DNA of 64,000 nucleotides from Tilletia caries. Lineage: Eukaryota; Basidiomycota; Exobasidiomycetes; Tilletiales; Tilletiaceae. The stretch lies in NCBI GenBank assembly GCA_032718865.1, contig JALUTQ010000009.1, forward strand, positions 62,001 to 126,000, in the 5' to 3' direction. Shown in pieces: positions 1 to 64,000 of this stretch (position 1 is the stretch's first letter; each line of letters starts with the position of its first letter). A program made the translations under genes and the position numbers. Below the pieces are notes generated by a model that saw only the letters and a program-made list of their open reading frames with translations, searched no databases and was not told the origin of the DNA.

Positions 1-1534
1 CAGCGCCGTCTTGCTCAAGGCACCGATGTGCGGGTTCCGGAAGGTGTGTCGGAGCGTTTGGGACTCGAGTAGGGCCAGGGGCGTGAGGACGGGTCGGAGT
101 AAAGTGGGCGCGAGGGAGGTCGAGCTGAGATTCTCCGTTCCGGTTCCTGTTGTGGTCCTGCTCCCACTTCCGCTTGCGCCGCCGCTGCCGCTGCCGCCGC
201 CTCCCGTTCGAGATCCACCAGCACCACCACGACTGATATCGGCGTCGCCCAGATCCTGAGGAGTGAACGCCTCCGAGAGCTCAGCGGCGATGGTAGGGTC
301 GAGGTGTCCGTCGGCAGAGGCAGCGGCCGCAATGGCGGCCTGCAACAGTCTGCGTTTCCGGGGACGCTGTCCGTTCGGGATGGAAGGATGCATATGCGCC
401 TTTCGAGCCGCTGGGTCGTGGTCCTGCGGGTAGTCTTCCAGGTACGGACCCGCCGCTTTGCCTAGGGTGTGGGAGCGAAGCCAAGGGTAGGTTTCGAGGC
501 CTGTGGAAGACGATGCTCCGGCTGCTGCGTCGTCGACCTCTGCCTTTACAGCATCGCGAGTGGGAGCGGAGGAGTTCGCGACAGTAGCGCGCGCTTTACC
601 TGCCCGACGAGATCGCTCGCTGCTGGGACCGGCAGCAGCTCCCCGATGATGATGACCATCGTCATCGTTCGCCGCTGTACCTCGGAGATTGGATTCTTCG
701 GGCTCGGGCCAATCTTCAGGCACACGTCGAGGACGGAGAGGCGGTGATGGTGTGGGTGACGGAGCCGAGTCCAGTAGTGATCGTATCGAAGCGCGCTGAA
801 GAGCCTTAGTCCGTTGTTTTGCCGAGTCCGTCATCTGTTTGCGAAAAAAAAGTACAATGAGAGAAGAAAATGAGCACACACGCTACCAAAAGGAAGAACC
901 CCGGCTCCAAAAACCAGGCTACATACCTCCTTCTCCGTCTTCCCATCGTTCCAGTTCGAAAGCTTCCCACGACTCGCATACCTCACGCCCTCCTTCCTCT
1001 TCAGCTTATTCCCCCGATTGCCCGTCCGGTTCCCATGCAGCACCTTCTGCGCAACAAGCAGCCTGGTCTGCTCGTCCTCCTCCGCCGCCAGCACGGGGTG
1101 GTGGCTGTAGCGCTGTGCGGGGCCGGGCGCGGGGATGGGTCGGAAGGAGGACGTGGACGGGTCTTCGCGGACGAGGGAGTCGACGGCGAAGCGGAGGTAG
1201 GGGTCGGACTCGGTTGAGGCGGCGGCTGCGACTACGCTGGGAGCGGGTGAGGGGGCGTCGGATTGGTATCCGTCTGCGTCGGAGTCGGAGTAGTACGAGG
1301 GATGGTCGTTTCCCGGCATCGACCTGGGCTCGTTGGGAAGCCAAGGGGGGGTTCAGCGTTCATGAGCCTTGCGCACATCGAATCGAATTCCACTTGGAAT
1401 GCTACTCACAGCCACATGAGACGCTCGCGCTCCGCATCGCGCTGAAGCACTGCGAATCGCTTCTCCTCGTTCTCGCGATCGAAGTGTGATATGTGATCCC
1501 AATCGATGGGGCGGTCGTGCTCGGGTGTGGCCAT
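1..1534 (-). CDS. Unrecognised basidiomycete protein, 3' end outside the window
   Basis: I do not recognise this protein. The model is complement(<1..834, 927..1323, 1410..1534). Donors GTGAGT (1404-1409) and GTATGT (921-926) and acceptors CCCAG and AACAG keep one frame through 452+ residues. The start chosen is the ATG at 1534 (MATPEHDRPIDWDHISHF). In-frame ATGs go back to 1852, but that sequence looks like untranslated leader. The N-terminal part is acidic and charged (FDRENEEKRF). The middle is Ser/Pro-rich with a basic patch (KLKRKEG). The last exon has a low-complexity Gly/Ser/Thr tract and a basic stretch (RPRKRRLL) that could be a nuclear signal. There are no membrane segments. A nuclear regulatory or scaffold role is only a guess. 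Confidence 0.55.
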
Positions 1535-1992
1535 GGCTGGCTGGCTGGCTGGGTCGTGTGCGAGCTCAGGAGGCGGCGCGGTGTGCAGCTTGTAACGCAG
1601 AGACGGAGCAGACGCCGAGAAGAGAAGCCGAGTGAGAGGCGCGCGCAGAGAACGGGAGCTTGGCTGCGATCGAGATCGAGATAAGTCGACGTCGAGGTGG
1701 TCACGAATCAGGCAGGATGAGCTGGGCAAACGATGCACGAGGCGGGCCAGCATGCTTCGGAGTTTCGGACGTAGGCGCATGAACGGCTGCCAAACAGTTC
1801 GCACCATCTCATCTACGTTCCACAGGAACATCTTCCAAACGGAGAGCAACATGTGAGTTGATTGTCATGCCTCGTCAGAAGGGAGGAGAAAAGGAGGGAC
1901 AACGAGAAATTTGACAGAGCTTGGATAACTTGAGAGGGGAGCAGAACGGTCACGCCGTCCGTCCCTCCAGGCAAGCGCCCAAGGAACCGCCT
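1535..1992. other. Intergenic: 5' flank of the gene at 1-1534, 3' flank of CWC22
   Basis: No separate gene is seen. The stretch separates two genes on the minus strand and must hold the promoter of the downstream one and the CWC22 terminator. The reading frame upstream of the chosen ATG at 1534 stays open to 1852, but its composition is unlike the protein that follows. Confidence 0.5.
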
Positions 1993-4914
1993 TTAACGTC
2001 GCCGAGCCGGCGGAGGCGAAGGCGAATAGCTAGGACTTCGTCTTCCACCACCGCCACCGCCGTTACCCCGGGCAGGAGGAGGAGAAGGCGACCTAGAATC
2101 ATCATACCGTCTCCGGCCTGCATCCCTCCTCGGCGGCGAACCAGGCGAGCGAGAGCGCGACTCGTTCTCAGCCTTCCCACGCCTGGGCGCAACAGAAGTA
2201 GAAGGGCCGAGTCGACGAGGCGATGGCGAGCGCGAGCGCGAACGCGAGTAGCTGTAGCTCCGTCCGCGACTCCGACGAGGGGGTGGCGAAGGCGAGCGTG
2301 AGTAGCTCCTACTCCGACGAGACCGTGCTCCTCCTCCTCCTCCTCCTCCACCACCACGCGACCGAGACGGACCAGGAGAAGGCGACCGCCGCGACCGAGA
2401 GCGCGAACGCGAGCGCGAGCGCGAGTCCTCGGTACTATACCTGCTCCGTCCACCTCGCGTGCCCGACCGCGGCGGCGGCAGCCGTCTCTGCCCTCCCCGA
2501 CCCGAACCCGACCGCGACGACGCACCACTACTCGAACTCACATCCGAGCTCGAGTCCGACGACACATCGCTACTGCTGCTACTACTACTCTCGCTCGAAT
2601 CGCTATCATCCTCCCCCCTCGCCGCCCTAGCAGCCGCTGCCGCCGCCGCCCGCTGCGCCAAGATCAACTTCGGCGCATTCTTCAGATGCTCCCTCATCTT
2701 CTCCGTCAGCGCACCCAGCCCGATCGAGGTGAAGAAGTTCACGCTGAACCTCGTGTTCTTCGGGTTGTCCAACGGGAACATGTTGCTGAAGTGCGGCTGC
2801 ATCTCCTCCGTCTTGAACCGGCTCACGAGCTCCTTCAACCCCAGGATCTCCTGCATCTCGCCGAACAGGATCTTGGTGAAGATACGGCTGCTCGACGTCG
2901 TATCGTCCTCGTTCATGTGGATCGCGTTCAGGCTGGCCCAGGAGATACTGTCGGTGGCCATCAGGCTGCCGAAGAAACGGGCCACGTTGCGCAGCCGGTT
3001 CGTCTCGTAGCGGTGGATGGTGTCGTAGTAGTTGTGGAACGCCTGTTCGAAGCAGCCGGACCACATCCGGTTCAACTTGCAGAACCGCTCGCCGATGTGG
3101 GCGTAGAACTTGTTGAACGTTCGCTCCTGGGAACAACACTCGATGATCATGTTGCACATCTCAATCTGCGCACGAGAGAGAAAGAGGGTCAGCTACGAGT
3201 TCTTTGGGCCTTTGTCATCCTGCATTTCATCCAAACTCACCTGCTGGTTTTCCGGCATGTTGATTTTGAGAAGCTTGTGCACCGCTTCCTCATAGATCGA
3301 CGAGCTCATGATGGTGAGATAGATGGTACGACGCAAGTTGACCAGGTTGGTCTCCGTGCGGTCGTGGATCTCCAACTTGCGCTGTGCTGCTTCCAGCTCC
3401 GTTTCGTCGTCCGCAGCCTCATCCTCATCGTCCTCGTCGTCATCATCATCATCATCGTCGTCCCCTGCCTCGTCGTCCCCGTCCGAGTCGTTCTCTCCAA
3501 GAATTTCGGCCTTGATCTGCCGGTACTTGTCCTCGTTCTCGAGAAAGTCTGGATCCAGCTTGAAGATGTCTGTTCGAAACGGAAAGAAAAATAGAGGCGT
3601 CAGAGAGTGAACCCTTTGAACGTGCAATCCACGACTTTGGATACTCACTCAGGCCCTCCTGGATGTTCAGCTTGCTATCAAGACCAATCTCATGCGTGAT
3701 CTGATCGTCCTCCTCCACCAGATCCAAGTTCTCCGGAATCTTAGGATTATCCTTGAACGCCTCCCGGCGGACCTGGCTGAGCACCTCGATCATGAACTGG
3801 ATGCGGGTCGTGATGGTGCCCTCGTACAATATGGCACGGAACCGATCAAAGACACCATTGCTAGCCTTGGGTGCTTCCTCAGCCAGGAAGGCCCCGGCCT
3901 CGCGCATGAAGCCGACAGCGAGCTCGACCGAGTCGTCCGTCGGCTTCTCAAGGAGGAGCAAAAGAACCTCAAGCGCCAGGATCTCGTGCAGGACCCGCTG
4001 GTTGACGAGGTGGGCGATGAAGAGGATGGTGCTGTAGCATATTGGCTTGTCGTTTCGCTTGAAGGCGCGACGGAATTGGGAGACGAGTCGGATTCCGAGC
4101 AGTTCGCCGATCATGGGTAGCTTGGTGTTCACGATTGCGACGAGGGCGGCGAAGACGGGGGTGTATGGGAGGGAGAGACCCTGGGCGCGCATTATAGCAC
4201 GGCAGCTGGAGGGGAAGAAGAATGTTGGTCTCAGCAACCCCGTTCGGAAGATACGCGCGCATACTGTCTAATAACTCACAACAGACCCCGTCCACGGATC
4301 AAATTAGCCCCGCCAAAGAGTTCCGGAACGACAAACTTGATATTGTCAGCCGCGACCTTATTGATGAGACCAGTGATACTCTTCTTGAGGGCGTCCCAGC
4401 TCATGCGCTGATACTCCGGGCTTCCCGGGTTGCCCGCGGCGGCCTCGGCCATGAGGGCGCGCAGACGGGCGGGCGGGATGTAGGCGCCGCCTGCGCGGGT
4501 GGTGGAGGCTGCGATGGCGAGGTGGTCGCGCAGGGCTGATCCGATGGCGGCTGTGTCCTTTGCCTTGCCCTTGTCCTTCTCTTTATCCTTGTCCTTGTCG
4601 GCTGCCATCCTGCTGGTGCTGGGAGGTGGCAAGTTCCTGTCGCGCTCGCGCTCGCGCTCATTGCGTGGCGAAGGGGAGCGACGGCGCCGCGCTGCTGGGG
4701 GCGGGGATGCTGAGCCCGGAGACGGCGAGCTGGTTGGGGAAGAGCGCAGTCGGGTAAGTGAGTGCTGAGTGCTTCGTGATGGTGCAGCATACATAAGAGA
4801 GGGAGATACTCACCGCTTGCGCTTGGATGCGAGAGCGAGAGCGAGCGCGCCTGGCCCGCTGCCATCGCCACTGCCACTGCCACTGCCGTCGCCGCCATCG
4901 AGATCAGGTGCCAT
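1993..4914 (-). CDS. CWC22: Pre-mRNA-splicing factor CWC22
   Basis: CWC22 joins the spliceosome before the first catalytic step and, in animals, hands eIF4A3 to the exon junction complex. Model: complement(1993..3165, 3241..3569, 3649..4205, 4280..4771, 4814..4914), 883 aa, all junctions phase-consistent. After a Lys/Arg/Ser-rich leader comes a MIF4G-type helical repeat (about residues 160-350; GRGLFCRAIMRAQ, then FAALVAIVNTKLP). An acidic Asp/Glu linker follows (about 410-440). Next is an MA3 domain (about 450-570; IYLTIMSSSIYEEAVHKLLK, then CSQERTFNKFYAHIGERFC). The long C-terminal tail is rich in SR/RS dipeptides and Gly. The start at 4914 gives a first exon ending ASKRKR; the first intron would be only 42 bp. 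It is transcribed away from SLT11 across a 156-bp gap. Confidence 0.93.
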
Positions 4915-5070
4915 CGCGACTCTGCTGACTGACTGCTGACTGCGTGTGTTGGGGATGATGGACGTCGTCGCGGTCGAGCACAGCAAAGAAATCCGCATCC
5001 ACTTCTTCCTGCTCGTCCTGCTCCCCAACCACGACCTGCTCATTGCTCACCTCCCTGCCAGCTGCACATC
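4915..5070. promoter_or_regulatory. Shared divergent promoter of CWC22 and SLT11
   Basis: Only 156 bp separates the start codon of CWC22 (minus, 4914) from that of SLT11 (plus, 5071), so the two spliceosomal genes must share promoter DNA. No TATA box is obvious. A repeated TGACTGACTGCTGACTG-like motif lies near 4922-4940. Co-regulation is an inference. Confidence 0.6.
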
Positions 5071-6215
5071 ATGGTGAGCATCGCCAGCAACGCACTCTCC
5101 TCACACGCTGACTCTGGCTGACTCTCGATTTCTCTCTCTCTCTCATATGAATACAGGCGTACAACTTCGCGAATAAGCAGGACACCGCCTCCGCAGGCGC
5201 CGAGTCCGCAGACATGCCCATCCTGTGCGAGTCCTGCCTAGGTCCCAACCCGTACGTCCGCATGACCAAGATCCCACACGGCGGCGAATGCAAGATCTGC
5301 ACTCGCCCCTTCACCGTCTTCCGCTGGAGCCCCGGCCAAGGCGCCCGCTTCAAACGGACCGAAATATGCACCACCTGCGCCAAGATCAAGAATGTCTGCC
5401 AGACTTGCGTGCTCGATCTCCAGTACGGCCTGCCGGTCCAGGTCCGCGATACCGCCGTGGGCATCAAGAGCAAAGCACCCACGGGCGACATCAATCGGCA
5501 GTTCTACGTCAATAACGTCGAGGAGCAGGGTGATGCTGCCCTGATCGCGTCCTCCGCTGGTCCCTCGTCCCGCGCAGGACAGGACCTCCTCAAGAAACTC
5601 ACCAGGGCCGAACCGTCGTACAAGCGCAACCGGCCCCAGCTGTGCTCCTTCTTCGCGAAGGGGAACTGCACCCGCGCAGACGCTTGTCCGTACCGGCACG
5701 AGTTGCCGCCGTCCATGCTCGACCCGGCGGGGGCGGGTGATCTGGCCAAGCAGAATATTCAGGATCGATACCACGGACGGGCGGATCCCGTGGCAAAGCG
5801 CTTACTCGCCTCTGCCTCTTCTTCCTCCGGTTCGGGAGCATTGACGCCCCCAGCGGACAACTCCGTCGTTACTCTCTTCCTCAGCAACCTGCCCGAATCA
5901 GCAACAGCATCCGAGGAACCCATCCGAACCCTCTTCTCCACCACCTCCTCCTCCTCCTCCTCAGCTTCAGGAAACATCAAGACGATCACCTTGGTGCCCA
6001 AGACGAAGTGCGCATTCGTCAACTTCAGCAGTCGGGAACACGCCGAACGCGCCGCAGCACGGTGTCGAGCCAAGATGGACTTGGACGGGACCGAGATTAG
6101 GGTCAGTTGGGGCAGAAGTCGAGCCGGCAAGAAGGCGGAGGCACCGACTGCGAAATCAGAGGGAAACGAGTTGGCGACGGCAACGGCGGCGGCCGCAGTG
6201 ACAGAAAGTGCATAG
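5071..6215 (+). CDS. SLT11: Pre-mRNA-splicing factor SLT11/ECM2 (RBM22 orthologue)
   Basis: This family binds U6 and U2 snRNA in the catalytic spliceosome and belongs to the NineTeen-complex-related group. Model: join(5071..5073, 5157..6215), 353 aa. The first exon is the ATG alone, followed directly by GTGAGC. Without it the protein would lack MAYNFANKQDTASAGAE, which fits the start of RBM22. The N-terminal Cys-rich zinc region reads CESCLGPNPYVRMTK, CKICTRPFTVFRW and CAKIKNVCQTC. Then comes a CCCH finger (CSFFAKGNCTRADACPYRH, about residue 148), the QNIQDRYHGRADPVAKRLL linker, and an RRM (about 235-320; VVTLFLSNLP, then KCAFVNFSSREHAERAA). The length matches the family. It diverges from CWC22, which acts in the same particle. 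Confidence 0.95.
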
Positions 6216-7221
6216 CAGTTCCACCGCATTCATGAGGCGCCCTCTTCCATCGAGCAATCAAGCGATCTACTTCCTTTCTCCCTTGTACCACCACCTCTAC
6301 GGGCACAGAATGGCATACCCAAACCCTTCCGGTATATCTGACCTATACAAGCCATTAGCCATTGCCCCGCCCAGAAATGAGAAGAAAGACAAAACAAAAG
6401 CTGTGCGAAAACGACGGGAAAAGTACAACATGTGACAAGGGGGAACCCTTCCCCTTCCCTTCCCTCGAGGAGAAAGAGGGGGAGGAGAGACAAACGTTCG
6501 AGACGATAACGAGGAGCGAGCCACCCCACCCCGTCGCGGGTGGGGCGGGGGCGAGCTCCCGCAGGAGGTATTTCACCGGGGCTTAGAACGGCCAGGGCTT
6601 TTGGGCTTGAGGGGGTGCTGTGCGAAGGCCTGTATAATAAATGCCGGGAATGGCCGGGGACCGCACGCGCGCGAACGCGCCGGAGAGCTTGTCCGGAAGC
6701 CTGGCTAGGTTGCTGATGGGGGGGAAACGATCGTCGTCCATGTAGGAGGGCTGATGACAGAGATCCGTGGCGTTGACGAGAAAGGGAGAGAAATGGTGAT
6801 GCGAGGAAAAGTTGTCGCGCCGTGGCCCTAGTTCGATGTATAGAGAGGGCAGATGGCCCGTCAGGCGTCAGAGGAAGAGACGATCCGGTCGTGTCCTTGG
6901 CACGAGGTAGGATCTAGATCTGCGGAAAAAAAAGAGCGATTCTTGCGGCGCGTTGAACAGAGTGGTGTGTAGTATGCTGAGTGCATGTGAGCAGAGTGGT
7001 GTAGTAAAATGTCCTTGGGGGGCGAGGGGCGGTATGGGCCGTTCGGCTCTGTTGCTCGTCGTTGTCCCTGGGAAGGGAAAAAAAATGCCTGTATGAAAAC
7101 AAAAGTGGCAGTGCAGTGCGGGAGGGAGGGAGGGAACTTGGCCCACTTTCGAATGCGCGGCGTCGAACCAAGAGAGGAGACGCAACCCCTCCCATCCGCC
7201 GCAAGAAAAGGGAAAGAGCGT
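6216..7221. other. Convergent 3' region between SLT11 and the 454-aa gene
   Basis: About 1 kb that holds the 3' ends of two converging genes. Only short frames without family signals are present. A GC-rich stretch near 6520-6560 (CCCCACCCCGTCGCGGGTGG) can form a hairpin. No RNA gene was recognised. Confidence 0.5.
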
Positions 7222-8586
7222 TCATCTCCGCGGCTCCGACGTCAACCGAAGCAGCGGGAAATACCTCGCCGACCCCAGCTCGTCCTCCCACGCCGTCCTC
7301 GAACCCGAACCCGAACCAGCCCTCGCCCGATGCTCAGCGTCCAACCTCAACCGCTTCGAAACAACAGACTCAAATCCCCCTTCCCCAACCTCATGCTCAT
7401 CATCTTCGTCCGCCGACTCCTCCCAAAGCCGTCTCTTGGGCGAGACGCGGCCCGCTGCACATCGCGTGTGCGCAGGAGGGGAATTCCTCCGACTGCCCGA
7501 CGACGCGCCGCCCATCGATCCTTCGCCCCCGTCCGAACCTCGTCGTCGAAGTGGTCGACTTTCGGGCATGTCCATATCCGAGGTCTCCGGGCAGGTAGTT
7601 GAAGAACACGCAGATGGGCGCCGTCCCTCGCTCCCCTCCCGGGCCGCCCATCTTTCGACATCGGCGTGGTGGTCCGCGGGGAAGTACGTCGTCAGTCGAA
7701 CGATGGGATCTTCGTCATTCGCGAGTAGGCAAGGTGGGGTTCGGGCGGGATCGCGCCAGTCGAGAAAGGTGATGCCCGCTTCGAAAGTCGGATCGTAGGC
7801 ATGTGGCGAGGGAAGCGGTGGCCTCACGTTGAGGTTTCGTATCGACGCTTCGCCATGGCTGAAACTGATCGAGGTGTCGCTTGTTGGAAGGAAGGGAGAA
7901 TCACCGCTGATTGACATCTTCGCGTCATCCCCCTTCCCAACCTCTTCCCGACGCGTCGACGGCTTCTCCTCCGCCAAAGGAGCGACGTCTCCCTCAAGTT
8001 CCTTCTTCACAGGCGGAGTCTCCAATGGAGGAGTAGGAAGCTCACTACCCGGCCTCAACGCGCTCCACAGCAAATCCGCACTCTTCTCCTCCAACCCGGC
8101 CTCCGAATCCATCAACATGCTCGCCAACCGCAACCGGGCGCCCATCCTACCATCCCCGGACGATCCCACAAACACAAGCTCCGCGAGTCCCATGCCGGCC
8201 CAGTCCTCCAGACAGCTGTACGCCACGCTGAGTTCGACGGAGCACGGGTCGTTCGGGTGCAAGCCCTTGTACGCGAGTCCAGCCAGGGTCCGTCGGAAGA
8301 GCGGGATCAGGGCGCGGTCGAGGGCGGAGGTGTGGAAGTGACGTTCCCACCACTCTTGGAAGGCGTCTGGGTTGCGGAAAGCGTGTGTTTGGGCGGCGCG
8401 GAGGAGGTAGGTCCATTGTGCCTCGGAGAGCTGACCTTTTGCGGGCCAGGGAAAGGCTGCGAGGATGGTGGTTTTTCCGGAGGGAGGCATGATTGTGCTG
8501 AAGGACAGTTTCTCGAAGGAGATGTTGAGGTTGGGCAAAGCAAGGGAAGGAGAGGCTTGCTCTTGAGTGTTTGGGGGAGTATGCAT
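7222..8586 (-). CDS. Unrecognised 454-aa protein, single exon
   Basis: The frame is open and uninterrupted for 454 codons. The first ATG is at 8586; a second in-frame ATG 31 codons on (MPPSGKTTILAAFPW) is an equally good start. The N-terminal half (about 30-180) looks folded and helical: QLSEAQWTYLLRAAQTHAF, FQEWWERHFHTSALDRALIP, SVAYSCLEDWAGMGLAELVF. The C-terminal half is disordered, Ser/Pro/Glu-rich, with basic clusters (RPLRRRGSDG, VSKRLRLD) that could be nuclear signals. I know no family for it. The compositional split suggests a real fungal lineage-specific protein. It is the last host gene before the large transposon. Confidence 0.6.
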   Translation of the reverse strand: MHTPPNTQEQASPSLALPNLNISFEKLSFSTIMPPSGKTTILAAFPWPAKGQLSEAQWTYLLRAAQTHAFRNPDAFQEWWERHFHTSALDRALIPLFRRTLAGLAYKGLHPNDPCSVELSVAYSCLEDWAGMGLAELVFVGSSGDGRMGARLRLASMLMDSEAGLEEKSADLLWSALRPGSELPTPPLETPPVKKELEGDVAPLAEEKPSTRREEVGKGDDAKMSISGDSPFLPTSDTSISFSHGEASIRNLNVRPPLPSPHAYDPTFEAGITFLDWRDPARTPPCLLANDEDPIVRLTTYFPADHHADVERWAAREGSEGRRPSACSSTTCPETSDMDMPESRPLRRRGSDGGEGSMGGASSGSRRNSPPAHTRCAAGRVSPKRRLWEESADEDDEHEVGEGGFESVVSKRLRLDAEHRARAGSGSGSRTAWEDELGSARYFPLLRLTSEPRR

Positions 8587-9904
8587 TCTATCCTTTTTCA
8601 GCGTTGACCGAGAGGACGTGAGATTATATGTAACGCTTGATGACGATGGGTCCGACCTTATGAATGTATGGACTATGGAACGAGATGGGGGCGGGCTCCG
8701 ATGAGGCCGTGCGACGCGTCTTCTGGATCACTGGAGATTGCTCGTTGCTGAATGAGACGGGGCGGGATCTTTGAAGCGCCAAGCGGTCGGGATTATGGTC
8801 AAGATCTAGATGAGCCGAAAGGTCAGGCGGGGCGGACAGGGCGGGAGACAGTGGTACACCGCCGACCTATCGTAAGGGCCTGGGGACCCTTCACATAAAT
8901 GTCGTGAGAGGGTCTCACAGATGGACCCTCCATGTAGCCACTCCTGCCCGCGACTGAGACCCTCTGACCCGAAATATCCTGGGAGGTGGTCATACGAGAC
9001 AAAATTGTTTAAAAAATATTTTTTGACTGGATCGGGGATCGAACACGAGACCTTCTATTCTCGTATCAGACCCTCTAACCACTGCGCTATCGTGACCTTC
9101 TCACAATGCTGTAACTCCCACTGTGACAATATATACTGCACCCACAACACACTCAACATCTCCACGACGCGGCAGCAGGTGAATCGCGCCGTTCTGGGGC
9201 TTCTTAGAGTTGAGTGGTCCCTGTGGGTCTTCATCTGGACCATATCAGGATCCTCATTTGCTTAGGAGAGTCCCACGATCCTCCGCCTTGGAACTTTGGA
9301 AGGTTTGAGGACCTTCCCATGTGCAGGACACTCTCATGAGTCATGACCCTCTCAGGGAGGGTCTGAAGATGATTTTGGCAAAATACTACAGAAACTCTTT
9401 TGGAAAAGGGGTCTAGAAGACTTCAAACACCGCTCACTGACAGTCTTCAGACCCTCTCACGCTCGCCACCCTCCCTAGACCATTTAAAAAGGTTGGCGGT
9501 GTACGGTAGGCGGAGGGATTTGCGAAAGAGGAGGAAGCCGCCTTGATGACGAGTCGACACCGGCGATGATGGGGGCAGCAGCAGGAGATCGAGGGTCGCG
9601 CTGCAAACACCAGACAGCCGATGGCGATGGCTCAATCGCGTCAACACAAGAGGAGGACGCGATCTGCGGGACAACCGAATATAAGATATGAGATATGAGA
9701 ACCGATTGAGCCGATGAATAACGAAGTGAGAAGCAAGGCACAGAGAGAGACTCACCCGAGCTCAGCTGTGAGCAACACTGCAGATGCGATCGGCGCACGG
9801 AGATTCAAAGTGGGAGGCGCGGTTGGCGAACAGATGACACTTGACAGATGACAGATGGGAAGAAGGAGGAGCGCCGCCGTGCAAACTGCAAATGTATGCA
9901 CAGT
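8587..9904. other. Left host flank of the large transposon: repeat-like spacer
   Basis: No convincing gene. From about 8880 to 9480 the motif gaccctctca/tgagagggtc recurs on both strands, as in a small repeat element. A tRNA-like block lies inside it (9025-9097). Between 9480 and 9904 the minus strand has an intron-like pair (GTGAGT at 9751-9756, CCCGCAG near 9674-9680) joining short open stretches with no family I recognise. Confidence 0.45.
9025..9097 (-). repeat. tRNA-Arg(ACG)-like sequence, possible tRNA pseudogene or SINE head
   Basis: Read on the minus strand it starts GGTCACGATAGCGCAGTGG and has a good A box (TAGCGCAGTGG) and B box (GTTCGATCC). An anticodon-loop-like stretch contains ACG, and a T6 run, a Pol III-type terminator, follows. 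The acceptor and anticodon stems pair poorly, so a functional tRNA is unlikely. It sits in a repeat-like block, which favours a tRNA-derived element. Confidence 0.4.
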
Positions 9905-9911
9905 ATGTAAC

Positions 9912-9956
9912 CTCAGGAAAAGTGAAAACGCTGTGAAAACGCTGTGAAAACGCTGT
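9912..9956 (+). repeat. Left terminal inverted repeat of the large transposon
   Basis: CTCAGGAAAAGTG followed by an 11-bp unit GAAAACGCTGT repeated about four times, then CAGCGTC-type repeats. It is preceded by the ATGTAAC target duplication (9905-9911). Confidence 0.75.
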
Positions 9957-10065
9957 GAAAACGCTGCAGCGTCGGGGCAGCGTCGAGGAAAAAACACCAC
10001 TCAGATCTCCGGATGTTTTGCCGCGTTTTTGCAGCGTCGGTCGACGCGGTGGACAAGGACTGGGC

Positions 10066-10835
10066 TAAGGATGAGCCCGGAGCGCCCCGGAGTGCTCCGT
10101 ACTCCGGGGCCCATACTCCGGGGCGCTCCGCTGACTTTCTGTGGTGCTCCGTGCTCCGTCTCTTTTGAGAGTTACACCAACATCTTACTCCGTACTCCGT
10201 CAAGATAAGGAGCACCATAGAAAATTTACTCCGTGCTCCGTCAAATTATGAAGTGTCTCAAAAAGTCTACTCCGTACTCCGTAGCTACGGAGCCCGGATA
10301 ATCCGGGGGAGCTCCGTACTCCGGGAGATGATCTCACAAATCTCAAAACATGGTATGATTTCAGATATGTGTATGCTTTTGATCAAGCTTGTAGCAGCTA
10401 TGCTTAAGAGAACAGTCTGAGAGCGCTTGAAGAGCTGTTTTGGTCAGATTTAGACTGCGAGATGAGATTTGTGAAAATAAATTTTGAAAATTGACCCCAA
10501 AATACCCCCAAAATATCCATGTTTATGGAAAATCACTTTCCTTATGAGAAAGATGTGGAGGTCCCGGAGCGCCCCGGACTCCGGGGGTAACTCCGTACTC
10601 CGTCACTTTCACAGGTGTTTACTCCGTACTCCGGGGAATTTTTCGAAGCGGCCAAAGGTCAGCTCCGTGCTCCGGGAAATTCCTTGCGATGCTCAAACGT
10701 CTGCTCCGTACTCCGGCAACGGTGAGGTAACCTCTCGATTCTCACTCCGTACTCCCGGCTCCCCCGGAGCGCGGCCCCGGATAACCGGGGCGCTCCGGCA
10801 AAGCCGCTCCGGGGCTTACTCCGTGCTCGTCCTTA
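10066..10835. mobile_element. Miniature hAT-like element, copy 3 (770 bp)
   Basis: Starts TAAGGATGAGC and ends GCTCGTCCTTA. The 8-bp duplication GACTGGGC lies at 10058-10065 and 10836-10843. The interior is packed with CCGTACTCCGG-type repeats and has no coding capacity. The 8-bp duplication and the YARNG-type end fit a non-autonomous hAT. It lies in the left subterminal region of the large transposon. The other copies are at 14993-15799 and 29401-30156. Confidence 0.85.
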
Positions 10836-10843
10836 GACTGGGC

Positions 10844-12032
10844 GTCGGTCGACGCTGGTACAGCGCTGCTCAAACGCTGCTCACTACCAATGATCTGCGC
10901 TGCTCAACAGGGGCTCGACGCTGCTCAAACGCTGGAATAACCTTGTATTGACGCTGCGTATGATGGTACATTAATCACCCTAGCTGATACATCCTCCGGT
11001 GTGCCCTGCTGATGCCCGCAGCCCGATACACGTTCAGTGAGTGAGGTCGTGAGGAAGAAGGAGAGGTTAGGGCCTGAGGGCTGGACATAGTTGAGCGTTG
11101 AGAGCTGCAAAGTTCAAGAATCAGCTGAGCAAGAACGCACCGTTTCCAAGGCTGAGCACTGAGCTGCGAGCATATAGTCAGCGAGGAGCAAAGAGATGAC
11201 CAGAGAGAGGAATGACACGGAGAAAACTCACCTGAGCTTCGAAAAAGATACCTATGGCTATAGGAGAGGGTGCAAAGAAAGTTGATCAGTGTCAGTGTCA
11301 GTGTCAGTGTCAGTGACGCGAGTGAAAGCATGCATACCCACAGGTCTAGTCATCGCTGCTTTGCTGGCCTGCTGCTGTGTAGTTGATGATAGTGATGGTG
11401 AATACCAACAGAAGCAGAACAGGGGACGGATGCACTCACTCGATTGCTGCTGCTGTTGATGTGTTGCTGTTGCTGCTGTATCGACACTGTTGAGCTGACT
11501 TGATTCAAGATGAGCGCGAAAAGAGGCAGACGAGGGAATGAGGGTGTACCGGTGTACTCACCTTGTCGCTGTTGTTGCTGTGCTGTTGCTACTGCTGACG
11601 TGGTACTGGTGTAGTGGTGTTGGTGGTGATGTGGTGATTATGTGGTGTTCGTGGTGGTATGGTGATGTCGTGCTGGTGTGGTGGTGGTGGTCGTGCGGAA
11701 GAAGAGAAACGATTAAATCCGCCATCTTATATACCGCGAGGCGCGAGGTGGCAGCACACACACGCGCAGATCCGAAAGACGCGCAGCCCATACCGAAACG
11801 CATCCTTGTTGAGCCGATGATGTGCCTGGGTCAACAAGGTGCTGACTGCTGTTGCTGCTGAAGAAAGGGTGCCGAGTCAGTAGGGCAGGCGGCAGCATAT
11901 ATGCGCCTCAAACAGTCAACTCACAATTCAGCATCCTGTGCGCATCCGAAAAGGACGGCGTCGGTCTCAACCAAGGAGGCGGTCAGCAATGAGAGTGATA
12001 GAGAACGATGAGGAAGGGTGGAAGGTACTCAC
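10844..12032 (-). other. Left interior of the large transposon: exon-like scraps, simple repeats
   Basis: The first 120 bp continue the CAAACGCTGCTC subterminal repeats. Beyond that the minus strand shows several intron-donor-like GTGAGT sites (near 11230, 11430, 11560, 11920) between short open stretches. There is a GTCAGT hexamer array at about 11287-11316 and CTG/GTT-rich triplets at 11440-11660. No protein family was recognised. It looks like the scrambled downstream part of captured gene DNA. Confidence 0.4.
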
Positions 12033-12518
12033 TGTCTGGAAGTCCATAAGATGCGCCGCGCGTGCGGAGGTTGAGATGGGTGTCAACACTTTTGTGTTCG
12101 CCAGCAGCCTTGGGTGAGACCAATCCGGATTCCAGATCGGCGGCCGATCGAACAGCTGCACGCCGACGAGTTCCTCGACGGAGTAGACGGTGTTGTTCGC
12201 GTTGCCGCGCTGGTACGTACAGGCCGCGCGGTTGTTGGGTGCGGGCACGACGTTGGTACCGTGCAGTACGGAGGCGCGGTCGATGAAGGGGGCTGCCTGC
12301 TGCTCGGAGGCGCCGTCGCAGGGGATAGCGAGCAGGAGCTTGGTGGCCTGGAAGCTGTCGGTGGGGAAGCGGGATGCCAGGTTGGCGGCGTAGGCGACGG
12401 CGGCCTGGATCTTGCGCTTGGAGTCCTTGGCGAGCACGATGCGGAAGGGCAGGCCGGGCTTCATCAGCGAGGCCTTGATCCAGGCCGTGCCGTAGTTGAT
12501 CTGCTGGCAGGCCCAAGA
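12033..12518 (-). pseudogene. LHS1: Fragment of LHS1 (ER lumenal Hsp70-like chaperone)
   Basis: About 160 residues in one open frame, bounded by an acceptor-like CTCAG (12519-12523) and a donor GTGAGT (12027-12032). INYGTAWIKASLMKPGLPF followed by KDSKRKIQAAV is the start of the nucleotide-binding domain of the LHS1/HYOU1 branch. LASRFPTDSFQATKLLL and YSVEELVGVQL also match. The piece between them that carries the WKxxDRxFG region in the family is missing, and most of the protein is absent. LHS1 normally is an ER nucleotide-exchange factor for Kar2. Here it is captured debris inside the large transposon. Confidence 0.65.
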
Positions 12519-12790
12519 CTGAGGTTGAGACGCAGAGGAGCGCAAGGGGAGGCGGGCACAAGGGGAGCGCAAGAGGGATGGAGAGCGGTGTGGGACGTGG
12601 GTGTGCTGACTGTTGTGGTGGGCTGCTGTGGGTATGTGCGTACATATGTGGGTGCCGAAATTCTCTAAGTCTTTTCTTAGGAGCGTAGCTGGGTGATTGC
12701 GCAACGACCGCGTGCAAGCAGCGTCGACCGACGCTGGAGGTATGTTCGCGAAATGAGCTTTTTCACGAATTTCGTAAATCTGGAAATCGG

Positions 12791-12905
12791 CTCAGGAAAA
12801 GTGGGGGCGCTGTGGTCCCGCGGCTGAGGCTGCCCACCCGCTGCTGACCCGCTGTGGATCTGCTTCAGCGTCTCAGCAACGTCTGTACCCGCTGCTCAGA
12901 CGCCG
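12791..12905 (+). repeat. Internal CTCAGGAAAAGTG terminus with GC-rich subterminal repeats
   Basis: The left-end motif of the large transposon recurs here, followed by CCCGCTGCTGACCCGCTG-type repeats like those of the 2-kb CTCAG elements. No matching right end with the same flanking 7 bp was found. It may be the remnant of another copy, or the original left end of the Tnp2 unit. Confidence 0.5.
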
Positions 12906-13108
12906 CCGTCCCGATGTAACTTTTAGACTTGAAACTCGTCAATCCCAAAAACGCTCCGAAAGCTACAGCGTCTGCGCAGCTTGGGCCATCCCGCTCCCGA
13001 TCCGCTGCCATCAGGATGTTCACCCGCGGCAGTCATTTCAAGTCCTTCCTGTCGACTCTTCCACCCAAGATCTCGGCTCGCTACGCGCGCTGAAGACGCT
13101 GCTCAGCC

Positions 13109-16100
13109 ATGGTGAGTCTTCTTGTTATCTGCGCTTCGCTTCGGGCGCTGAACATGCCGCTTTCTTCTCCCTCAGCCCCGCTGGAGAGACCGCCCCGTGA
13201 CGTGCTACTGCTTCCACAAGTGCACGTTGGGCACTGGTCCTCCGAAGGACTGTACGGCACGGACAAGACAGAGCCACATGGAGGCAGACGAGCGCGTCGT
13301 TCGAGACCTGGTCGCTCTCGGACAGCAGCCGGCCCCGGAACTCCTCAAAGCAGCGGACCTCAACCGCTTGGCCCTGGTCGCCGAGGACATTGCCTCCCCT
13401 TCCCCTTCCCCTTCCCCTTCCCCTTCCCCCTCCACCTCACCTTCCTCTCCATCATCGTCCTCGCCTTCTCTTCCCTCCCTCGACGAAGGCATGAGCGGAG
13501 TATGGTTCGACGACGACACGGACGGCGGAGCGGACTCGGATCATGAGGAGGAACTGCTGGACGGCGAAGAAGATGAGGAGCGGGAGTTTGATGCTGAATC
13601 GGACGTGAACGAGGAGAGGCTTTTGCCCGGGGATTTCGACCTCTTCTTTAACGAGGGTGACGAGGAACGCGATGCGGATCGACATGGTGCTCAAGACCAG
13701 GCAGCCGATCAAGGCTACACGGATGAAGACGATTACGACATCAACGACGGCGGGACTCACAGTCGGCACGCCCAGGACCTCTTCGACCAGTTAGCAGGCG
13801 ACTACAGCCCGGGTCCCCGCCCTGAACATCGTCCCAATCCAGAGACATCTCCACTCACCTACGTCGACCGACTCACTCCAAGCGAAAAGGCCACTGTTCG
13901 TCATCTCGCACATGGATCCGTACCGACGGAACTCTGGCGCAGTACAAGGCGTTTGGTCGAGACATCGAGTCCGTCAACGAGCAGGAGGGGATCAAGATCA
14001 TGGGAAAGGATCGAGCATCTTCTCTCGTCCGGAATCTTACCGGCCTCGAAGAGCAGAGGTGGGACATGTGCGAGCATTCGTGCATGGCGTTCATAGGTCC
14101 ACATTCCGACCTGGAGCGCTGCATCGGGATAAGGAACAAGAAAACATGCGGCGCATCCAGACGAGACAGGCATGGAAAGCCGGTCAAGCAGTACGTGACA
14201 CTGCCTCTTCTTTCTCGGATTGTCGCCAAATTCGCATCCGGAAATGGATCGACATATTTGCACGATCGACATGAGTGGGCGTCTGGGTCGTGGGATCAGC
14301 CTCATCATCTCTTTCAAGATTGGTCAGACGGCGCGATCCATCGGCAGCTGAAGGCTCAAGGCATGTTTAACGACCCTCGACACGACGCTTTCATTCTCAG
14401 CACCGATGGCTCTCAGATCATCGACAAGAAGGTTTCGAACGCTTGGATCGTCCTTCTCACTTCTCTCAGCACACCAATCGAACATCGCTTCCGCCGCAAG
14501 GAGACCTTTGTCACGACTGTCATTCCTGGCCCAAACAATCCCGCGGACATCGATTCTTTCCTGTGGCCGATCATGGAGGAGATGGCGCAACTTGCGCGGG
14601 GGGTGTGGATGTGGGACGGAGCAAGGGAGGAGTGGTTTCTGTGGAGGGCTTGGCTTGTGGCTGCAGCGGCTGATCAGCAAGCGTCCAGCAAGCTCAACCG
14701 GATGACTGGACCGACGGGGCGACTCGGATGCAAAACTTGCCACATCATCGCCAACTACGCCGAGGAGGGGCAGACGGTGGGACACTTTCCCCTTACCACG
14801 GTCGACGGAGACCCACGCAGAGCGGCTTGGCGACCAGACGAGTACGATCCCTTTAACTTACCGCTGAGGGACGACGACAACTACGCCGAGAACCTGGAGC
14901 AGCTCGAAGACTGTGTCACGAATGCCGATCGCGCGGAGGTGCAGAAAGAGACCGGAGTAGGAGGACGACCCTTGCTCGCTTGGTCTCCTGCTTAAGGATG
15001 GGCGCGGAGTAAGCCCCGGAGTGGGTTTCCCGGAGTTCCCCGACTAGTCGGGGCCTCACTCCGGGGGAGTACGGAGTACGGAGTGCATTTTCGAGGATTT
15101 ACTCCTGCTGATTGAATTCTGCAGGAGTACGGAGCGCAAGCCTGTCATGTCCCCGGAGTACGAAGTACGGCAAGGCCTGGAGCTAAATTTTTCGCCGGAG
15201 TACGGAGTGACTAGCTCGAATGCCAGACGGAGTGCGGAGTTTCCCCGAAACTCCGGGGCGCTCCGGGGCCTTGCATTTTTTTCAAAATCAGGTCGCAATT
15301 TTTGAACATTTTTGGCCAGAAACGGGCAGATTTTTGCTCTGTTTTTTTCAAAAAAAACATTAGCAAAATTCATTTTCAGATATCTCATTTGGGGTTCATA
15401 TTGTGTGTTGGTGAGCTCTACGACCGCCAACGATGATTCTGCCGAACAAAAAAAACATGGTTGGAAGAGGGGCAATCAATGGAAGGGTCCACATTTCTCA
15501 AGTTTTTATAGGACCTCTGCGAACTTTCCCCGGAGTACGGAGTTTCGGGGGGGAGTAGTCGCGCTCCGTCACCCCGGAGTACGGAGTGGACTTTGAAAAT
15601 TTTACTAAATTCAGCCGGAGTACGGAGCTGGCGCAATGAGATGGGGAGATTTTGTGCGGAGTGCGGAGTGTAATTGGGGCGACTGCCTAAAAATGAGCGA
15701 AGTACGGAGTGCGAAAAAGAATCTCAAAATCAGCCGGAGTCAGCCGGAGTAGGGGCCCCGGAGTACGGAGCACTCCGGGGCCCTCCGCGCCCATCCTTAC
15801 TCCTGCTTTCACAATGCCGACATTCTTTCCCTCTGACGTCTTCCATCTCTTCGGCTGCAACATCCCCTCTCTCATCTGGGAGATACTCATCGACCCACAC
15901 GAAGGCGATCCTTTTTCCCTCAGCGAGGACCAACAAGAGCAGTTTGGCGAGGTCATTCTTGGAGCTGGACGAGACCTCCCAACCATCTTCTCTTCCGCTC
16001 CACTGAGAGACCCAGGAACGAATGCGAAGGCCCATTACAAGATGTTTGAGTGGTCTCTCGTGATCTACTTGTACCTGGTACCGTTCCTGGTCTCCATCGC

Positions 16101-17129
16101 GGCTCCTCTTCCCGTCATTGACATGATCATGCACTTAGAGACCGCAGTGCGCATCGCAACTTCAGACGGTGGATGCAACTCGACCGAGCTACACGACATG
16201 CAAGGCCACTTTAAGGCTTTCGTTTCCGCATGGGAGACACTGTACATTAGAGGCGAGCCATCACTCCTCTACAGAGCGACGTGAGTCTTCCAAGCTTCTT
16301 GTATGCTTGCAGATCCAATACTGACCTTTTATTTCTTCCTTCAATCAGTATTTCGGTGCATCACCTGCTGCATGTGTGGTACTTCATTTACTGCCATGGA
16401 AGCGTGCAAATCACGTCACAAGCCCGCTGCGAGCGTGAGGTGGGACTTGTCAAGAGGTCACTTCGGTCGCACAAGTCGCCATTTGTCGGGATGATGAACA
16501 ATGTGCTTCAGCGAGAGCACCTGCGGATCATCGACATTCTGCTTGACGATCGGCAAGAAGAGGAAGAGCAAGACGAAGCGCGAGCCCGCACGTTCCGACT
16601 GGAGACGATAATTCGTGACGACCGGCACCGACCGCTGACGGAGGACGAGCAAGAAGACGAGGGCCAGGCAATCCAACAATATCAGCAGCTTGGCCTGATT
16701 CCGACACCTTGTCCGCCTCTGATCCGTCGCGGCAAGTTGGTCCTTCCAGCACGAGTAGGAACTCGGCAGGCCAGTGTGCGAGGCAGTCGAATCGAGTCCG
16801 ACAGATCAAGGAAGGCATGTCGATTCTCCGCCATGACTCCAGAAGGCCTGATCTACGGAGAAGCTTTGCACTTCGTGTGCACCGATGGACAAGACCGGGA
16901 CGGCGAAGTTCAACACGGCAGGCATGTCTTCGACGGCAGGCACGTCTTCGTTATCATGCGCAAACTGGAGATCGTCGATGACGGAGGCGGAATCGTCAGG
17001 GGCACTTGAGCCGACAATGTGGGGCTCATGCGCGCCGAGTCGATCCGAGCATTGGTAGGAGTGGTTGAAATGGGCGGGCTCATATACATCATTCGCAAGT
17101 TGGCGTGGCTGGGCGGCGATGATGAGTAG
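13109..17129 (+). pseudogene. Tnp2-family (CACTA-like) transposase, disrupted
   Basis: The first exon is the ATG (13109-13111) alone, followed by a 64-bp intron; coding resumes at 13176 with a CYCFHKC zinc-like start. An acidic spacer precedes the Tnp2 core: CMAFIGPHSDLERC, then VIPGPNNPADIDSFLWP and MEEMAQLARGVWMWDGA, then GCKTCHIIAN and YDPFNLP. After the inserted 807-bp element come DVFHLFGCNIPSLIWEIL and, past an intron at 16281-16348, HHLLHVWYFIYCHGS. Breaks: a 1-bp frameshift near 13910; the element at 14993-15799, whose excision with one 8-bp copy restores frame; and an in-frame TGA at 17007-17009 before the Tnp2-like tail MGGLIYIIRKLAW (ends TAG 17129). The Tnp2 family cuts and pastes DNA. 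This copy cannot make full protein unless it is corrected or misread. Confidence 0.8.
14993..15799. mobile_element. Miniature hAT-like element, copy 1 (807 bp), inside the Tnp2 exon
   Basis: Ends TAAGGATGGGCGCGG and CCGCGCCCATCCTTA. Target duplication CTCCTGCT at 14985-14992 and 15800-15807. The interior has many CCGGAGTACGGAGT repeats. Removing the element and one duplication rejoins the transposase in frame (LAWSPA then FTMPTFF), which confirms the borders. Confidence 0.92.
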
Positions 17130-17619
17130 ACCGCATACCTCTGACCCCCTGACCTTGGACGCTTTGAAATCGACTGTCGATACTCGATGCATGCTCGTTG
17201 GCTTGTGTGATCGTCATCTGGTTCTTTGTTGGTTGGTGAACGCATACATTGCATCTACTTGCGTCTGGCTAGTCATCTCACGCTCAGTCAGCCATTGACT
17301 TCTGGCTGTTCGTTACAACAGTCCAGACCCCAGAAACGTTCTCATTGCGCAGGAGCAGGCGACTGACGTTCATTGTAGACTGTGGGGCTACGACAACCAG
17401 AGTGGTGAGTGTGCTGAATGCTATGTGTTCAGTGATGAGTGCATACATACACGTCTCGATCCTCAATGCTCATGCTTCCATCTCACCACCACTCACACAC
17501 TTACCCTTACAGTTACATTTACACTTACCATCATCCACATCACTTCCATAGCAACCCTACATACTCTCTTGCCGACAGCATCATCTTTCCCTCCATCCTC
17601 CCATATCATATAGACAGGC
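17130..17619. other. Spacer between Tnp2 and the companion gene
   Basis: About 490 bp with no open frame of note. It is pyrimidine-rich toward the right (CACTCACACACTTACCC) with a CATATCATATAG stretch just before the ATG at 17620, so it probably carries the companion gene's promoter. Confidence 0.5.
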
Positions 17620-20059
17620 ATGAACTGGACTCAAGAGCAGATTGCAGGGGTTCCTCTCGAGGTCATTCTGAACCATCCCGCTTTACGACAAGCAGCCGGC
17701 ACCATTTCACAGCAACTTCCGAGCGGACAAGCTACGCAGACGACCATGGCTTACCCTCCCGCAACATTCCCCAACATACCGATGCCGCCGCCTCCTTCTG
17801 GCTCAAGCAACAGCAACCAAGCATTGAGTCCCGGTTCCGACAATCAAATTCCCACAGGATCTTCCGCAAGCAACGTGGGCGGAGATGGGATGACGGAGGC
17901 GCAACGTCGATGCCTGCGATGGACCAAGGAGGACGCGAAGAAGGTCCACATGAACTTCGGCAAGAAGGACATCCTCGTCAACAACGATGGGTCCCCCATC
18001 AGCAAGGAGGAGATGACGGCAATCGAGACCGACATCCGTCAGGAGTGTCTTACACTCAACGACTACAAGATACCCGCGTATCAGGACAAGATGGTCCGCA
18101 ACTTCAAGTTTTGGAGTAGCCGACACTTGCATCTGCTCATCAAGATTTGCGACTCGGTCGAGGCTCGTCATCCCGCACTGAAGAAATGCAGTCAACACTA
18201 CAAGGCTCTGAAGTGCATCGAACTGCATCTGAAGGCAAAGCTTAGGACCCAGCGAAAGGACGAGGCTACTCATTCCAGCTCCTCCTCTTCGACCATACCC
18301 ACTCCATTGCCTTCAAAGCAATCGTCCCCGGTCAAGAAGCGAAACGCGTCGACCAGTCCCGACGTGCAAGTCAAGAAGCCAAAGATCACTCACGGTAAGA
18401 AGTCGACTCTCATCAACGACTCTGTCATCGACGACGAGTTCGCGGACGCCGACGACAGCGATACGGGGACTACTGCGATTGGTGAGTCTCTGAAGCTTTC
18501 GGTGCATGTATGCTAGTAGATGTGTCAACTGTCAATGTATGCACTACTTGGTTGACTTCCGCTCTTTTCTCAACGCGAGGCAGCGCCAGGAACCTCTCGA
18601 CAAACGCTCAGCAACATCAGCAACACCAAAGATCCTTCTTTCAGGGAACCTGATGCGAACAGTGAGTGAAACACCCGATCACTGGCCAGTGCATTGCATG
18701 TGGTTCAGACATACTCAAGACTCTTTCTATATCCTTTTTCAGAACTTCAAGCTCCCTCTCGACAGGAGTCCAGCAGCTCGGTGACTGCTCCAAGCTCAGA
18801 TTGTGAGTGCTCATCTATGCATTCAATTGGACTGATGAATTCATCAATGGTTTCTCTCTCTGTGGGCTTGCAGTACCATCGCTGGTGCTTCCACAGAAGC
18901 CTAGTAACGAAGACACTGCTGCAGACGGTGAGTGAATGAGTAATGAGTAGATGTTTGTGCTGAGGAATACGCATTGCTCACTGCTCTATTGCTTTCTTCC
19001 AAGTTGACCGCTCGGTGCCTCGAAAGAAGATCATCATCCCGACACGTCCTCCGACCATCTTTGATGACGCTCCCCTGTCATCCATGCCTCGTACGCTACC
19101 GCCTTCCGCCATATCTGCTGCTGTCGCGGATATCGTTGCCGAGGATTCAGCTCAGCTCGTCCAGTCGACTGTGGTAGGCCTTCAAAACTCCCTCGACTCG
19201 CGATACAGCGCGCTGGATTCGGTTTGCCTGTCAAACATACAAGCCGCCGTGGATTCTCTTCGTCGTGCCGTCAGCTGCGGACCGGATCCAAAAGGCGACG
19301 GAGACGAGGAGTACAGGCGATGGCTCTCAGGGCTCGAAGCTGCTTCCCCTCCAGACGAAGAGGACGACGACCGTGAGGACAAGATGGGAGCTACTTTCGG
19401 TCACAACGAGATCGGAAAATGGAACTACCACGAGGCTCTCCGTGACATCAAGACATACGGCAGCATCAAGAACGCTCTCCGTCTGCTCGCAGCTCTCCTT
19501 CGAATCTGGGCGATGGCCAAGGAGCAACTTCGCCAAGCAGGAAGCAAGCTCGGTCCTATCGTCGTCACCCATCTGTCACAGGTGTCAAACCTCATCGTCG
19601 TCGCTTTCGCTTTCACGGTCGACGTTTCCAATGTCGAGAAAGAGGCAACCGAAGCTGGACCTTCAGAGAAGCCCGCTACTGCCAAGAAGCTGGCAGAACC
19701 GCCCACTGCTGACAAGAAGCCTCGCGTTCGGGTCAAGAAGCTGCTGGATAACGGAATCGTCGACGAGACCGTTGTGAAGGTGAGCATCTCGTTTACATTA
19801 CCGTCGTCAGTATACTTATCTCTCCTTTGTCTTTCCGCAGAGTCTCAGCAAAAAAGCGTGCCTCACCCTTTGCGAGCTGGGGGGAATCGAGGTTCGGTCG
19901 AAAGCAAAGGTCGACGAGTTCCGCAAAGCCCTCACCGCTGCGATGGACGCAGGCAAGATCGAGATTTCAGCGACTCAGCTTCGTGAAGCCAAAGGCGACT
20001 TGCCTGTCGAAGGCACGATCAAGAGTGGTGACAAAGGAAAGAGAAAGGCCTTGTCGTGA
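17620..20059 (+). CDS. Intact 682-aa companion protein of the Tnp2 transposon (TnpA-like role possible)
   Basis: I do not recognise the family. Six exons: 17620..18481, 18584..18661, 18743..18802, 18874..18927, 19004..19779, 19841..20059. All have GT-AG borders and matching phases, giving 682 aa with no break. It is thus in better shape than the transposase 0.5 kb upstream on the same strand. An N-terminal Pro/Ser/Gln segment is followed by a basic helical region (about 95-200; MTEAQRRCLRWTKEDAKKVH, FKFWSSRHLHLLIKICDSVE). Then comes a Ser/Lys linker (VKKRNASTSPDVQVKKPK). The conserved-looking C-terminal half has KWNYHEALRDIKTYGSIKNA, a Lys/Pro linker and a final helical domain (TLCELGGIEVRSKAKVDEF). 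CACTA elements usually encode a second DNA-binding protein (TnpA) beside the transposase; its position suggests that role. Confidence 0.75.
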
Positions 20060-20506
20060 TGGTGAGTCCTCAATGCTACATCAAACAGAGTTGTCACTGA
20101 ATATTGACCATTCTATCCCCCAATGTTCGATATGATCGATCGCGCAGATTATCGTCCATAAACACTGCGCTCTCCCGACTTCTCGCCTCGCTCGCCTCTC
20201 CCTTCAACGCTGCCTGCTCCTTTCCCCCCTACTCACTCCCTAGTCCCTCACCAGTCACCAGTCACCAGTCACAATCCCCAACCCTGCCGTCGTTGCTGTC
20301 CCGCGCCTCGCCTCCGTCGTTCGGAAGCAGTACAAGGAACAGCTACTATGGGCGATCTCTAGGCGATCTCTAGTTCTTGCCTTCATCCTCTGCGTCTCTT
20401 ACTTCCGGCTTCAGGCTTCAACTCACGAGTCACGACTCGTCTCGGTCGTGCATCACAACTGACCCTTCTCCCATTCTTCCCGTGTCCTTTAACCTTCTGA
20501 TTTAGG

Positions 20507-21100
20507 ATGACGTTGTCCTATTTCTTGCTAACTCCTCTCTTCGTGCTGACAGCTGAGCTCTCCATGCGATCAGCTGACTCTGGCTTTGGCTCCTCCCCGC
20601 TTCTCCATGTGCATGAAGCACACGCACGCCCAGCACCCGGTCTCCTGCTCGCCCTCCGTGCCGACATCTTCGACTTGCTCCACGCCTTTGCGCGCGGGGA
20701 AAGGACGTATGCTGGCTTTGTTCAGCTGTGGGAGAAGAGCGGGTGGGCCAGGGTTTGGTTCGTCTTTGGCGAAGGCAGGAGAGAGCGCATTGGAGGAATC
20801 GCGCTCGTCGCCGCTTTGTTCAGTGGTGAGTGCTACCACCTACTCTCGTCTTCCCTTTCCAGAGCAGAAAGAATGTGCTTATCTGTCTTGCTTCCCTCCT
20901 GCAGAGCATTTCACCCCTTTCCTCCAATTCTTCACGACCCACCCGCAGCACTCCCACGTCAAGACCCCAGAAAACGACAAGGGCAAAGCACGCGATCTCT
21001 CCCCGGCCGACTCTCCCATTCGCGTACTCGTCTTCTACGCACTTGGCGCCCTCTTTGGCACTTTGCGCTCTACACCATACATGCCGCGCCAATCATCGAA
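20507..21100 (+). pseudogene. Possible SNAPc subunit 1 (SNAP43-like) fragment
   Basis: Exon 20507..20825, donor GTGAGT, then exon from 20905. LRADIFDLLHAFARGERTYA with FVQLWEKSG, then EHFTPFLQFF and PIRVLVFYALGALFGT, resemble the SNAP43 pattern (a D-x-LL-x-F start, LW motif, then IR-x-LY-x-LY-x-TQ). SNAP43 helps transcribe snRNA genes. The match is from memory and weak; the frame is unclear after 21060. It sits among other gene scraps and is probably captured debris. Confidence 0.3.
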
Positions 21101-21437
21101 CCGGACGAAGACGAGGAGAACAAGGAGGAGAGCGCTGCCGGAGGAGGAGGAGGACGCGGGTGTTTGGGTCTGCTGCCGGCGCCGATGATCCGGCTTGCGA
21201 AGGGCGAGTTCGATGGCATTGGCATGCCGGAGTTGTCGGTCGATCGCGGTCTGTTGGTCGTGGCGGAGGCGAAGGCGGTGGACGCCATTGGCTCTGGAAT
21301 GCGGGATGAGAATCCATCGGTTGCTGCTGCGGCGAAAGTCGACGGCGGGAAGGAGCGTCTCTTCATGTTGAGCTCTCCTTGCTGACTCTCCCCTTCATTG
21401 ATTACTGACGGTCTAACGCTACATTCTGGTAATCCCC

Positions 21438-21600
21438 TCCCAGCAGCAGCCCACCGACGAGTTCGCATCGTGGAATATGCTCCCGAACCACCCGCACAAT
21501 CTACTCCTTCTCTACCACAAGCGCATTGCATCAGACCAGCAGACGGAGCAGGACAGCAGCATTCAGTTTCAGGTTCGCCGGCTGACCCCATCTTCTCTCC
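21438..21600 (+). pseudogene. Exon-like fragment shared with 41017-41080
   Basis: Sequence after a CCCAG acceptor encodes PTDEFASWNMLPNHPHNLLL and more. Nearly the same start (PPDELAPWNMLLNHP) follows a CCCAG acceptor at 41011 in the ORM1-bearing 2-kb element. The two copies lie 20 kb apart in the large transposon. The family is not recognised. Confidence 0.4.
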
Positions 21601-22286
21601 CTATTCTCAATCCAGGGCCAAGGCGTCGAGCTTCTGTTCGGACTCGACGTCTTAGCAGTACCTAGGATCCTCATCACCACATTCCCTCATCGCCCCAATC
21701 GGCACTTCCACGAGCCATCGGGAGGTGCGTCCTGGTCTCTGGTTACGTCCCTCTCTACCTCGATCTAACTCATCTCACTCGTCTGCTCCACCCGCGCCTA
21801 TCTATGGACACTCCTCCTCAGAACTCTTCATCGTCGCGTTGCCGACAAGCTGGACTCAGGCCACCGCCGCAGCACGCCTCCCTTCTCCAAGGTGGTGCAA
21901 GACATTGCCGAAGTGAGTCTCTGTGATTGTCGGCAGCAGGTGTGAAGTCAATGCTCAGCTCTTTTCTTCTTTTTGACGAGTCCGTCAACAAACATTTCTG
22001 GGAGGTGTTATCCTTCTTTGTCAAAATCAGCCCTCACTAACTCACAAGCTTTCTGTGTCTTCAACAGCCTCCCCCTCCCTCAAGCAGATATAATATGCCG
22101 TTAACCATCAAGGTGCGGAACGGCGGCACAGCTCCCGGTGCGAGAGGGGCAGTACCCGCGCCCGCCATCGAGCACAAATACCTACCCCCTCATCCACAAA
22201 TACCTACCCCCTCATCCACCCCCTCCTCCGCTACGTGTCAATGGCCCGGCCCTCAGTCAAGCTCAGCGACTCAATTTTCAAAGAGC

Positions 22287-22432
22287 GCGAGGGGTGTCGG
22301 TGTGCTCAGCTGCTCCGAGGAGCGCGAGGGGGTGTCGTTGCGCTCAGCAGCTCGGAGGAGCGCGAGGGTGGATCGGTGCGCTCAGCAGCTCCGAGGAGCG
22401 CGAGGGGGGGTCGGTGCGCTCAGCTACTCCTA
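22287..22432. repeat. Minisatellite, unit about 38 bp, 3-4 copies
   Basis: Units around GAGGAGCGCGAGGG and GTGCGCTCAGCAGC repeat with small differences, just where the missing 5' exons of GDH1 should lie. It may mark the breakpoint of the captured GDH1 segment. Confidence 0.6.
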
Positions 22433-22736
22433 AGAGGCGAGAAAGAGGGCCATCCGGGGGCGAAGAGGGAAGGGAGAAAGAGGGAAGGGAGAAAGAGGAA
22501 AGTGTCGAGGGAACCCTCTTTATATAGATGTTATCCGGTATGTATGTGTAGCCAGAGTGCTACAGGTGCCGGTCGTTCTCATTTCACCCCTCATGAGCTC
22601 TTTCAATCACAGGTGGTGCCGACTTTGACCCCAAGGGAAAGACCGATGCCGAGCTCCGTCGCTTCACCAAGGTGAGTGTTCGGTCTATCCTTCTACGCGT
22701 TAACTCTCCTCCTAATGATGCGTTAAATCTCTTCAG

Positions 22737-22816
22737 TGTTGGATATATGCATCATCCATGACACTTGGGTTGAGACTGGTCTCACCTTTTAGTATAGTGG
22801 TAGAATGTTCACAACA
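22737..22816 (+). repeat. 5' LTR, 80 bp
   Basis: Identical to the 3' copy. The part TTAGTATAGTGGTAGAATG resembles a tRNA D-arm with an A box. At 80 bp it is very short for a Copia LTR. Confidence 0.85.
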
Positions 22817-22840
22817 GATTAAGAGTCTGACTAGCTCTGC
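22817..22840 (+). promoter_or_regulatory. Primer binding site, complementary to tRNA-Lys(CUU) anticodon arm
   Basis: Directly after the LTR, GATTAAGAGTC is the reverse complement of GACTCTTAATC, the anticodon arm of eukaryotic tRNA-Lys(CUU). The following bases (TGACTAGCTCTGC) continue partly complementary toward the D-arm. This points to priming by a 5' half-tRNA, as known for Drosophila copia (initiator tRNA-Met) and other Copia elements, but here with Lys. Confidence 0.6.
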
Positions 22841-23374
22841 TCCTTTCTTCCCTCTGCTCCTGTCCGTGGACTTTCTTCTCGTCCTCGTCCTCGTCGATCT
22901 CGTCTCTGCCATCCTCGACCTCGTCTTCATCGATTTCGATTTTCGACCTTGTCCTCACGAATCGCTGGTTCTCCACAATTGCTGTTGGTTCTCCGCTTGC
23001 CACTGGTTCTCCGCCGCCTGCCAACCTACCACTCTGTTTTCGGTGCTGCTTCTGGTCCTCCTCGCACACCTCGACCTTCGATCTCCACCTTGTCGGTCCT
23101 CCCAAGACGGATCCAAGGTTTTCTTCAAGCATCCAAGGCCCGAGCAAGACTTGCCTTTCGGCTTTCTCTCTTCGTTCTTGTGCCCTCGCTGGCCTCGACC
23201 TCCTCGACCGCGACTTCGAGAGCCTTTCTTCTGCTCTGCGTCGCCTTCGATCTCGTCCTGCGGTTTCTGCGTTATCGCTCCCGCCTCGTCCTCGACTCTC
23301 CAGTCTTCTCGACCTCCGATCCTCTTCTTTCTTCGGCCCTCGGTCTTCTTCCTTCTCTGCCTCTCTTCTTCGAC

Positions 23375-26300
23375 ATGGACGACACCAACTCCTCCGCCAT
23401 CTCCGGCATTCCTTCCCTCGTCGGCCTCGAAAACTTCTTCGCCTGGCGAGAGGCAATCGAGCCCGTCTTCATCGGCATCCGCGCGTTCGACATTGTCCGC
23501 GGCGTCGAGACTCAGCCAACTCTGCCGCCCAACGCCACCTCCACCGATGTGCGCCTGTCCGAGTCCTGGAAGGACAGGGACGCCAAGGCCATGTCCTACC
23601 TCCGCAAGACGGTCAGCGGGGCCCTCAAGGCCATGATTCGAGACCTCTCCTCGTCCGCCGACATGTGGTCCCTCCTCGCCAGTCTTCACGACTTGGGTTC
23701 CTCGGATCATCGGAGCGCCATCAACCGCAAGATGGCGAACCTCTTTCTCGACGAGGGCGGAGACATGGTCCAGCACCTCAACTCCTACATGGAGCTGGTG
23801 GCTGAGGCGAGCGCGGCGGGTCTTCCTTGGGGCACGGAGGACAAAGACAAGTGCGACCGTTTCCTCGACACCCTTCCTCATTCGCTCAGGGTTGTTAGGA
23901 CGGAGTGGCGGCAGCTTCCGAAGGACGAGCGGACCTTTTTGCAGCTCGTCCGGGTCTACAACGAGGAGAACGCTTCTCAGAAGCACACGGCGGAGCGCAG
24001 CGCCAACGCCATGGCAATGGCCGCTGCCAGCCAACATCTCCACATCGCCATCAAGGGCGTGGCAAACAAGGCCCGCTCCGGCAAGTCCTCTTCGGGTGGC
24101 GGCAAGAAGAAGTCTTCTTCTTCGCCTTCTTCTTCTCAGGCGACCTCCGGCAGCAGCAAGGGCAAGGGCAACAGCAACGGCAACAGCAAGCGTCTGCTCT
24201 GCTACGGCTGTGGTGCTCGCGACCACGAACGTCCTGACTGTCCAGTCGCGAGCCACCTTCTTCCCGGCAATGGTCCGATCTGCTGGACATGCCACAAGCA
24301 AGGCCACGTCAAGTCCGAGTGTCCCAAGTCGACTTCGTCGTCCGGAAAGGCTGCCGCCGCCCTCGAGTCTTATCCAGACGCCGACGAGATGCTCGCAGCC
24401 ATGTTTGAGCCCTCCGTTCTTGCCGCCTCCACGACGTCGACCTTGATTCCCTTCATGATCGACTCTGGTGCATCACAGCACATTGTCGACCGACCCGAGC
24501 TGCTCCTCAACTCTCGGAAAGCGGACAAGACCTTGACCTTCAAGACGGTTGGCTCCAAGCAGGCATCCGACCACATCGGCGATGTCACTGGACTTCTTCC
24601 CTCCGGCCGCCGCGTCACTTTCCTGGACGTTGTGCTTCTCCCCGGCGCCGGAGTCAACTTGCTTTCGGAGGAACTGCTGCGCGAGCGTGGCTGGATCAAA
24701 GTCATCGACGAGGATGACAACGCCCACCTCCAGCACAAGGACAACGCCTCTTGGCGCATGCCTTTGACCAAGCGTGGTCGAGCTCGATGGCTGCTGTTAC
24801 ACGTCGACCTTGCGGCCTCCACATCGTCTCCCTCAGCGATGCTGGCACCAATGCAGCCCGCTCAGCGCGATCCCGCTCTCGAGGTTCACATTCGCCTCGG
24901 TCACTTGGGCTTCAGCACCATCAAGAAGCTCGTCCGTTCGGGTCATCTTCCTCCCATTCCTGGGCTGAACGATGCCACGCCTTGGTGCGATAGCTGCGAA
25001 GCTACCAAGGCTACCCGTCGACCGTTCAACGACGCGCCTCTCCACTCGAGTTCTCCGCTGGAGATCATCCTCACGGATGTTGGCGGTCCCTTGGTGACTT
25101 GTTTTGGTGGTTTCCAGTACTACGCGACCTTCATTGACGAGTACACGGACTACACCAAGGTCGACTTACTCCGCTCCAAGGCCGAGGTTTTTCGCTCGCC
25201 TTGTTGAGTTCGTCAAGGTAGCCGAACGGACTTTCGGCACCAAGGTGCAAGTCATTCGCACCGGCGGCGGCGGCGAGTACGTCAACAAGCACATGTCCAC
25301 CTGGACTGCTTCTCAGGGCATCCTCCACCACATCACAACGCCCCACACCCCGGAACTCAACGGTGTGGCTGAGCGCAAGAATCGTACCCTCAAGGAGATG
25401 ACCGCCGCCATGCTTCACAGTAGCGGCCTCCCGGTTCAGTGGTGGGGACATGCGATTTTATTCGCTGCGGTGTTGCTCATGAAGGTAACCTTCGTCAAAG
25501 ACGGTCGGACGGTTTGGGAGTGGGTACACAAGCGCAAACCCTCCCTTGGCAAGACTCGAGCATTCGGTTCTCCATGCTGGGTTTATATTCCCGCCGCTAA
25601 CCGCACCAAGTCGGACCTCACCACTCCCAAGGCCTGGAAGGGACGTTTGGTCAGCTGGCCGACACAGCGCAGCGGCTGGGGGGTGCACAACGAGACCACG
25701 GGGAAGATTGTCTTCTCCCGCAACGTCTCTTTCGGCCCCGAGCTCTCGTCCAAAGTCACCGAGGTCTCCGAGCCTTCCAACATCGTCCAGCTGGACGTGG
25801 AGCCTGGTGATCCCGGCTTCCTCGAGTACGACGAGGAAGACATTTCCGACGATGACGCGGAGCCAGGTCCCGACGCCAATAATGTCGAACTTCTTCCTCT
25901 TGGCCGCAAACGCCCTGAGCCCGAGGGGGTGAATCATGCGCCCGGCAACAGTCCTGCCGTGGCCGATCGACCTCAAGGCATTCGCCGGCTTCCTGCGCGC
26001 GCTGGCCGCGGTCAACGTTCGTCTGCTTTTTCGGGACACGTACGCAGCGTTCATGCAGGAGTCGGAAGGGTTTCTTTGCAAGATTGCCCTCGTCGACGAC
26101 GACCCCACAAGCTACGGCGACGCCATGTCGAGTCCTGAGCGTCAGCAGTGGGCCAAGGCTTTCGAAGCGGAGCTGGAGTCTCTGATCAAGAACGAGACGC
26201 TCGAGGAGGTGGTCCTCCCTCCCGGCGCCAAGGTCGTATCGACCAAGTGGGTCTGCAAGACTAAGAGGGACGCAGACGGCAACTACCTCAAGCACAAGGC

Positions 26301-27666
26301 TCGTCTTGTTGGTCGTGGCTTCACTCAGCGCTACGGCATCGATTACGACGAGACATATGCGCCAGTCGGACGCATGACGAGCTTGAGGATCTTCTTTGTC
26401 GAAGCTGCGGTCCAGGGACTTATGGTCTGGCAGATGGACGCCGAGACAGCCTTTCTCAACCCCAAAATGGATCGCGTCCTCTACATCAGCTTTCCGGAGG
26501 GGTGGAAGCAGCAAGATCCCAAGGCGACTGGGCTTCTTGTCCGCAAGGGACTCTACGGCTTCAAGCAGTCAGCTCGCCTCTGGTGGCTCGATGTCGTTTC
26601 CAAACTACGCGACCTCGGGTTTGTTCACAGCGACGCCGATTGGGGCATTTTCGTTCGCGTCGAACCCAACGGCAACCGCACGATCGTTTTCGTCTACGTC
26701 GACGACTTCCTGATCGCTGCGAAGACTCAGGCCCTCATCGACTCCGTTCGCGAGGGCCTCAAGGCCTCCTACAGAATGACCGACATTGGTCTCGTCAGCT
26801 CGGTACTTGGAATCAAGGTCCAGCAGCTCGACAACGGCTTCGCCCTCAGCCAAGGTCATTACATCGACACAGTCCTGGAGCGTTTCAACATGACCAACTG
26901 TCGCCCGGAGTCCTCTCCTATGGCGGTCGGAACTAAGCTCGTCCCAGAGGGAGTGCCTTTGACGGACGCCCAGCTTTTCCAAGCCCTGATCGGTTGCTTG
27001 ATGTGGATCGCCCTCTCCACCAGGCCTGACATCAGCTTTGTCGTCAGCGCGCTCTCCCGTTTCAATGGCTGCCCGACTCAGGCTCATTACCAAGCTGCCC
27101 TTCGCGTCCTCCGCTACCTCAAGGCAACGCGAGACTTGGCACTGGTCCTCGCTCCCGTCAAGATCGACGGACAGCCCGAGCTTACTGGCTACTCCGACGC
27201 CGACTGGGCCGGAAACGTCGAAGACCGCCGCTCTCAGTCTGGGTACGTCTTCAAGCTGTACGGCGCAACCGTCAGCTGGGGTTCCCTTCGCCAGCAATGC
27301 GTTTCTCTGTCCTCAGTTGAGTCAGAGTACGTCGCCCTCACCGAGGCCGTCAAGGACGCCATCTGGCTTCGTACAGCCGTTCTCGCGTACGACCAGACCG
27401 CTCCTCAGGCTGTCGGCATTGTCCTGAAGGGCGACAACCAGGGTTCCATCGCCCTCGCACAGAACCCTGGATGGCATCGACGCACCAAGCACATCGACCT
27501 TCGCTACCACTTTGTCCGCTGGCAAGTTGAAGAAGGTGCGATCAAGCTTGAATACGTTGGTACTTTGGATCAAGTGGCCGACATCTTCACCAAGGCCACT
27601 CCGACTCCCGTCCTCGTCAAGCATCGGACCAGTCTTGGTCTGCTCGACCCCGCCAACGTCGTCTGA
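23375..27666 (+). pseudogene. Copia gag-pol polyprotein with two +1 frameshifts
   Basis: Gag starts at ATG 23375 (MDDTNSSAISG) with a UBN2-like region. Two CCHC knuckles follow (CYGCGARDHERPDC, CWTCHKQGHVKSEC). Then come an aspartic protease (MIDSGASQHIVDR), the pre-integrase HIRLGHLGF with CDSCEATKATR, the integrase core (ILTDVGGPLV, then PHTPELNGVAERKNR), the reverse transcriptase (MDAETAFLNPKMD, VYVDDFLIA) and RNase H (GYSDADWAGNVEDRRS, then QNPGWHRRTKHIDLRYHF). Frame changes occur at T5 runs 25188-25192 and 26027-26031; in both a T4 run would keep one frame. The longer open frame upstream of 23375 is leader sequence. The element could still move if helped in trans. Confidence 0.88.
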
Positions 27667-28464
27667 CGGTCATCACTCGACTTCAGCAACCACGCTGCGG
27701 TTGAGAGGGAGTGTTGAAGATTGCATCTTCATAGCAACCTCCACGTGGTTGTGACCTTTCCACAGTCTTTCCTATATAGATGAGACCCTTAGTCTCATTT
27801 GTGACTCCACTTCCAGTCTCATCGATTCCTGCGTTTGTGACACGAAATCGTTGCGCAACGATGTGGCACACATTGTTCATTGCGCAATGGCTGTCCTCCC
27901 CCTGTACCCACAAAGCTATATAAGCAGGCACTTTCCACCACCACTGTTTCCCCCCGCTTCTATTGAAATTCACCACACACGTTCCTGCTTCCACTCTCCC
28001 TCGTCACCTCCTCACCTTTGACCTCGTCCTCCTCACCTTTGACCTCGTCCTCCTCATCTTTTACCTTCTCGCCCTCATCCTTGACTTCCCCGTCAAAGGT
28101 TGCATCCTTTCCGTATCTTCAGGCATAGGCTAGAGTTCTGGCAGCACGTCACTTCGCCCTCATTGCGAGGGGGTACTACGTAGCTGACCGTCCGACACCG
28201 AACCTGAGATACTGGGATTGCTCCTGCGACTCGTCAAGCGACGTCGGCCTCTCTCCTCCACCTTGTCGGTCCTCCCAAGGTGAGTAGTCGAGCACTGAGC
28301 ACCTAGTATTCACAACAAGACTTCTTTTCCGACCATTTTCTTGTCGGGTGCTTGTCGGGTTTTCCACAGCACGTGCTCCGGGTACTCCGGGCCGAAAGAG
28401 TCTCACCCCTTAGTCCTATGGGGTCTCGCGTCTCAGACCAAAGGGTCATGATGATGAGAGGGAG
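27667..28464. other. Copia 3' untranslated segment with a second polypurine/LTR-like start
   Basis: After the pol stop, TTGAGAGGGAG followed by TGTTGAAGATTGC (27711) imitates the polypurine-plus-LTR junction found again at 28453-28470. The segment ends with the true tract. TCCACCTTGTCGGTCCTCC occurs here (near 28258) and again in the 5' leader near 23086. It may be a leftover of an older, longer 3' LTR. Confidence 0.5.
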
Positions 28465-28544
28465 TGTTGGATATATGCATCATCCATGACACTTGGGTTG
28501 AGACTGGTCTCACCTTTTAGTATAGTGGTAGAATGTTCACAACA
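28465..28544 (+). repeat. 3' LTR, 80 bp
   Basis: Identical to 22737-22816; followed by the TTCAG duplication and then GDH1 exon sequence at 28550. Confidence 0.85.
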
Positions 28545-28971
28545 TTCAGGCCTTCGCCACCGAACTCCAACGCCACATCGGACCCAACACGGACGTTCCC
28601 GCTGGTGACATTGGTGAGCATTCAATCTTCATAGTGTCCAGCAACGCGTCCCATACTTCTTCTCACGCGTTTCTTCCCTCTGCCCCTCTTTCTGATCAGG
28701 CTTCACCGGTCGTGAGGCTGGTATCTTCTTCGGCACTGCCAAGAACCTCCGCAACGAGTGGTCCGGCCTGATCACCGGCAAGTCTCCCGACTGGGGTGGA
28801 TCTTGGGTCCGCCCCGAGGCAACCGGCTACGGACTTGTCTACTACGTCTCTGAGATGATCCAATACGTCGAGGGCAAGGATGAGGCCAGCGCCTACTCCG
28901 GCAAGAAGGTTGCCGTCTCCGGTTCAGGTCAAGTCGCCCAATGCGCTGCCCTCAAGGTCAGGCCTCGGCAA

Positions 28972-29280
28972 CGACTAATAGTCGGTACTTTTCTGAAATC
29001 TTTAGTCATAGTCATAGTCACATTGACCCGGACCGTCCGTTAGTCTAGTCTAATCGGGACTAATAGTCACTTAAGTTTCTTAGTTTGGCTTAGTCGGAAG
29101 CGGACCCGACTAGCGTGTGACTAACGTGTGACGAACCGACTATTAGTTTCCTTAGTTAGACTAAGTCCGACTATGGGACTATTGATCGACAGATAGTCTC
29201 AAGATTTACGGCCGATAAAAGACCAGCTATGACCATTAGTCTGGCTACCGGCTAATAGTCGCAGTTTCGAAAAAAAATTC
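28972..29280. repeat. Left subterminal repeats of the hAT
   Basis: Clusters of GACTAATAGTC, TAGTCATAGTC and CTTAGTCGGA on both strands. The same motifs fill the right end (about 37960-38100). Such repeats usually bind hAT transposase. Confidence 0.7.
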
Positions 29281-29400
29281 CCATCACACCTTCTACGTCT
29301 ACTTCATTCGTCAACCGTCCACCGACCATCATCTGCTGTCGACGCCGCTCGCTGGAAAGCCAAACCGTACAGAAGATGACAGAGGCGGCAACCTCTCCAT

Positions 29401-30156
29401 TAAGGATGGGCGCGGAGTAAGCCCCGGAGTGGGTTTCCCGGAGTTCCCCGACTAGTCGGGGCCTCACTCCGGGGGAGTACGGAGTACGGAGTGCATTTTC
29501 GAGGTTTTACTCCCGCTGATTGGATTCTGCAGGAGTACGGAGCGCAAGCCTGTCATGTCCCCGGAGTACGGAGTACGGCAAGGCCTGGAGCTAACTTTTC
29601 GCCGGAGTACGGAGTGACTAGCTCGGATGCCAGACGGAGTGCGGAGTTTCCCCGAAACTCCGGGGCGCTCCGGGGCCTTGCCTTTTTCAAAATCAGGGCG
29701 CAATTTTGAAAATTTCAGTCAGAAATGGGCATATTTTGCTCTGATTTTCAAAAATTTGGCAAAATTCCTTTTCAGATTTCTCATTTGGGGTTCATATTGT
29801 GTGTTGTTGAGCTCTACGACCGCCAACGATAATTCTGCCAAACAAAAACATGGATGGAAGAGCGGCAATCAATGTAAGGATCCACATTTCTCAATTTTTT
29901 TGTAGGACCTCTGCGAACTTTCCCCGGAGTACGGAGTTTCGGGGGAGTAGTCGCGCTCCGTCACCCCGGAGTACGGAGTGGACTTTGAAATTTTACCAAA
30001 TGTAGCCGGAGTACGGAGCTGGCGCAATGAGATGGAGAGATTTTGTGCGGAGTGCGGAGTGGAGTTGGGGCGACTGCCTAAAAACGAGCGAAGTACGGAG
30101 TGCGAAAAAGCATCTCAAAATCAGCCGGAGTCAGCCGGAGTAGGGGCCCATCCTTA
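29401..30156. mobile_element. Miniature hAT-like element, copy 2 (756 bp), nested in the hAT
   Basis: Starts TAAGGATGGGCGCGG and ends GGCCCATCCTTA, with duplication CTCTCCAT at 29393-29400 and 30157-30164. It is nearly collinear with copy 1 (14993-15799) but lacks the GGAGCACTCC stretch at its right end. It lies upstream of the transposase coding exon, so it may affect its 5' leader. Confidence 0.92.
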
Positions 30157-30470
30157 CTCTCCATACGACCCCGTCGTTTTTGACCTCGTTGGGCAGTACG
30201 CCTTCGAGAACCTCGCCGATCAGCCATTTCACGCCCAACTGGACGAGCTCCAACTGCCACCCAACATCGCCAGCGCCTGGAGCAATGTGGCATTTCATGC
30301 TCGCAGTCGGCAGTGCCACTGCCGCCGGCCGCGCAGACCGGCGCTGTCAAGACCCTCCCCTCCTCCGTTCTCGATATGATTGTGAGTAACTTCGCATCTT
30401 CTCCGTGTAGCTAAACCTCTCGAGTCGGCTCCGCTGACCTGGATGTCATTGCTTCTTTGTAACTCAACAG

Positions 30471-33400
30471 CCCAAAATCAATCATGCAGAGACAGAAGCA
30501 TGGTGGAACGAGTTAAGGAAATCGCCCACTTCGACAACTTGGTGCGCGCTTCGGGACCGCCGACATCCTTCTCAAACCCACCCGACTTCTCGCCAGCCCA
30601 CTGCGCCATCTCGACCCATCGCACGTCCCTTGCAACGCCGAGGATCTGCGTCACAAACCGACGACGACGCCTTCTACCGTCGCTCGAAGCGCGACCGGAC
30701 TCCATCGAAACGCCTATCCGGTTTCGACACGGACCAAGCAGAAGGCCCCGCCTCCAAGCGCGCAAAGCCCGAAAAGGGCAAAGGTCGGGTGCTCGCGAAA
30801 CGGCAGCCAGAGACCTCCGGACCCTCGCGTCCACAACGATACGCAACCCGGATGAGCGCTCTTGAGCGGCGCGAGCAAGACGCCGCCATGCACAACCGCG
30901 CTCCGGAGAGTAACTTCGGGGACAGCGCGCTCGACGACTTCGGCGAAGACAAAGTCGCTGCGGACAGCGACGAGGATAGCCAGGATCCTGATCAATTCAG
31001 GCCGGGCGCCGCTGCTGAAGACGACTCTGGAGAAGAGGCCATTACCACCACCCCAACACCTCGAGGTCACAAATCAAAGAGGCCAGGCGCGGTTATTCAG
31101 CAACAGCACGGTCAACACAAGCGCAACGTCACAGCCCCTTCGTCCAAGTCAAACGTTCACACGAAGAAGTTTTCCTCACGTTCCAAGGCATACAACGCGC
31201 GCAGTCACAGCGATGTCGAAGTTGCCGACATCGAGGACGATTCGGAAAAGGAAGAAGACCCCGGTGAACCAGTGAGGGGCGTGGGTAGCAAAGGTTCCAA
31301 GTACGTGGGCTACTATCGCGCCGGCAAAAAGACACTGGAATGGAAGTATCCCAGAGGTGGACGGCCTCGATACCAGGCTACTGTCCAGCTCTTTCGATGC
31401 CGATTTTGCGAGCGTGACATCCCAGTCACCAACGACACACCCTCTCCTTTGGCGCTGCATCTCAACCTAAAGCAAAAGGCATCCCTTTGTCCCAACATTT
31501 TCAACCCCAAGGACCACTCCCTTCGAAACACGTTCGGTCCATACGTCGCACCAGCTCTCCAGCCAAAAGGTTCTGCGCCCGGTTCCTCGTTTTCTGGTGC
31601 CGCCTCCGGTACGGGAAAATATGTTGTCGGCTGGATGAATGGCCATCGGCAGCGGAATCATGAACTCAAGATCGAAGTGGTGCGCCGTCATGCCGCAGAG
31701 TGGCTCGTCAGGGACTGCCTTCCTTTTACGACGCTCCGGACAGAAGGCTTCCAAAAGCTGATCCAGTCTCTCGATCCCGCTGCCATCAAGGCCTTCATGT
31801 CACCGCGACAGGTGCAAAGAGACGTGGCGGAGATCAGCGGTAACCTTCTTCGGCAGGCCATCGCGGCCCTGCGTACCCACGAGTTCTCGCTTCAACTTGA
31901 CGAGTGGACGACACCCGGTCAACGACACGCTTTCCAAGCCATGGTTGCGAGTTACATTGACGAATCTTGGGTGTTCCACTCCTTCTGCGTGGACTTCAAA
32001 GTACTCCTCGGACGACACTCGGGCGCCACCTTCTCTGGACACGTCGTCCAGTTCCTGTTGGAGCATGATCTCCATACCATGTGGAATGCTTCCATCGTTA
32101 CCGACAGCGCATCGACTGTCATTCGGATGGGACGACTCATCGAGGAACGACTGAGAAGTGACAATATCACCTCAGCCTACACGGCCTCCACGCATCATGT
32201 TCGATGCTTTGCACACCATCTGAACCTTTGTGTCCAGCATCTCTACGTTGCCCTTGGCGTTCCGAAGACCTCAGGCCGAAAGAAGGTGGTGCTTCCTGGG
32301 TCTTCCAGCTCGGGTCCGAATCTCGACGACCCCAAGCGGCGGGCGAAGCTGATGGCCAGCCTCGACACCGACGACGAGGCGAAGGGTGGCCTATCTTCAG
32401 ATGAGTTCGACGAAGGGTCTGACCCAGAAGACGACTCTCCAGGCGTGGCATCTGCGCTATTAACGTCCGCTGATCTCGGTTATCTGGGGCTCGGAGCTGA
32501 TGAGGAGGACGAGGCCCACGAGGACGCGATCCCTCTGGTAGACGATTTGCTGACCCCCATCGATATGGGGATGCTAGAGACGATTCCCGAGGAGGAGGAG
32601 GAAGACGACGAAGACATCGCAGGATCTTCTTCTCGCGCGCCGGATCCTGTCCCAACAGAGGCGCCCTCCACACAAGAGCAGCCCCTGTCAGCTGAAGAGG
32701 CCCCCCTGAGTCCCCTGATCAAGATCGCAAACATCGTGTCTATTGCCCGCAGTAGCCCGGAGCGACGCCGCCGCTTTCTCCGGCTGGCGAAGGAAGCATA
32801 CAAAGACAATCCGAAAAAGGCGGCCGCTGTTCATATACCGCCCATGTTCAACAAGACCCGATGGAACAGCCGATTCTTCCAACTCCGAGTGGCGCTGCGT
32901 TTCGCCAAAGCGCTTGCGTTCGTCGTCAGGTCCGACGTGCTGGACGGTGGAAATGACTACGGTCCGGAACTCAACCTCAAGCAAGAAGAGATCGTTTTAC
33001 TTCGGCGAACGGTTCGTATTCTGGGGTACTTCATGGCTCTGACCAAGCAAGTAGAGATCAGAGGCCCTACGGCTTGCGAAACTTTGGCGTTGCACGGGAA
33101 GCTCGCCCATGCTCTCAAGGTAGAGATCGACCTCGCACGGAAGACAGAGGGTGCCATGGGCAAGTTCTTTGGCGATGCATTGCAAGCTACTGCCGACAAA
33201 CTTCGGCCTTATCGAGAGAAAGCAAGCTCCTGTGAGCCGCTCCTTCTTGCAGCAATTCTAGACCCAAGAAATCGACTGCGCTCGCTGCAAAAAGACTTTC
33301 CGGAAAAGGTCGAAGTTGCCAAGGGACTGCTCCGTCGCGAAGTGAGTTTGGCCGTCGGACACCAGGGTGTGCCGACGATGGCTCCGGTCGCAACCGACGT

Positions 33401-33782
33401 GCTCGACATCGACATCTGGGCGCGAGAGCGAACCCCTGACGAAGATACGCCCGCTGGATCGGAGGTGGACGAGATCACAGCTTACCTGAGCTTTCAGTTC
33501 AAGATGCGCGCCGGGACGACGGTACTCCAGTGGTGGAAAGAAAACCAGGTCAACTTTCCCACGCTGGCCAAGGTTGCTCGCAAGGCCTTGGCTGCCACGG
33601 GTTCCACAGCCGAGGTAGAGCGTACATTCTCCGCCGCGGGTCGGATCTGCTCTGTACGCCGCCGAAGCCTGTCACCGCGTTCGCTGCAAGAGCTTCTCCT
33701 GGCGAACCAGCTCATCAAAGCCGGCTTTAGCACTACGGCGACCGCTCCCATTCCTCCGACTCCGCAAATCACTCCTGCTTAG
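30471..33782 (+). CDS. hAT-family transposase with BED-like finger
   Basis: The frame is open from an acceptor-like CTCAACAG (ends 30470) to the stop at 33782, about 1,100 residues. An upstream exon ending ATT|GTGAGT near 30380 is likely, so the true start is not fixed. A disordered basic N-terminus is followed by a zinc-finger-like C-x2-C...H...C (FRCRFCERD, then LALHLN and SLCPN). The RNase-H-like core has LQLDEWTTPGQRH (first Asp) and IVTDSASTV (second Asp). The hAT C-terminal dimerisation region is TGSTAEVERTFSAAGRICS and RRRSLSPRSLQELL. An acidic Asp/Glu/Ser insert of about 150 residues splits the core, as is common in hAT. No stop or frameshift was found, so it may be active. Confidence 0.85.
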   Translation, partial: PKINHAETEAWWNELRKSPTSTTWCALRDRRHPSQTHPTSRQPTAPSRPIARPLQRRGSASQTDDDAFYRRSKRDRTPSKRLSGFDTDQAEGPASKRAKPEKGKGRVLAKRQPETSGPSRPQRYATRMSALERREQDAAMHNRAPESNFGDSALDDFGEDKVAADSDEDSQDPDQFRPGAAAEDDSGEEAITTTPTPRGHKSKRPGAVIQQQHGQHKRNVTAPSSKSNVHTKKFSSRSKAYNARSHSDVEVADIEDDSEKEEDPGEPVRGVGSKGSKYVGYYRAGKKTLEWKYPRGGRPRYQATVQLFRCRFCERDIPVTNDTPSPLALHLNLKQKASLCPNIFNPKDHSLRNTFGPYVAPALQPKGSAPGSSFSGAASGTGKYVVGWMNGHRQRNHELKIEVVRRHAAEWLVRDCLPFTTLRTEGFQKLIQSLDPAAIKAFMSPRQVQRDVAEISGNLLRQAIAALRTHEFSLQLDEWTTPGQRHAFQAMVASYIDESWVFHSFCVDFKVLLGRHSGATFSGHVVQFLLEHDLHTMWNASIVTDSASTVIRMGRLIEERLRSDNITSAYTASTHHVRCFAHHLNLCVQHLYVALGVPKTSGRKKVVLPGSSSSGPNLDDPKRRAKLMASLDTDDEAKGGLSSDEFDEGSDPEDDSPGVASALLTSADLGYLGLGADEEDEAHEDAIPLVDDLLTPIDMGMLETIPEEEEEDDEDIAGSSSRAPDPVPTEAPSTQEQPLSAEEAPLSPLIKIANIVSIARSSPERRRRFLRLAKEAYKDNPKKAAAVHIPPMFNKTRWNSRFFQLRVALRFAKALAFVVRSDVLDGGNDYGPELNLKQEEIVLLRRTVRILGYFMALTKQVEIRGPTACETLALHGKLAHALKVEIDLARKTEGAMGKFFGDALQATADKLRPYREKASSCEPLLLAAILDPRNRLRSLQKDFPEKVEVAKGLLRREVSLAVGHQGVPTMAPVATDVLDIDIWARERTPDEDTPAGSEVDEITAYLSFQFKMRAGTTVLQWWKENQVNFPTLAKVARKALAATGSTAEVERTFSAAGRICSVRRRSLSPRSLQELLLANQLIKAGFSTTATAPIPPTPQITPA

Positions 33783-34510
33783 CTTGTCTTTCCTTGGAAT
33801 CAAAGAGATTAAAATGTCTGAGCACAGTGGACTGTGAGAATTGGAACGACTGGTTGTCGACTCATGGTCGGACGAGTCCGACTAATGCGACTAAAAATCC
33901 AACTACCATTCAATTAATAATCTGCTTGGTCGGTTTTTAGTCTGCGGAACGGGTTGAGAATGGCCTGTGAATCAGGGTCATGATTCACAGGCCATCCTTG
34001 AGCCGTTCTCATCCTGTTTGACAGCCGTTTTCAGAAAGACAGTACTATAGCACTACTACTGGCCACTGGCCACTGGGCACTGGTACTATAGTCCTACAAT
34101 ATCACTGGTACCATACTCCATAGTCCTACTATAGTACTGGCTAATGATATGGTACTACAGTCCTACTATAGCACTGGTACTATAGTTCTACTATAGTCCT
34201 ACCATAGTCCTACCATAGTCCTACTATAGCACTGGTATATAGTCCTACTGTAGTTCTACTATAGTCCTACAGCCTACTATAGCACTGGTATATAGTCCTA
34301 CTATAGTCCTACAGCCTACTATAGCACTGGTATTATAGTCCTGCTATAGTCCTACTATAGCACTGGTACTATAGTCCTATTATATTCCTACTATAGCACT
34401 CGTACTACAACTAAACTCTGACTATTATCCAGCTAATAGTTCGCTGTTCGTGACTAAATTCGAATTGAAGTCGACTTATGGTTACCAAATATCATTGCAA
34501 AGGGAGGCCA
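33783..34510. repeat. Tandem repeat field between the two hAT genes
   Basis: From about 34040 to 34415 units such as TACTATAGTCCTACTATAGC and CACTGGTACTATAG repeat many times with small changes. It lies between the convergent transposase and kinase genes and probably holds their 3' ends. Confidence 0.7.
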
Positions 34511-36905
34511 TCATCGAATTTCTACAGTGTGTTTCGACGGGAACTGTGGAAGAGGCGCCTGAACAATATTCTGCAATCCCATACCCATGTTTAAGATTGT
34601 GTGCATGGTTGGACGTTCGTAGGGATCCAGCACCAAGATGTCAGGCAGGATTCGAATGAGATCGTCGTATGAAGAGTCTGAACCCCGTACCATTCGCAAG
34701 CGGGCGTGCAGAGGTGGACGTGGTACCACACCGGGCGGTAGTCTAGCACCCCGCCCAAATCCACGCTGCGGATCGCTGTACGGAATCCTCTCGTCGCATA
34801 CAGCGCCGAGTAGGGCGTCGGATCCGGGCCAGAGCTCTTGACCCATCTTGTCCATGTCTGCAGCGATGAGGCTGATCATCTCGTCGGCACGGCCGGCGTA
34901 CCAAGGAGGCGCGCCAGTGGGATCAAGCACGTGTGCGAGCACGACTCCAAAGCTCCAAACGTCTACCGCACTGCCGAGCTCCATGGAACGCAGCAAGGCC
35001 TCTGGAGCCCGATACCAGAGACTGACGACACTCTGAGATCGTAATTGGGGCGGTGGTTGACGTAGGTCTTCTGCGAGGCCGAAGTCGCCGATCCGTACGT
35101 GTCCTCGATTGTCGATGAGGATGTTTGCCGGCTTAATGTCAAAGTGAGATAATTGAGCCTGTAAAAGATATAAGCGCGCTGTGAGTCCGGAGTTGTGGAT
35201 GTTGATCAAGTTTGGACAGAGACTCACCAAGTGAACAGCCCGCAGTCCTTCAGCTACTTGTGACATCAAACTTGCGATGACGGCCGCAGAGAGGAGTCCG
35301 CGTGAGGGTTGATGCGAGAGGACCTGAAGAAGGTCGGTCTCGCAGAAGTCAAGCACAAGCTGGATTTGCGGGCGATTGGAATTTTGCACGAGTAGAACGT
35401 CGCGCAATCGTATGATGTTTGAATGGGAAATACGCACGAGCGCACCGAGTTCATTCCATACCGTCCTCGGAAAAAGACTGGTGAGTTCGGCCATTTATTG
35501 ACTTAATGGCAACGGGCTCCGGTTGAAGGTAGTCGCGAGCCCGGAACACTGAACCTTGGGAGCCAGAACCCACAAGTTTGTACGAAGTATACCGTCCGGG
35601 CCCCCGCATCCACGTAAAAATGTCTGTCGCCTTGACGAGGCACGTCTTCATGCCAAATACGAGGGAGTTGACCTCGCGCTGGCCATCCAGAGGCGCGGGT
35701 CGACACTTGCGTGTTGGTGAAGGGAGTGAGAGCCAACCGGATTCGGTCGTTGCCGGAATCGCTTCAGGGAGAGGGTGACCGGAAAGCGAAGGTCCGGCGG
35801 CAACCTGTGTCGGGTTGCAGACGGCAGGATCGATCTTCTCATGCGCCGTGTCGACGGGATTAATCCGGACCGCGACTTGTTCCGCGTCCACGGGATCAGC
35901 CGTGTCAACGAGATCGATCTGGACGCCAGCTTGGATGGGATCGGTGAATCGTACCGTGTCGATGTTGATGGGATCGGTTTGAACGACGGGATCGACAGAT
36001 TCGGCTTGGACCGCGACTTGCATCGTGTCGACGGGATCGGTCTGGACTGCGACTTGTACTGTATCGGCGGGTTTGGACGGTTCCGTCTGATCAGCTCCGT
36101 CCAGCTGTCTTCTGCAGGCCGTCAGCTCGTCCTCGAGACGATCGGCCTTGGTATCGAGGGCGTCGAACTCGGCTCGTAGGTTGTCGAGTACGGTCGTCTG
36201 GGTTTCGAGCTGCTCGTCGGCCATTCGGAGAGATAGGATGGCGCCATCTCGATCCTCGTTGGCTTTCCGGATCTGAGCCTGGAGAGCGCTATTCTCTTGG
36301 CGAGCGAAGTGTAAACAGGAGGTGAGTCGGTCGAGAGATCCATGATGGATGTGAAGCCAATTCAGCTTCTGCTGTAGCCCAGTCACTCGCTCGTGAAGTT
36401 CGACAACTTGCTCCTTCGCCACAATCCACTCGTGGACGTCGCGCAGGCGACTGGGCGTGACGGGAAATACCAGTCGTCCGTAGGCCCCCGCGGAGGAGAT
36501 GTGGTGGTGCGCCTCCTCTGGGGAGTAGCCGGAGTCGAGATGGAGGAGCTCAGCGGCGAGCTCCGGGATGAGAGCGTGAGATATGGCCTCAATGTGGTCA
36601 AGATCGAATCCGATGGCTTGAGCACGATAGTGGACGCAGAAATTGAGCCACAACTCTCCGACTGGGCCATAAGGACCGGCACCTCGTGTGTCGGTAAAGG
36701 AATCGGGAGGGCGAGGTCGTAGAGCCGTGCGAAGTACTTCGTTTCCAGCCGACATCGGCGAGCCAAAAAGTTTGTTGAAGATCGTGTCGAATTGGTACGA
36801 GGACGTGGGCCAGAACAAGCGCGCGCCTTCGCGCACCACCTCTTCAGCAGCAGCGGACGGATGTTTGCTGTGCGCTCGTACTTGTTGGAAGGCTTTGAGC
36901 TCCAT
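34511..36905 (-). pseudogene. Coiled-coil protein kinase, cargo of the hAT (one frameshift)
   Basis: The N-terminal part from ATG 36905 runs about 470 residues. It has a helical region, a likely coiled coil (about 165-275; ELHERVTGLQQKLNW, ADRLEDELTACRRQL), then degenerate VQTDPVDT-like repeats (about 285-365). The kinase domain starts KLVGSGSQGSVF and PVAIK. The frame changes near 35496 (ATAAATGG; one base too many), then runs LGALVRISHSNIIRL, HFDIKPANILI, GDFGLAED, SLWYRAPEALL and DVWSFGVVLAHVL. A 69-bp intron (35159-35227) with GTGAGT...ACAG keeps phase. The WYRAPE pattern is CMGC/CDK-like. HFD replaces HRD, so it is a non-RD kinase, but the catalytic Asp and DFG remain. Substrate unknown. 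The frameshift could be an error or decay. Confidence 0.7.
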
Positions 36906-38116
36906 TGCGGCAAAATTTCGCTGACGGCCGTGCAGGACATGACTGTCGACGCGCGCCAGAGCTAAACGGAAAGTAGTGCATATTAATTATTATGTAATAG
37001 TAACTCGGCGAATGCGAATGCTAATCGGACGTCGGACACGTCAAATTATTTGTCGAACTAATCCGACGAATTGTCGGATGCTAGTCTGAGATTTCTGTCA
37101 CAATTGTGTGTTCCTACTAATTTGAAGTGCATGACTCAAAGTAGTTTGTGAACGCGAAGGAGGGCCTTTCAAGCATCTCAGCCCGGATGAAAACCCAAAA
37201 AAGGGTCCGACTAAGACAAGGTTCGGCCAGTTATTATAAGTTGTCCATTTTTGGTCCGCAGTTAAGTTTAGTTTAAGTTGGAACCCGGCGCCGGCGCCCG
37301 CAGTTTAGTTTAGTCACAGTTTAGCCACTTACTATCATTACAGTTAACTTAATTTTTCGCCTGTCACTATACGTTACTTACAGTTATTTATAATAACTTA
37401 ATCGCGTCTCAGCCACCCAATTCACGCGGTATCTACCTCAAGATGTCTGGTACTATTCCAGTTTGCCATTCGGCACGTATTTTGCCGCCTCCGAGCTCGC
37501 TCGTACATGTTTCCTCTCTTGACTACCTCCAAAGACTCATGCTTTTTAGTTATTTTTAGTTACTTGTTACAGTTAATATTAGTTACTGTGGGCACAGTTG
37601 TTAATGGTTAATTGTTCCAGTTATTGTTAGTTACTGGATACAGTTATTAATAGTTGACTACTATACTTGTGATTTGTTACTGTGCGCACTGTGAGTAACT
37701 TTAAGTAACTGTAAGTAACTATAAGTAGCTATAAGTTTGCACTGTAAGTAGCTGTGAGTAACTGTAAGTTGGGTCAAATTTCGGCTTGCGAATGGCAACT
37801 TTTAGTGACTATAAGTTACCGTGTCCGGGCCCATACAGTTTAAGTTGACTTAAATTTTCCGGAGGCTCCGCCGCCCGCAGTTTAGTCACAGTTTAACTAG
37901 ATTAAGTTGACTTACCCGCAGTTGCAGTTAGGTAAGTTGGTAAGTTGCCGAGCCTTGGACTAAGAGACTAAGACCGACTATAGTCGGACCTGGCGGGGCC
38001 TTAGTCATAGTCATAGTCGGATGCCAAAAACCCTTAGTCATAGTCTAGTCTAGTCGGGACTAAGGCTTAGTCGGATAGTCTTAGTTTCTTAGTCGCCTTA
38101 GTTTTGCCGAGCCCTG
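36906..38116. repeat. Right subterminal, AT-rich repeat region of the hAT
   Basis: Unlike the GC-rich surroundings, this 1.2 kb is full of GTAACTGTAAGTAACTATAAG, AGTTTAGTTTAAGTT and TAGTCGGACTAA units. The last 140 bp mirror the left end. It also holds the promoter side of the kinase gene. No coding frame. Confidence 0.7.
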
Positions 38117-38388
38117 CTCAAGGTGATGGAGCTCGGCGGTGTTGTGCTCTCGCTTTCTGACTCCAAGGGAACTATGCTCGCCAAGGACACTAGCAAGGGC
38201 TTCACCAAGGAGATGATCGAGAAGGTGTACGAGATCAAGACGGCGCGGAAGGAGTTGAGCACGTTGGGCGATGAGGGTGGAGCACTCGTCTTCCACGGCG
38301 ATGGCGCTCGTCCATGGGATCTTGTCGACAAGTGAGTTCCTGTTCGCCTTGCAGGGGAGAAGACGCGTTTGCTGAACCCGACTTCTGA

Positions 38389-38502
<114 letters not shown>

Positions 38503-38706
38503 TGAGTATGGTACGCGATTCTATTAAGTTGACACCATTCAATCGAGGCTAAACAACTCTTCTTCATCTCATCGCAGCATGGGTCTGGAGCAATCTGCCA
38601 TTGACGTACTTGAGAAGACTCGTATGGCGAAGGGAAAGAACGTCCCGGTAAGGCGGCGAACAGCGGTGGTGTTACCGTGTCTGGTCTGGAGATGGCTCAG
38701 AACAGG

Positions 38707-40585
38707 TGAGAGAAAGAGCCCCGCCCCGTGGCTTGCACCGCGACGCACGCGAACGCTTCTCCTTCTCTTCTTCTTTGCAGTACATCAACCACCCAAGTCC
38801 CAAGGTGAGTGAGTATGTTGCTACTCACCCCTCTTCCCACCTTCTTCCTCATGACCTCGTCTCTGTTTCTCTCTTCTCCTTCTTCTTCTCCAGGCTCCAG
38901 CAGGTCTTTCAATCATGAAACAGGTACGTGTTTCATCACTCGTGACCAGATCGTGCGTCTGTAGTTCTGTGCTTCATGCTGACCCCGTTCCTTTTCTCCT
39001 CCCTGACGGAAGTTCCATCCCTGATATATGCGCTCCACCATTTTTCCGGCGGTTTCCGCAAGTCGCTGATGGCTAACCTTTCTTTCCTTTTTTTGATTCT
39101 TCCCATCGCTGACCCTGGATCCTTGTCGACTAGCTTGACGATCTTTTGCTTTATACCGCTACTGCTCACCTACTGCTCACAACGCTGACAGCTCTCTCAC
39201 CCTTGCCTTTCATACCCACTTCTTCTTTGTTGTGAATTGTGATTGCAGATGTGATTTACTGTTGCTTGCGCACACTGATGTTCTCGCTCTCAAGCGTCTC
39301 CGAGGCGCCCTTCAACACTCCAGGCTCGAGATGGACATGGTTTCGGCATGCATGTTTATTCGTGGGTGAGTCCGAGTGTGGATCTGCCCTTTCCCCTTTG
39401 ACACCACTTCCCTCGACTGACGATTCGTCTCTTAACATATGGACTCCCACTTTCCTATCGCCCCTCAACTTGGATGAGTGCTAAAGCTCATGATACTACC
39501 CTTAACCACCTACTCATCGTGCCAGTCCTTCTTCTTTACAGTGCAGGCCCATACGGCATACATTGGTGGAGACAATCAGGGGAGCGTCACAGGTCACTGA
39601 ACATGGGAGTGCATGCTAATATTTTCTTCCCCGTCCGTCTCATCGTCTGTCCCCGCTGCGCGCTGATCTCCGATTTGGTGTTGAATGCTGACTGCTGACC
39701 TTCTTAAGCTTCAACCTTTCATAGTTAGATCAAGCTTGGTTGACAATGATTGCTACCCGTACCCGCAACCGACCTCTTCGTCCGCGACATTGACCTCCTC
39801 ACAGTCAGTAGTCCTCTTACCCAACCTCTTCCCCAGCTATTCTCTATTTCTTCCTCCTTTTCTCCAAGCTCACATCCAAATACGCTTCACCCAGAACTTC
39901 CGCGCTCTGCATACGTCCTACATCGCCAACCCATTCCACCTCCTACCTCTCACCATCCCCTCCTCCTCCTCTTCATCCACAGCAACAAGCACAGCCGTCT
40001 TCCACCCAGCGCCCGCCGCCCACGCCCCACTCCCAACCAGCGTCGACACGTATTGGACGTCGTACAACAACCGGCACGCTGCCTGCTCCTTTCCCCTACT
40101 GACTACTCACTCCCTCACCAGTCACAATCCCCACCCTGTATTTACTACCAGGTCGAGAACATAATGCCAGCTGGCTGCTGGATTGTAGCTGCACTTCAGC
40201 CGGATGACAGCGGGTGAACAGCGGGTAGCTGCCTGATATGATCCAATTAAATTACTGGTTGTCAGTGGGTGTACAGCGGGTGAATGGCAGGTGAACGGCG
40301 GATGGACAGCTGAACGTGTGTCCACAGCGGGTAGACGCTCGGCTGCTGGAGACTGTATCTGACAGCGCCCGCTGTAGACCTGCTGTTGAGACGCTGCTTA
40401 CAGTCAAACAGGAAATGGTTGACCGTAGGCCCAAAAAAAATTTGAAGCTCCAAAGTTTCTTTTCGAAAACGCGACGCAATGAAAAGGAGGCAGACCTTCC
40501 GATTTTGCTACAGAGACCATGATCAATTGATGAGACCCTCCATCAACTGGCCCTGACATCAACTCAACATTCAACAGACTGTATC
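38707..40585 (+). other. Exon-like scraps and inverted-repeat sequence in the large transposon
   Basis: After the GDH1 remnant come tiny exon-like pieces with splice signals (38780-38804, YINHPSPK; 38894-38923, APAGLSIMKQ; an exon near 39249-39365 reading LALKRLRGALQHSRLEMDMV). I do not recognise them. CAGCGGGT repeats start near 40205. At 40396-40424 the sequence ending GGTTGACCGT is the inverse of 43287-43318. Confidence 0.4.
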
Positions 40586-42581
40586 CTCAGTAAAAACGTA
40601 TCCGCTGTGGACCCGCGGCTGAGGCAGCGAACCCGCTGCAGACCCGCTGACCCCCGAAATGAAAGTTTTGACAGTTTTGACGTCTCAAACCACCCGCTGC
40701 GTATCGGCGGCGAACCCGCTCTGAACGAAAGACGTCAAGTTCACCTCCCAGAGCAACAATTTCTTGCAAGATCACATTCTTACCACCCGCGGCAAACCCG
40801 CTGCGCACGCGCCGTGGCCGGTGAGGCGTGAGTACCGAGTCTTGCGCGTCTTCACCGGCCCCAGCTGTCCACTGACCAGCGACCACTGCTTCTATCCTTG
40901 GCAGACTCATCATGGCCTACTCGTCCTCCGACGCTCACCACACCTCTCCCCCTTTCACTCACAAACGAAGCTCGCGAAGGTTAGGTGAGTGCAGCATACA
41001 TTCTAGTGCCCCCCTCCCAGCAGCAGCCCCCCGACGAGCTCGCGCCGTGGAATATGCTTCTGAACCACCCGCTACGACCAGTAAGCACCTTTCCCTCTCG
41101 CTGCTGCTGCCCTGTCATCGTTGCTGATATCACTCTGCTATCCGGACCATCATCGACAAGCACAGCAGCAACAGAACCACACCAATGCCGCTCCCCACAA
41201 CCACTCGCACTACCACAGCTCACCACCGCACCCGACCCCGAGCCCGACGCCGACTCCGCCCGCTCCACACCCACCCTCGCCTTCCCGCCCTCACCAGATC
41301 TCTCATCACCGCGTGGCGGTGGGCTGGCTGCGTCGCTCTCGGTGCCCCAACGCCCCGGCCAGAATCGCGGACGGAGTAGCTCGCTTTTGAAGCTGGAGCA
41401 TATTCAGGACTCGCACGATGTCATGCTTGACCAGAACGCGGGCTTCAATGCCAATGCCGACTGGGTAAACCACAAGGTCAGTCCCTCCCTCCTACACACA
41501 TGCGCAGTGTCGTAACCCCCCCCCACACACACACTGAACACATTCTCTCTCTCTCTACATGAAGGCGCCTGGGTCGTCCACATCGTCCTCATCCTCGCCG
41601 GCAAGATCCTCCTCGACGTCGTCCCCGGCATCACCCAAGACGTCTCCTGGACACTCGTAACCTGGGCTACAAAAGTAAGTGCTTATCCTTTCGACCACAA
41701 CTCAGCAGTCTGTCGGTTCCAAGAATGCGCGCTAACTCATCATCTTGACTGTGGCCTCAGCACATGGAGATGGTCTTCAAACTGGTCAAGCATGTCTCTC
41801 TCCTCTTCTCATTCTGACTCTCTGCAGCTCACGCTTCTCCTTCACTGTTTCTTCTCCCCATCTGCAGTCGTGCTCGATCCCTCGCTGACAACTTAAACAT
41901 ACTGACATTCTGACAAACTGATTACTGACTGTCGTATTGTTACTGACCTTTTAACACATCATCTGCTGAGGTTTGCGTCTTCATCTATCAGTGTTCCTCG
42001 ATGCTCGCTCCAAATTCCGATTGTTGACGCCTTCATCTCTTCCGCAGCGCAGTAAGCATGCCAACCAACGATCGTTCTTTCTTCTCTCTTCTCTTGGTGA
42101 GTCTCACTCCTCTCAATCTCTTTTCGCAATGGATTAACACACAACTTCCACTCCCTTGAATCCTTACAGCGCAACATCATCTGTGGATTGCCGATTGGGG
42201 GAGGAGCGGAGGGGAAGAGAATACGACCGGACCTGAGCATGGGGAGAAGGAGCAGAGGAAGTGGGAGCGGGACGGGGCGGGCAAGGTATGCAGCAGGGTA
42301 GGGAGAGGCTGGGGGGGGGAGAGGTGGAAGTGTATTGGCAGCGGGTCAGCAGCGGGTTAGCAGCGGGTCAATAGAATCATTTTTGTCTGTCGATTTACCG
42401 CGTGTTAGCCGTGAGATAGCAGCGGGTTAGGAGCGGGCGACCCGCTGTAGATCGCGGATTCTGTGTCCAAGCGGAATCACAGCGGGTGACCCGCTGCTAA
42501 CCCGCTGGGAATGCGAGTCTCATCCGCTCCAAAGTCACCGCGGATTAGCAGCGGGTACACAGCGGGTTCGTTTTTACTGAG
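40586..42581. mobile_element. 2-kb CTCAG element C1 carrying ORM1 exons
   Basis: Both ends read CTCAGTAAAAACG inward. The 7-bp duplication CTGTATC lies at 40579-40585 and 42582-42588. About 290 bp at the left and 700 bp at the right match element C2 (57590-59663) in opposite orientation; the middle (about 40880-41870) does not and holds ORM1 exons. CAGCGGGT repeats mark both subterminal regions. No transposase gene is present, so it depends on one supplied elsewhere. Confidence 0.85.
41011..41673 (+). pseudogene. ORM1: ORM1 (sphingolipid regulator) fragment in element C1
   Basis: Orm proteins are ER membrane inhibitors of serine palmitoyltransferase. Seen: a Ser/Pro-rich N-terminus, then KLEHIQDSHDVMLDQNAGFN and ANADWVNHK ending at a GTCAGT donor (41477), then GAWVVHIVLILAGKILLDVV and PGITQDVSWTL, the first membrane segments of the family. 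The exon after the intron is one base out of phase, and another base is missing near 41658 before NLGY. The rest of the protein is absent. It is captured, decayed host sequence. Confidence 0.75.
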
Positions 42582-43511
42582 CTGTATCATCATGCTTGAA
42601 TTTCCGAATGATAGACATCGCACAAGATTTTACGGAATGCTAGCGAATGTCCAGGATACCATCTCTGCCGAGTTTCGAGGTGTTTGAAGCAGTTGTGATG
42701 GTGTGAGGTGTTTACGGTCAAGCTGTGGATGGAAAGAGGAGGAAACTCCCTGATGTAACCGTTGCTGCGTACCACCAACAGCAACAAAACTCAACGAGTT
42801 CTTCACCATTTTGTGCGATTCAACCTGGTAGTAGCAGCATGGTAGCTGATAATGCGCATGCTGAGCATTTCCCTAAGGTCTGTCGGGTGTTTGATGGCAC
42901 TGTGTGCCACAGTTGTGGTGCAATTGCTTCTGTCTTTTCTTTTCCTCTTGCCGTTCCCTGTCTGTCCTGTCACCGTTTCACTTCCATTTTGTCCCATTTC
43001 CCTTTCCCTCTCTCTGCCTTTGCCACTCGCTCAACTCAGCTCTCTCTTTCGTGTATGATTCCTATACTCTCTCCATCGAATCAGGTACTCTCTCGTCCTC
43101 ACTGCGTACGCTGGGTAACTAGCGGTGGTGCGGTCGTTGAGAAAAAGAATCATGTCACGCGCAAGTGAGGGCAAACACAGCGTCTGTCGCAAATGTGGTT
43201 GGTCTGGTGACCACACGGGAGTCACCGCAAAATCAGATTTGGCCTTCGCGAAATAAATCGGAGGGTGCTGTTGGAAATTACGATGGTCAACCACGGTCAA
43301 CCATTTCCTGTTTGACTGTAGCAGCGGTATGGGCAGTGAGTCTGCAGCGGGTCTACAGCGGGTCTACAGCCGGTGGGCAGCTTCACACAGCGCCCCCAGC
43401 TTTCCTGAGCAGAATTCCTGTTTTGATCAATCATTTTCCCCAGCGTCATCGCAGCGTCGAGCGACACGCCTCCAAAGTCCGCAGCGTTCTCCCAGCGTTT
43501 TGCCAGCGTCG
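42582..43511. other. Right interior and subterminal part of the large transposon
   Basis: No gene recognised. 42600-43280 holds short frames only. 43287-43318 (ACGGTCAACCATTTCCTGTT...) is an inverted copy of 40396-40424. After it come GCAGCGGGTCTACAGCGGG repeats, then CAGCGT-type subterminal repeats. Confidence 0.45.
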
Positions 43512-43556
43512 ACAGCGTTTTCACAGCGTTTTCACAGCGCATTCACTTTTCCTGAG
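43512..43556 (-). repeat. Right terminal inverted repeat of the large transposon
   Basis: Read on the minus strand it begins CTCAGGAAAAGTGAATGCGC and continues with GAAAACGCTGT units, matching 9912-9956 with two or three mismatches. ATGTAAC follows at 43557-43563. Confidence 0.75.
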
Positions 43557-44626
43557 ATGTAACGTATGTATGTACGTCGGAGTTTGGATCGTCGTCGTCC
43601 ACCTCAAGCAAAGCAAGGCAGGCAGGGGCCGCAGCGATCGGTGCTCTCAGCTCTGTGACGAGGGGCGAGCGGAGGCAGTTCACCAGCATGGACGATGGGA
43701 GAGAAGCTGGACATAATCCTGCCATCGAAGGCAATCCCCTGTCCAGTGTCCAATAAACAAGAGGGCGATCCACAGACGCCGCGCGCCGTATTACCGCTCG
43801 CCTCGTCGGGCAGCAGTCCGGGGTCTGCATCCTGAAGCGTGAAGCGTGAAGCGTGAAGCGTGAAGGTGAGACCGAGGTGAGCCCAGAAGAAGCAACAAAC
43901 CGGCGTCCGCTGAACCCTTGCCGAAAGTAGCATGCTGCCAGCAGCGATCCCAGCGCTAGCGAAGGCCCAGAACCAGAGTCCATTTTGATTCGGCGCTATC
44001 GACAGGATAAAGTCAGGCTTTCAGATTGCCAACTTGTTTTGTTTGCATGCGAGTTGCGACCCTTGTCCTCGCCTTCGACGCCAACCTCAACATTTCGATC
44101 CTCGATGCTGTCGATCTGACGGTCAGGGGCGTCCATCGACAGCAGACATGCGCACACATGGTCAAGGAATATTGAGAGAGAGAGGTGTTCGATTGGAACA
44201 TGATATGTATATGAAGAGCAGGAAAATCGAGAACCGAAGCCAGAAAGAAAGAAAGAAAGAAAGGAAGAAGGAAACGAAGGACGAAGAGAAGAAAAGCACT
44301 CGTGACAGAGGAGACGTGTTTGTTGTTGAGGAGACCAGAAGGGGAAAGGACAAAGGCGAAGGCGAAGTCCCGACCAGCCGGTCCGAACAGTATATGCTCC
44401 CGAGTAATCCGTCCCGCAGAGGTCGAGGAGCACCTGCCCTCTTCGCGTAGGTAACAAAAGCCCAGAAACGGTGACGATCGGCCCGAATGGCACTTGACTT
44501 GACGAGCCCGCCCGGCCCCGTGAGGGAAGCGGAGTTGGGGACCAGCCTTGACGAAGTAGGTCTCACGATATGCGCCTGGCGCTCGAGCTGGCTCGCTTGC
44601 TCGATGGTGCTGGGCCACTGGACCCA
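43557..44626. other. Right host flank; 3' region of the Zn2Cys6 gene
   Basis: Over 1 kb without a supported gene. A GTGAAGC heptamer repeats about four times at 43836-43864, and AAGAAAGAAAGAAAG lies at 44245-44262. A 213-codon minus-strand frame here (44013-44654) overlaps the end of the regulator gene and has no family signal. Confidence 0.5.
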
Positions 44627-47600
44627 TCATCCGAACATGCCCGGCTCGAACCACTTGCCCATCCCAGGACTGAGCACAACCTCCTCATCATCCGGATCAA
44701 ACTCGTCCTCCCTCAAATACTGCGCAGCCGCACCGTGCCCATTCGCACCCGCAGCAAACGGAGGCGGCACCGCCGACGAATTCCTACCACCCCCACCACC
44801 ACTGCTCCCACTCCCACCCACGTATCCAGAACTCCACGCCACCCCGCGCCGCGGTCGGAAACACCACCCCTGCCCGACCATAATCGTCGCCCGCTGATCC
44901 TTGTACTTCTCCGCTTTGACAGCCATCTCGCTCGAGTGCGTCGAGCCCGCGTGCGCCATGGCGAACATCAGATCGATGATCTCGCACCCGATGTTCCACA
45001 CCTTCGTCACCAGCACGGGCGAGTTCTGGCGGGGTACATCCTCCATGCTCGGCGAGCTCACCCAGTTCGGGTCGTCGTCTCCGAAACTCGTCAGACGGTC
45101 CCAGGCCAGACCGGCAACGGCCACCTCGGCCGCCAGCGTGAAGGCGTGCTTGGCGAATAGGAGCAGATGCCGAGGCCAGCGCAGCATCCGCACCGCCGTC
45201 GGCAGTATCGCACCCGCCTCGGAGCCCGGAAGCACAGGCAGTGTCCGGTCGCGGGGCAGAAGGACCAGCGCAGCCGAGACCAGTCGACCGATGTCGAACA
45301 ACGGCGCAAAGCACGCCCGCTGAGGATCCCGCGTGAAATGAAGTCCCGGCGTCGGGTTGCCGTTCCCCTTCGCCATCGAGTGACCCCCGCCACCACCACC
45401 GTACCCGTTACTGTCCGGCGACACGTACGGGTTGTCCACCGAGTAGCTGTACGGCTGTTCCCCCATAAAGTGTTCGTAGTTCGACGGCGCCGAGCTCTCC
45501 GGGAACACGCTCCGGGCGGACGTGTACGTCTCGTTGAACGTGATGCCCGCGTTCTTCGTGTATGCGTACAGCGGGAACAGGTGTCGATAGAGCAAGAGCT
45601 CCACCATGCGTATGTCGAGGTAGACGTGGATCCGGAGCGGCTGTTCCTCCTCCTCGAACCGAAGATACGGCTGGCTCGCCTTGATCTCCCGCAGAGTGTG
45701 TTCCATGTTGGAGACGGCCTCCTGCAAATCTTTCTCAGGCCCAACCCCAGAAATAAGATCAACTGTTCAAGAGAAGAAAGTAAGAGGGGCGTCAGTTTGA
45801 GAAACTATCCAGGGAGACCGAAAGCAAAAGACACTCACCCAACGGAGTATTCATCATATACACCAACCGCGTATACAACGCCCACAAGTCATGCAGCTTC
45901 GACAGCGTCCGGTCCGACCTCGACCCTCCATTATGATAATTCTCCGGCTCCAGACGCGCCGATTTCAGCCAGGGCGAGTTCTGGTGGATATAATCATCAT
46001 ACTCGGTCTGCCGGATCTGGATCTTGTTGAACTCGAACGCCGGCGGGGGTTGGTCGAGGGCGTGTGTCCAGAGGTAGGAAGCGCAGCTGAGGGGGTGGGG
46101 AGGGCAACGAGAAAGGTCAGTCACAGCAAGCTCGGGTCGCGAACCCATTTCTTCAAGAGTGACTGTAAAGAAAAGGAGAGGCCAAACTCACATAATCCGA
46201 ACGACCCTCCTCAAACTCTCCCGCTCAATCGGATCCTTCACAATCTGCCTCGCATCCCAAGGCCTCGCCCGATCCGCCAACGTCTTCTGGGCCCCAACGC
46301 CGCCACCTCCACCTCCCTTGACGACCTCCATCTGCGCCTGATGCTCCTCCACCGACACCGACGGCCCCACCACGCTCACATCCCTCGGGTCCGAATCCAT
46401 CAAATGCAAATTCCACTTCCGCAAAATCCCAAACAGCGTAGCCTTCATATTCGCCATCGTCTTCGTCCCCACCCCGTCCTCCGACGCAGACAGGTCCAGC
46501 AGCCAGCCCGTGATGATCAGCTTCGGATCGACATCCCCGCGCTCGATCTTGTGGATGAACACGTCGTGTGCGTATTTGAGCGACCGTCGGGCGAAGACGA
46601 GCAGGCCGTTCCGATCATTCGCGTCGAGAAAGGAATGATTATGCGCACTCGAGCCCGAGGACCCGCTCCCACCCCCACTCCCACCAAAGCTGCCCCGCCC
46701 CGAAGGCGACGGCGCAGCCGACATCATCGAGTTCGGCGTACTCCCCAACTCGCCACTCATAGCCGAAACGACCCCCGTCGCGCGCGCCGACGGCGCCGGG
46801 AACGACTGCAACGACGGCAGGCCCGCCCGCAAAGCGACATTCGGGTCCAGATCGCGCAGCGAGAGGCTGTCCGGTGTCACCAGGGCCCGATGGGCCAGCA
46901 CGGAGAGGAGGGCGACTTGCAGATGCGCAGGCGCCACGTATGGCTGGTGATGGATCGAGGGTGATCGCGGCGCGATCAGAGGCGGTGGGTTGCCCCGGGG
47001 CGATCGAGGGACCTTCCTGTTCTCGGCAAGCGTAGGACTGGTCAAACCCGGCAAGATCCGCTCCCCAAAGAGGATACGGGAAGGGAACATCTTCGTCGAG
47101 TTGTCAAAGACGTCGTAGTGAGCAATGGCTATCGAGATATTCCGCCGGTCCGCGTCGGTGTACACATCCTTCAGAGCCTATGTATCACAATTCACCGAAA
47201 TCACATCAGCCACATTCAGTATGAAAAAAAAGATCAACCGACCAAAGAAATCACTCACAGTCAACAAGCTCCCCGTGCAAATCTGCACAAGCAACGTACC
47301 CGCATTCTTAGTCTTCCTCGCCGACGAAGACGACGACGCCGAAGATCCAATCCCTCCTCCTCCTCCTTCGCCCAACTTGTTTCCCCCTCCCCCTCCATAC
47401 CCATCCCCAGCGCCCACCCCAGCCAAAGAAGCAGGCGTATGCACCGTCGGCACAGTCGAGTAACTCTCCCCACTACCCCAGCCCGCACCCGAACCCGAAC
47501 CCGCCGCAGCAGAACCAACCTCGCCCGCCCCCCGGGATCCAGAGCCAGAACCAAGCATCGGCGTACCAGCCCCATACTCACTCCCCGCAACACTCGTCAC

Positions 47601-50249
47601 ATTCGGACCCGGCATCAACCCCGGCGCCGCAAACGAAGACGAAGGCACAGACCCATCCGACCCCGACGCAGGAATCGAAGACAACACCGAAGGACTCGAG
47701 CTCGAGCCGTTCAGATTCGGCCGGATGATGATCGCGTTGTTGCTGTTAGCATGGTTGTTGTGGTTCGGCGGAGCAGGCTGGACCGGGCTCGAGAGGATGT
47801 GCGATCCAAACAAGGTCGACGTCCGGCCGGTGCTTGTGACAGGTGGGGCGGACATGGGGCCCCCTCCTCCTCCTCCTCCTCCTGCGCCACCACTCAGCTT
47901 GCGCGATGACGCCTGACCGTTCGTTGGCGGGTTCGGCGGTGGCGGGGCGCCCATGGAAGACAGCCCTCCTGCTCCTCCTAGATTCGACGACGCCGGAAGG
48001 GGCAGCGGAGGAGGGTTCATTCCCATCCCACCGGCAGCGCCAGCACCTCGATAATCCCACTCTCGTCCACGTTCACGCTCACGTTCACGCTCACGTTCGC
48101 GTTCACGGTCACGATCCCAGTCCCGTTCACGTTCGCGTTCCCGATCTCGTTCCCTATCCCTCTCCCTCTCGCGATCCCACGACTCGCGATCCCACTCCCT
48201 CTTCAACGGCGGAGCCCTCTCCCTCTCCCTCTCCCTCTCCCTCTCCCTCTCCCTCTCCCTCTCCCTCTCCCTCTCCCTTCCTCGCTCACGTTCCCGCTCA
48301 CGCTCACGATCGCGTTCCCTCTCCCTCTCCCTCTCACTCTCCCTCTCGCGCTCCCTCTCCCGATCCCGGTCAAGATCCCGCTCCCGATCCGTCAGCGCCG
48401 AACTCCTCTTCCGCTCCATCTCCCGCTGATCAAACTCCGCCCGACGCTGCAACTCCAAATCCTTCTCCCTCTCCCACTCCCTCTCGTTCTCCCGCTCTCG
48501 CTCCCTCTCCCGGTCCCGCTCGCGCTCACGGTCCCGCTGCTCGCGTTCGCGGTCCCAGTCGCGCTCTCGCTCGCGCTCCCGCTCACGATCCCGGTCCCGA
48601 TCCCAGTTGGTTGGGGCAAGTCGGGACGATGAGTTGGGTCCGCCCTTGCTGGAAGCGGCGTTGTGGCCGGCCTCGTGCGGTGGTTGCTGCGGATATGCAC
48701 TTCCACCCGCACTGGTGCTACCCCCATAATGGAGTGCCCTGGAGCGGTACGGCGATTGAGGACTCAACACAGGTCCTCCTCCCCCTCCTCCGCCCGCAGA
48801 CGGAGCCGACGAACCACCGCCGTACGAGTGACCCATCCCTCCAGCATGGAAGCCAGAGAGCGCAGCAGCAGCAGGCGAAGAGCCCGACGCAGCCGACGTC
48901 GTTGGGGGGAACGGTGGCAAGGGCGGCAGGAGATGTGGCAAAGAAGGGCCCGGAAGCACGGGTGGACCCTGACCAAGAGCCGGGGCCGGACCCTGTGCCA
49001 TCGCAGCAGAAGGAGGAGGCGGTGGAGGCGGTAAGAAGGACTGCTGACCCGCTTGAACCGGCTCCGGTCCCATCCCCGATGACACACTCGGACCAGGTGG
49101 GATGCCAGCCTGGAAAAAGTTCCTAGGGCCCGGCGGACCTGCAAAGCTACTACTACCACCGGTCGACGACCTATGATGCCCCTGCTGATGCTGATGCGGG
49201 TGTTGGTGCGAGTGCGAGTGCGAAGCGTGGGCGTTCTCCGGATGCTGCTGCTGCTGTTGCATCTGAAAATACCGCTCCCGCTCCCGATTCGCCTGCTCGA
49301 TCTCGTTCTGCTGGCGCTGATAGGCCGTCTCGCCGGGTACGCGGGTGCTCGAGCGTACTGTTTTCTTATATGTCGTTGCCGACGCTGCTGTTTGAGGCGA
49401 GAGTGGGTGGGAGGGCGGTGGCGGTGGGGGAGGGTAGGCATGGTGAGGATATTGGTGAGGGTGGTGATGAGGTGGGTACGGGTGGGGATGCGGGTACGGG
49501 TGCGAGTGGGCGTGTGTATTCTCTGGATGATGGCCCTGTGCATGAGACGGGGGTATGTAATCAAAAGAGCCAGCGGTTGGGGGAGGCTGCAACATCGTTT
49601 CCCCTCCTCCTGCTCCTCCTCCTGGTGGCCCATGATGAGTATGGTGGTATTGGTGGTGGTGGTGTTGTTGATATTGCTGCGCCTGCTGCTGCGCCTGCTG
49701 CTGCGCTCCCGACACGACGGCTGCTGCGGCTGCTGCAGCGGCCGCAGCGACGGTATTGTGATCACCCATGGGCGCCGAAGTTCCCATATCCGGGCCAGCG
49801 GCCGCCTTTTCAGCTTTGGACTTAGGTCCTCTGGGCTTACGATCCCAATCAATAGAGCACATCGTCTTCGCCTTCTGGAGCACGGCCATCTCGTCCGGCT
49901 CCGGTGGGGAGAGTGCTGATGTGGAGGCAGCGGCATACCTGGCTGGGTTCTGCTGCTGCTGAGTTCTTAGAGCGTAGGATGCCTGCTGGAGGAGGACGTT
50001 ACGAGCGCGATGGAGACAGACTGAGCATGGTTCCTTTCCGTCGCATTTTGACTTGCGTGTGCGACAGCTTTCGCATGCTGCCCATATGCGACGCTTCTTG
50101 CCAGCGCCTGTGCTTGAGCCTGGGGCTGAGTCGTCGTCGACATTGGGGTCGATACTGTTGTTGTTGTTGTTGTTGCTGTTGCTGTTGCTGTGGGATGCGA
50201 TGGGATTCGCGCTTCGACTGGCTGATTGGCCATTGGAAGTGGGCGGCAT
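44627..50249 (-). CDS. Large Zn2Cys6 transcription regulator, 1,786 aa
   Basis: Model: complement(44627..45762, 45839..46086, 46192..47177, 47259..50249), phases consistent. The ATG at 50249 (MPPTSNGQS) is preceded by a GCGCAG acceptor, so a 5'-UTR intron is likely. Near residue 59 the zinc cluster reads CESCRTRKSKCDG then CSVC. The usual sixth Cys is not within 6-8 residues; a candidate (MCSIDWDRKPRGPK) lies about 50 residues on. The next 900 residues are low-complexity: His/Gln/Pro runs and a long Arg/Glu/Asp repeat (about 48050-48620). The C-terminal half contains the folded part typical of fungal regulators (IAIAHYDVFDNSTKMFPSRI, LLDLSASEDGVGTK, WTHALDQPPPAFEF, LLFAKHAFTLAAEVAVAGL). The target genes are unknown. 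Confidence 0.85.
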
Positions 50250-51778
50250 TAGGCCTGCGTTGAGATCGTGCCTCGATGCTGCGCACAGATAGCGAGGGAG
50301 CGAGCGAGAAGGAAGGGAGAAGAGAGAAGACAGCAATTATCCGGATGGGATAGATAAGAACGAAGGGTCAGCAAGACAGTCAGCTCAGCGAAATCACACA
50401 GACAACGGGAGACACGCACCCAAGCAGGGAGTTCGCGGGATCTGGTCTTGCTTGCTGCTGCTGCTGGTACTGTTGCTGCTGTTGGTACTGCTGATGCTGG
50501 CCTGGGGATGCTGGATGTCGTGTGGATGGTGGGTGGTGTCGAGATCGGATATACTCTTTTCGCAGCGACGAAGACGGGTCCAGATTCCAGAGCGTGGAAG
50601 TGGATGCCAAGGCGGGGTATGATTTGCCAGCAGCACTGGGCACTGGGCACTGGGCAGCCAAGCACTTTCTCTTCCCCGGCAGCAAGACGAGCGGTGGCGA
50701 TGCTGATCTCACGGATGCTTGCTTGGAGGTGAACGTCGAGAGAAGGGAGAGTCAGAATGAATGAGTGGGTGATGTGACTGACTGGATGGATGAGTGAGTG
50801 GGTGGGTGGGAGTAAAAAGAACCAACACAGGCGCAGTGCCACGCTCCCTCTGCATCCCCTTCCTGCAGGCTGCAGTTCCAGGCACACCACAACACCCACT
50901 CTACCCTTCCCGTCTTTGATCTTTCCACACACTCGCGCACTGCCCCAAGCCCGCCAATCCCACTTCCCAGTCCCGCAACAATATGTAGAACAACAAATCA
51001 ATGAGTTGAAATTGGAGAGAAAGGAACATAATAATGCAGTGGCGTCGTCCCGTCGTCGTCCCTGCAACACAGACATATGTAAAGTGTAAGCGCTGGTGCT
51101 ACTCGTGCTGGGTCGCTGACGCTACTGGTGCTGGTGTGCTGGTCGCTACTCGCTGGTCAGTTTTGCAACTTGCAGGTCCTACCTCGCTCGTTGCAGGCAT
51201 ACCGCAGCCTCTGCCAGCACATCAGCAGCACGCAGCCCGCAGCCCAGAGCACGTATTACATAGCGCGTAAAAGCTCGCAGCAGCGTCGATCCCAAATCCC
51301 AATCTGATCCGCCTTCCAAAGCTCGAACCCAAATGAGAACTGGCCCGTCTGATATCTGATCGCTTGATCCCGTGTTTTTCCTGATGACCGCCGTGAGCCC
51401 AACCACGAAGCCAACCCACGCCTGAATCGCCCTTAAAAAAGGTTCACAACATATACAGAGGTTCAGACGTTCAGACCCCAAGCGAACTGTCAAGACTGAA
51501 ACGAGCGCTCGGCCGGTGCATCCGCAGTCCAGTCCAAGCCAAGCCGACGTGTAAACAGTACGAAAGACGCCGTGCGCAGAGGCCAGAGTCACGCATCACG
51601 CATGGGTTCTCCGAGAAGAGCATGCATTTGCAGCATAATGCAGCCTTCTATTGTTGTCACAAAGCAAGTTCAGGCTTTCGAGCGTCCAGGCAGGCGTTCA
51701 TCAGGCTTTCGAGCGTTACGCACGGAGAGAGGCAGAAGGAAGCCCAAAAATCCGAAGGAGAAGCAGAGAGAACCCCTC
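50250..51778. other. Upstream region of the Zn2Cys6 gene and 3' flank of the peptidase gene
   Basis: 1.5 kb without a supported gene. Near the left edge CTATCTGTGCGCAG (minus strand) looks like a 3' splice site of a 5'-UTR intron; GTGCGT-like donors lie near 50415. It contains TGCTGC/GTT repeats (50450-50500). A long promoter would suit a regulator gene. Confidence 0.5.
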
Positions 51779-54892
<3,114 letters not shown>

Positions 54893-56785
54893 ATGAGAGG
54901 ATCATCTTCCAATGTCGGCAGGCCGACATCACTACTACTTCCTACGCTCCGTTCCGTCCTTCTCCTCCTCGCCCTTTCGGCTTCGCTCGCCGCATCGGCG
55001 CCATTCCCGCCACCTCCCCCCGTGCGAGACGACTTGTCCTTCTACGCCAAGCTCAACGCAGAGGCCGCCCATCTGCATCGCAAACATCTCTTCACACAGA
55101 AGTCGTTCCCTCCTCAAACCGAGTCACAGGTCGTCGACCAAGTGGCCCCTGCTCCCACCCGACGGCGAAACTCGAGAACGTACCCGGACACGATCGGCGA
55201 GAGTGTTCTGTACAACGACGGGAACCAGCGATACTACACCGTCCTCTCAATCGGCACCCCGCCCCATCCCGTGGCAGTCCAACTCGACACAGGCTCCTCC
55301 GACTGCTGGCTCCTTTCCAAATCATACAACGGCTCCAGCACGTCCTCCACCTTCCGATCCACGCAGCGCGCCTTCAATTTGAACTACACCGACGGTTCGA
55401 GCGTTCAGGGTTTTCAGGGGATTGATCGGGTTGGGTTGGGTGGGATGTGGGCGGATAGGACGGCGGTGAGTGTGGGGTTGGAGGTTTCGGCTGATGCGGC
55501 TGCTCCGCCTGTTTCGGGGGTGCTGGGGATGGGCTGGCCGGCGCTTGCCACAGGGAAGGAACCGCCGTTTTGGATGGCTGCTGGGGTCGACGCTTTCAGT
55601 CGTGAGTTGATATTGTTTCTTGCACCTCGTATGGACTGCAAGAGAGATTGACATGACCATTTCCTAAACACGCCTTCTCAATACCTCAATATATTACGAT
55701 GGTGATCTCTCGTTCGGAAAACTGTGTCGCAGTGTATCTGACCTCATCACCAGACAAGGACGACCCAGATGTCTACGGGGGTGTGCTCACCCTAGGCGGA
55801 CCCGATCCAGCTCTGATTGACGGGAAACTGCACTTCATCCCCCTCCTCAAACCCGTCATCGGATGGGTGATCCCACTCGACGCTCTAAGCGTCGGCAACG
55901 TTTCGATTCCTCTCTTCCCATCTTCCTCCTCCTCCTCCTCCTCCTCCTCCTCCTCCTCCGCTCCATCATCCAGAGACCAGCACTCCTCGTTCCCGCTGTC
56001 CTCCTCAGCAACGTCCTCAAAACCGATGGCGGCCCTTATCGACTCCGGGACAACGCTAATATCCGTGCCCTCCGCCTTAGCGGCAGCCTTCTACGCCGCG
56101 ATCCCTTCCTCCCGCCCGCTGTCGAAGGCACACGGCTTTTACGAGTATCCGTGCCAGACGGAGTTGAATATGGGTGTGTTGCTCGGTGGGCGGACGTATG
56201 GGATTCGGGACGAGGTGTTCGCGAAGGCACGGAGGGAGATGCCGGGGAAGGAGGTGGAGGATTGGTGTGTGGGTTCGCTGTTTGGGAATGGGAGTGGGGA
56301 TTTGGACTTTATGATCTTAGGGTGAGTTGTTCCCTGCCGTCTCGTTCCTTTTTGCGATTCCTGGTGACTTCGTTTGCTGACTGTTTCGTACATTCTCCTC
56401 TTTTCTCAGGGATACCTTCTTGCGGTCGTTCGTGACTGTCTTCGATGGGAAGCGACAGGTACGTAACCCCACCTTCTATCCCAGCTCCTTTCTCCCTTCC
56501 TTCAAGCATCCTAACCTCCCCACTCTCCCTCGTTTCCCTCACTAGGCCGTCGGATTCGCAGTCATCTCCCCCGACGCACCCAGAACAGGACCGCGCTTCT
56601 CGCTCTCATCACCCAACGCAACAGGCGGCTTGCGTCATCTCGGCGCGGCAGCTGGCGCTCTGGACACCTCGGACTCGGACGACGGCACTGGTGCCGGTCG
56701 ACGGGCAGTGGGCGCCGGGGGGGTGATGGGCGGCTGCGTTCTGGGCCTGACGATGCTTTGGGCTTGCGCTGCTCAGCTGCTTTGA
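54893..56785 (+). CDS. Pepsin-type aspartic protease, probably GPI-anchored (yapsin-like)
   Basis: Model: join(54893..55601, 55733..56321, 56410..56458, 56546..56785), 528 aa, phases consistent. A signal peptide (VLLLLALSASLAASA) is followed by a pro-segment (FYAKLNAEAAHLHRKHLF) with a basic Arg-rich site (PTRRRNSR) before the mature start. The first catalytic motif is VQLDTGSSDCWLL (Asp about 132), the second ALIDSGTTLI (about 340). MILGDTFLRSFVTVFD is the usual late motif. A poly-Ser insert (about 300-312) and Ser-rich loop lie before the second motif. The C-terminus is Ser/Thr/Gly-rich and then hydrophobic (GGCVLGLTMLWACAAQLL), as in a GPI signal. It likely acts at the cell surface. Confidence 0.9.
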
Positions 56786-57589
56786 TGGGCCGGTACGCGA
56801 ACCACGAAGACACGGACACGAGGTCATACAACACACATACCCATACCCACAACCATTCCACACACACACACACATTCACACACAGTCACCGGGTCATACG
56901 AACATTCTATATCTATCGAGTCTCCAGCTCGACATTCTTTCGTTTATAACCTGAAAACTGGCATCCTATCTTTCCCTCCCCAGCAATCAGCAGCTCACCG
57001 CCTCACTGGCGACTGCTTCACATACTGTGGCACTTCTCACCCACGCTTCCATTCCATCTGCAGGGAAGGAGTCAGTCAAGAAAGAGCGAAAAAGGAGGGA
57101 TGTGTTGGTGAGGCTGTACAGCATCAACCACCCATGACCCAGCAGAGGCGGGCAGCAGGCAGCAGCCGGTTCCTTGAAGCAATTCGCTGTTAAATTGAGT
57201 CCCCCCTGCCGCGGAACCTGCAGAGATGCCGAGGGCAGCCCGCCCAGTTCGCGTCTCTCTTTGACACAACAAAGGACTGTCTCGAAAGGGGCTCGGAGGG
57301 GCACGGGGCCCGCCCGCCGCAGCGCCAGCAAGGAAAGGCAGTGTCATGGTGCCGTGAAGCGGCGGCGGCGAGGCGGTGAGACGGGAGGCGGGAGGAGAAG
57401 GCGGTCGTCGGTCGATGCGTCATGCTGTGGGGGCAGTGGGAGTGAGCGGCGAACGGGTGAACGGGTGAGCCGGGCACTGGACCAGTGTGCTGTGATCCGA
57501 TGAGCATCTCCCAAGTCCCAATTCCCACCCCGAGGGAGATTCAAGGTTGGGCAAAATGTGACATAATGTGACATATTTTCGGACTTATC
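56786..57589. other. 3' flank of the protease gene up to element C2
   Basis: No gene seen. A CACACA-rich run lies at 56830-56885. Minus-strand frames at 56987-57530 lack any family signal. TGTGACATAATGTGACAT just before C2 is echoed by TTGTGACATCATG right after it, so C2 probably landed in older repeat sequence. Confidence 0.5.
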
Positions 57590-59663
57590 CTCAGTAAAAA
57601 CGAACCCGCCGTGTACCCGCTGCTAATCCGCGGTGACTTTGGAGCGGATGAGACTCGCATCCCCAGCGGGTCAGCAGCGGGTCACCCGCTGTGATTCCGC
57701 TTGGACACAGAATCCGCGATGTACAGCGGGTCGCCCGCTCCTAACCCGCTGCTCTCTCACGGCTAACACGCGGTAAATCGACAGATAAAGATGTTCTATT
57801 GACCCGCTGCTAACCCGCTGCTGACCCGCTGCCAATACACTTCCGCCTCTCCCCCCAGCCTCTCCCTACCCTGCTGCATACCTTGCCCGCCCCGCCCCGC
57901 CCCGCTCCCACCTCCTCTGCTCCTTCTCCCCATGCTCTGGTCCGGTCGTATTCTCTCCCCCTCCGCTCTTCCCCCAATCGGCAATCCCCACAATCGATGT
58001 TGCGCTGTAAGGATTCAAGGAAGTGGAAGTTGTGTGATAATCTATTGCGAGAAAAAAAAGGAGAGAGGACTCACCAGTCACCAGACGGCAGACACCAAAA
58101 GAAGAGAGAAGAAAGAATGATTGTTGTTCGGCGTGCTTACTGCCCTGCAGAAGGGATGAAGGCGTCAACAATCGGAATTCGGAACGAACGTCGAGGAACA
58201 CTGATAGATAAGGATGCAAACGTCAGCAGATGACATGTTAGAAGGTCAGCAACAAAACAGCAGTCAGCAATCAGTTTGTCAGAAGGTCAGTATGTGTGAG
58301 TTGTCAGCGAGGGATCTCGAAACGCTGCTCAGAGATTAGAGGAGCAAGAGCAAAGAGTGGGCATCTGGAGGTGAGGGGAGCGAGACAGAGGAAGGCGTGT
58401 CAGTAAGTAAGGACAGAGACGGGAACAATAGAAGGCATATACCGATGATCTTGTAACGTTGGCTCGGGCAAAGAGGCAGCCCGACCATCTCACAGACTGC
58501 AAGGTTCGACGATCGGAAATGGTAAGCCTCGTATCAGGACTGCGCAAGGCATGATCGCGAGTGGAGTCGACTCACAATGTGTCCCATCAGCTTGCGGCAG
58601 CCACTTGAGCTTGCGCAGATCGAGAGCGTCGAGGCGCTTGACGAATGTCAAATAGGCGTAGAGAGATGATGATTTCCGTTGAATCTCATGCAAATCAACG
58701 ACGCGCTTCTGAACTCACCATCAGCTGACCACGGAGCCAGCAGCCGCCACCAGGGCTGACGCTGGCCTCGACAACGATGATGAGCAAGTCAGGGCGGACC
58801 TTGGCGAGCGTGTAGCAATGCATGTGTAGGCACAGTGTTCAGGTCAGCATACAGTCACGCGTGGTATCGAGATGCATGGAAGCGAATAGGACGTACCAGC
58901 ATGTAGCACCTGCAAAGCCGCAGCCGAAGATGATCACGTCGTTGATGATGGCATCGTGCATCAACTTGAAAACTGAAGTAGCGACGCGGCTGGTCTGCGA
59001 CTCCTTGATGGGCACAAACACGTAGCTGCGGGCGTGAAGGGTGCAGCACCAGTCAGTACCGCAGCATCGCGCGCGTAAGATGATTGCGACTGATGTACTC
59101 ACTTGACATTGTAGTCCTCCTTAGTTACCTGGGCGCCCTCTTCGGCGCGCTTGGTCTGGTCGTCGGCAACGGAGTAGCCGGCGTCGTGGTTCCAGCCGAC
59201 GGTCTGGAAGCTGGAGTAGTAGGTGCGCAGACTGCTGTTGGCGGGCTGCTGGGTGTGATCTTCTTGGAGGACGCGCGAGTCGTCGTACGGCTTGCGCGCC
59301 AGGTTGGCTGGGTCGCTTTGGGTGGTGTAGCCTGGTCGCAGACGAGGAGGTCGTGATGCGTCTGCGAAGGGAGGAGCAGCGGTATCTGGTCAGCACAGCA
59401 GGCGCAGCAGGCAGCTTTGAGGATTCGCAAGAATCGGTACGTACAGCGCAAGCGCAGCGGGTTTGCCGCGGGTGGTGGGTACGTGATGTTCCAAGAAAGT
59501 GTTGCTCAGAGAGGTGAGGTTGACGTCTTTGGTCCACAGCATGTTCGCCGCGGATATGCAGCGGGTAGTTTGAAACGTCAAAACTTTCATTTCGGGGGTC
59601 AGCGGGTCTGCAGCGGGTTCGCTGCCTCACCCGCGGATACGCAGCGGATACGTTTTTACTGAG
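57590..59663. mobile_element. 2-kb CTCAG element C2 carrying THI4 exons
   Basis: Ends CTCAGTAAAAACG on both sides, inverted. The 7-bp duplication ACTTATC is at 57583-57589 and 59664-59670. Its left 740 bp and right 290 bp match the right and left ends of C1 (40586-42581) in inverse orientation. The centre differs and holds THI4 exons on the minus strand. CAGCGGGTCA-type repeats are dense at both ends. It has no transposase. Confidence 0.85.
58719..59025 (-). pseudogene. THI4: THI4 (thiamine thiazole synthase) fragment in element C2
   Basis: THI4 builds the thiazole half of thiamine from NAD, glycine and a sulfur from its own Cys. Exon 58897..59025 (minus) reads FVPIKESQTSRVATSVFK and DVIIFGCGFAGA, the family's start and FAD-binding loop. 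Exon 58719..58815 reads [20 protein letters not shown] and [10 protein letters not shown]. The acceptor between them has TTG in place of AG, and the Rossmann loop has lost its usual GAGSxGL form. The rest of the protein, including the active Cys, is missing. This is captured host debris, not a gene. Confidence 0.7.
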
Positions 59664-59873
59664 ACTTATCACGCTTTGTGACATCATGATCCTCATCTTC
59701 TTATGAGAAGCGCATCTCACGTGTCCTGGTATGAGATGTTGTGACAAATGAGGTTTTTTTTCTTTTTTTTTTCCTTGGCTTTTTGCTGGACTTCGACCTC
59801 GACTGCGACCTCCTCGACCTCATCAGCTCGACCTCATTTCACTTCTCCCATAGTCTCATTTCAATCCAAACAG

Positions 59874-61367
59874 ATGCCACGACGGTCAGCTCGCACTCAA
59901 CTTGAAGAAGGAATTGTCTGCGCGTCAATTGTATACGCGGATGGCCTGCTGCGCGATGCGGAGGAGGAGGATCAGCATGACGATGCGGAGCGGGCCGACG
60001 ATGCTATCGTCGATGCGACCCTTGCCGTGCAAGCCATCCAAGTTTTTGCAGCAACAACGATATCTGCGGGATCGCGCTCCGGTTGCACGTGTTGACGTAA
60101 CCCTCGGTCAGCGCCTGGTGGCCTACGAAAAAGCCGGTGATCATTTGCGTTTCCGCCAGCTCGTCCGCATGGAGCCAGAGGCCTTTCATCGTATTGTCGC
60201 AATTTTGGCCGAAGATCCGATTTTCCGCCCGGTTCGAGGACGTCCTGCATCGGTAGAGGATCAGGTTGCCGTGGCCATGTTTCGTTTTGGCCACGACGGG
60301 AACGGCGCATCAGTCAAGAACACGGCCGAGGTCAGCGGGTTCTCAGAGGGGTCCATCATCAACTTCACACGTCGCACAGTACAAGCGCTCTGCAAGCTCG
60401 AGGAGCGCGTTCTGCTGGCCAAATCAGGCAGAGAAGGAGAAAAGCAAGACTTGGGTGGAGGACCGTTGTGGGGTGCCTGAGTGGCGTGACGGCTTTGCGT
60501 CTGTGGACGGTGTCCACATCAACTGCGCATGGGCTCCCGGGCTTGATCACGGCGACGCGTTTATGAATCGAAAGCACCAATTTTCATTCAACGTCCAACT
60601 TGTCACCATGGTCCACACCTTGCGAATCATCAGCTATGTCGTCGGTCATCGCGGTGCTTCTTCGGACTCGAGGGCATGGTCTTGCTCGTCGATCGTTGAG
60701 GGTCCAGCCAAATATTTGGGCGCAGGAGAATGGATCTGGGCGGATTTGGGCTACCCGTATGCCCCCTACCTCGTCTCCCCGTATCAGCACATGGCGGCCA
60801 CCAAATCCGTCGACTTCCGGCGCTTCAACTATTACCTTTCAAGCATTCGAATCCGAAGCGAGCACGCGATGGCCTACGTCAAAGGACGATTCCCAGCGCT
60901 GAAGGGATACAGGGGTCTTCTTTCGTCTACGGACGCGGAATCATATGCGCACGACTTCATTTTTGGCGGCCCTTGTTGCGCACAATCTGGCAATGATCAA
61001 CGACGCAGCTGGCCGATATTTGCACTACGTGAAGGAGGGTCTGGAGAGGGCCATGGTAGCCGCCGACTATGATTGGTTCAGCGCGCAAGACGAGGACATT
61101 GAGCGCGCTGCAGTGGCGCAGCGCCAGACCTCGCATCAATCCTGGCTGGAACGTCAGCAGTTCGAGGCCCAGCAATATTCACTCGCCGACCGAGACGATA
61201 TACGCATCGATGCAGCAAAGGAGCGGCGCGAAGCACTACACGACTCGCTTAATCGCGCGAAAGGTTTGACGTTCGAGGACACCACCTGGAGATCGAGGTT
61301 CAAGGAGCTTAGCAGGCAGCAGCTTGTTATTTTTGGAGCAGAGGCAGATGGACAGGCGCATTTTTGA
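59874..61367 (+). pseudogene. PIF/Harbinger transposase (DDE_Tnp_4 type), three frameshifts
   Basis: It starts at ATG 59874 (MPRRSARTQLEEGIV). After the first shift: FRQLVRMEPEAFHRIVAILA, QVAVAMFRFGHDGNGASVKN and SEGSIINFTRRTVQALCKLE. After the second: WRDGFASVDGVHINC (first Asp), WADLGYPYAPYL (second Asp) and SIRIRSEHAMAYVKGRF (Glu). After the third: ALVAHNLAMIND and a helical tail to 61367. Shifts lie at T5 60043-60047, near 60412-60417, and at T5 60960-60964; one T fewer mends the first and last. The DDE set is complete, so the protein would be catalytic if the frame were whole. The paired Myb-like gene follows on the opposite strand. Confidence 0.85.
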
Positions 61368-61430
61368 CTTAAAAGACAGCAACAGGTTGTTCCCAAATAA
61401 ATGTACATTGAATTGCTGTAATCTCTCATC

Positions 61431-62931
61431 TTACGATGTGAACTTGTTCATCATGGCCTTGAGTAGCTCTGTCTGCTGACGCTGCATGTCTCTTGCAGTT
61501 TCAGCTTCCATCCGGCGCGTCTCTGCTTCCATTCTGGCAATGTCGATCTTGTCCTGTTCCATTCGATCGCGAGCCTGCGACCGCTCCTCCCTTTCCTTCA
61601 TGGACTCGCGCATACTAGCTGCAAGTGTGTCCACTGCCGACGAGGAGCCGTGAGAGCGCTTGCTTCCACCCGCCGCCGCTGTTGTAGACGACGAGCTGAT
61701 TGGCGGCTTGGAAGTCGAGTTTGTCGATTTTTGCGGTCTTGGCCTTCTTGAATAATCGACCGTTGTCCTCTTCGTTGTCTTCTCCCGCGCTTTGGTGAGT
61801 CCCGCCCTCGCTCTCGTCATCTTCTTCTCCTTCTGCTTCTGGGCTCAAAAGATCGTCCATGAGGTCGTCAGAGTCCCTGCGGCGCATACCGCCCCGTCCC
61901 ACACGCACCGAGCCCTCCCCGCCAGCTACTCTGATTTTTTCCGGGGCCGTTGCTTTGCGGTCTCGGCGCATCTCATGCCAATCCTCAAAAAACCAGCACT
62001 TCTTCACCGCCTTCGACCGCTCCTCCCGCAGAAACCCGTGCTCCGGAAGTTCCGAAGCTGTTTTGCTCTTGCCCGTCTCAGATAAGAGATCCCATGCCGT
62101 ATCGTATTTCTTGTTCATTGATTCGATCTGTCGACGGACCTGTATGGGCTCCAGCGTGCGTTCTTGTCCAGGATGAATTTCGCGTGCACAAGCTCGTAGA
62201 AGGTCGTTATGCTTTATTGTGCGGCCGACGTCGTCCTGGCTGCGGCCTGGCAAAAAGAGCCTGCTGAAGATCGCGCGATTTTTTCATGTAGTTGATGAGC
62301 CGCTGACGTTCTTCATCAGTCCATTGATGACGCAATCCTGACGAGCCTGCATTCGATTTCCCTCCCTTCTGTGATCCGTGGCTAGCTGCGGACATCTGCG
62401 ACCTGTCCTCGCTATCCGGATGATCCTGCCGAACGGAGGTATCTATCGGAGAGCGCTGCTATCCGTGTCAAAGAAGTATCGAGTAAGTAATCTCAAAGTA
62501 GCATTCTACTCTCATAGTCAAAGAGCTACTCACTGATTCCTCTCTCCCATCATCTCCCAGACTACCCTCATTACCTCCATCAGCCTCGCCATTTGTCGTG
62601 TCCGGTGAGTCCAGCATGTCCGAGCAATTTTTGCTCAAGATGCGGCAAAAAAAAGGAGAGGTCCCAGTCGAATTAGGGGGTGCGGGGGTAGCGGAGAGAT
62701 TACGCGTGGTCGTTGAAGATGGAGCGGCAGCTGGAGACAGGGATTGTGTCGATGCGGACGGCGTGGGACCCGGCGGATGAGCTGGTAGCTGCAGGCGAGT
62801 CCGAGGAGGTGCTGCTTTCGATGACGGGGCAGCGAGACGAGGGGGGGAGACAAGGCTCTGTCAGCGTCAGAGGTAGTGGCAGCGCGAGCCGACGCCTGCG
62901 CGCGTGTGGTTCTTAAAGGACGAGGCGCCAT
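61431..62931 (-). pseudogene. Harbinger Myb/SANT-like DNA-binding gene, copy 1
   Basis: Exons complement(62534..62931) and complement(61431..62458), with a GTGAGT donor and a GATAG acceptor. The N-terminal exon is Ser/Pro/Ala-rich. The second has a trihelix-like segment (HQWTDEERQRLINYMKKSRD, VGRTIKHNDLLRACAREIHP, MNKKYDTAWDLL, KKCWFFEDWHEM). An acidic linker follows, then a C-terminal coiled coil (AASMRESMKEREERS, MEAETRRMEAETARDM). Harbinger elements need such a partner to bind DNA and carry the transposase to the nucleus. Breaks include a G7 run at 62841-62847 and A/T runs of five at 62252-62256 and 61719-61723; at the first of these two the second copy has four. Confidence 0.75.
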
Positions 62932-63075
62932 GAGGACCTTGGGACTTTGTGGGATGTGGTGAACGCGAGGGTAGGGTCATGTTCTTTGCTGACGCGTCTT
63001 CTTATCTTGTCACAGAAGGTGACGTCTCATGAATCATGCGGGGTTAGGGGGGTCCTCAAAGTACAACCGTGAGTA
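62216..63075 (-). repeat. Left arm of an inverted duplication of the Harbinger end
   Basis: About 860 bp matching 63141-64000 in reverse complement, with few substitutions but several homopolymer length differences. It ends GTACAACCGTGAGTA; the 65-bp spacer 63076-63140 follows. Confidence 0.85.
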
Positions 63076-63140
63076 GCTCTCAAATTTCTAAAGCATGACT
63101 AGTTAAAATCTCTTCTCACACTGAAGCTTGAATCTCCCTC

Positions 63141-64000
63141 TACTCACGGTTGTACTTTGAGGACCCCCCTAACCCCGCATGATTCATGAGACGTCACCTT
63201 CTGTGACAAGATAAGAAGACGCGTCAGCAAAGAACATGATCCTACCCTCGCGTTCACCACATCCCACAAAGTCCCAAGGTCCTCATGGCGCCTCGTCCTT
63301 TAAGAACCACACGCGCGCAGGCGTCGGCTCGCGCTGCCACTACCTCTGACGCTGACAGAGCCTTGTCTCCCCCTCGTCTCGCTGCCCCGTCATCGAAAGC
63401 AGCACCTCCTCGGACTCGCCTGCAGCTACCAGCTCATCCGCCGGGTCCCACGCCGTCCGCATCGACACAATCCCTGTCTCCAGCTGCCGCTCCATCTTCA
63501 ACGACCACGCGTAATCTCTCCGCTACCCCCGCACCCCCTAATTCGACTGGGACCTCTCCTTTTTGCCGCATCTTGAGCAAAATTGCTCGGACATGCTGGA
63601 CTCACCGGACACGACAAATGGCGAGGCTGATGGAGGTAATGAGGGTAGTCTGGGAGATGATGGGAGAGAGGAATCAGTGAGTAGCTCTTTGACTATGAGA
63701 GTAGAATGCTACTTTGAGATTACTTACTCGATACTTCTTTGACACGGATAGCAGCGCTCTCCGATAGATACCTCCGTTCGGCAGGATCATCCGGATAGCG
63801 AGGACAGGTCGCAGATGTCCGCAGCTAGCCACGGATCACAGAAGGGAGGGAAATCGAATGCAGGCTCGTCAGGATTGCGTCATCAATGGACTGATGAAGA
63901 ACGTCAGCGGCTCATCAACTACATGAAAAAATCGCGCGATCTTCAGCAGGCTCTTTTGCCAGGCCGCAGCCAGGACGACGTCGGCCGCACAATAAAGCAT
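63141..64000 (+). mobile_element. Second Harbinger copy, truncated by the window edge
   Basis: Starts TACTCACGGTTGTACTTTGAGG, the same terminus as the left copy in mirror image. It continues collinearly with 63075-62216 to the last base, so the copy clearly goes on beyond the window. Two copies placed end to end can be two insertions or one inverted duplication. Confidence 0.8.
63285..64000 (+). pseudogene. Harbinger Myb/SANT-like gene, copy 2 (3' end outside)
   Basis: Exon 63285..63677, donor GTGAGT, exon 63752 to the edge. It reads MAPRPLRTTRAQASARAATT, then after the intron MSAASHGSQKGGKSN, HQWTDEERQRLINYMKKSRD and LLPGRSQDDVGRTIKH without a break, because the T run at 63953-63956 is four. 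In exon 1 an A4 run (63579-63582), five bases in copy 1, puts the end of the exon out of the frame that continues as LDSPDTTNGEADGG. So each copy carries a different lesion. Confidence 0.7.

What the first reader, a model, noticed from the sequence alone, without database searches (positions are those of the whole stretch)
9905..43563. A 33.6-kb Tnp2-type transposon with 7-bp target duplications, hidden by five nested insertions
Inverted ends of about 45 bp (CTCAGGAAAAGTG plus GAAAACGCTGT repeats) lie 33.6 kb apart, and the 7 bp outside each are ATGTAAC. Subtracting the five nested elements leaves about 15 kb with a Tnp2 gene and a companion gene. Known CACTA/Tnp2 elements start CACTA/G and make 2-3-bp duplications, so a 7-bp target site with a CTCAG end would be a distinct lineage.
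Basis: partly seen in the sequence, partly recalled or inferred. Interest (0 to 1): 0.9.

Follow-up and report, generated by a model that had tools for sequence, protein, structure and literature searches.

The report
Tnp2 transposons with 7-bp target duplications

Summary
The ends and ATGTAAC repeats are real, but they do not bound one Tnp2 transposon. Two outer copies (2175 and 2500 bp, C22 and C33) run straight across window 12791/43409 without Tnp2. Tnp2 lies in a separate inner element (12791-43409); its complete counterpart on C32 is 12,456 bp, 0.6% mismatched, with TCCTCAG on both sides. The family-level claim survives: of 39 end pairs counted, 31 have a perfect 7-bp repeat, 4 an 8-bp one and 4 neither; none of 344 mispairings reaches 6 bp. 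Of 11 Tnp2 copies fetched, 6 had both ends found, all with 7 bp (four by a search that required equal flanks). One 7-bp element has empty-site paralogues. The transposase shows D, D, C(2)C, H(3)H, E, and its model matches RAG1 best. The one source found that states a range gives 2-5 bp for this clade. Against: the inner element itself shows no 7-bp repeat. Host: probably a wheat-bunt Tilletia. Verdict: a new variant of a known kind, a CACTA/EnSpm-like lineage with a longer stagger, with short members that carry host gene pieces.

The parts
9905..9911 (.). left target duplication ATGTAAC of the outer element
   Evidence: read directly
9912..9956 (+). left terminal inverted repeat of the outer element, CTCAGGAAAAGTGAAAACGCTGTG...
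   Evidence: I5; shared with the C22 and C33 copies
9912..12790 (+). left part of the outer element; copies on C22 (2175 bp) and C33 (2500 bp); pieces match dispersed genomic sequences
10066..10835 (.). about 770-bp MITE (TAAGGATG ends) nested in the outer element, 8-bp duplication GACTGGGC
   Evidence: absent from L009 and L010; ends read
12791..43409 (+). inner Tnp2 element (30.6 kb with its own nested insertions; 12,456 bp in the C32 copy); ends CTCAGGAAAAGTGGGGGCGCTGTGG / CTCAGGAAAGCTGGGGGCGCTGTG
   Evidence: 80 mismatches in 12,603 aligned sites against C32
13152..14993 (+). Tnp2 transposase gene, first part; frame broken here and then cut by a MITE; one 766-codon open frame in the C32 copy
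   Evidence: PF02992; C32 open frame
16251..17009 (+). frame holding the last part of the Tnp2 gene (H-x3-H and E motifs); ends earlier than in C32
17614..18516 (+). companion gene 2 (300 aa, no Pfam match above its cut-off); relatives in 6 of 8 other Tnp2 regions compared, among them all 5 other complete elements
   Evidence: Pfam
18964..19986 (+). companion gene 3 (340 aa here, 355 in C32); relatives in 7 of 8 other Tnp2 regions compared (one of them over 72 aa only), among them all 5 other complete elements
   Evidence: Pfam
14994..15799 (.). MITE inserted in the Tnp2 gene, 8-bp duplication
   Evidence: absent from C32; ends
22737..28544 (+). copia-type LTR retrotransposon nested in the inner element, 5-bp duplication
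   Evidence: Pfam domains; absent from C32
28959..38116 (.). hAT element nested in the inner element, 8-bp duplication CTCAAGGT; holds protein-kinase frames and a MITE (29400-30149)
40401..43318 (.). element with TA duplication and 28-bp perfect inverted ends (Tc1-like by structure only), nested in the inner element
40586..42581 (.). 1996-bp element with CTCAGTAAAAACG ends and 7-bp duplication CTGTATC, carrying an ORMDL gene fragment (about 41153-41671)
   Evidence: empty sites
43410..43556 (+). right part and right inverted repeat of the outer element
43557..43563 (.). right target duplication ATGTAAC
57590..59663 (-). second element of the CTCAGTAAAAACG type in the window, 7-bp duplication ACTTATC

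Best explanation
The segment is a nest. A short outer element (about 2.2 kb, no recognised transposase, 7-bp duplication) took up a MITE and a complete Tnp2 transposon of about 12.5 kb, which in turn received a MITE, a copia element, a hAT element and a TA-target element holding yet another CTCAG-type element. The Tnp2 transposon belongs to a multi-copy lineage in a Tilletia-like fungus. Its RAG1-fold DDE transposase most likely recognises the CTCAG/CTCTG/CTCAT/CACAG ends and joins them to target DNA at sites staggered by 7, sometimes 8, bp; the gaps are filled to give the duplications. The same machinery presumably moves short elements with matching ends, some of which have picked up host gene pieces. 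Shown: ends, duplications, an empty site, Tnp2 inside complete elements, catalytic motif. Inferred: that Tnp2 is the enzyme that makes the stagger, and that it acts on the short elements.
For: Outer copies uninterrupted. C32 copy 12,456 bp, TCCTCAG on both sides, 766-codon open frame. Five further complete Tnp2-bearing elements with 7-bp repeats. Pairs chosen by ends alone: 13 of 17 at 7 bp and 3 of 17 at 8 bp, 7 of 9 at 7 bp; controls: 0 of 272 (longest 5) and 0 of 72 (longest 3) mispairings reach 6 bp. Empty site: 14 paralogues span it in the listing, the three read have one CTGTATC. The smallest Tnp2 element (7351 bp) shows no other transposase family in 7 of its 8 frames of 200 codons or more. 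D, D, C(2)C, H(3)H, E conserved. Model matches RAG1 or RAG-like chains in all 44 hits with E <= 0.001.
Against: The inner element itself has no 7-bp repeat where it sits in the outer one. Three more pairs lack a perfect repeat (C10:127213-134809, ends of two types; C30:595246 and C5:611017). Of 11 Tnp2 copies fetched, 5 gave no pair of ends. Four of the six Tnp2-bearing elements were found by a search that required equal flanks of 5-9 bp. Many further Tnp2 places could not be fetched and may differ. No strain comparison and no activity data.
Confidence: 0.82

Rival explanations
1. One 33.6-kb Tnp2 transposon with ends 9912/43556, moved as a unit, with later nested insertions.
For: Ends and 7-bp repeats are real, and the inner and outer ends are alike.
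Against: Two other copies with the same ends hold no Tnp2 and are continuous across 12791/43409; the inner borders have their own ends, complete elsewhere at 12,456 bp with its own 7-bp repeat.
Confidence: 0.04
2. The 7-bp duplications are made by an unrelated transposase (a 7-bp hAT or a Kyakuja-type enzyme) that recognises these ends; Tnp2 is a passenger.
For: hAT7 and Kyakuja with 7-bp TSDs exist in fungi (PMC12730594, passages seen); a hAT copy lies in the window.
Against: The six complete elements, over several end types, all enclose Tnp2; no second transposase family in 7 of the 8 long frames of the 7351-bp element; no KDZ, Plavaka or hAT Pfam match in the 8 Tnp2 proteins; the window hAT makes an 8-bp repeat and has other ends.
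Confidence: 0.08
3. The long repeats are chance or a product of the search.
For: Four elements came from a search that required equal flanks, which also listed other candidate pairs around the same copies.
Against: 35 of the 39 pairs were chosen by ends alone, and 31 of those 35 have perfect repeats (27 of 7 bp, 4 of 8 bp); mispairings never reach 6 bp; empty site.
Confidence: 0.01

Closest known systems
CACTA/EnSpm (Tnp2, PF02992) and the wider CMCT clade
   Same: Tnp2 domain, D-D-E with C(2)C and H(3)H, terminal inverted repeats, large multi-gene elements, short relatives with gene fragments; the profile search reaches two plant proteins with Transposase_21.
   Different: 7-8 bp duplications against 2-5 bp (PMC12730594, section 16 read); most ends CTC..GAG, not CA..TG.
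SmTRC1 and related animal/fungal CACTA-like elements
   Same: Transposase_21 domain (PMC1636069, passages seen).
   Different: SmTRC1 shows a 2-bp direct repeat in 7 of 14 copies and CCC ends (same passages).
RAG1/Transib
   Same: RAG1-like predicted fold and the C(2)C, H(3)H motif that PMC12730594 lists for both.
   Different: 5-bp duplications (recalled); identity in the fold alignments only 10-13%.
Kyakuja (KDZ)
   Same: 7-bp duplications in fungi (two Laccaria families, PMC12730594, passages seen).
   Different: No KDZ profile match here; those families are described as having no inverted repeats.
Plavaka
   Same: Fungal members of the CMCT clade.
   Different: 2- or 3-bp duplications, TGT or CATCA ends (PMC12730594, passages seen); no Plavaka profile match here.

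Membership tests
CACTA/EnSpm (CMCT clade) | Tnp2/Transposase_21 domain above the curated cut-off | tested here: met
   47.4 and 53.3 bits against a cut-off of 28.6; 32.7 to 53.2 bits in 6 of 6 relatives
CACTA/EnSpm (CMCT clade) | D, D, E with C(2)C and H(3-4)H between second D and E | tested here: met
   20 aligned relatives: D 20/20, D 20/20, C(2)C 17/20, the two H 16/20 and 18/20, E 18/20 with 2 gaps; the genome's own copies show the D, D and C(2)C part and the window frame the H and E part
CACTA/EnSpm (CMCT clade) | target duplication of 2-5 bp | tested here: not met
   31 of 39 pairs 7 bp, 4 of 39 8 bp, 4 of 39 neither
CACTA/EnSpm (CMCT clade) | 5'-CA..TG-3' termini (stated for most cases) | tested here: not met
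   CTC..GAG in most; CACAG..CTGTG in the C35 and C40:1927608 elements
Plavaka | Plavaka transposase profile | tested here: not met
   only PF02992 passed its cut-off in the 8 Tnp2 proteins scanned; that Pfam holds a Plavaka model is recalled
Kyakuja-Dileera-Zisupton | KDZ transposase profile | tested here: not met
   no such match; that Pfam holds a KDZ model is recalled
hAT (7-bp variant) | hAT transposase in the element | tested here: not met
   no hAT domain in 7 of the 8 frames of 200 codons or more of the 7351-bp element
Pack-type non-autonomous elements | host gene fragments inside short elements with family ends | tested here: met
   ORMDL piece 95% like C5:156890-157412, next to a piece 96% like C36:1105327-1105447
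any cut-and-paste family | demonstrated excision and reinsertion | not testable with these tools
   no strain or bench data

The most novel reading that the evidence does not exclude
A separate lineage of Tnp2 transposons, old within the Tilletia clade, whose RAG1-fold transposase changed its strand-transfer spacing to 7-8 bp and most of its termini to CTC..GAG, while the rest of the CMCT clade keeps 2-5 bp: a natural case for asking what in a RAG1-like enzyme sets the stagger. The transposase may also carry a BAH-like chromatin-binding domain (weak fold hits only).
Probability: 0.6. Interest if true: 0.72.

Novelty: new variant of a known kind. Interest (0 to 1): 0.62.

Why it matters
Duplication length is a main criterion for sorting DNA transposons into superfamilies. 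A Tnp2/RAG1-fold lineage with 7-8 bp would break that rule for this clade, could cause its short members to be misfiled (as hAT- or KDZ-like) in repeat annotation, and offers a comparison for how a RAG1-type pair of active sites spaces its two joining events. It also appears recent (0.6% mismatches between the window and C32 copies), and at least one short member carries a host gene piece.

Tried and rejected
Rejected: a single 33.6-kb element. Rejected: chance for the repeats. Led nowhere: the sequence search of solved structures gave one hit, a TFIIA chain at E 0.86. The model of the window's truncated C-terminal frame was poor (mean pLDDT 54.7), so no fold search was made with it; the BAH hint (ranks 47, 49 and 50 are named BAH domains; rank 46 is DNMT1; the table gives no aligned range) stays untested. 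The joined outer flanks were printed but not searched, so no empty ATGTAAC site was sought. Papers: in the listings of the ten searches and in passages of four papers (PMC12730594, PMC9674265, PMC4455052, PMC1636069; of the first also the outline with abstract and section 16) I saw no report of a Tnp2 or CACTA element with a 7-bp duplication; Repbase itself could not be searched.

Rows left out of the 39 pairs: the C3:787140-791120 element, whose flanks were fetched but whose far end was not recognised; six single ends or other sites printed (L068, L069, L086, L087, L088, L089); single ends near the Tnp2 copies on C34, C39 and C40:1938943. Of the 11 Tnp2 copies in the regions, both ends were found for 6; C34, C39 and C40:1940195 have one recognised end and C19 and C30 none. 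One search listed up to five candidate pairs for a copy; I took those with CTC or CACAG ends, and the others, some with 7-9 bp equal flanks, I judged to be chance. The two imperfect pairs score 0 in its strict test; by eye C5:611017 shares 7 of 8 flank bases and C30:595246 5 of 7. Not done: the duplication length of the Tnp2 places outside.

Full report
Setting. The window is C9:62001-126000 of a 38.1-Mb genome in 40 contigs. The transposase found only Tilletia proteins in its first search (14 of 14 hits). In the widest search, 19 of 24 hits are named Tilletia, 2 are unnamed, 1 is Botrytis and 2 are plants. These searches scored only the roughly 7990 candidates that share most words. One genomic copy is nearly identical to a T. 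controversa protein, and another, filled in 43% of the columns, lies at zero branch length from a T. laevis one, so the host is probably of the wheat-bunt group; this is an inference.

The observation. The ends at 9912 and 43556, their 45-nt complementarity and the flanking ATGTAAC are real. Searching the genome with each end gave two further complete copies, on C22 (460457-462631, 2175 bp, CCTTCGA on both sides) and C33 (1252750-1255249, 2500 bp, GCCCGAGT on both sides), and a one-ended fragment on C10. Aligned to the window, both copies follow it, apart from smaller insertions and deletions, up to 12791 and resume at 43409. The stretch between is therefore an insertion into a short element, and the outer ends do not belong to the Tnp2 gene.

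The inner element. At 12791 and 43409 the insertion has its own ends, CTCAGGAAAAGTGGGGGCGCTGTGG and CTCAGGAAAGCTGGGGGCGCTGTG. The copy on C32 (1046592-1059047, reverse) has the same two end types, is 12,456 bp long and is flanked by TCCTCAG on both sides. It matches the window over its length with 80 mismatches in 12,603 aligned sites, gaps not counted (the pieces overlap slightly). Against it the window copy carries a MITE (14994-15799), a copia element (22737-28544, 5-bp duplication), a hAT element (28959-38116, 8 bp) and an element with TA duplication (40401-43318). That last one holds a 1996-bp element with CTCAGTAAAAACG ends and CTGTATC on both sides. The C32 copy has a 639-bp tandem duplication that the window lacks.

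Duplication length. Seventeen pairs of related ends, chosen by their ends alone, gave 13 repeats of 7 bp, 3 of 8 bp and one none; the failing pair joins ends of two different types. Eight of the 17 are of the inner element's type, and all eight have 7 or 8 bp. Nine pairs of the CTCAGTAAAAACG type gave seven of 7 bp and two that fail the strict test. Adding the three outer copies, the C39 element, the two CTCAGTAAAAACG elements in the window, six complete Tnp2-bearing elements and the inner junction makes 39 pairs: 31 with 7 bp, 4 with 8 bp, 4 with neither. Four of the Tnp2-bearing elements came from a search that demanded equal flanks of 5 to 9 bp; without them, 31 of 35 have a repeat of 7 bp (27) or 8 bp (4). 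Rows left out of this count are named under Tried and rejected. When left and right flanks are mispaired, 0 of 272 and 0 of 72 reach 6 bp. The CTGTATC insertion has an empty site: 14 paralogues of its host element span it in the listing, and the three that I read have one CTGTATC.

Tnp2-bearing elements. Of 11 Tnp2 copies in the fetched regions, both ends were found for six: C32 (12,456 bp), C40:200091 (7351), C27:742738 (8853), C22:674323 (7955), C35:59177 (10,539) and C40:1927608 (11,326). Three of the other five have one recognised end and two none. The ends of the six differ (CTCAGG, CTCTGG, CTCATG, CACAGT), yet all six have 7-bp repeats. Besides Tnp2, two companion frames of about 300 and 350 aa have relatives in the 5 other complete elements; of the 8 other regions compared, 6 and 7 match, and the C34 region matches neither. 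Neither companion has a Pfam match above its cut-off. In the 7351-bp element no other transposase family was seen in 7 of its 8 frames of 200 codons or more.

The transposase. The 8 Tnp2 proteins scanned pass only the PF02992 cut-off. In 20 aligned relatives both aspartates are in all rows, C(2)C in 17, the two histidines in 16 and 18, and the glutamate in 18 with 2 gaps. The model of a T. indica relative (mean pLDDT 73.9, pTM 0.73) matches RAG1 or RAG-like chains in all 44 hits with E <= 0.001; Transib comes next at E 0.096. RMSD values are large (8.5-11.1 A), so this is a shared fold, not a close match. In the careful tree (24 rows) the 19-row clade holding the 7 genomic copies used there has support 97/96, and copies with 7-bp duplications lie in both of its main parts, so the trait is probably as old as those two parts together; inner support is weaker (87/78, 89/87), and the program warns of long branches meeting at the base. 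The quick tree with plants and Botrytis gives the same warning.

Comparison. Kojima 2025 (PMC12730594; abstract, passages and section 16 seen) states that CMCT lineages share CA..TG ends in most cases and make 2 to 5 bp duplications; Plavaka 2 or 3 bp; Kyakuja and hAT7 7 bp. SmTRC1 shows 2 bp in 7 of 14 copies (PMC1636069, passages seen). By sequence motif and fold this lineage belongs with the CMCT clade; by duplication length, and mostly by termini, it fails two stated features, so I call it a variant lineage and not a plain CACTA element.

Capture of host sequence. The 1996-bp element contains 519 bp that are 95% identical to C5:156890-157412, which overlaps the genome's ORMDL match (C5:157298-157751), next to a piece 96% identical to C36:1105327-1105447; a second element copy on C3 has the same ORMDL piece. 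Pieces of the outer element also match many dispersed places, so it too may hold captured sequence; this was not resolved.

Against the reading. The inner element has no 7-bp repeat at its own junction; at most GC could be a repeat. A blunt or aberrant insertion, or loss of one repeat, would explain it, but nothing here tells which. No strain comparison was possible, and no movement has been seen.

Noticed in passing
window 28959-38116: hAT element holding protein-kinase frames (34511-35494, PF00069 E 7.9e-37; neighbouring frame 35451-36986), which may be a captured host gene.
   Followed up: partly
window 10066-10835, 14994-15799, 29400-30149: MITE family with TAAGGATG ends and 8-bp duplications; its terminal part matches over 30 places in the genome.
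   Followed up: partly
window 40586-42581: Short CTCAG-type element with a captured ORMDL gene fragment; a related copy is on C3:787140-791120.
   Followed up: yes
window 57590-59663: Another CTCAGTAAAAACG-type element with ACTTATC on both sides.
   Followed up: yes
window 12791/43409: The inner Tnp2 element lacks the 7-bp repeat that its relatives have.
   Followed up: partly
P0001 (model): Weak fold hits to named BAH domains (ranks 47, 49, 50, E 0.2-0.3); the table gives no aligned range, and that they fall on the strand-rich C-terminal part (about 890-1014) is my guess. No Pfam support.
   Followed up: partly
C40:1927608-1938943: One 7-bp-type element ends 10 bases before the end sequence of another type, so two insertions seem to sit almost side by side.
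   Followed up: no
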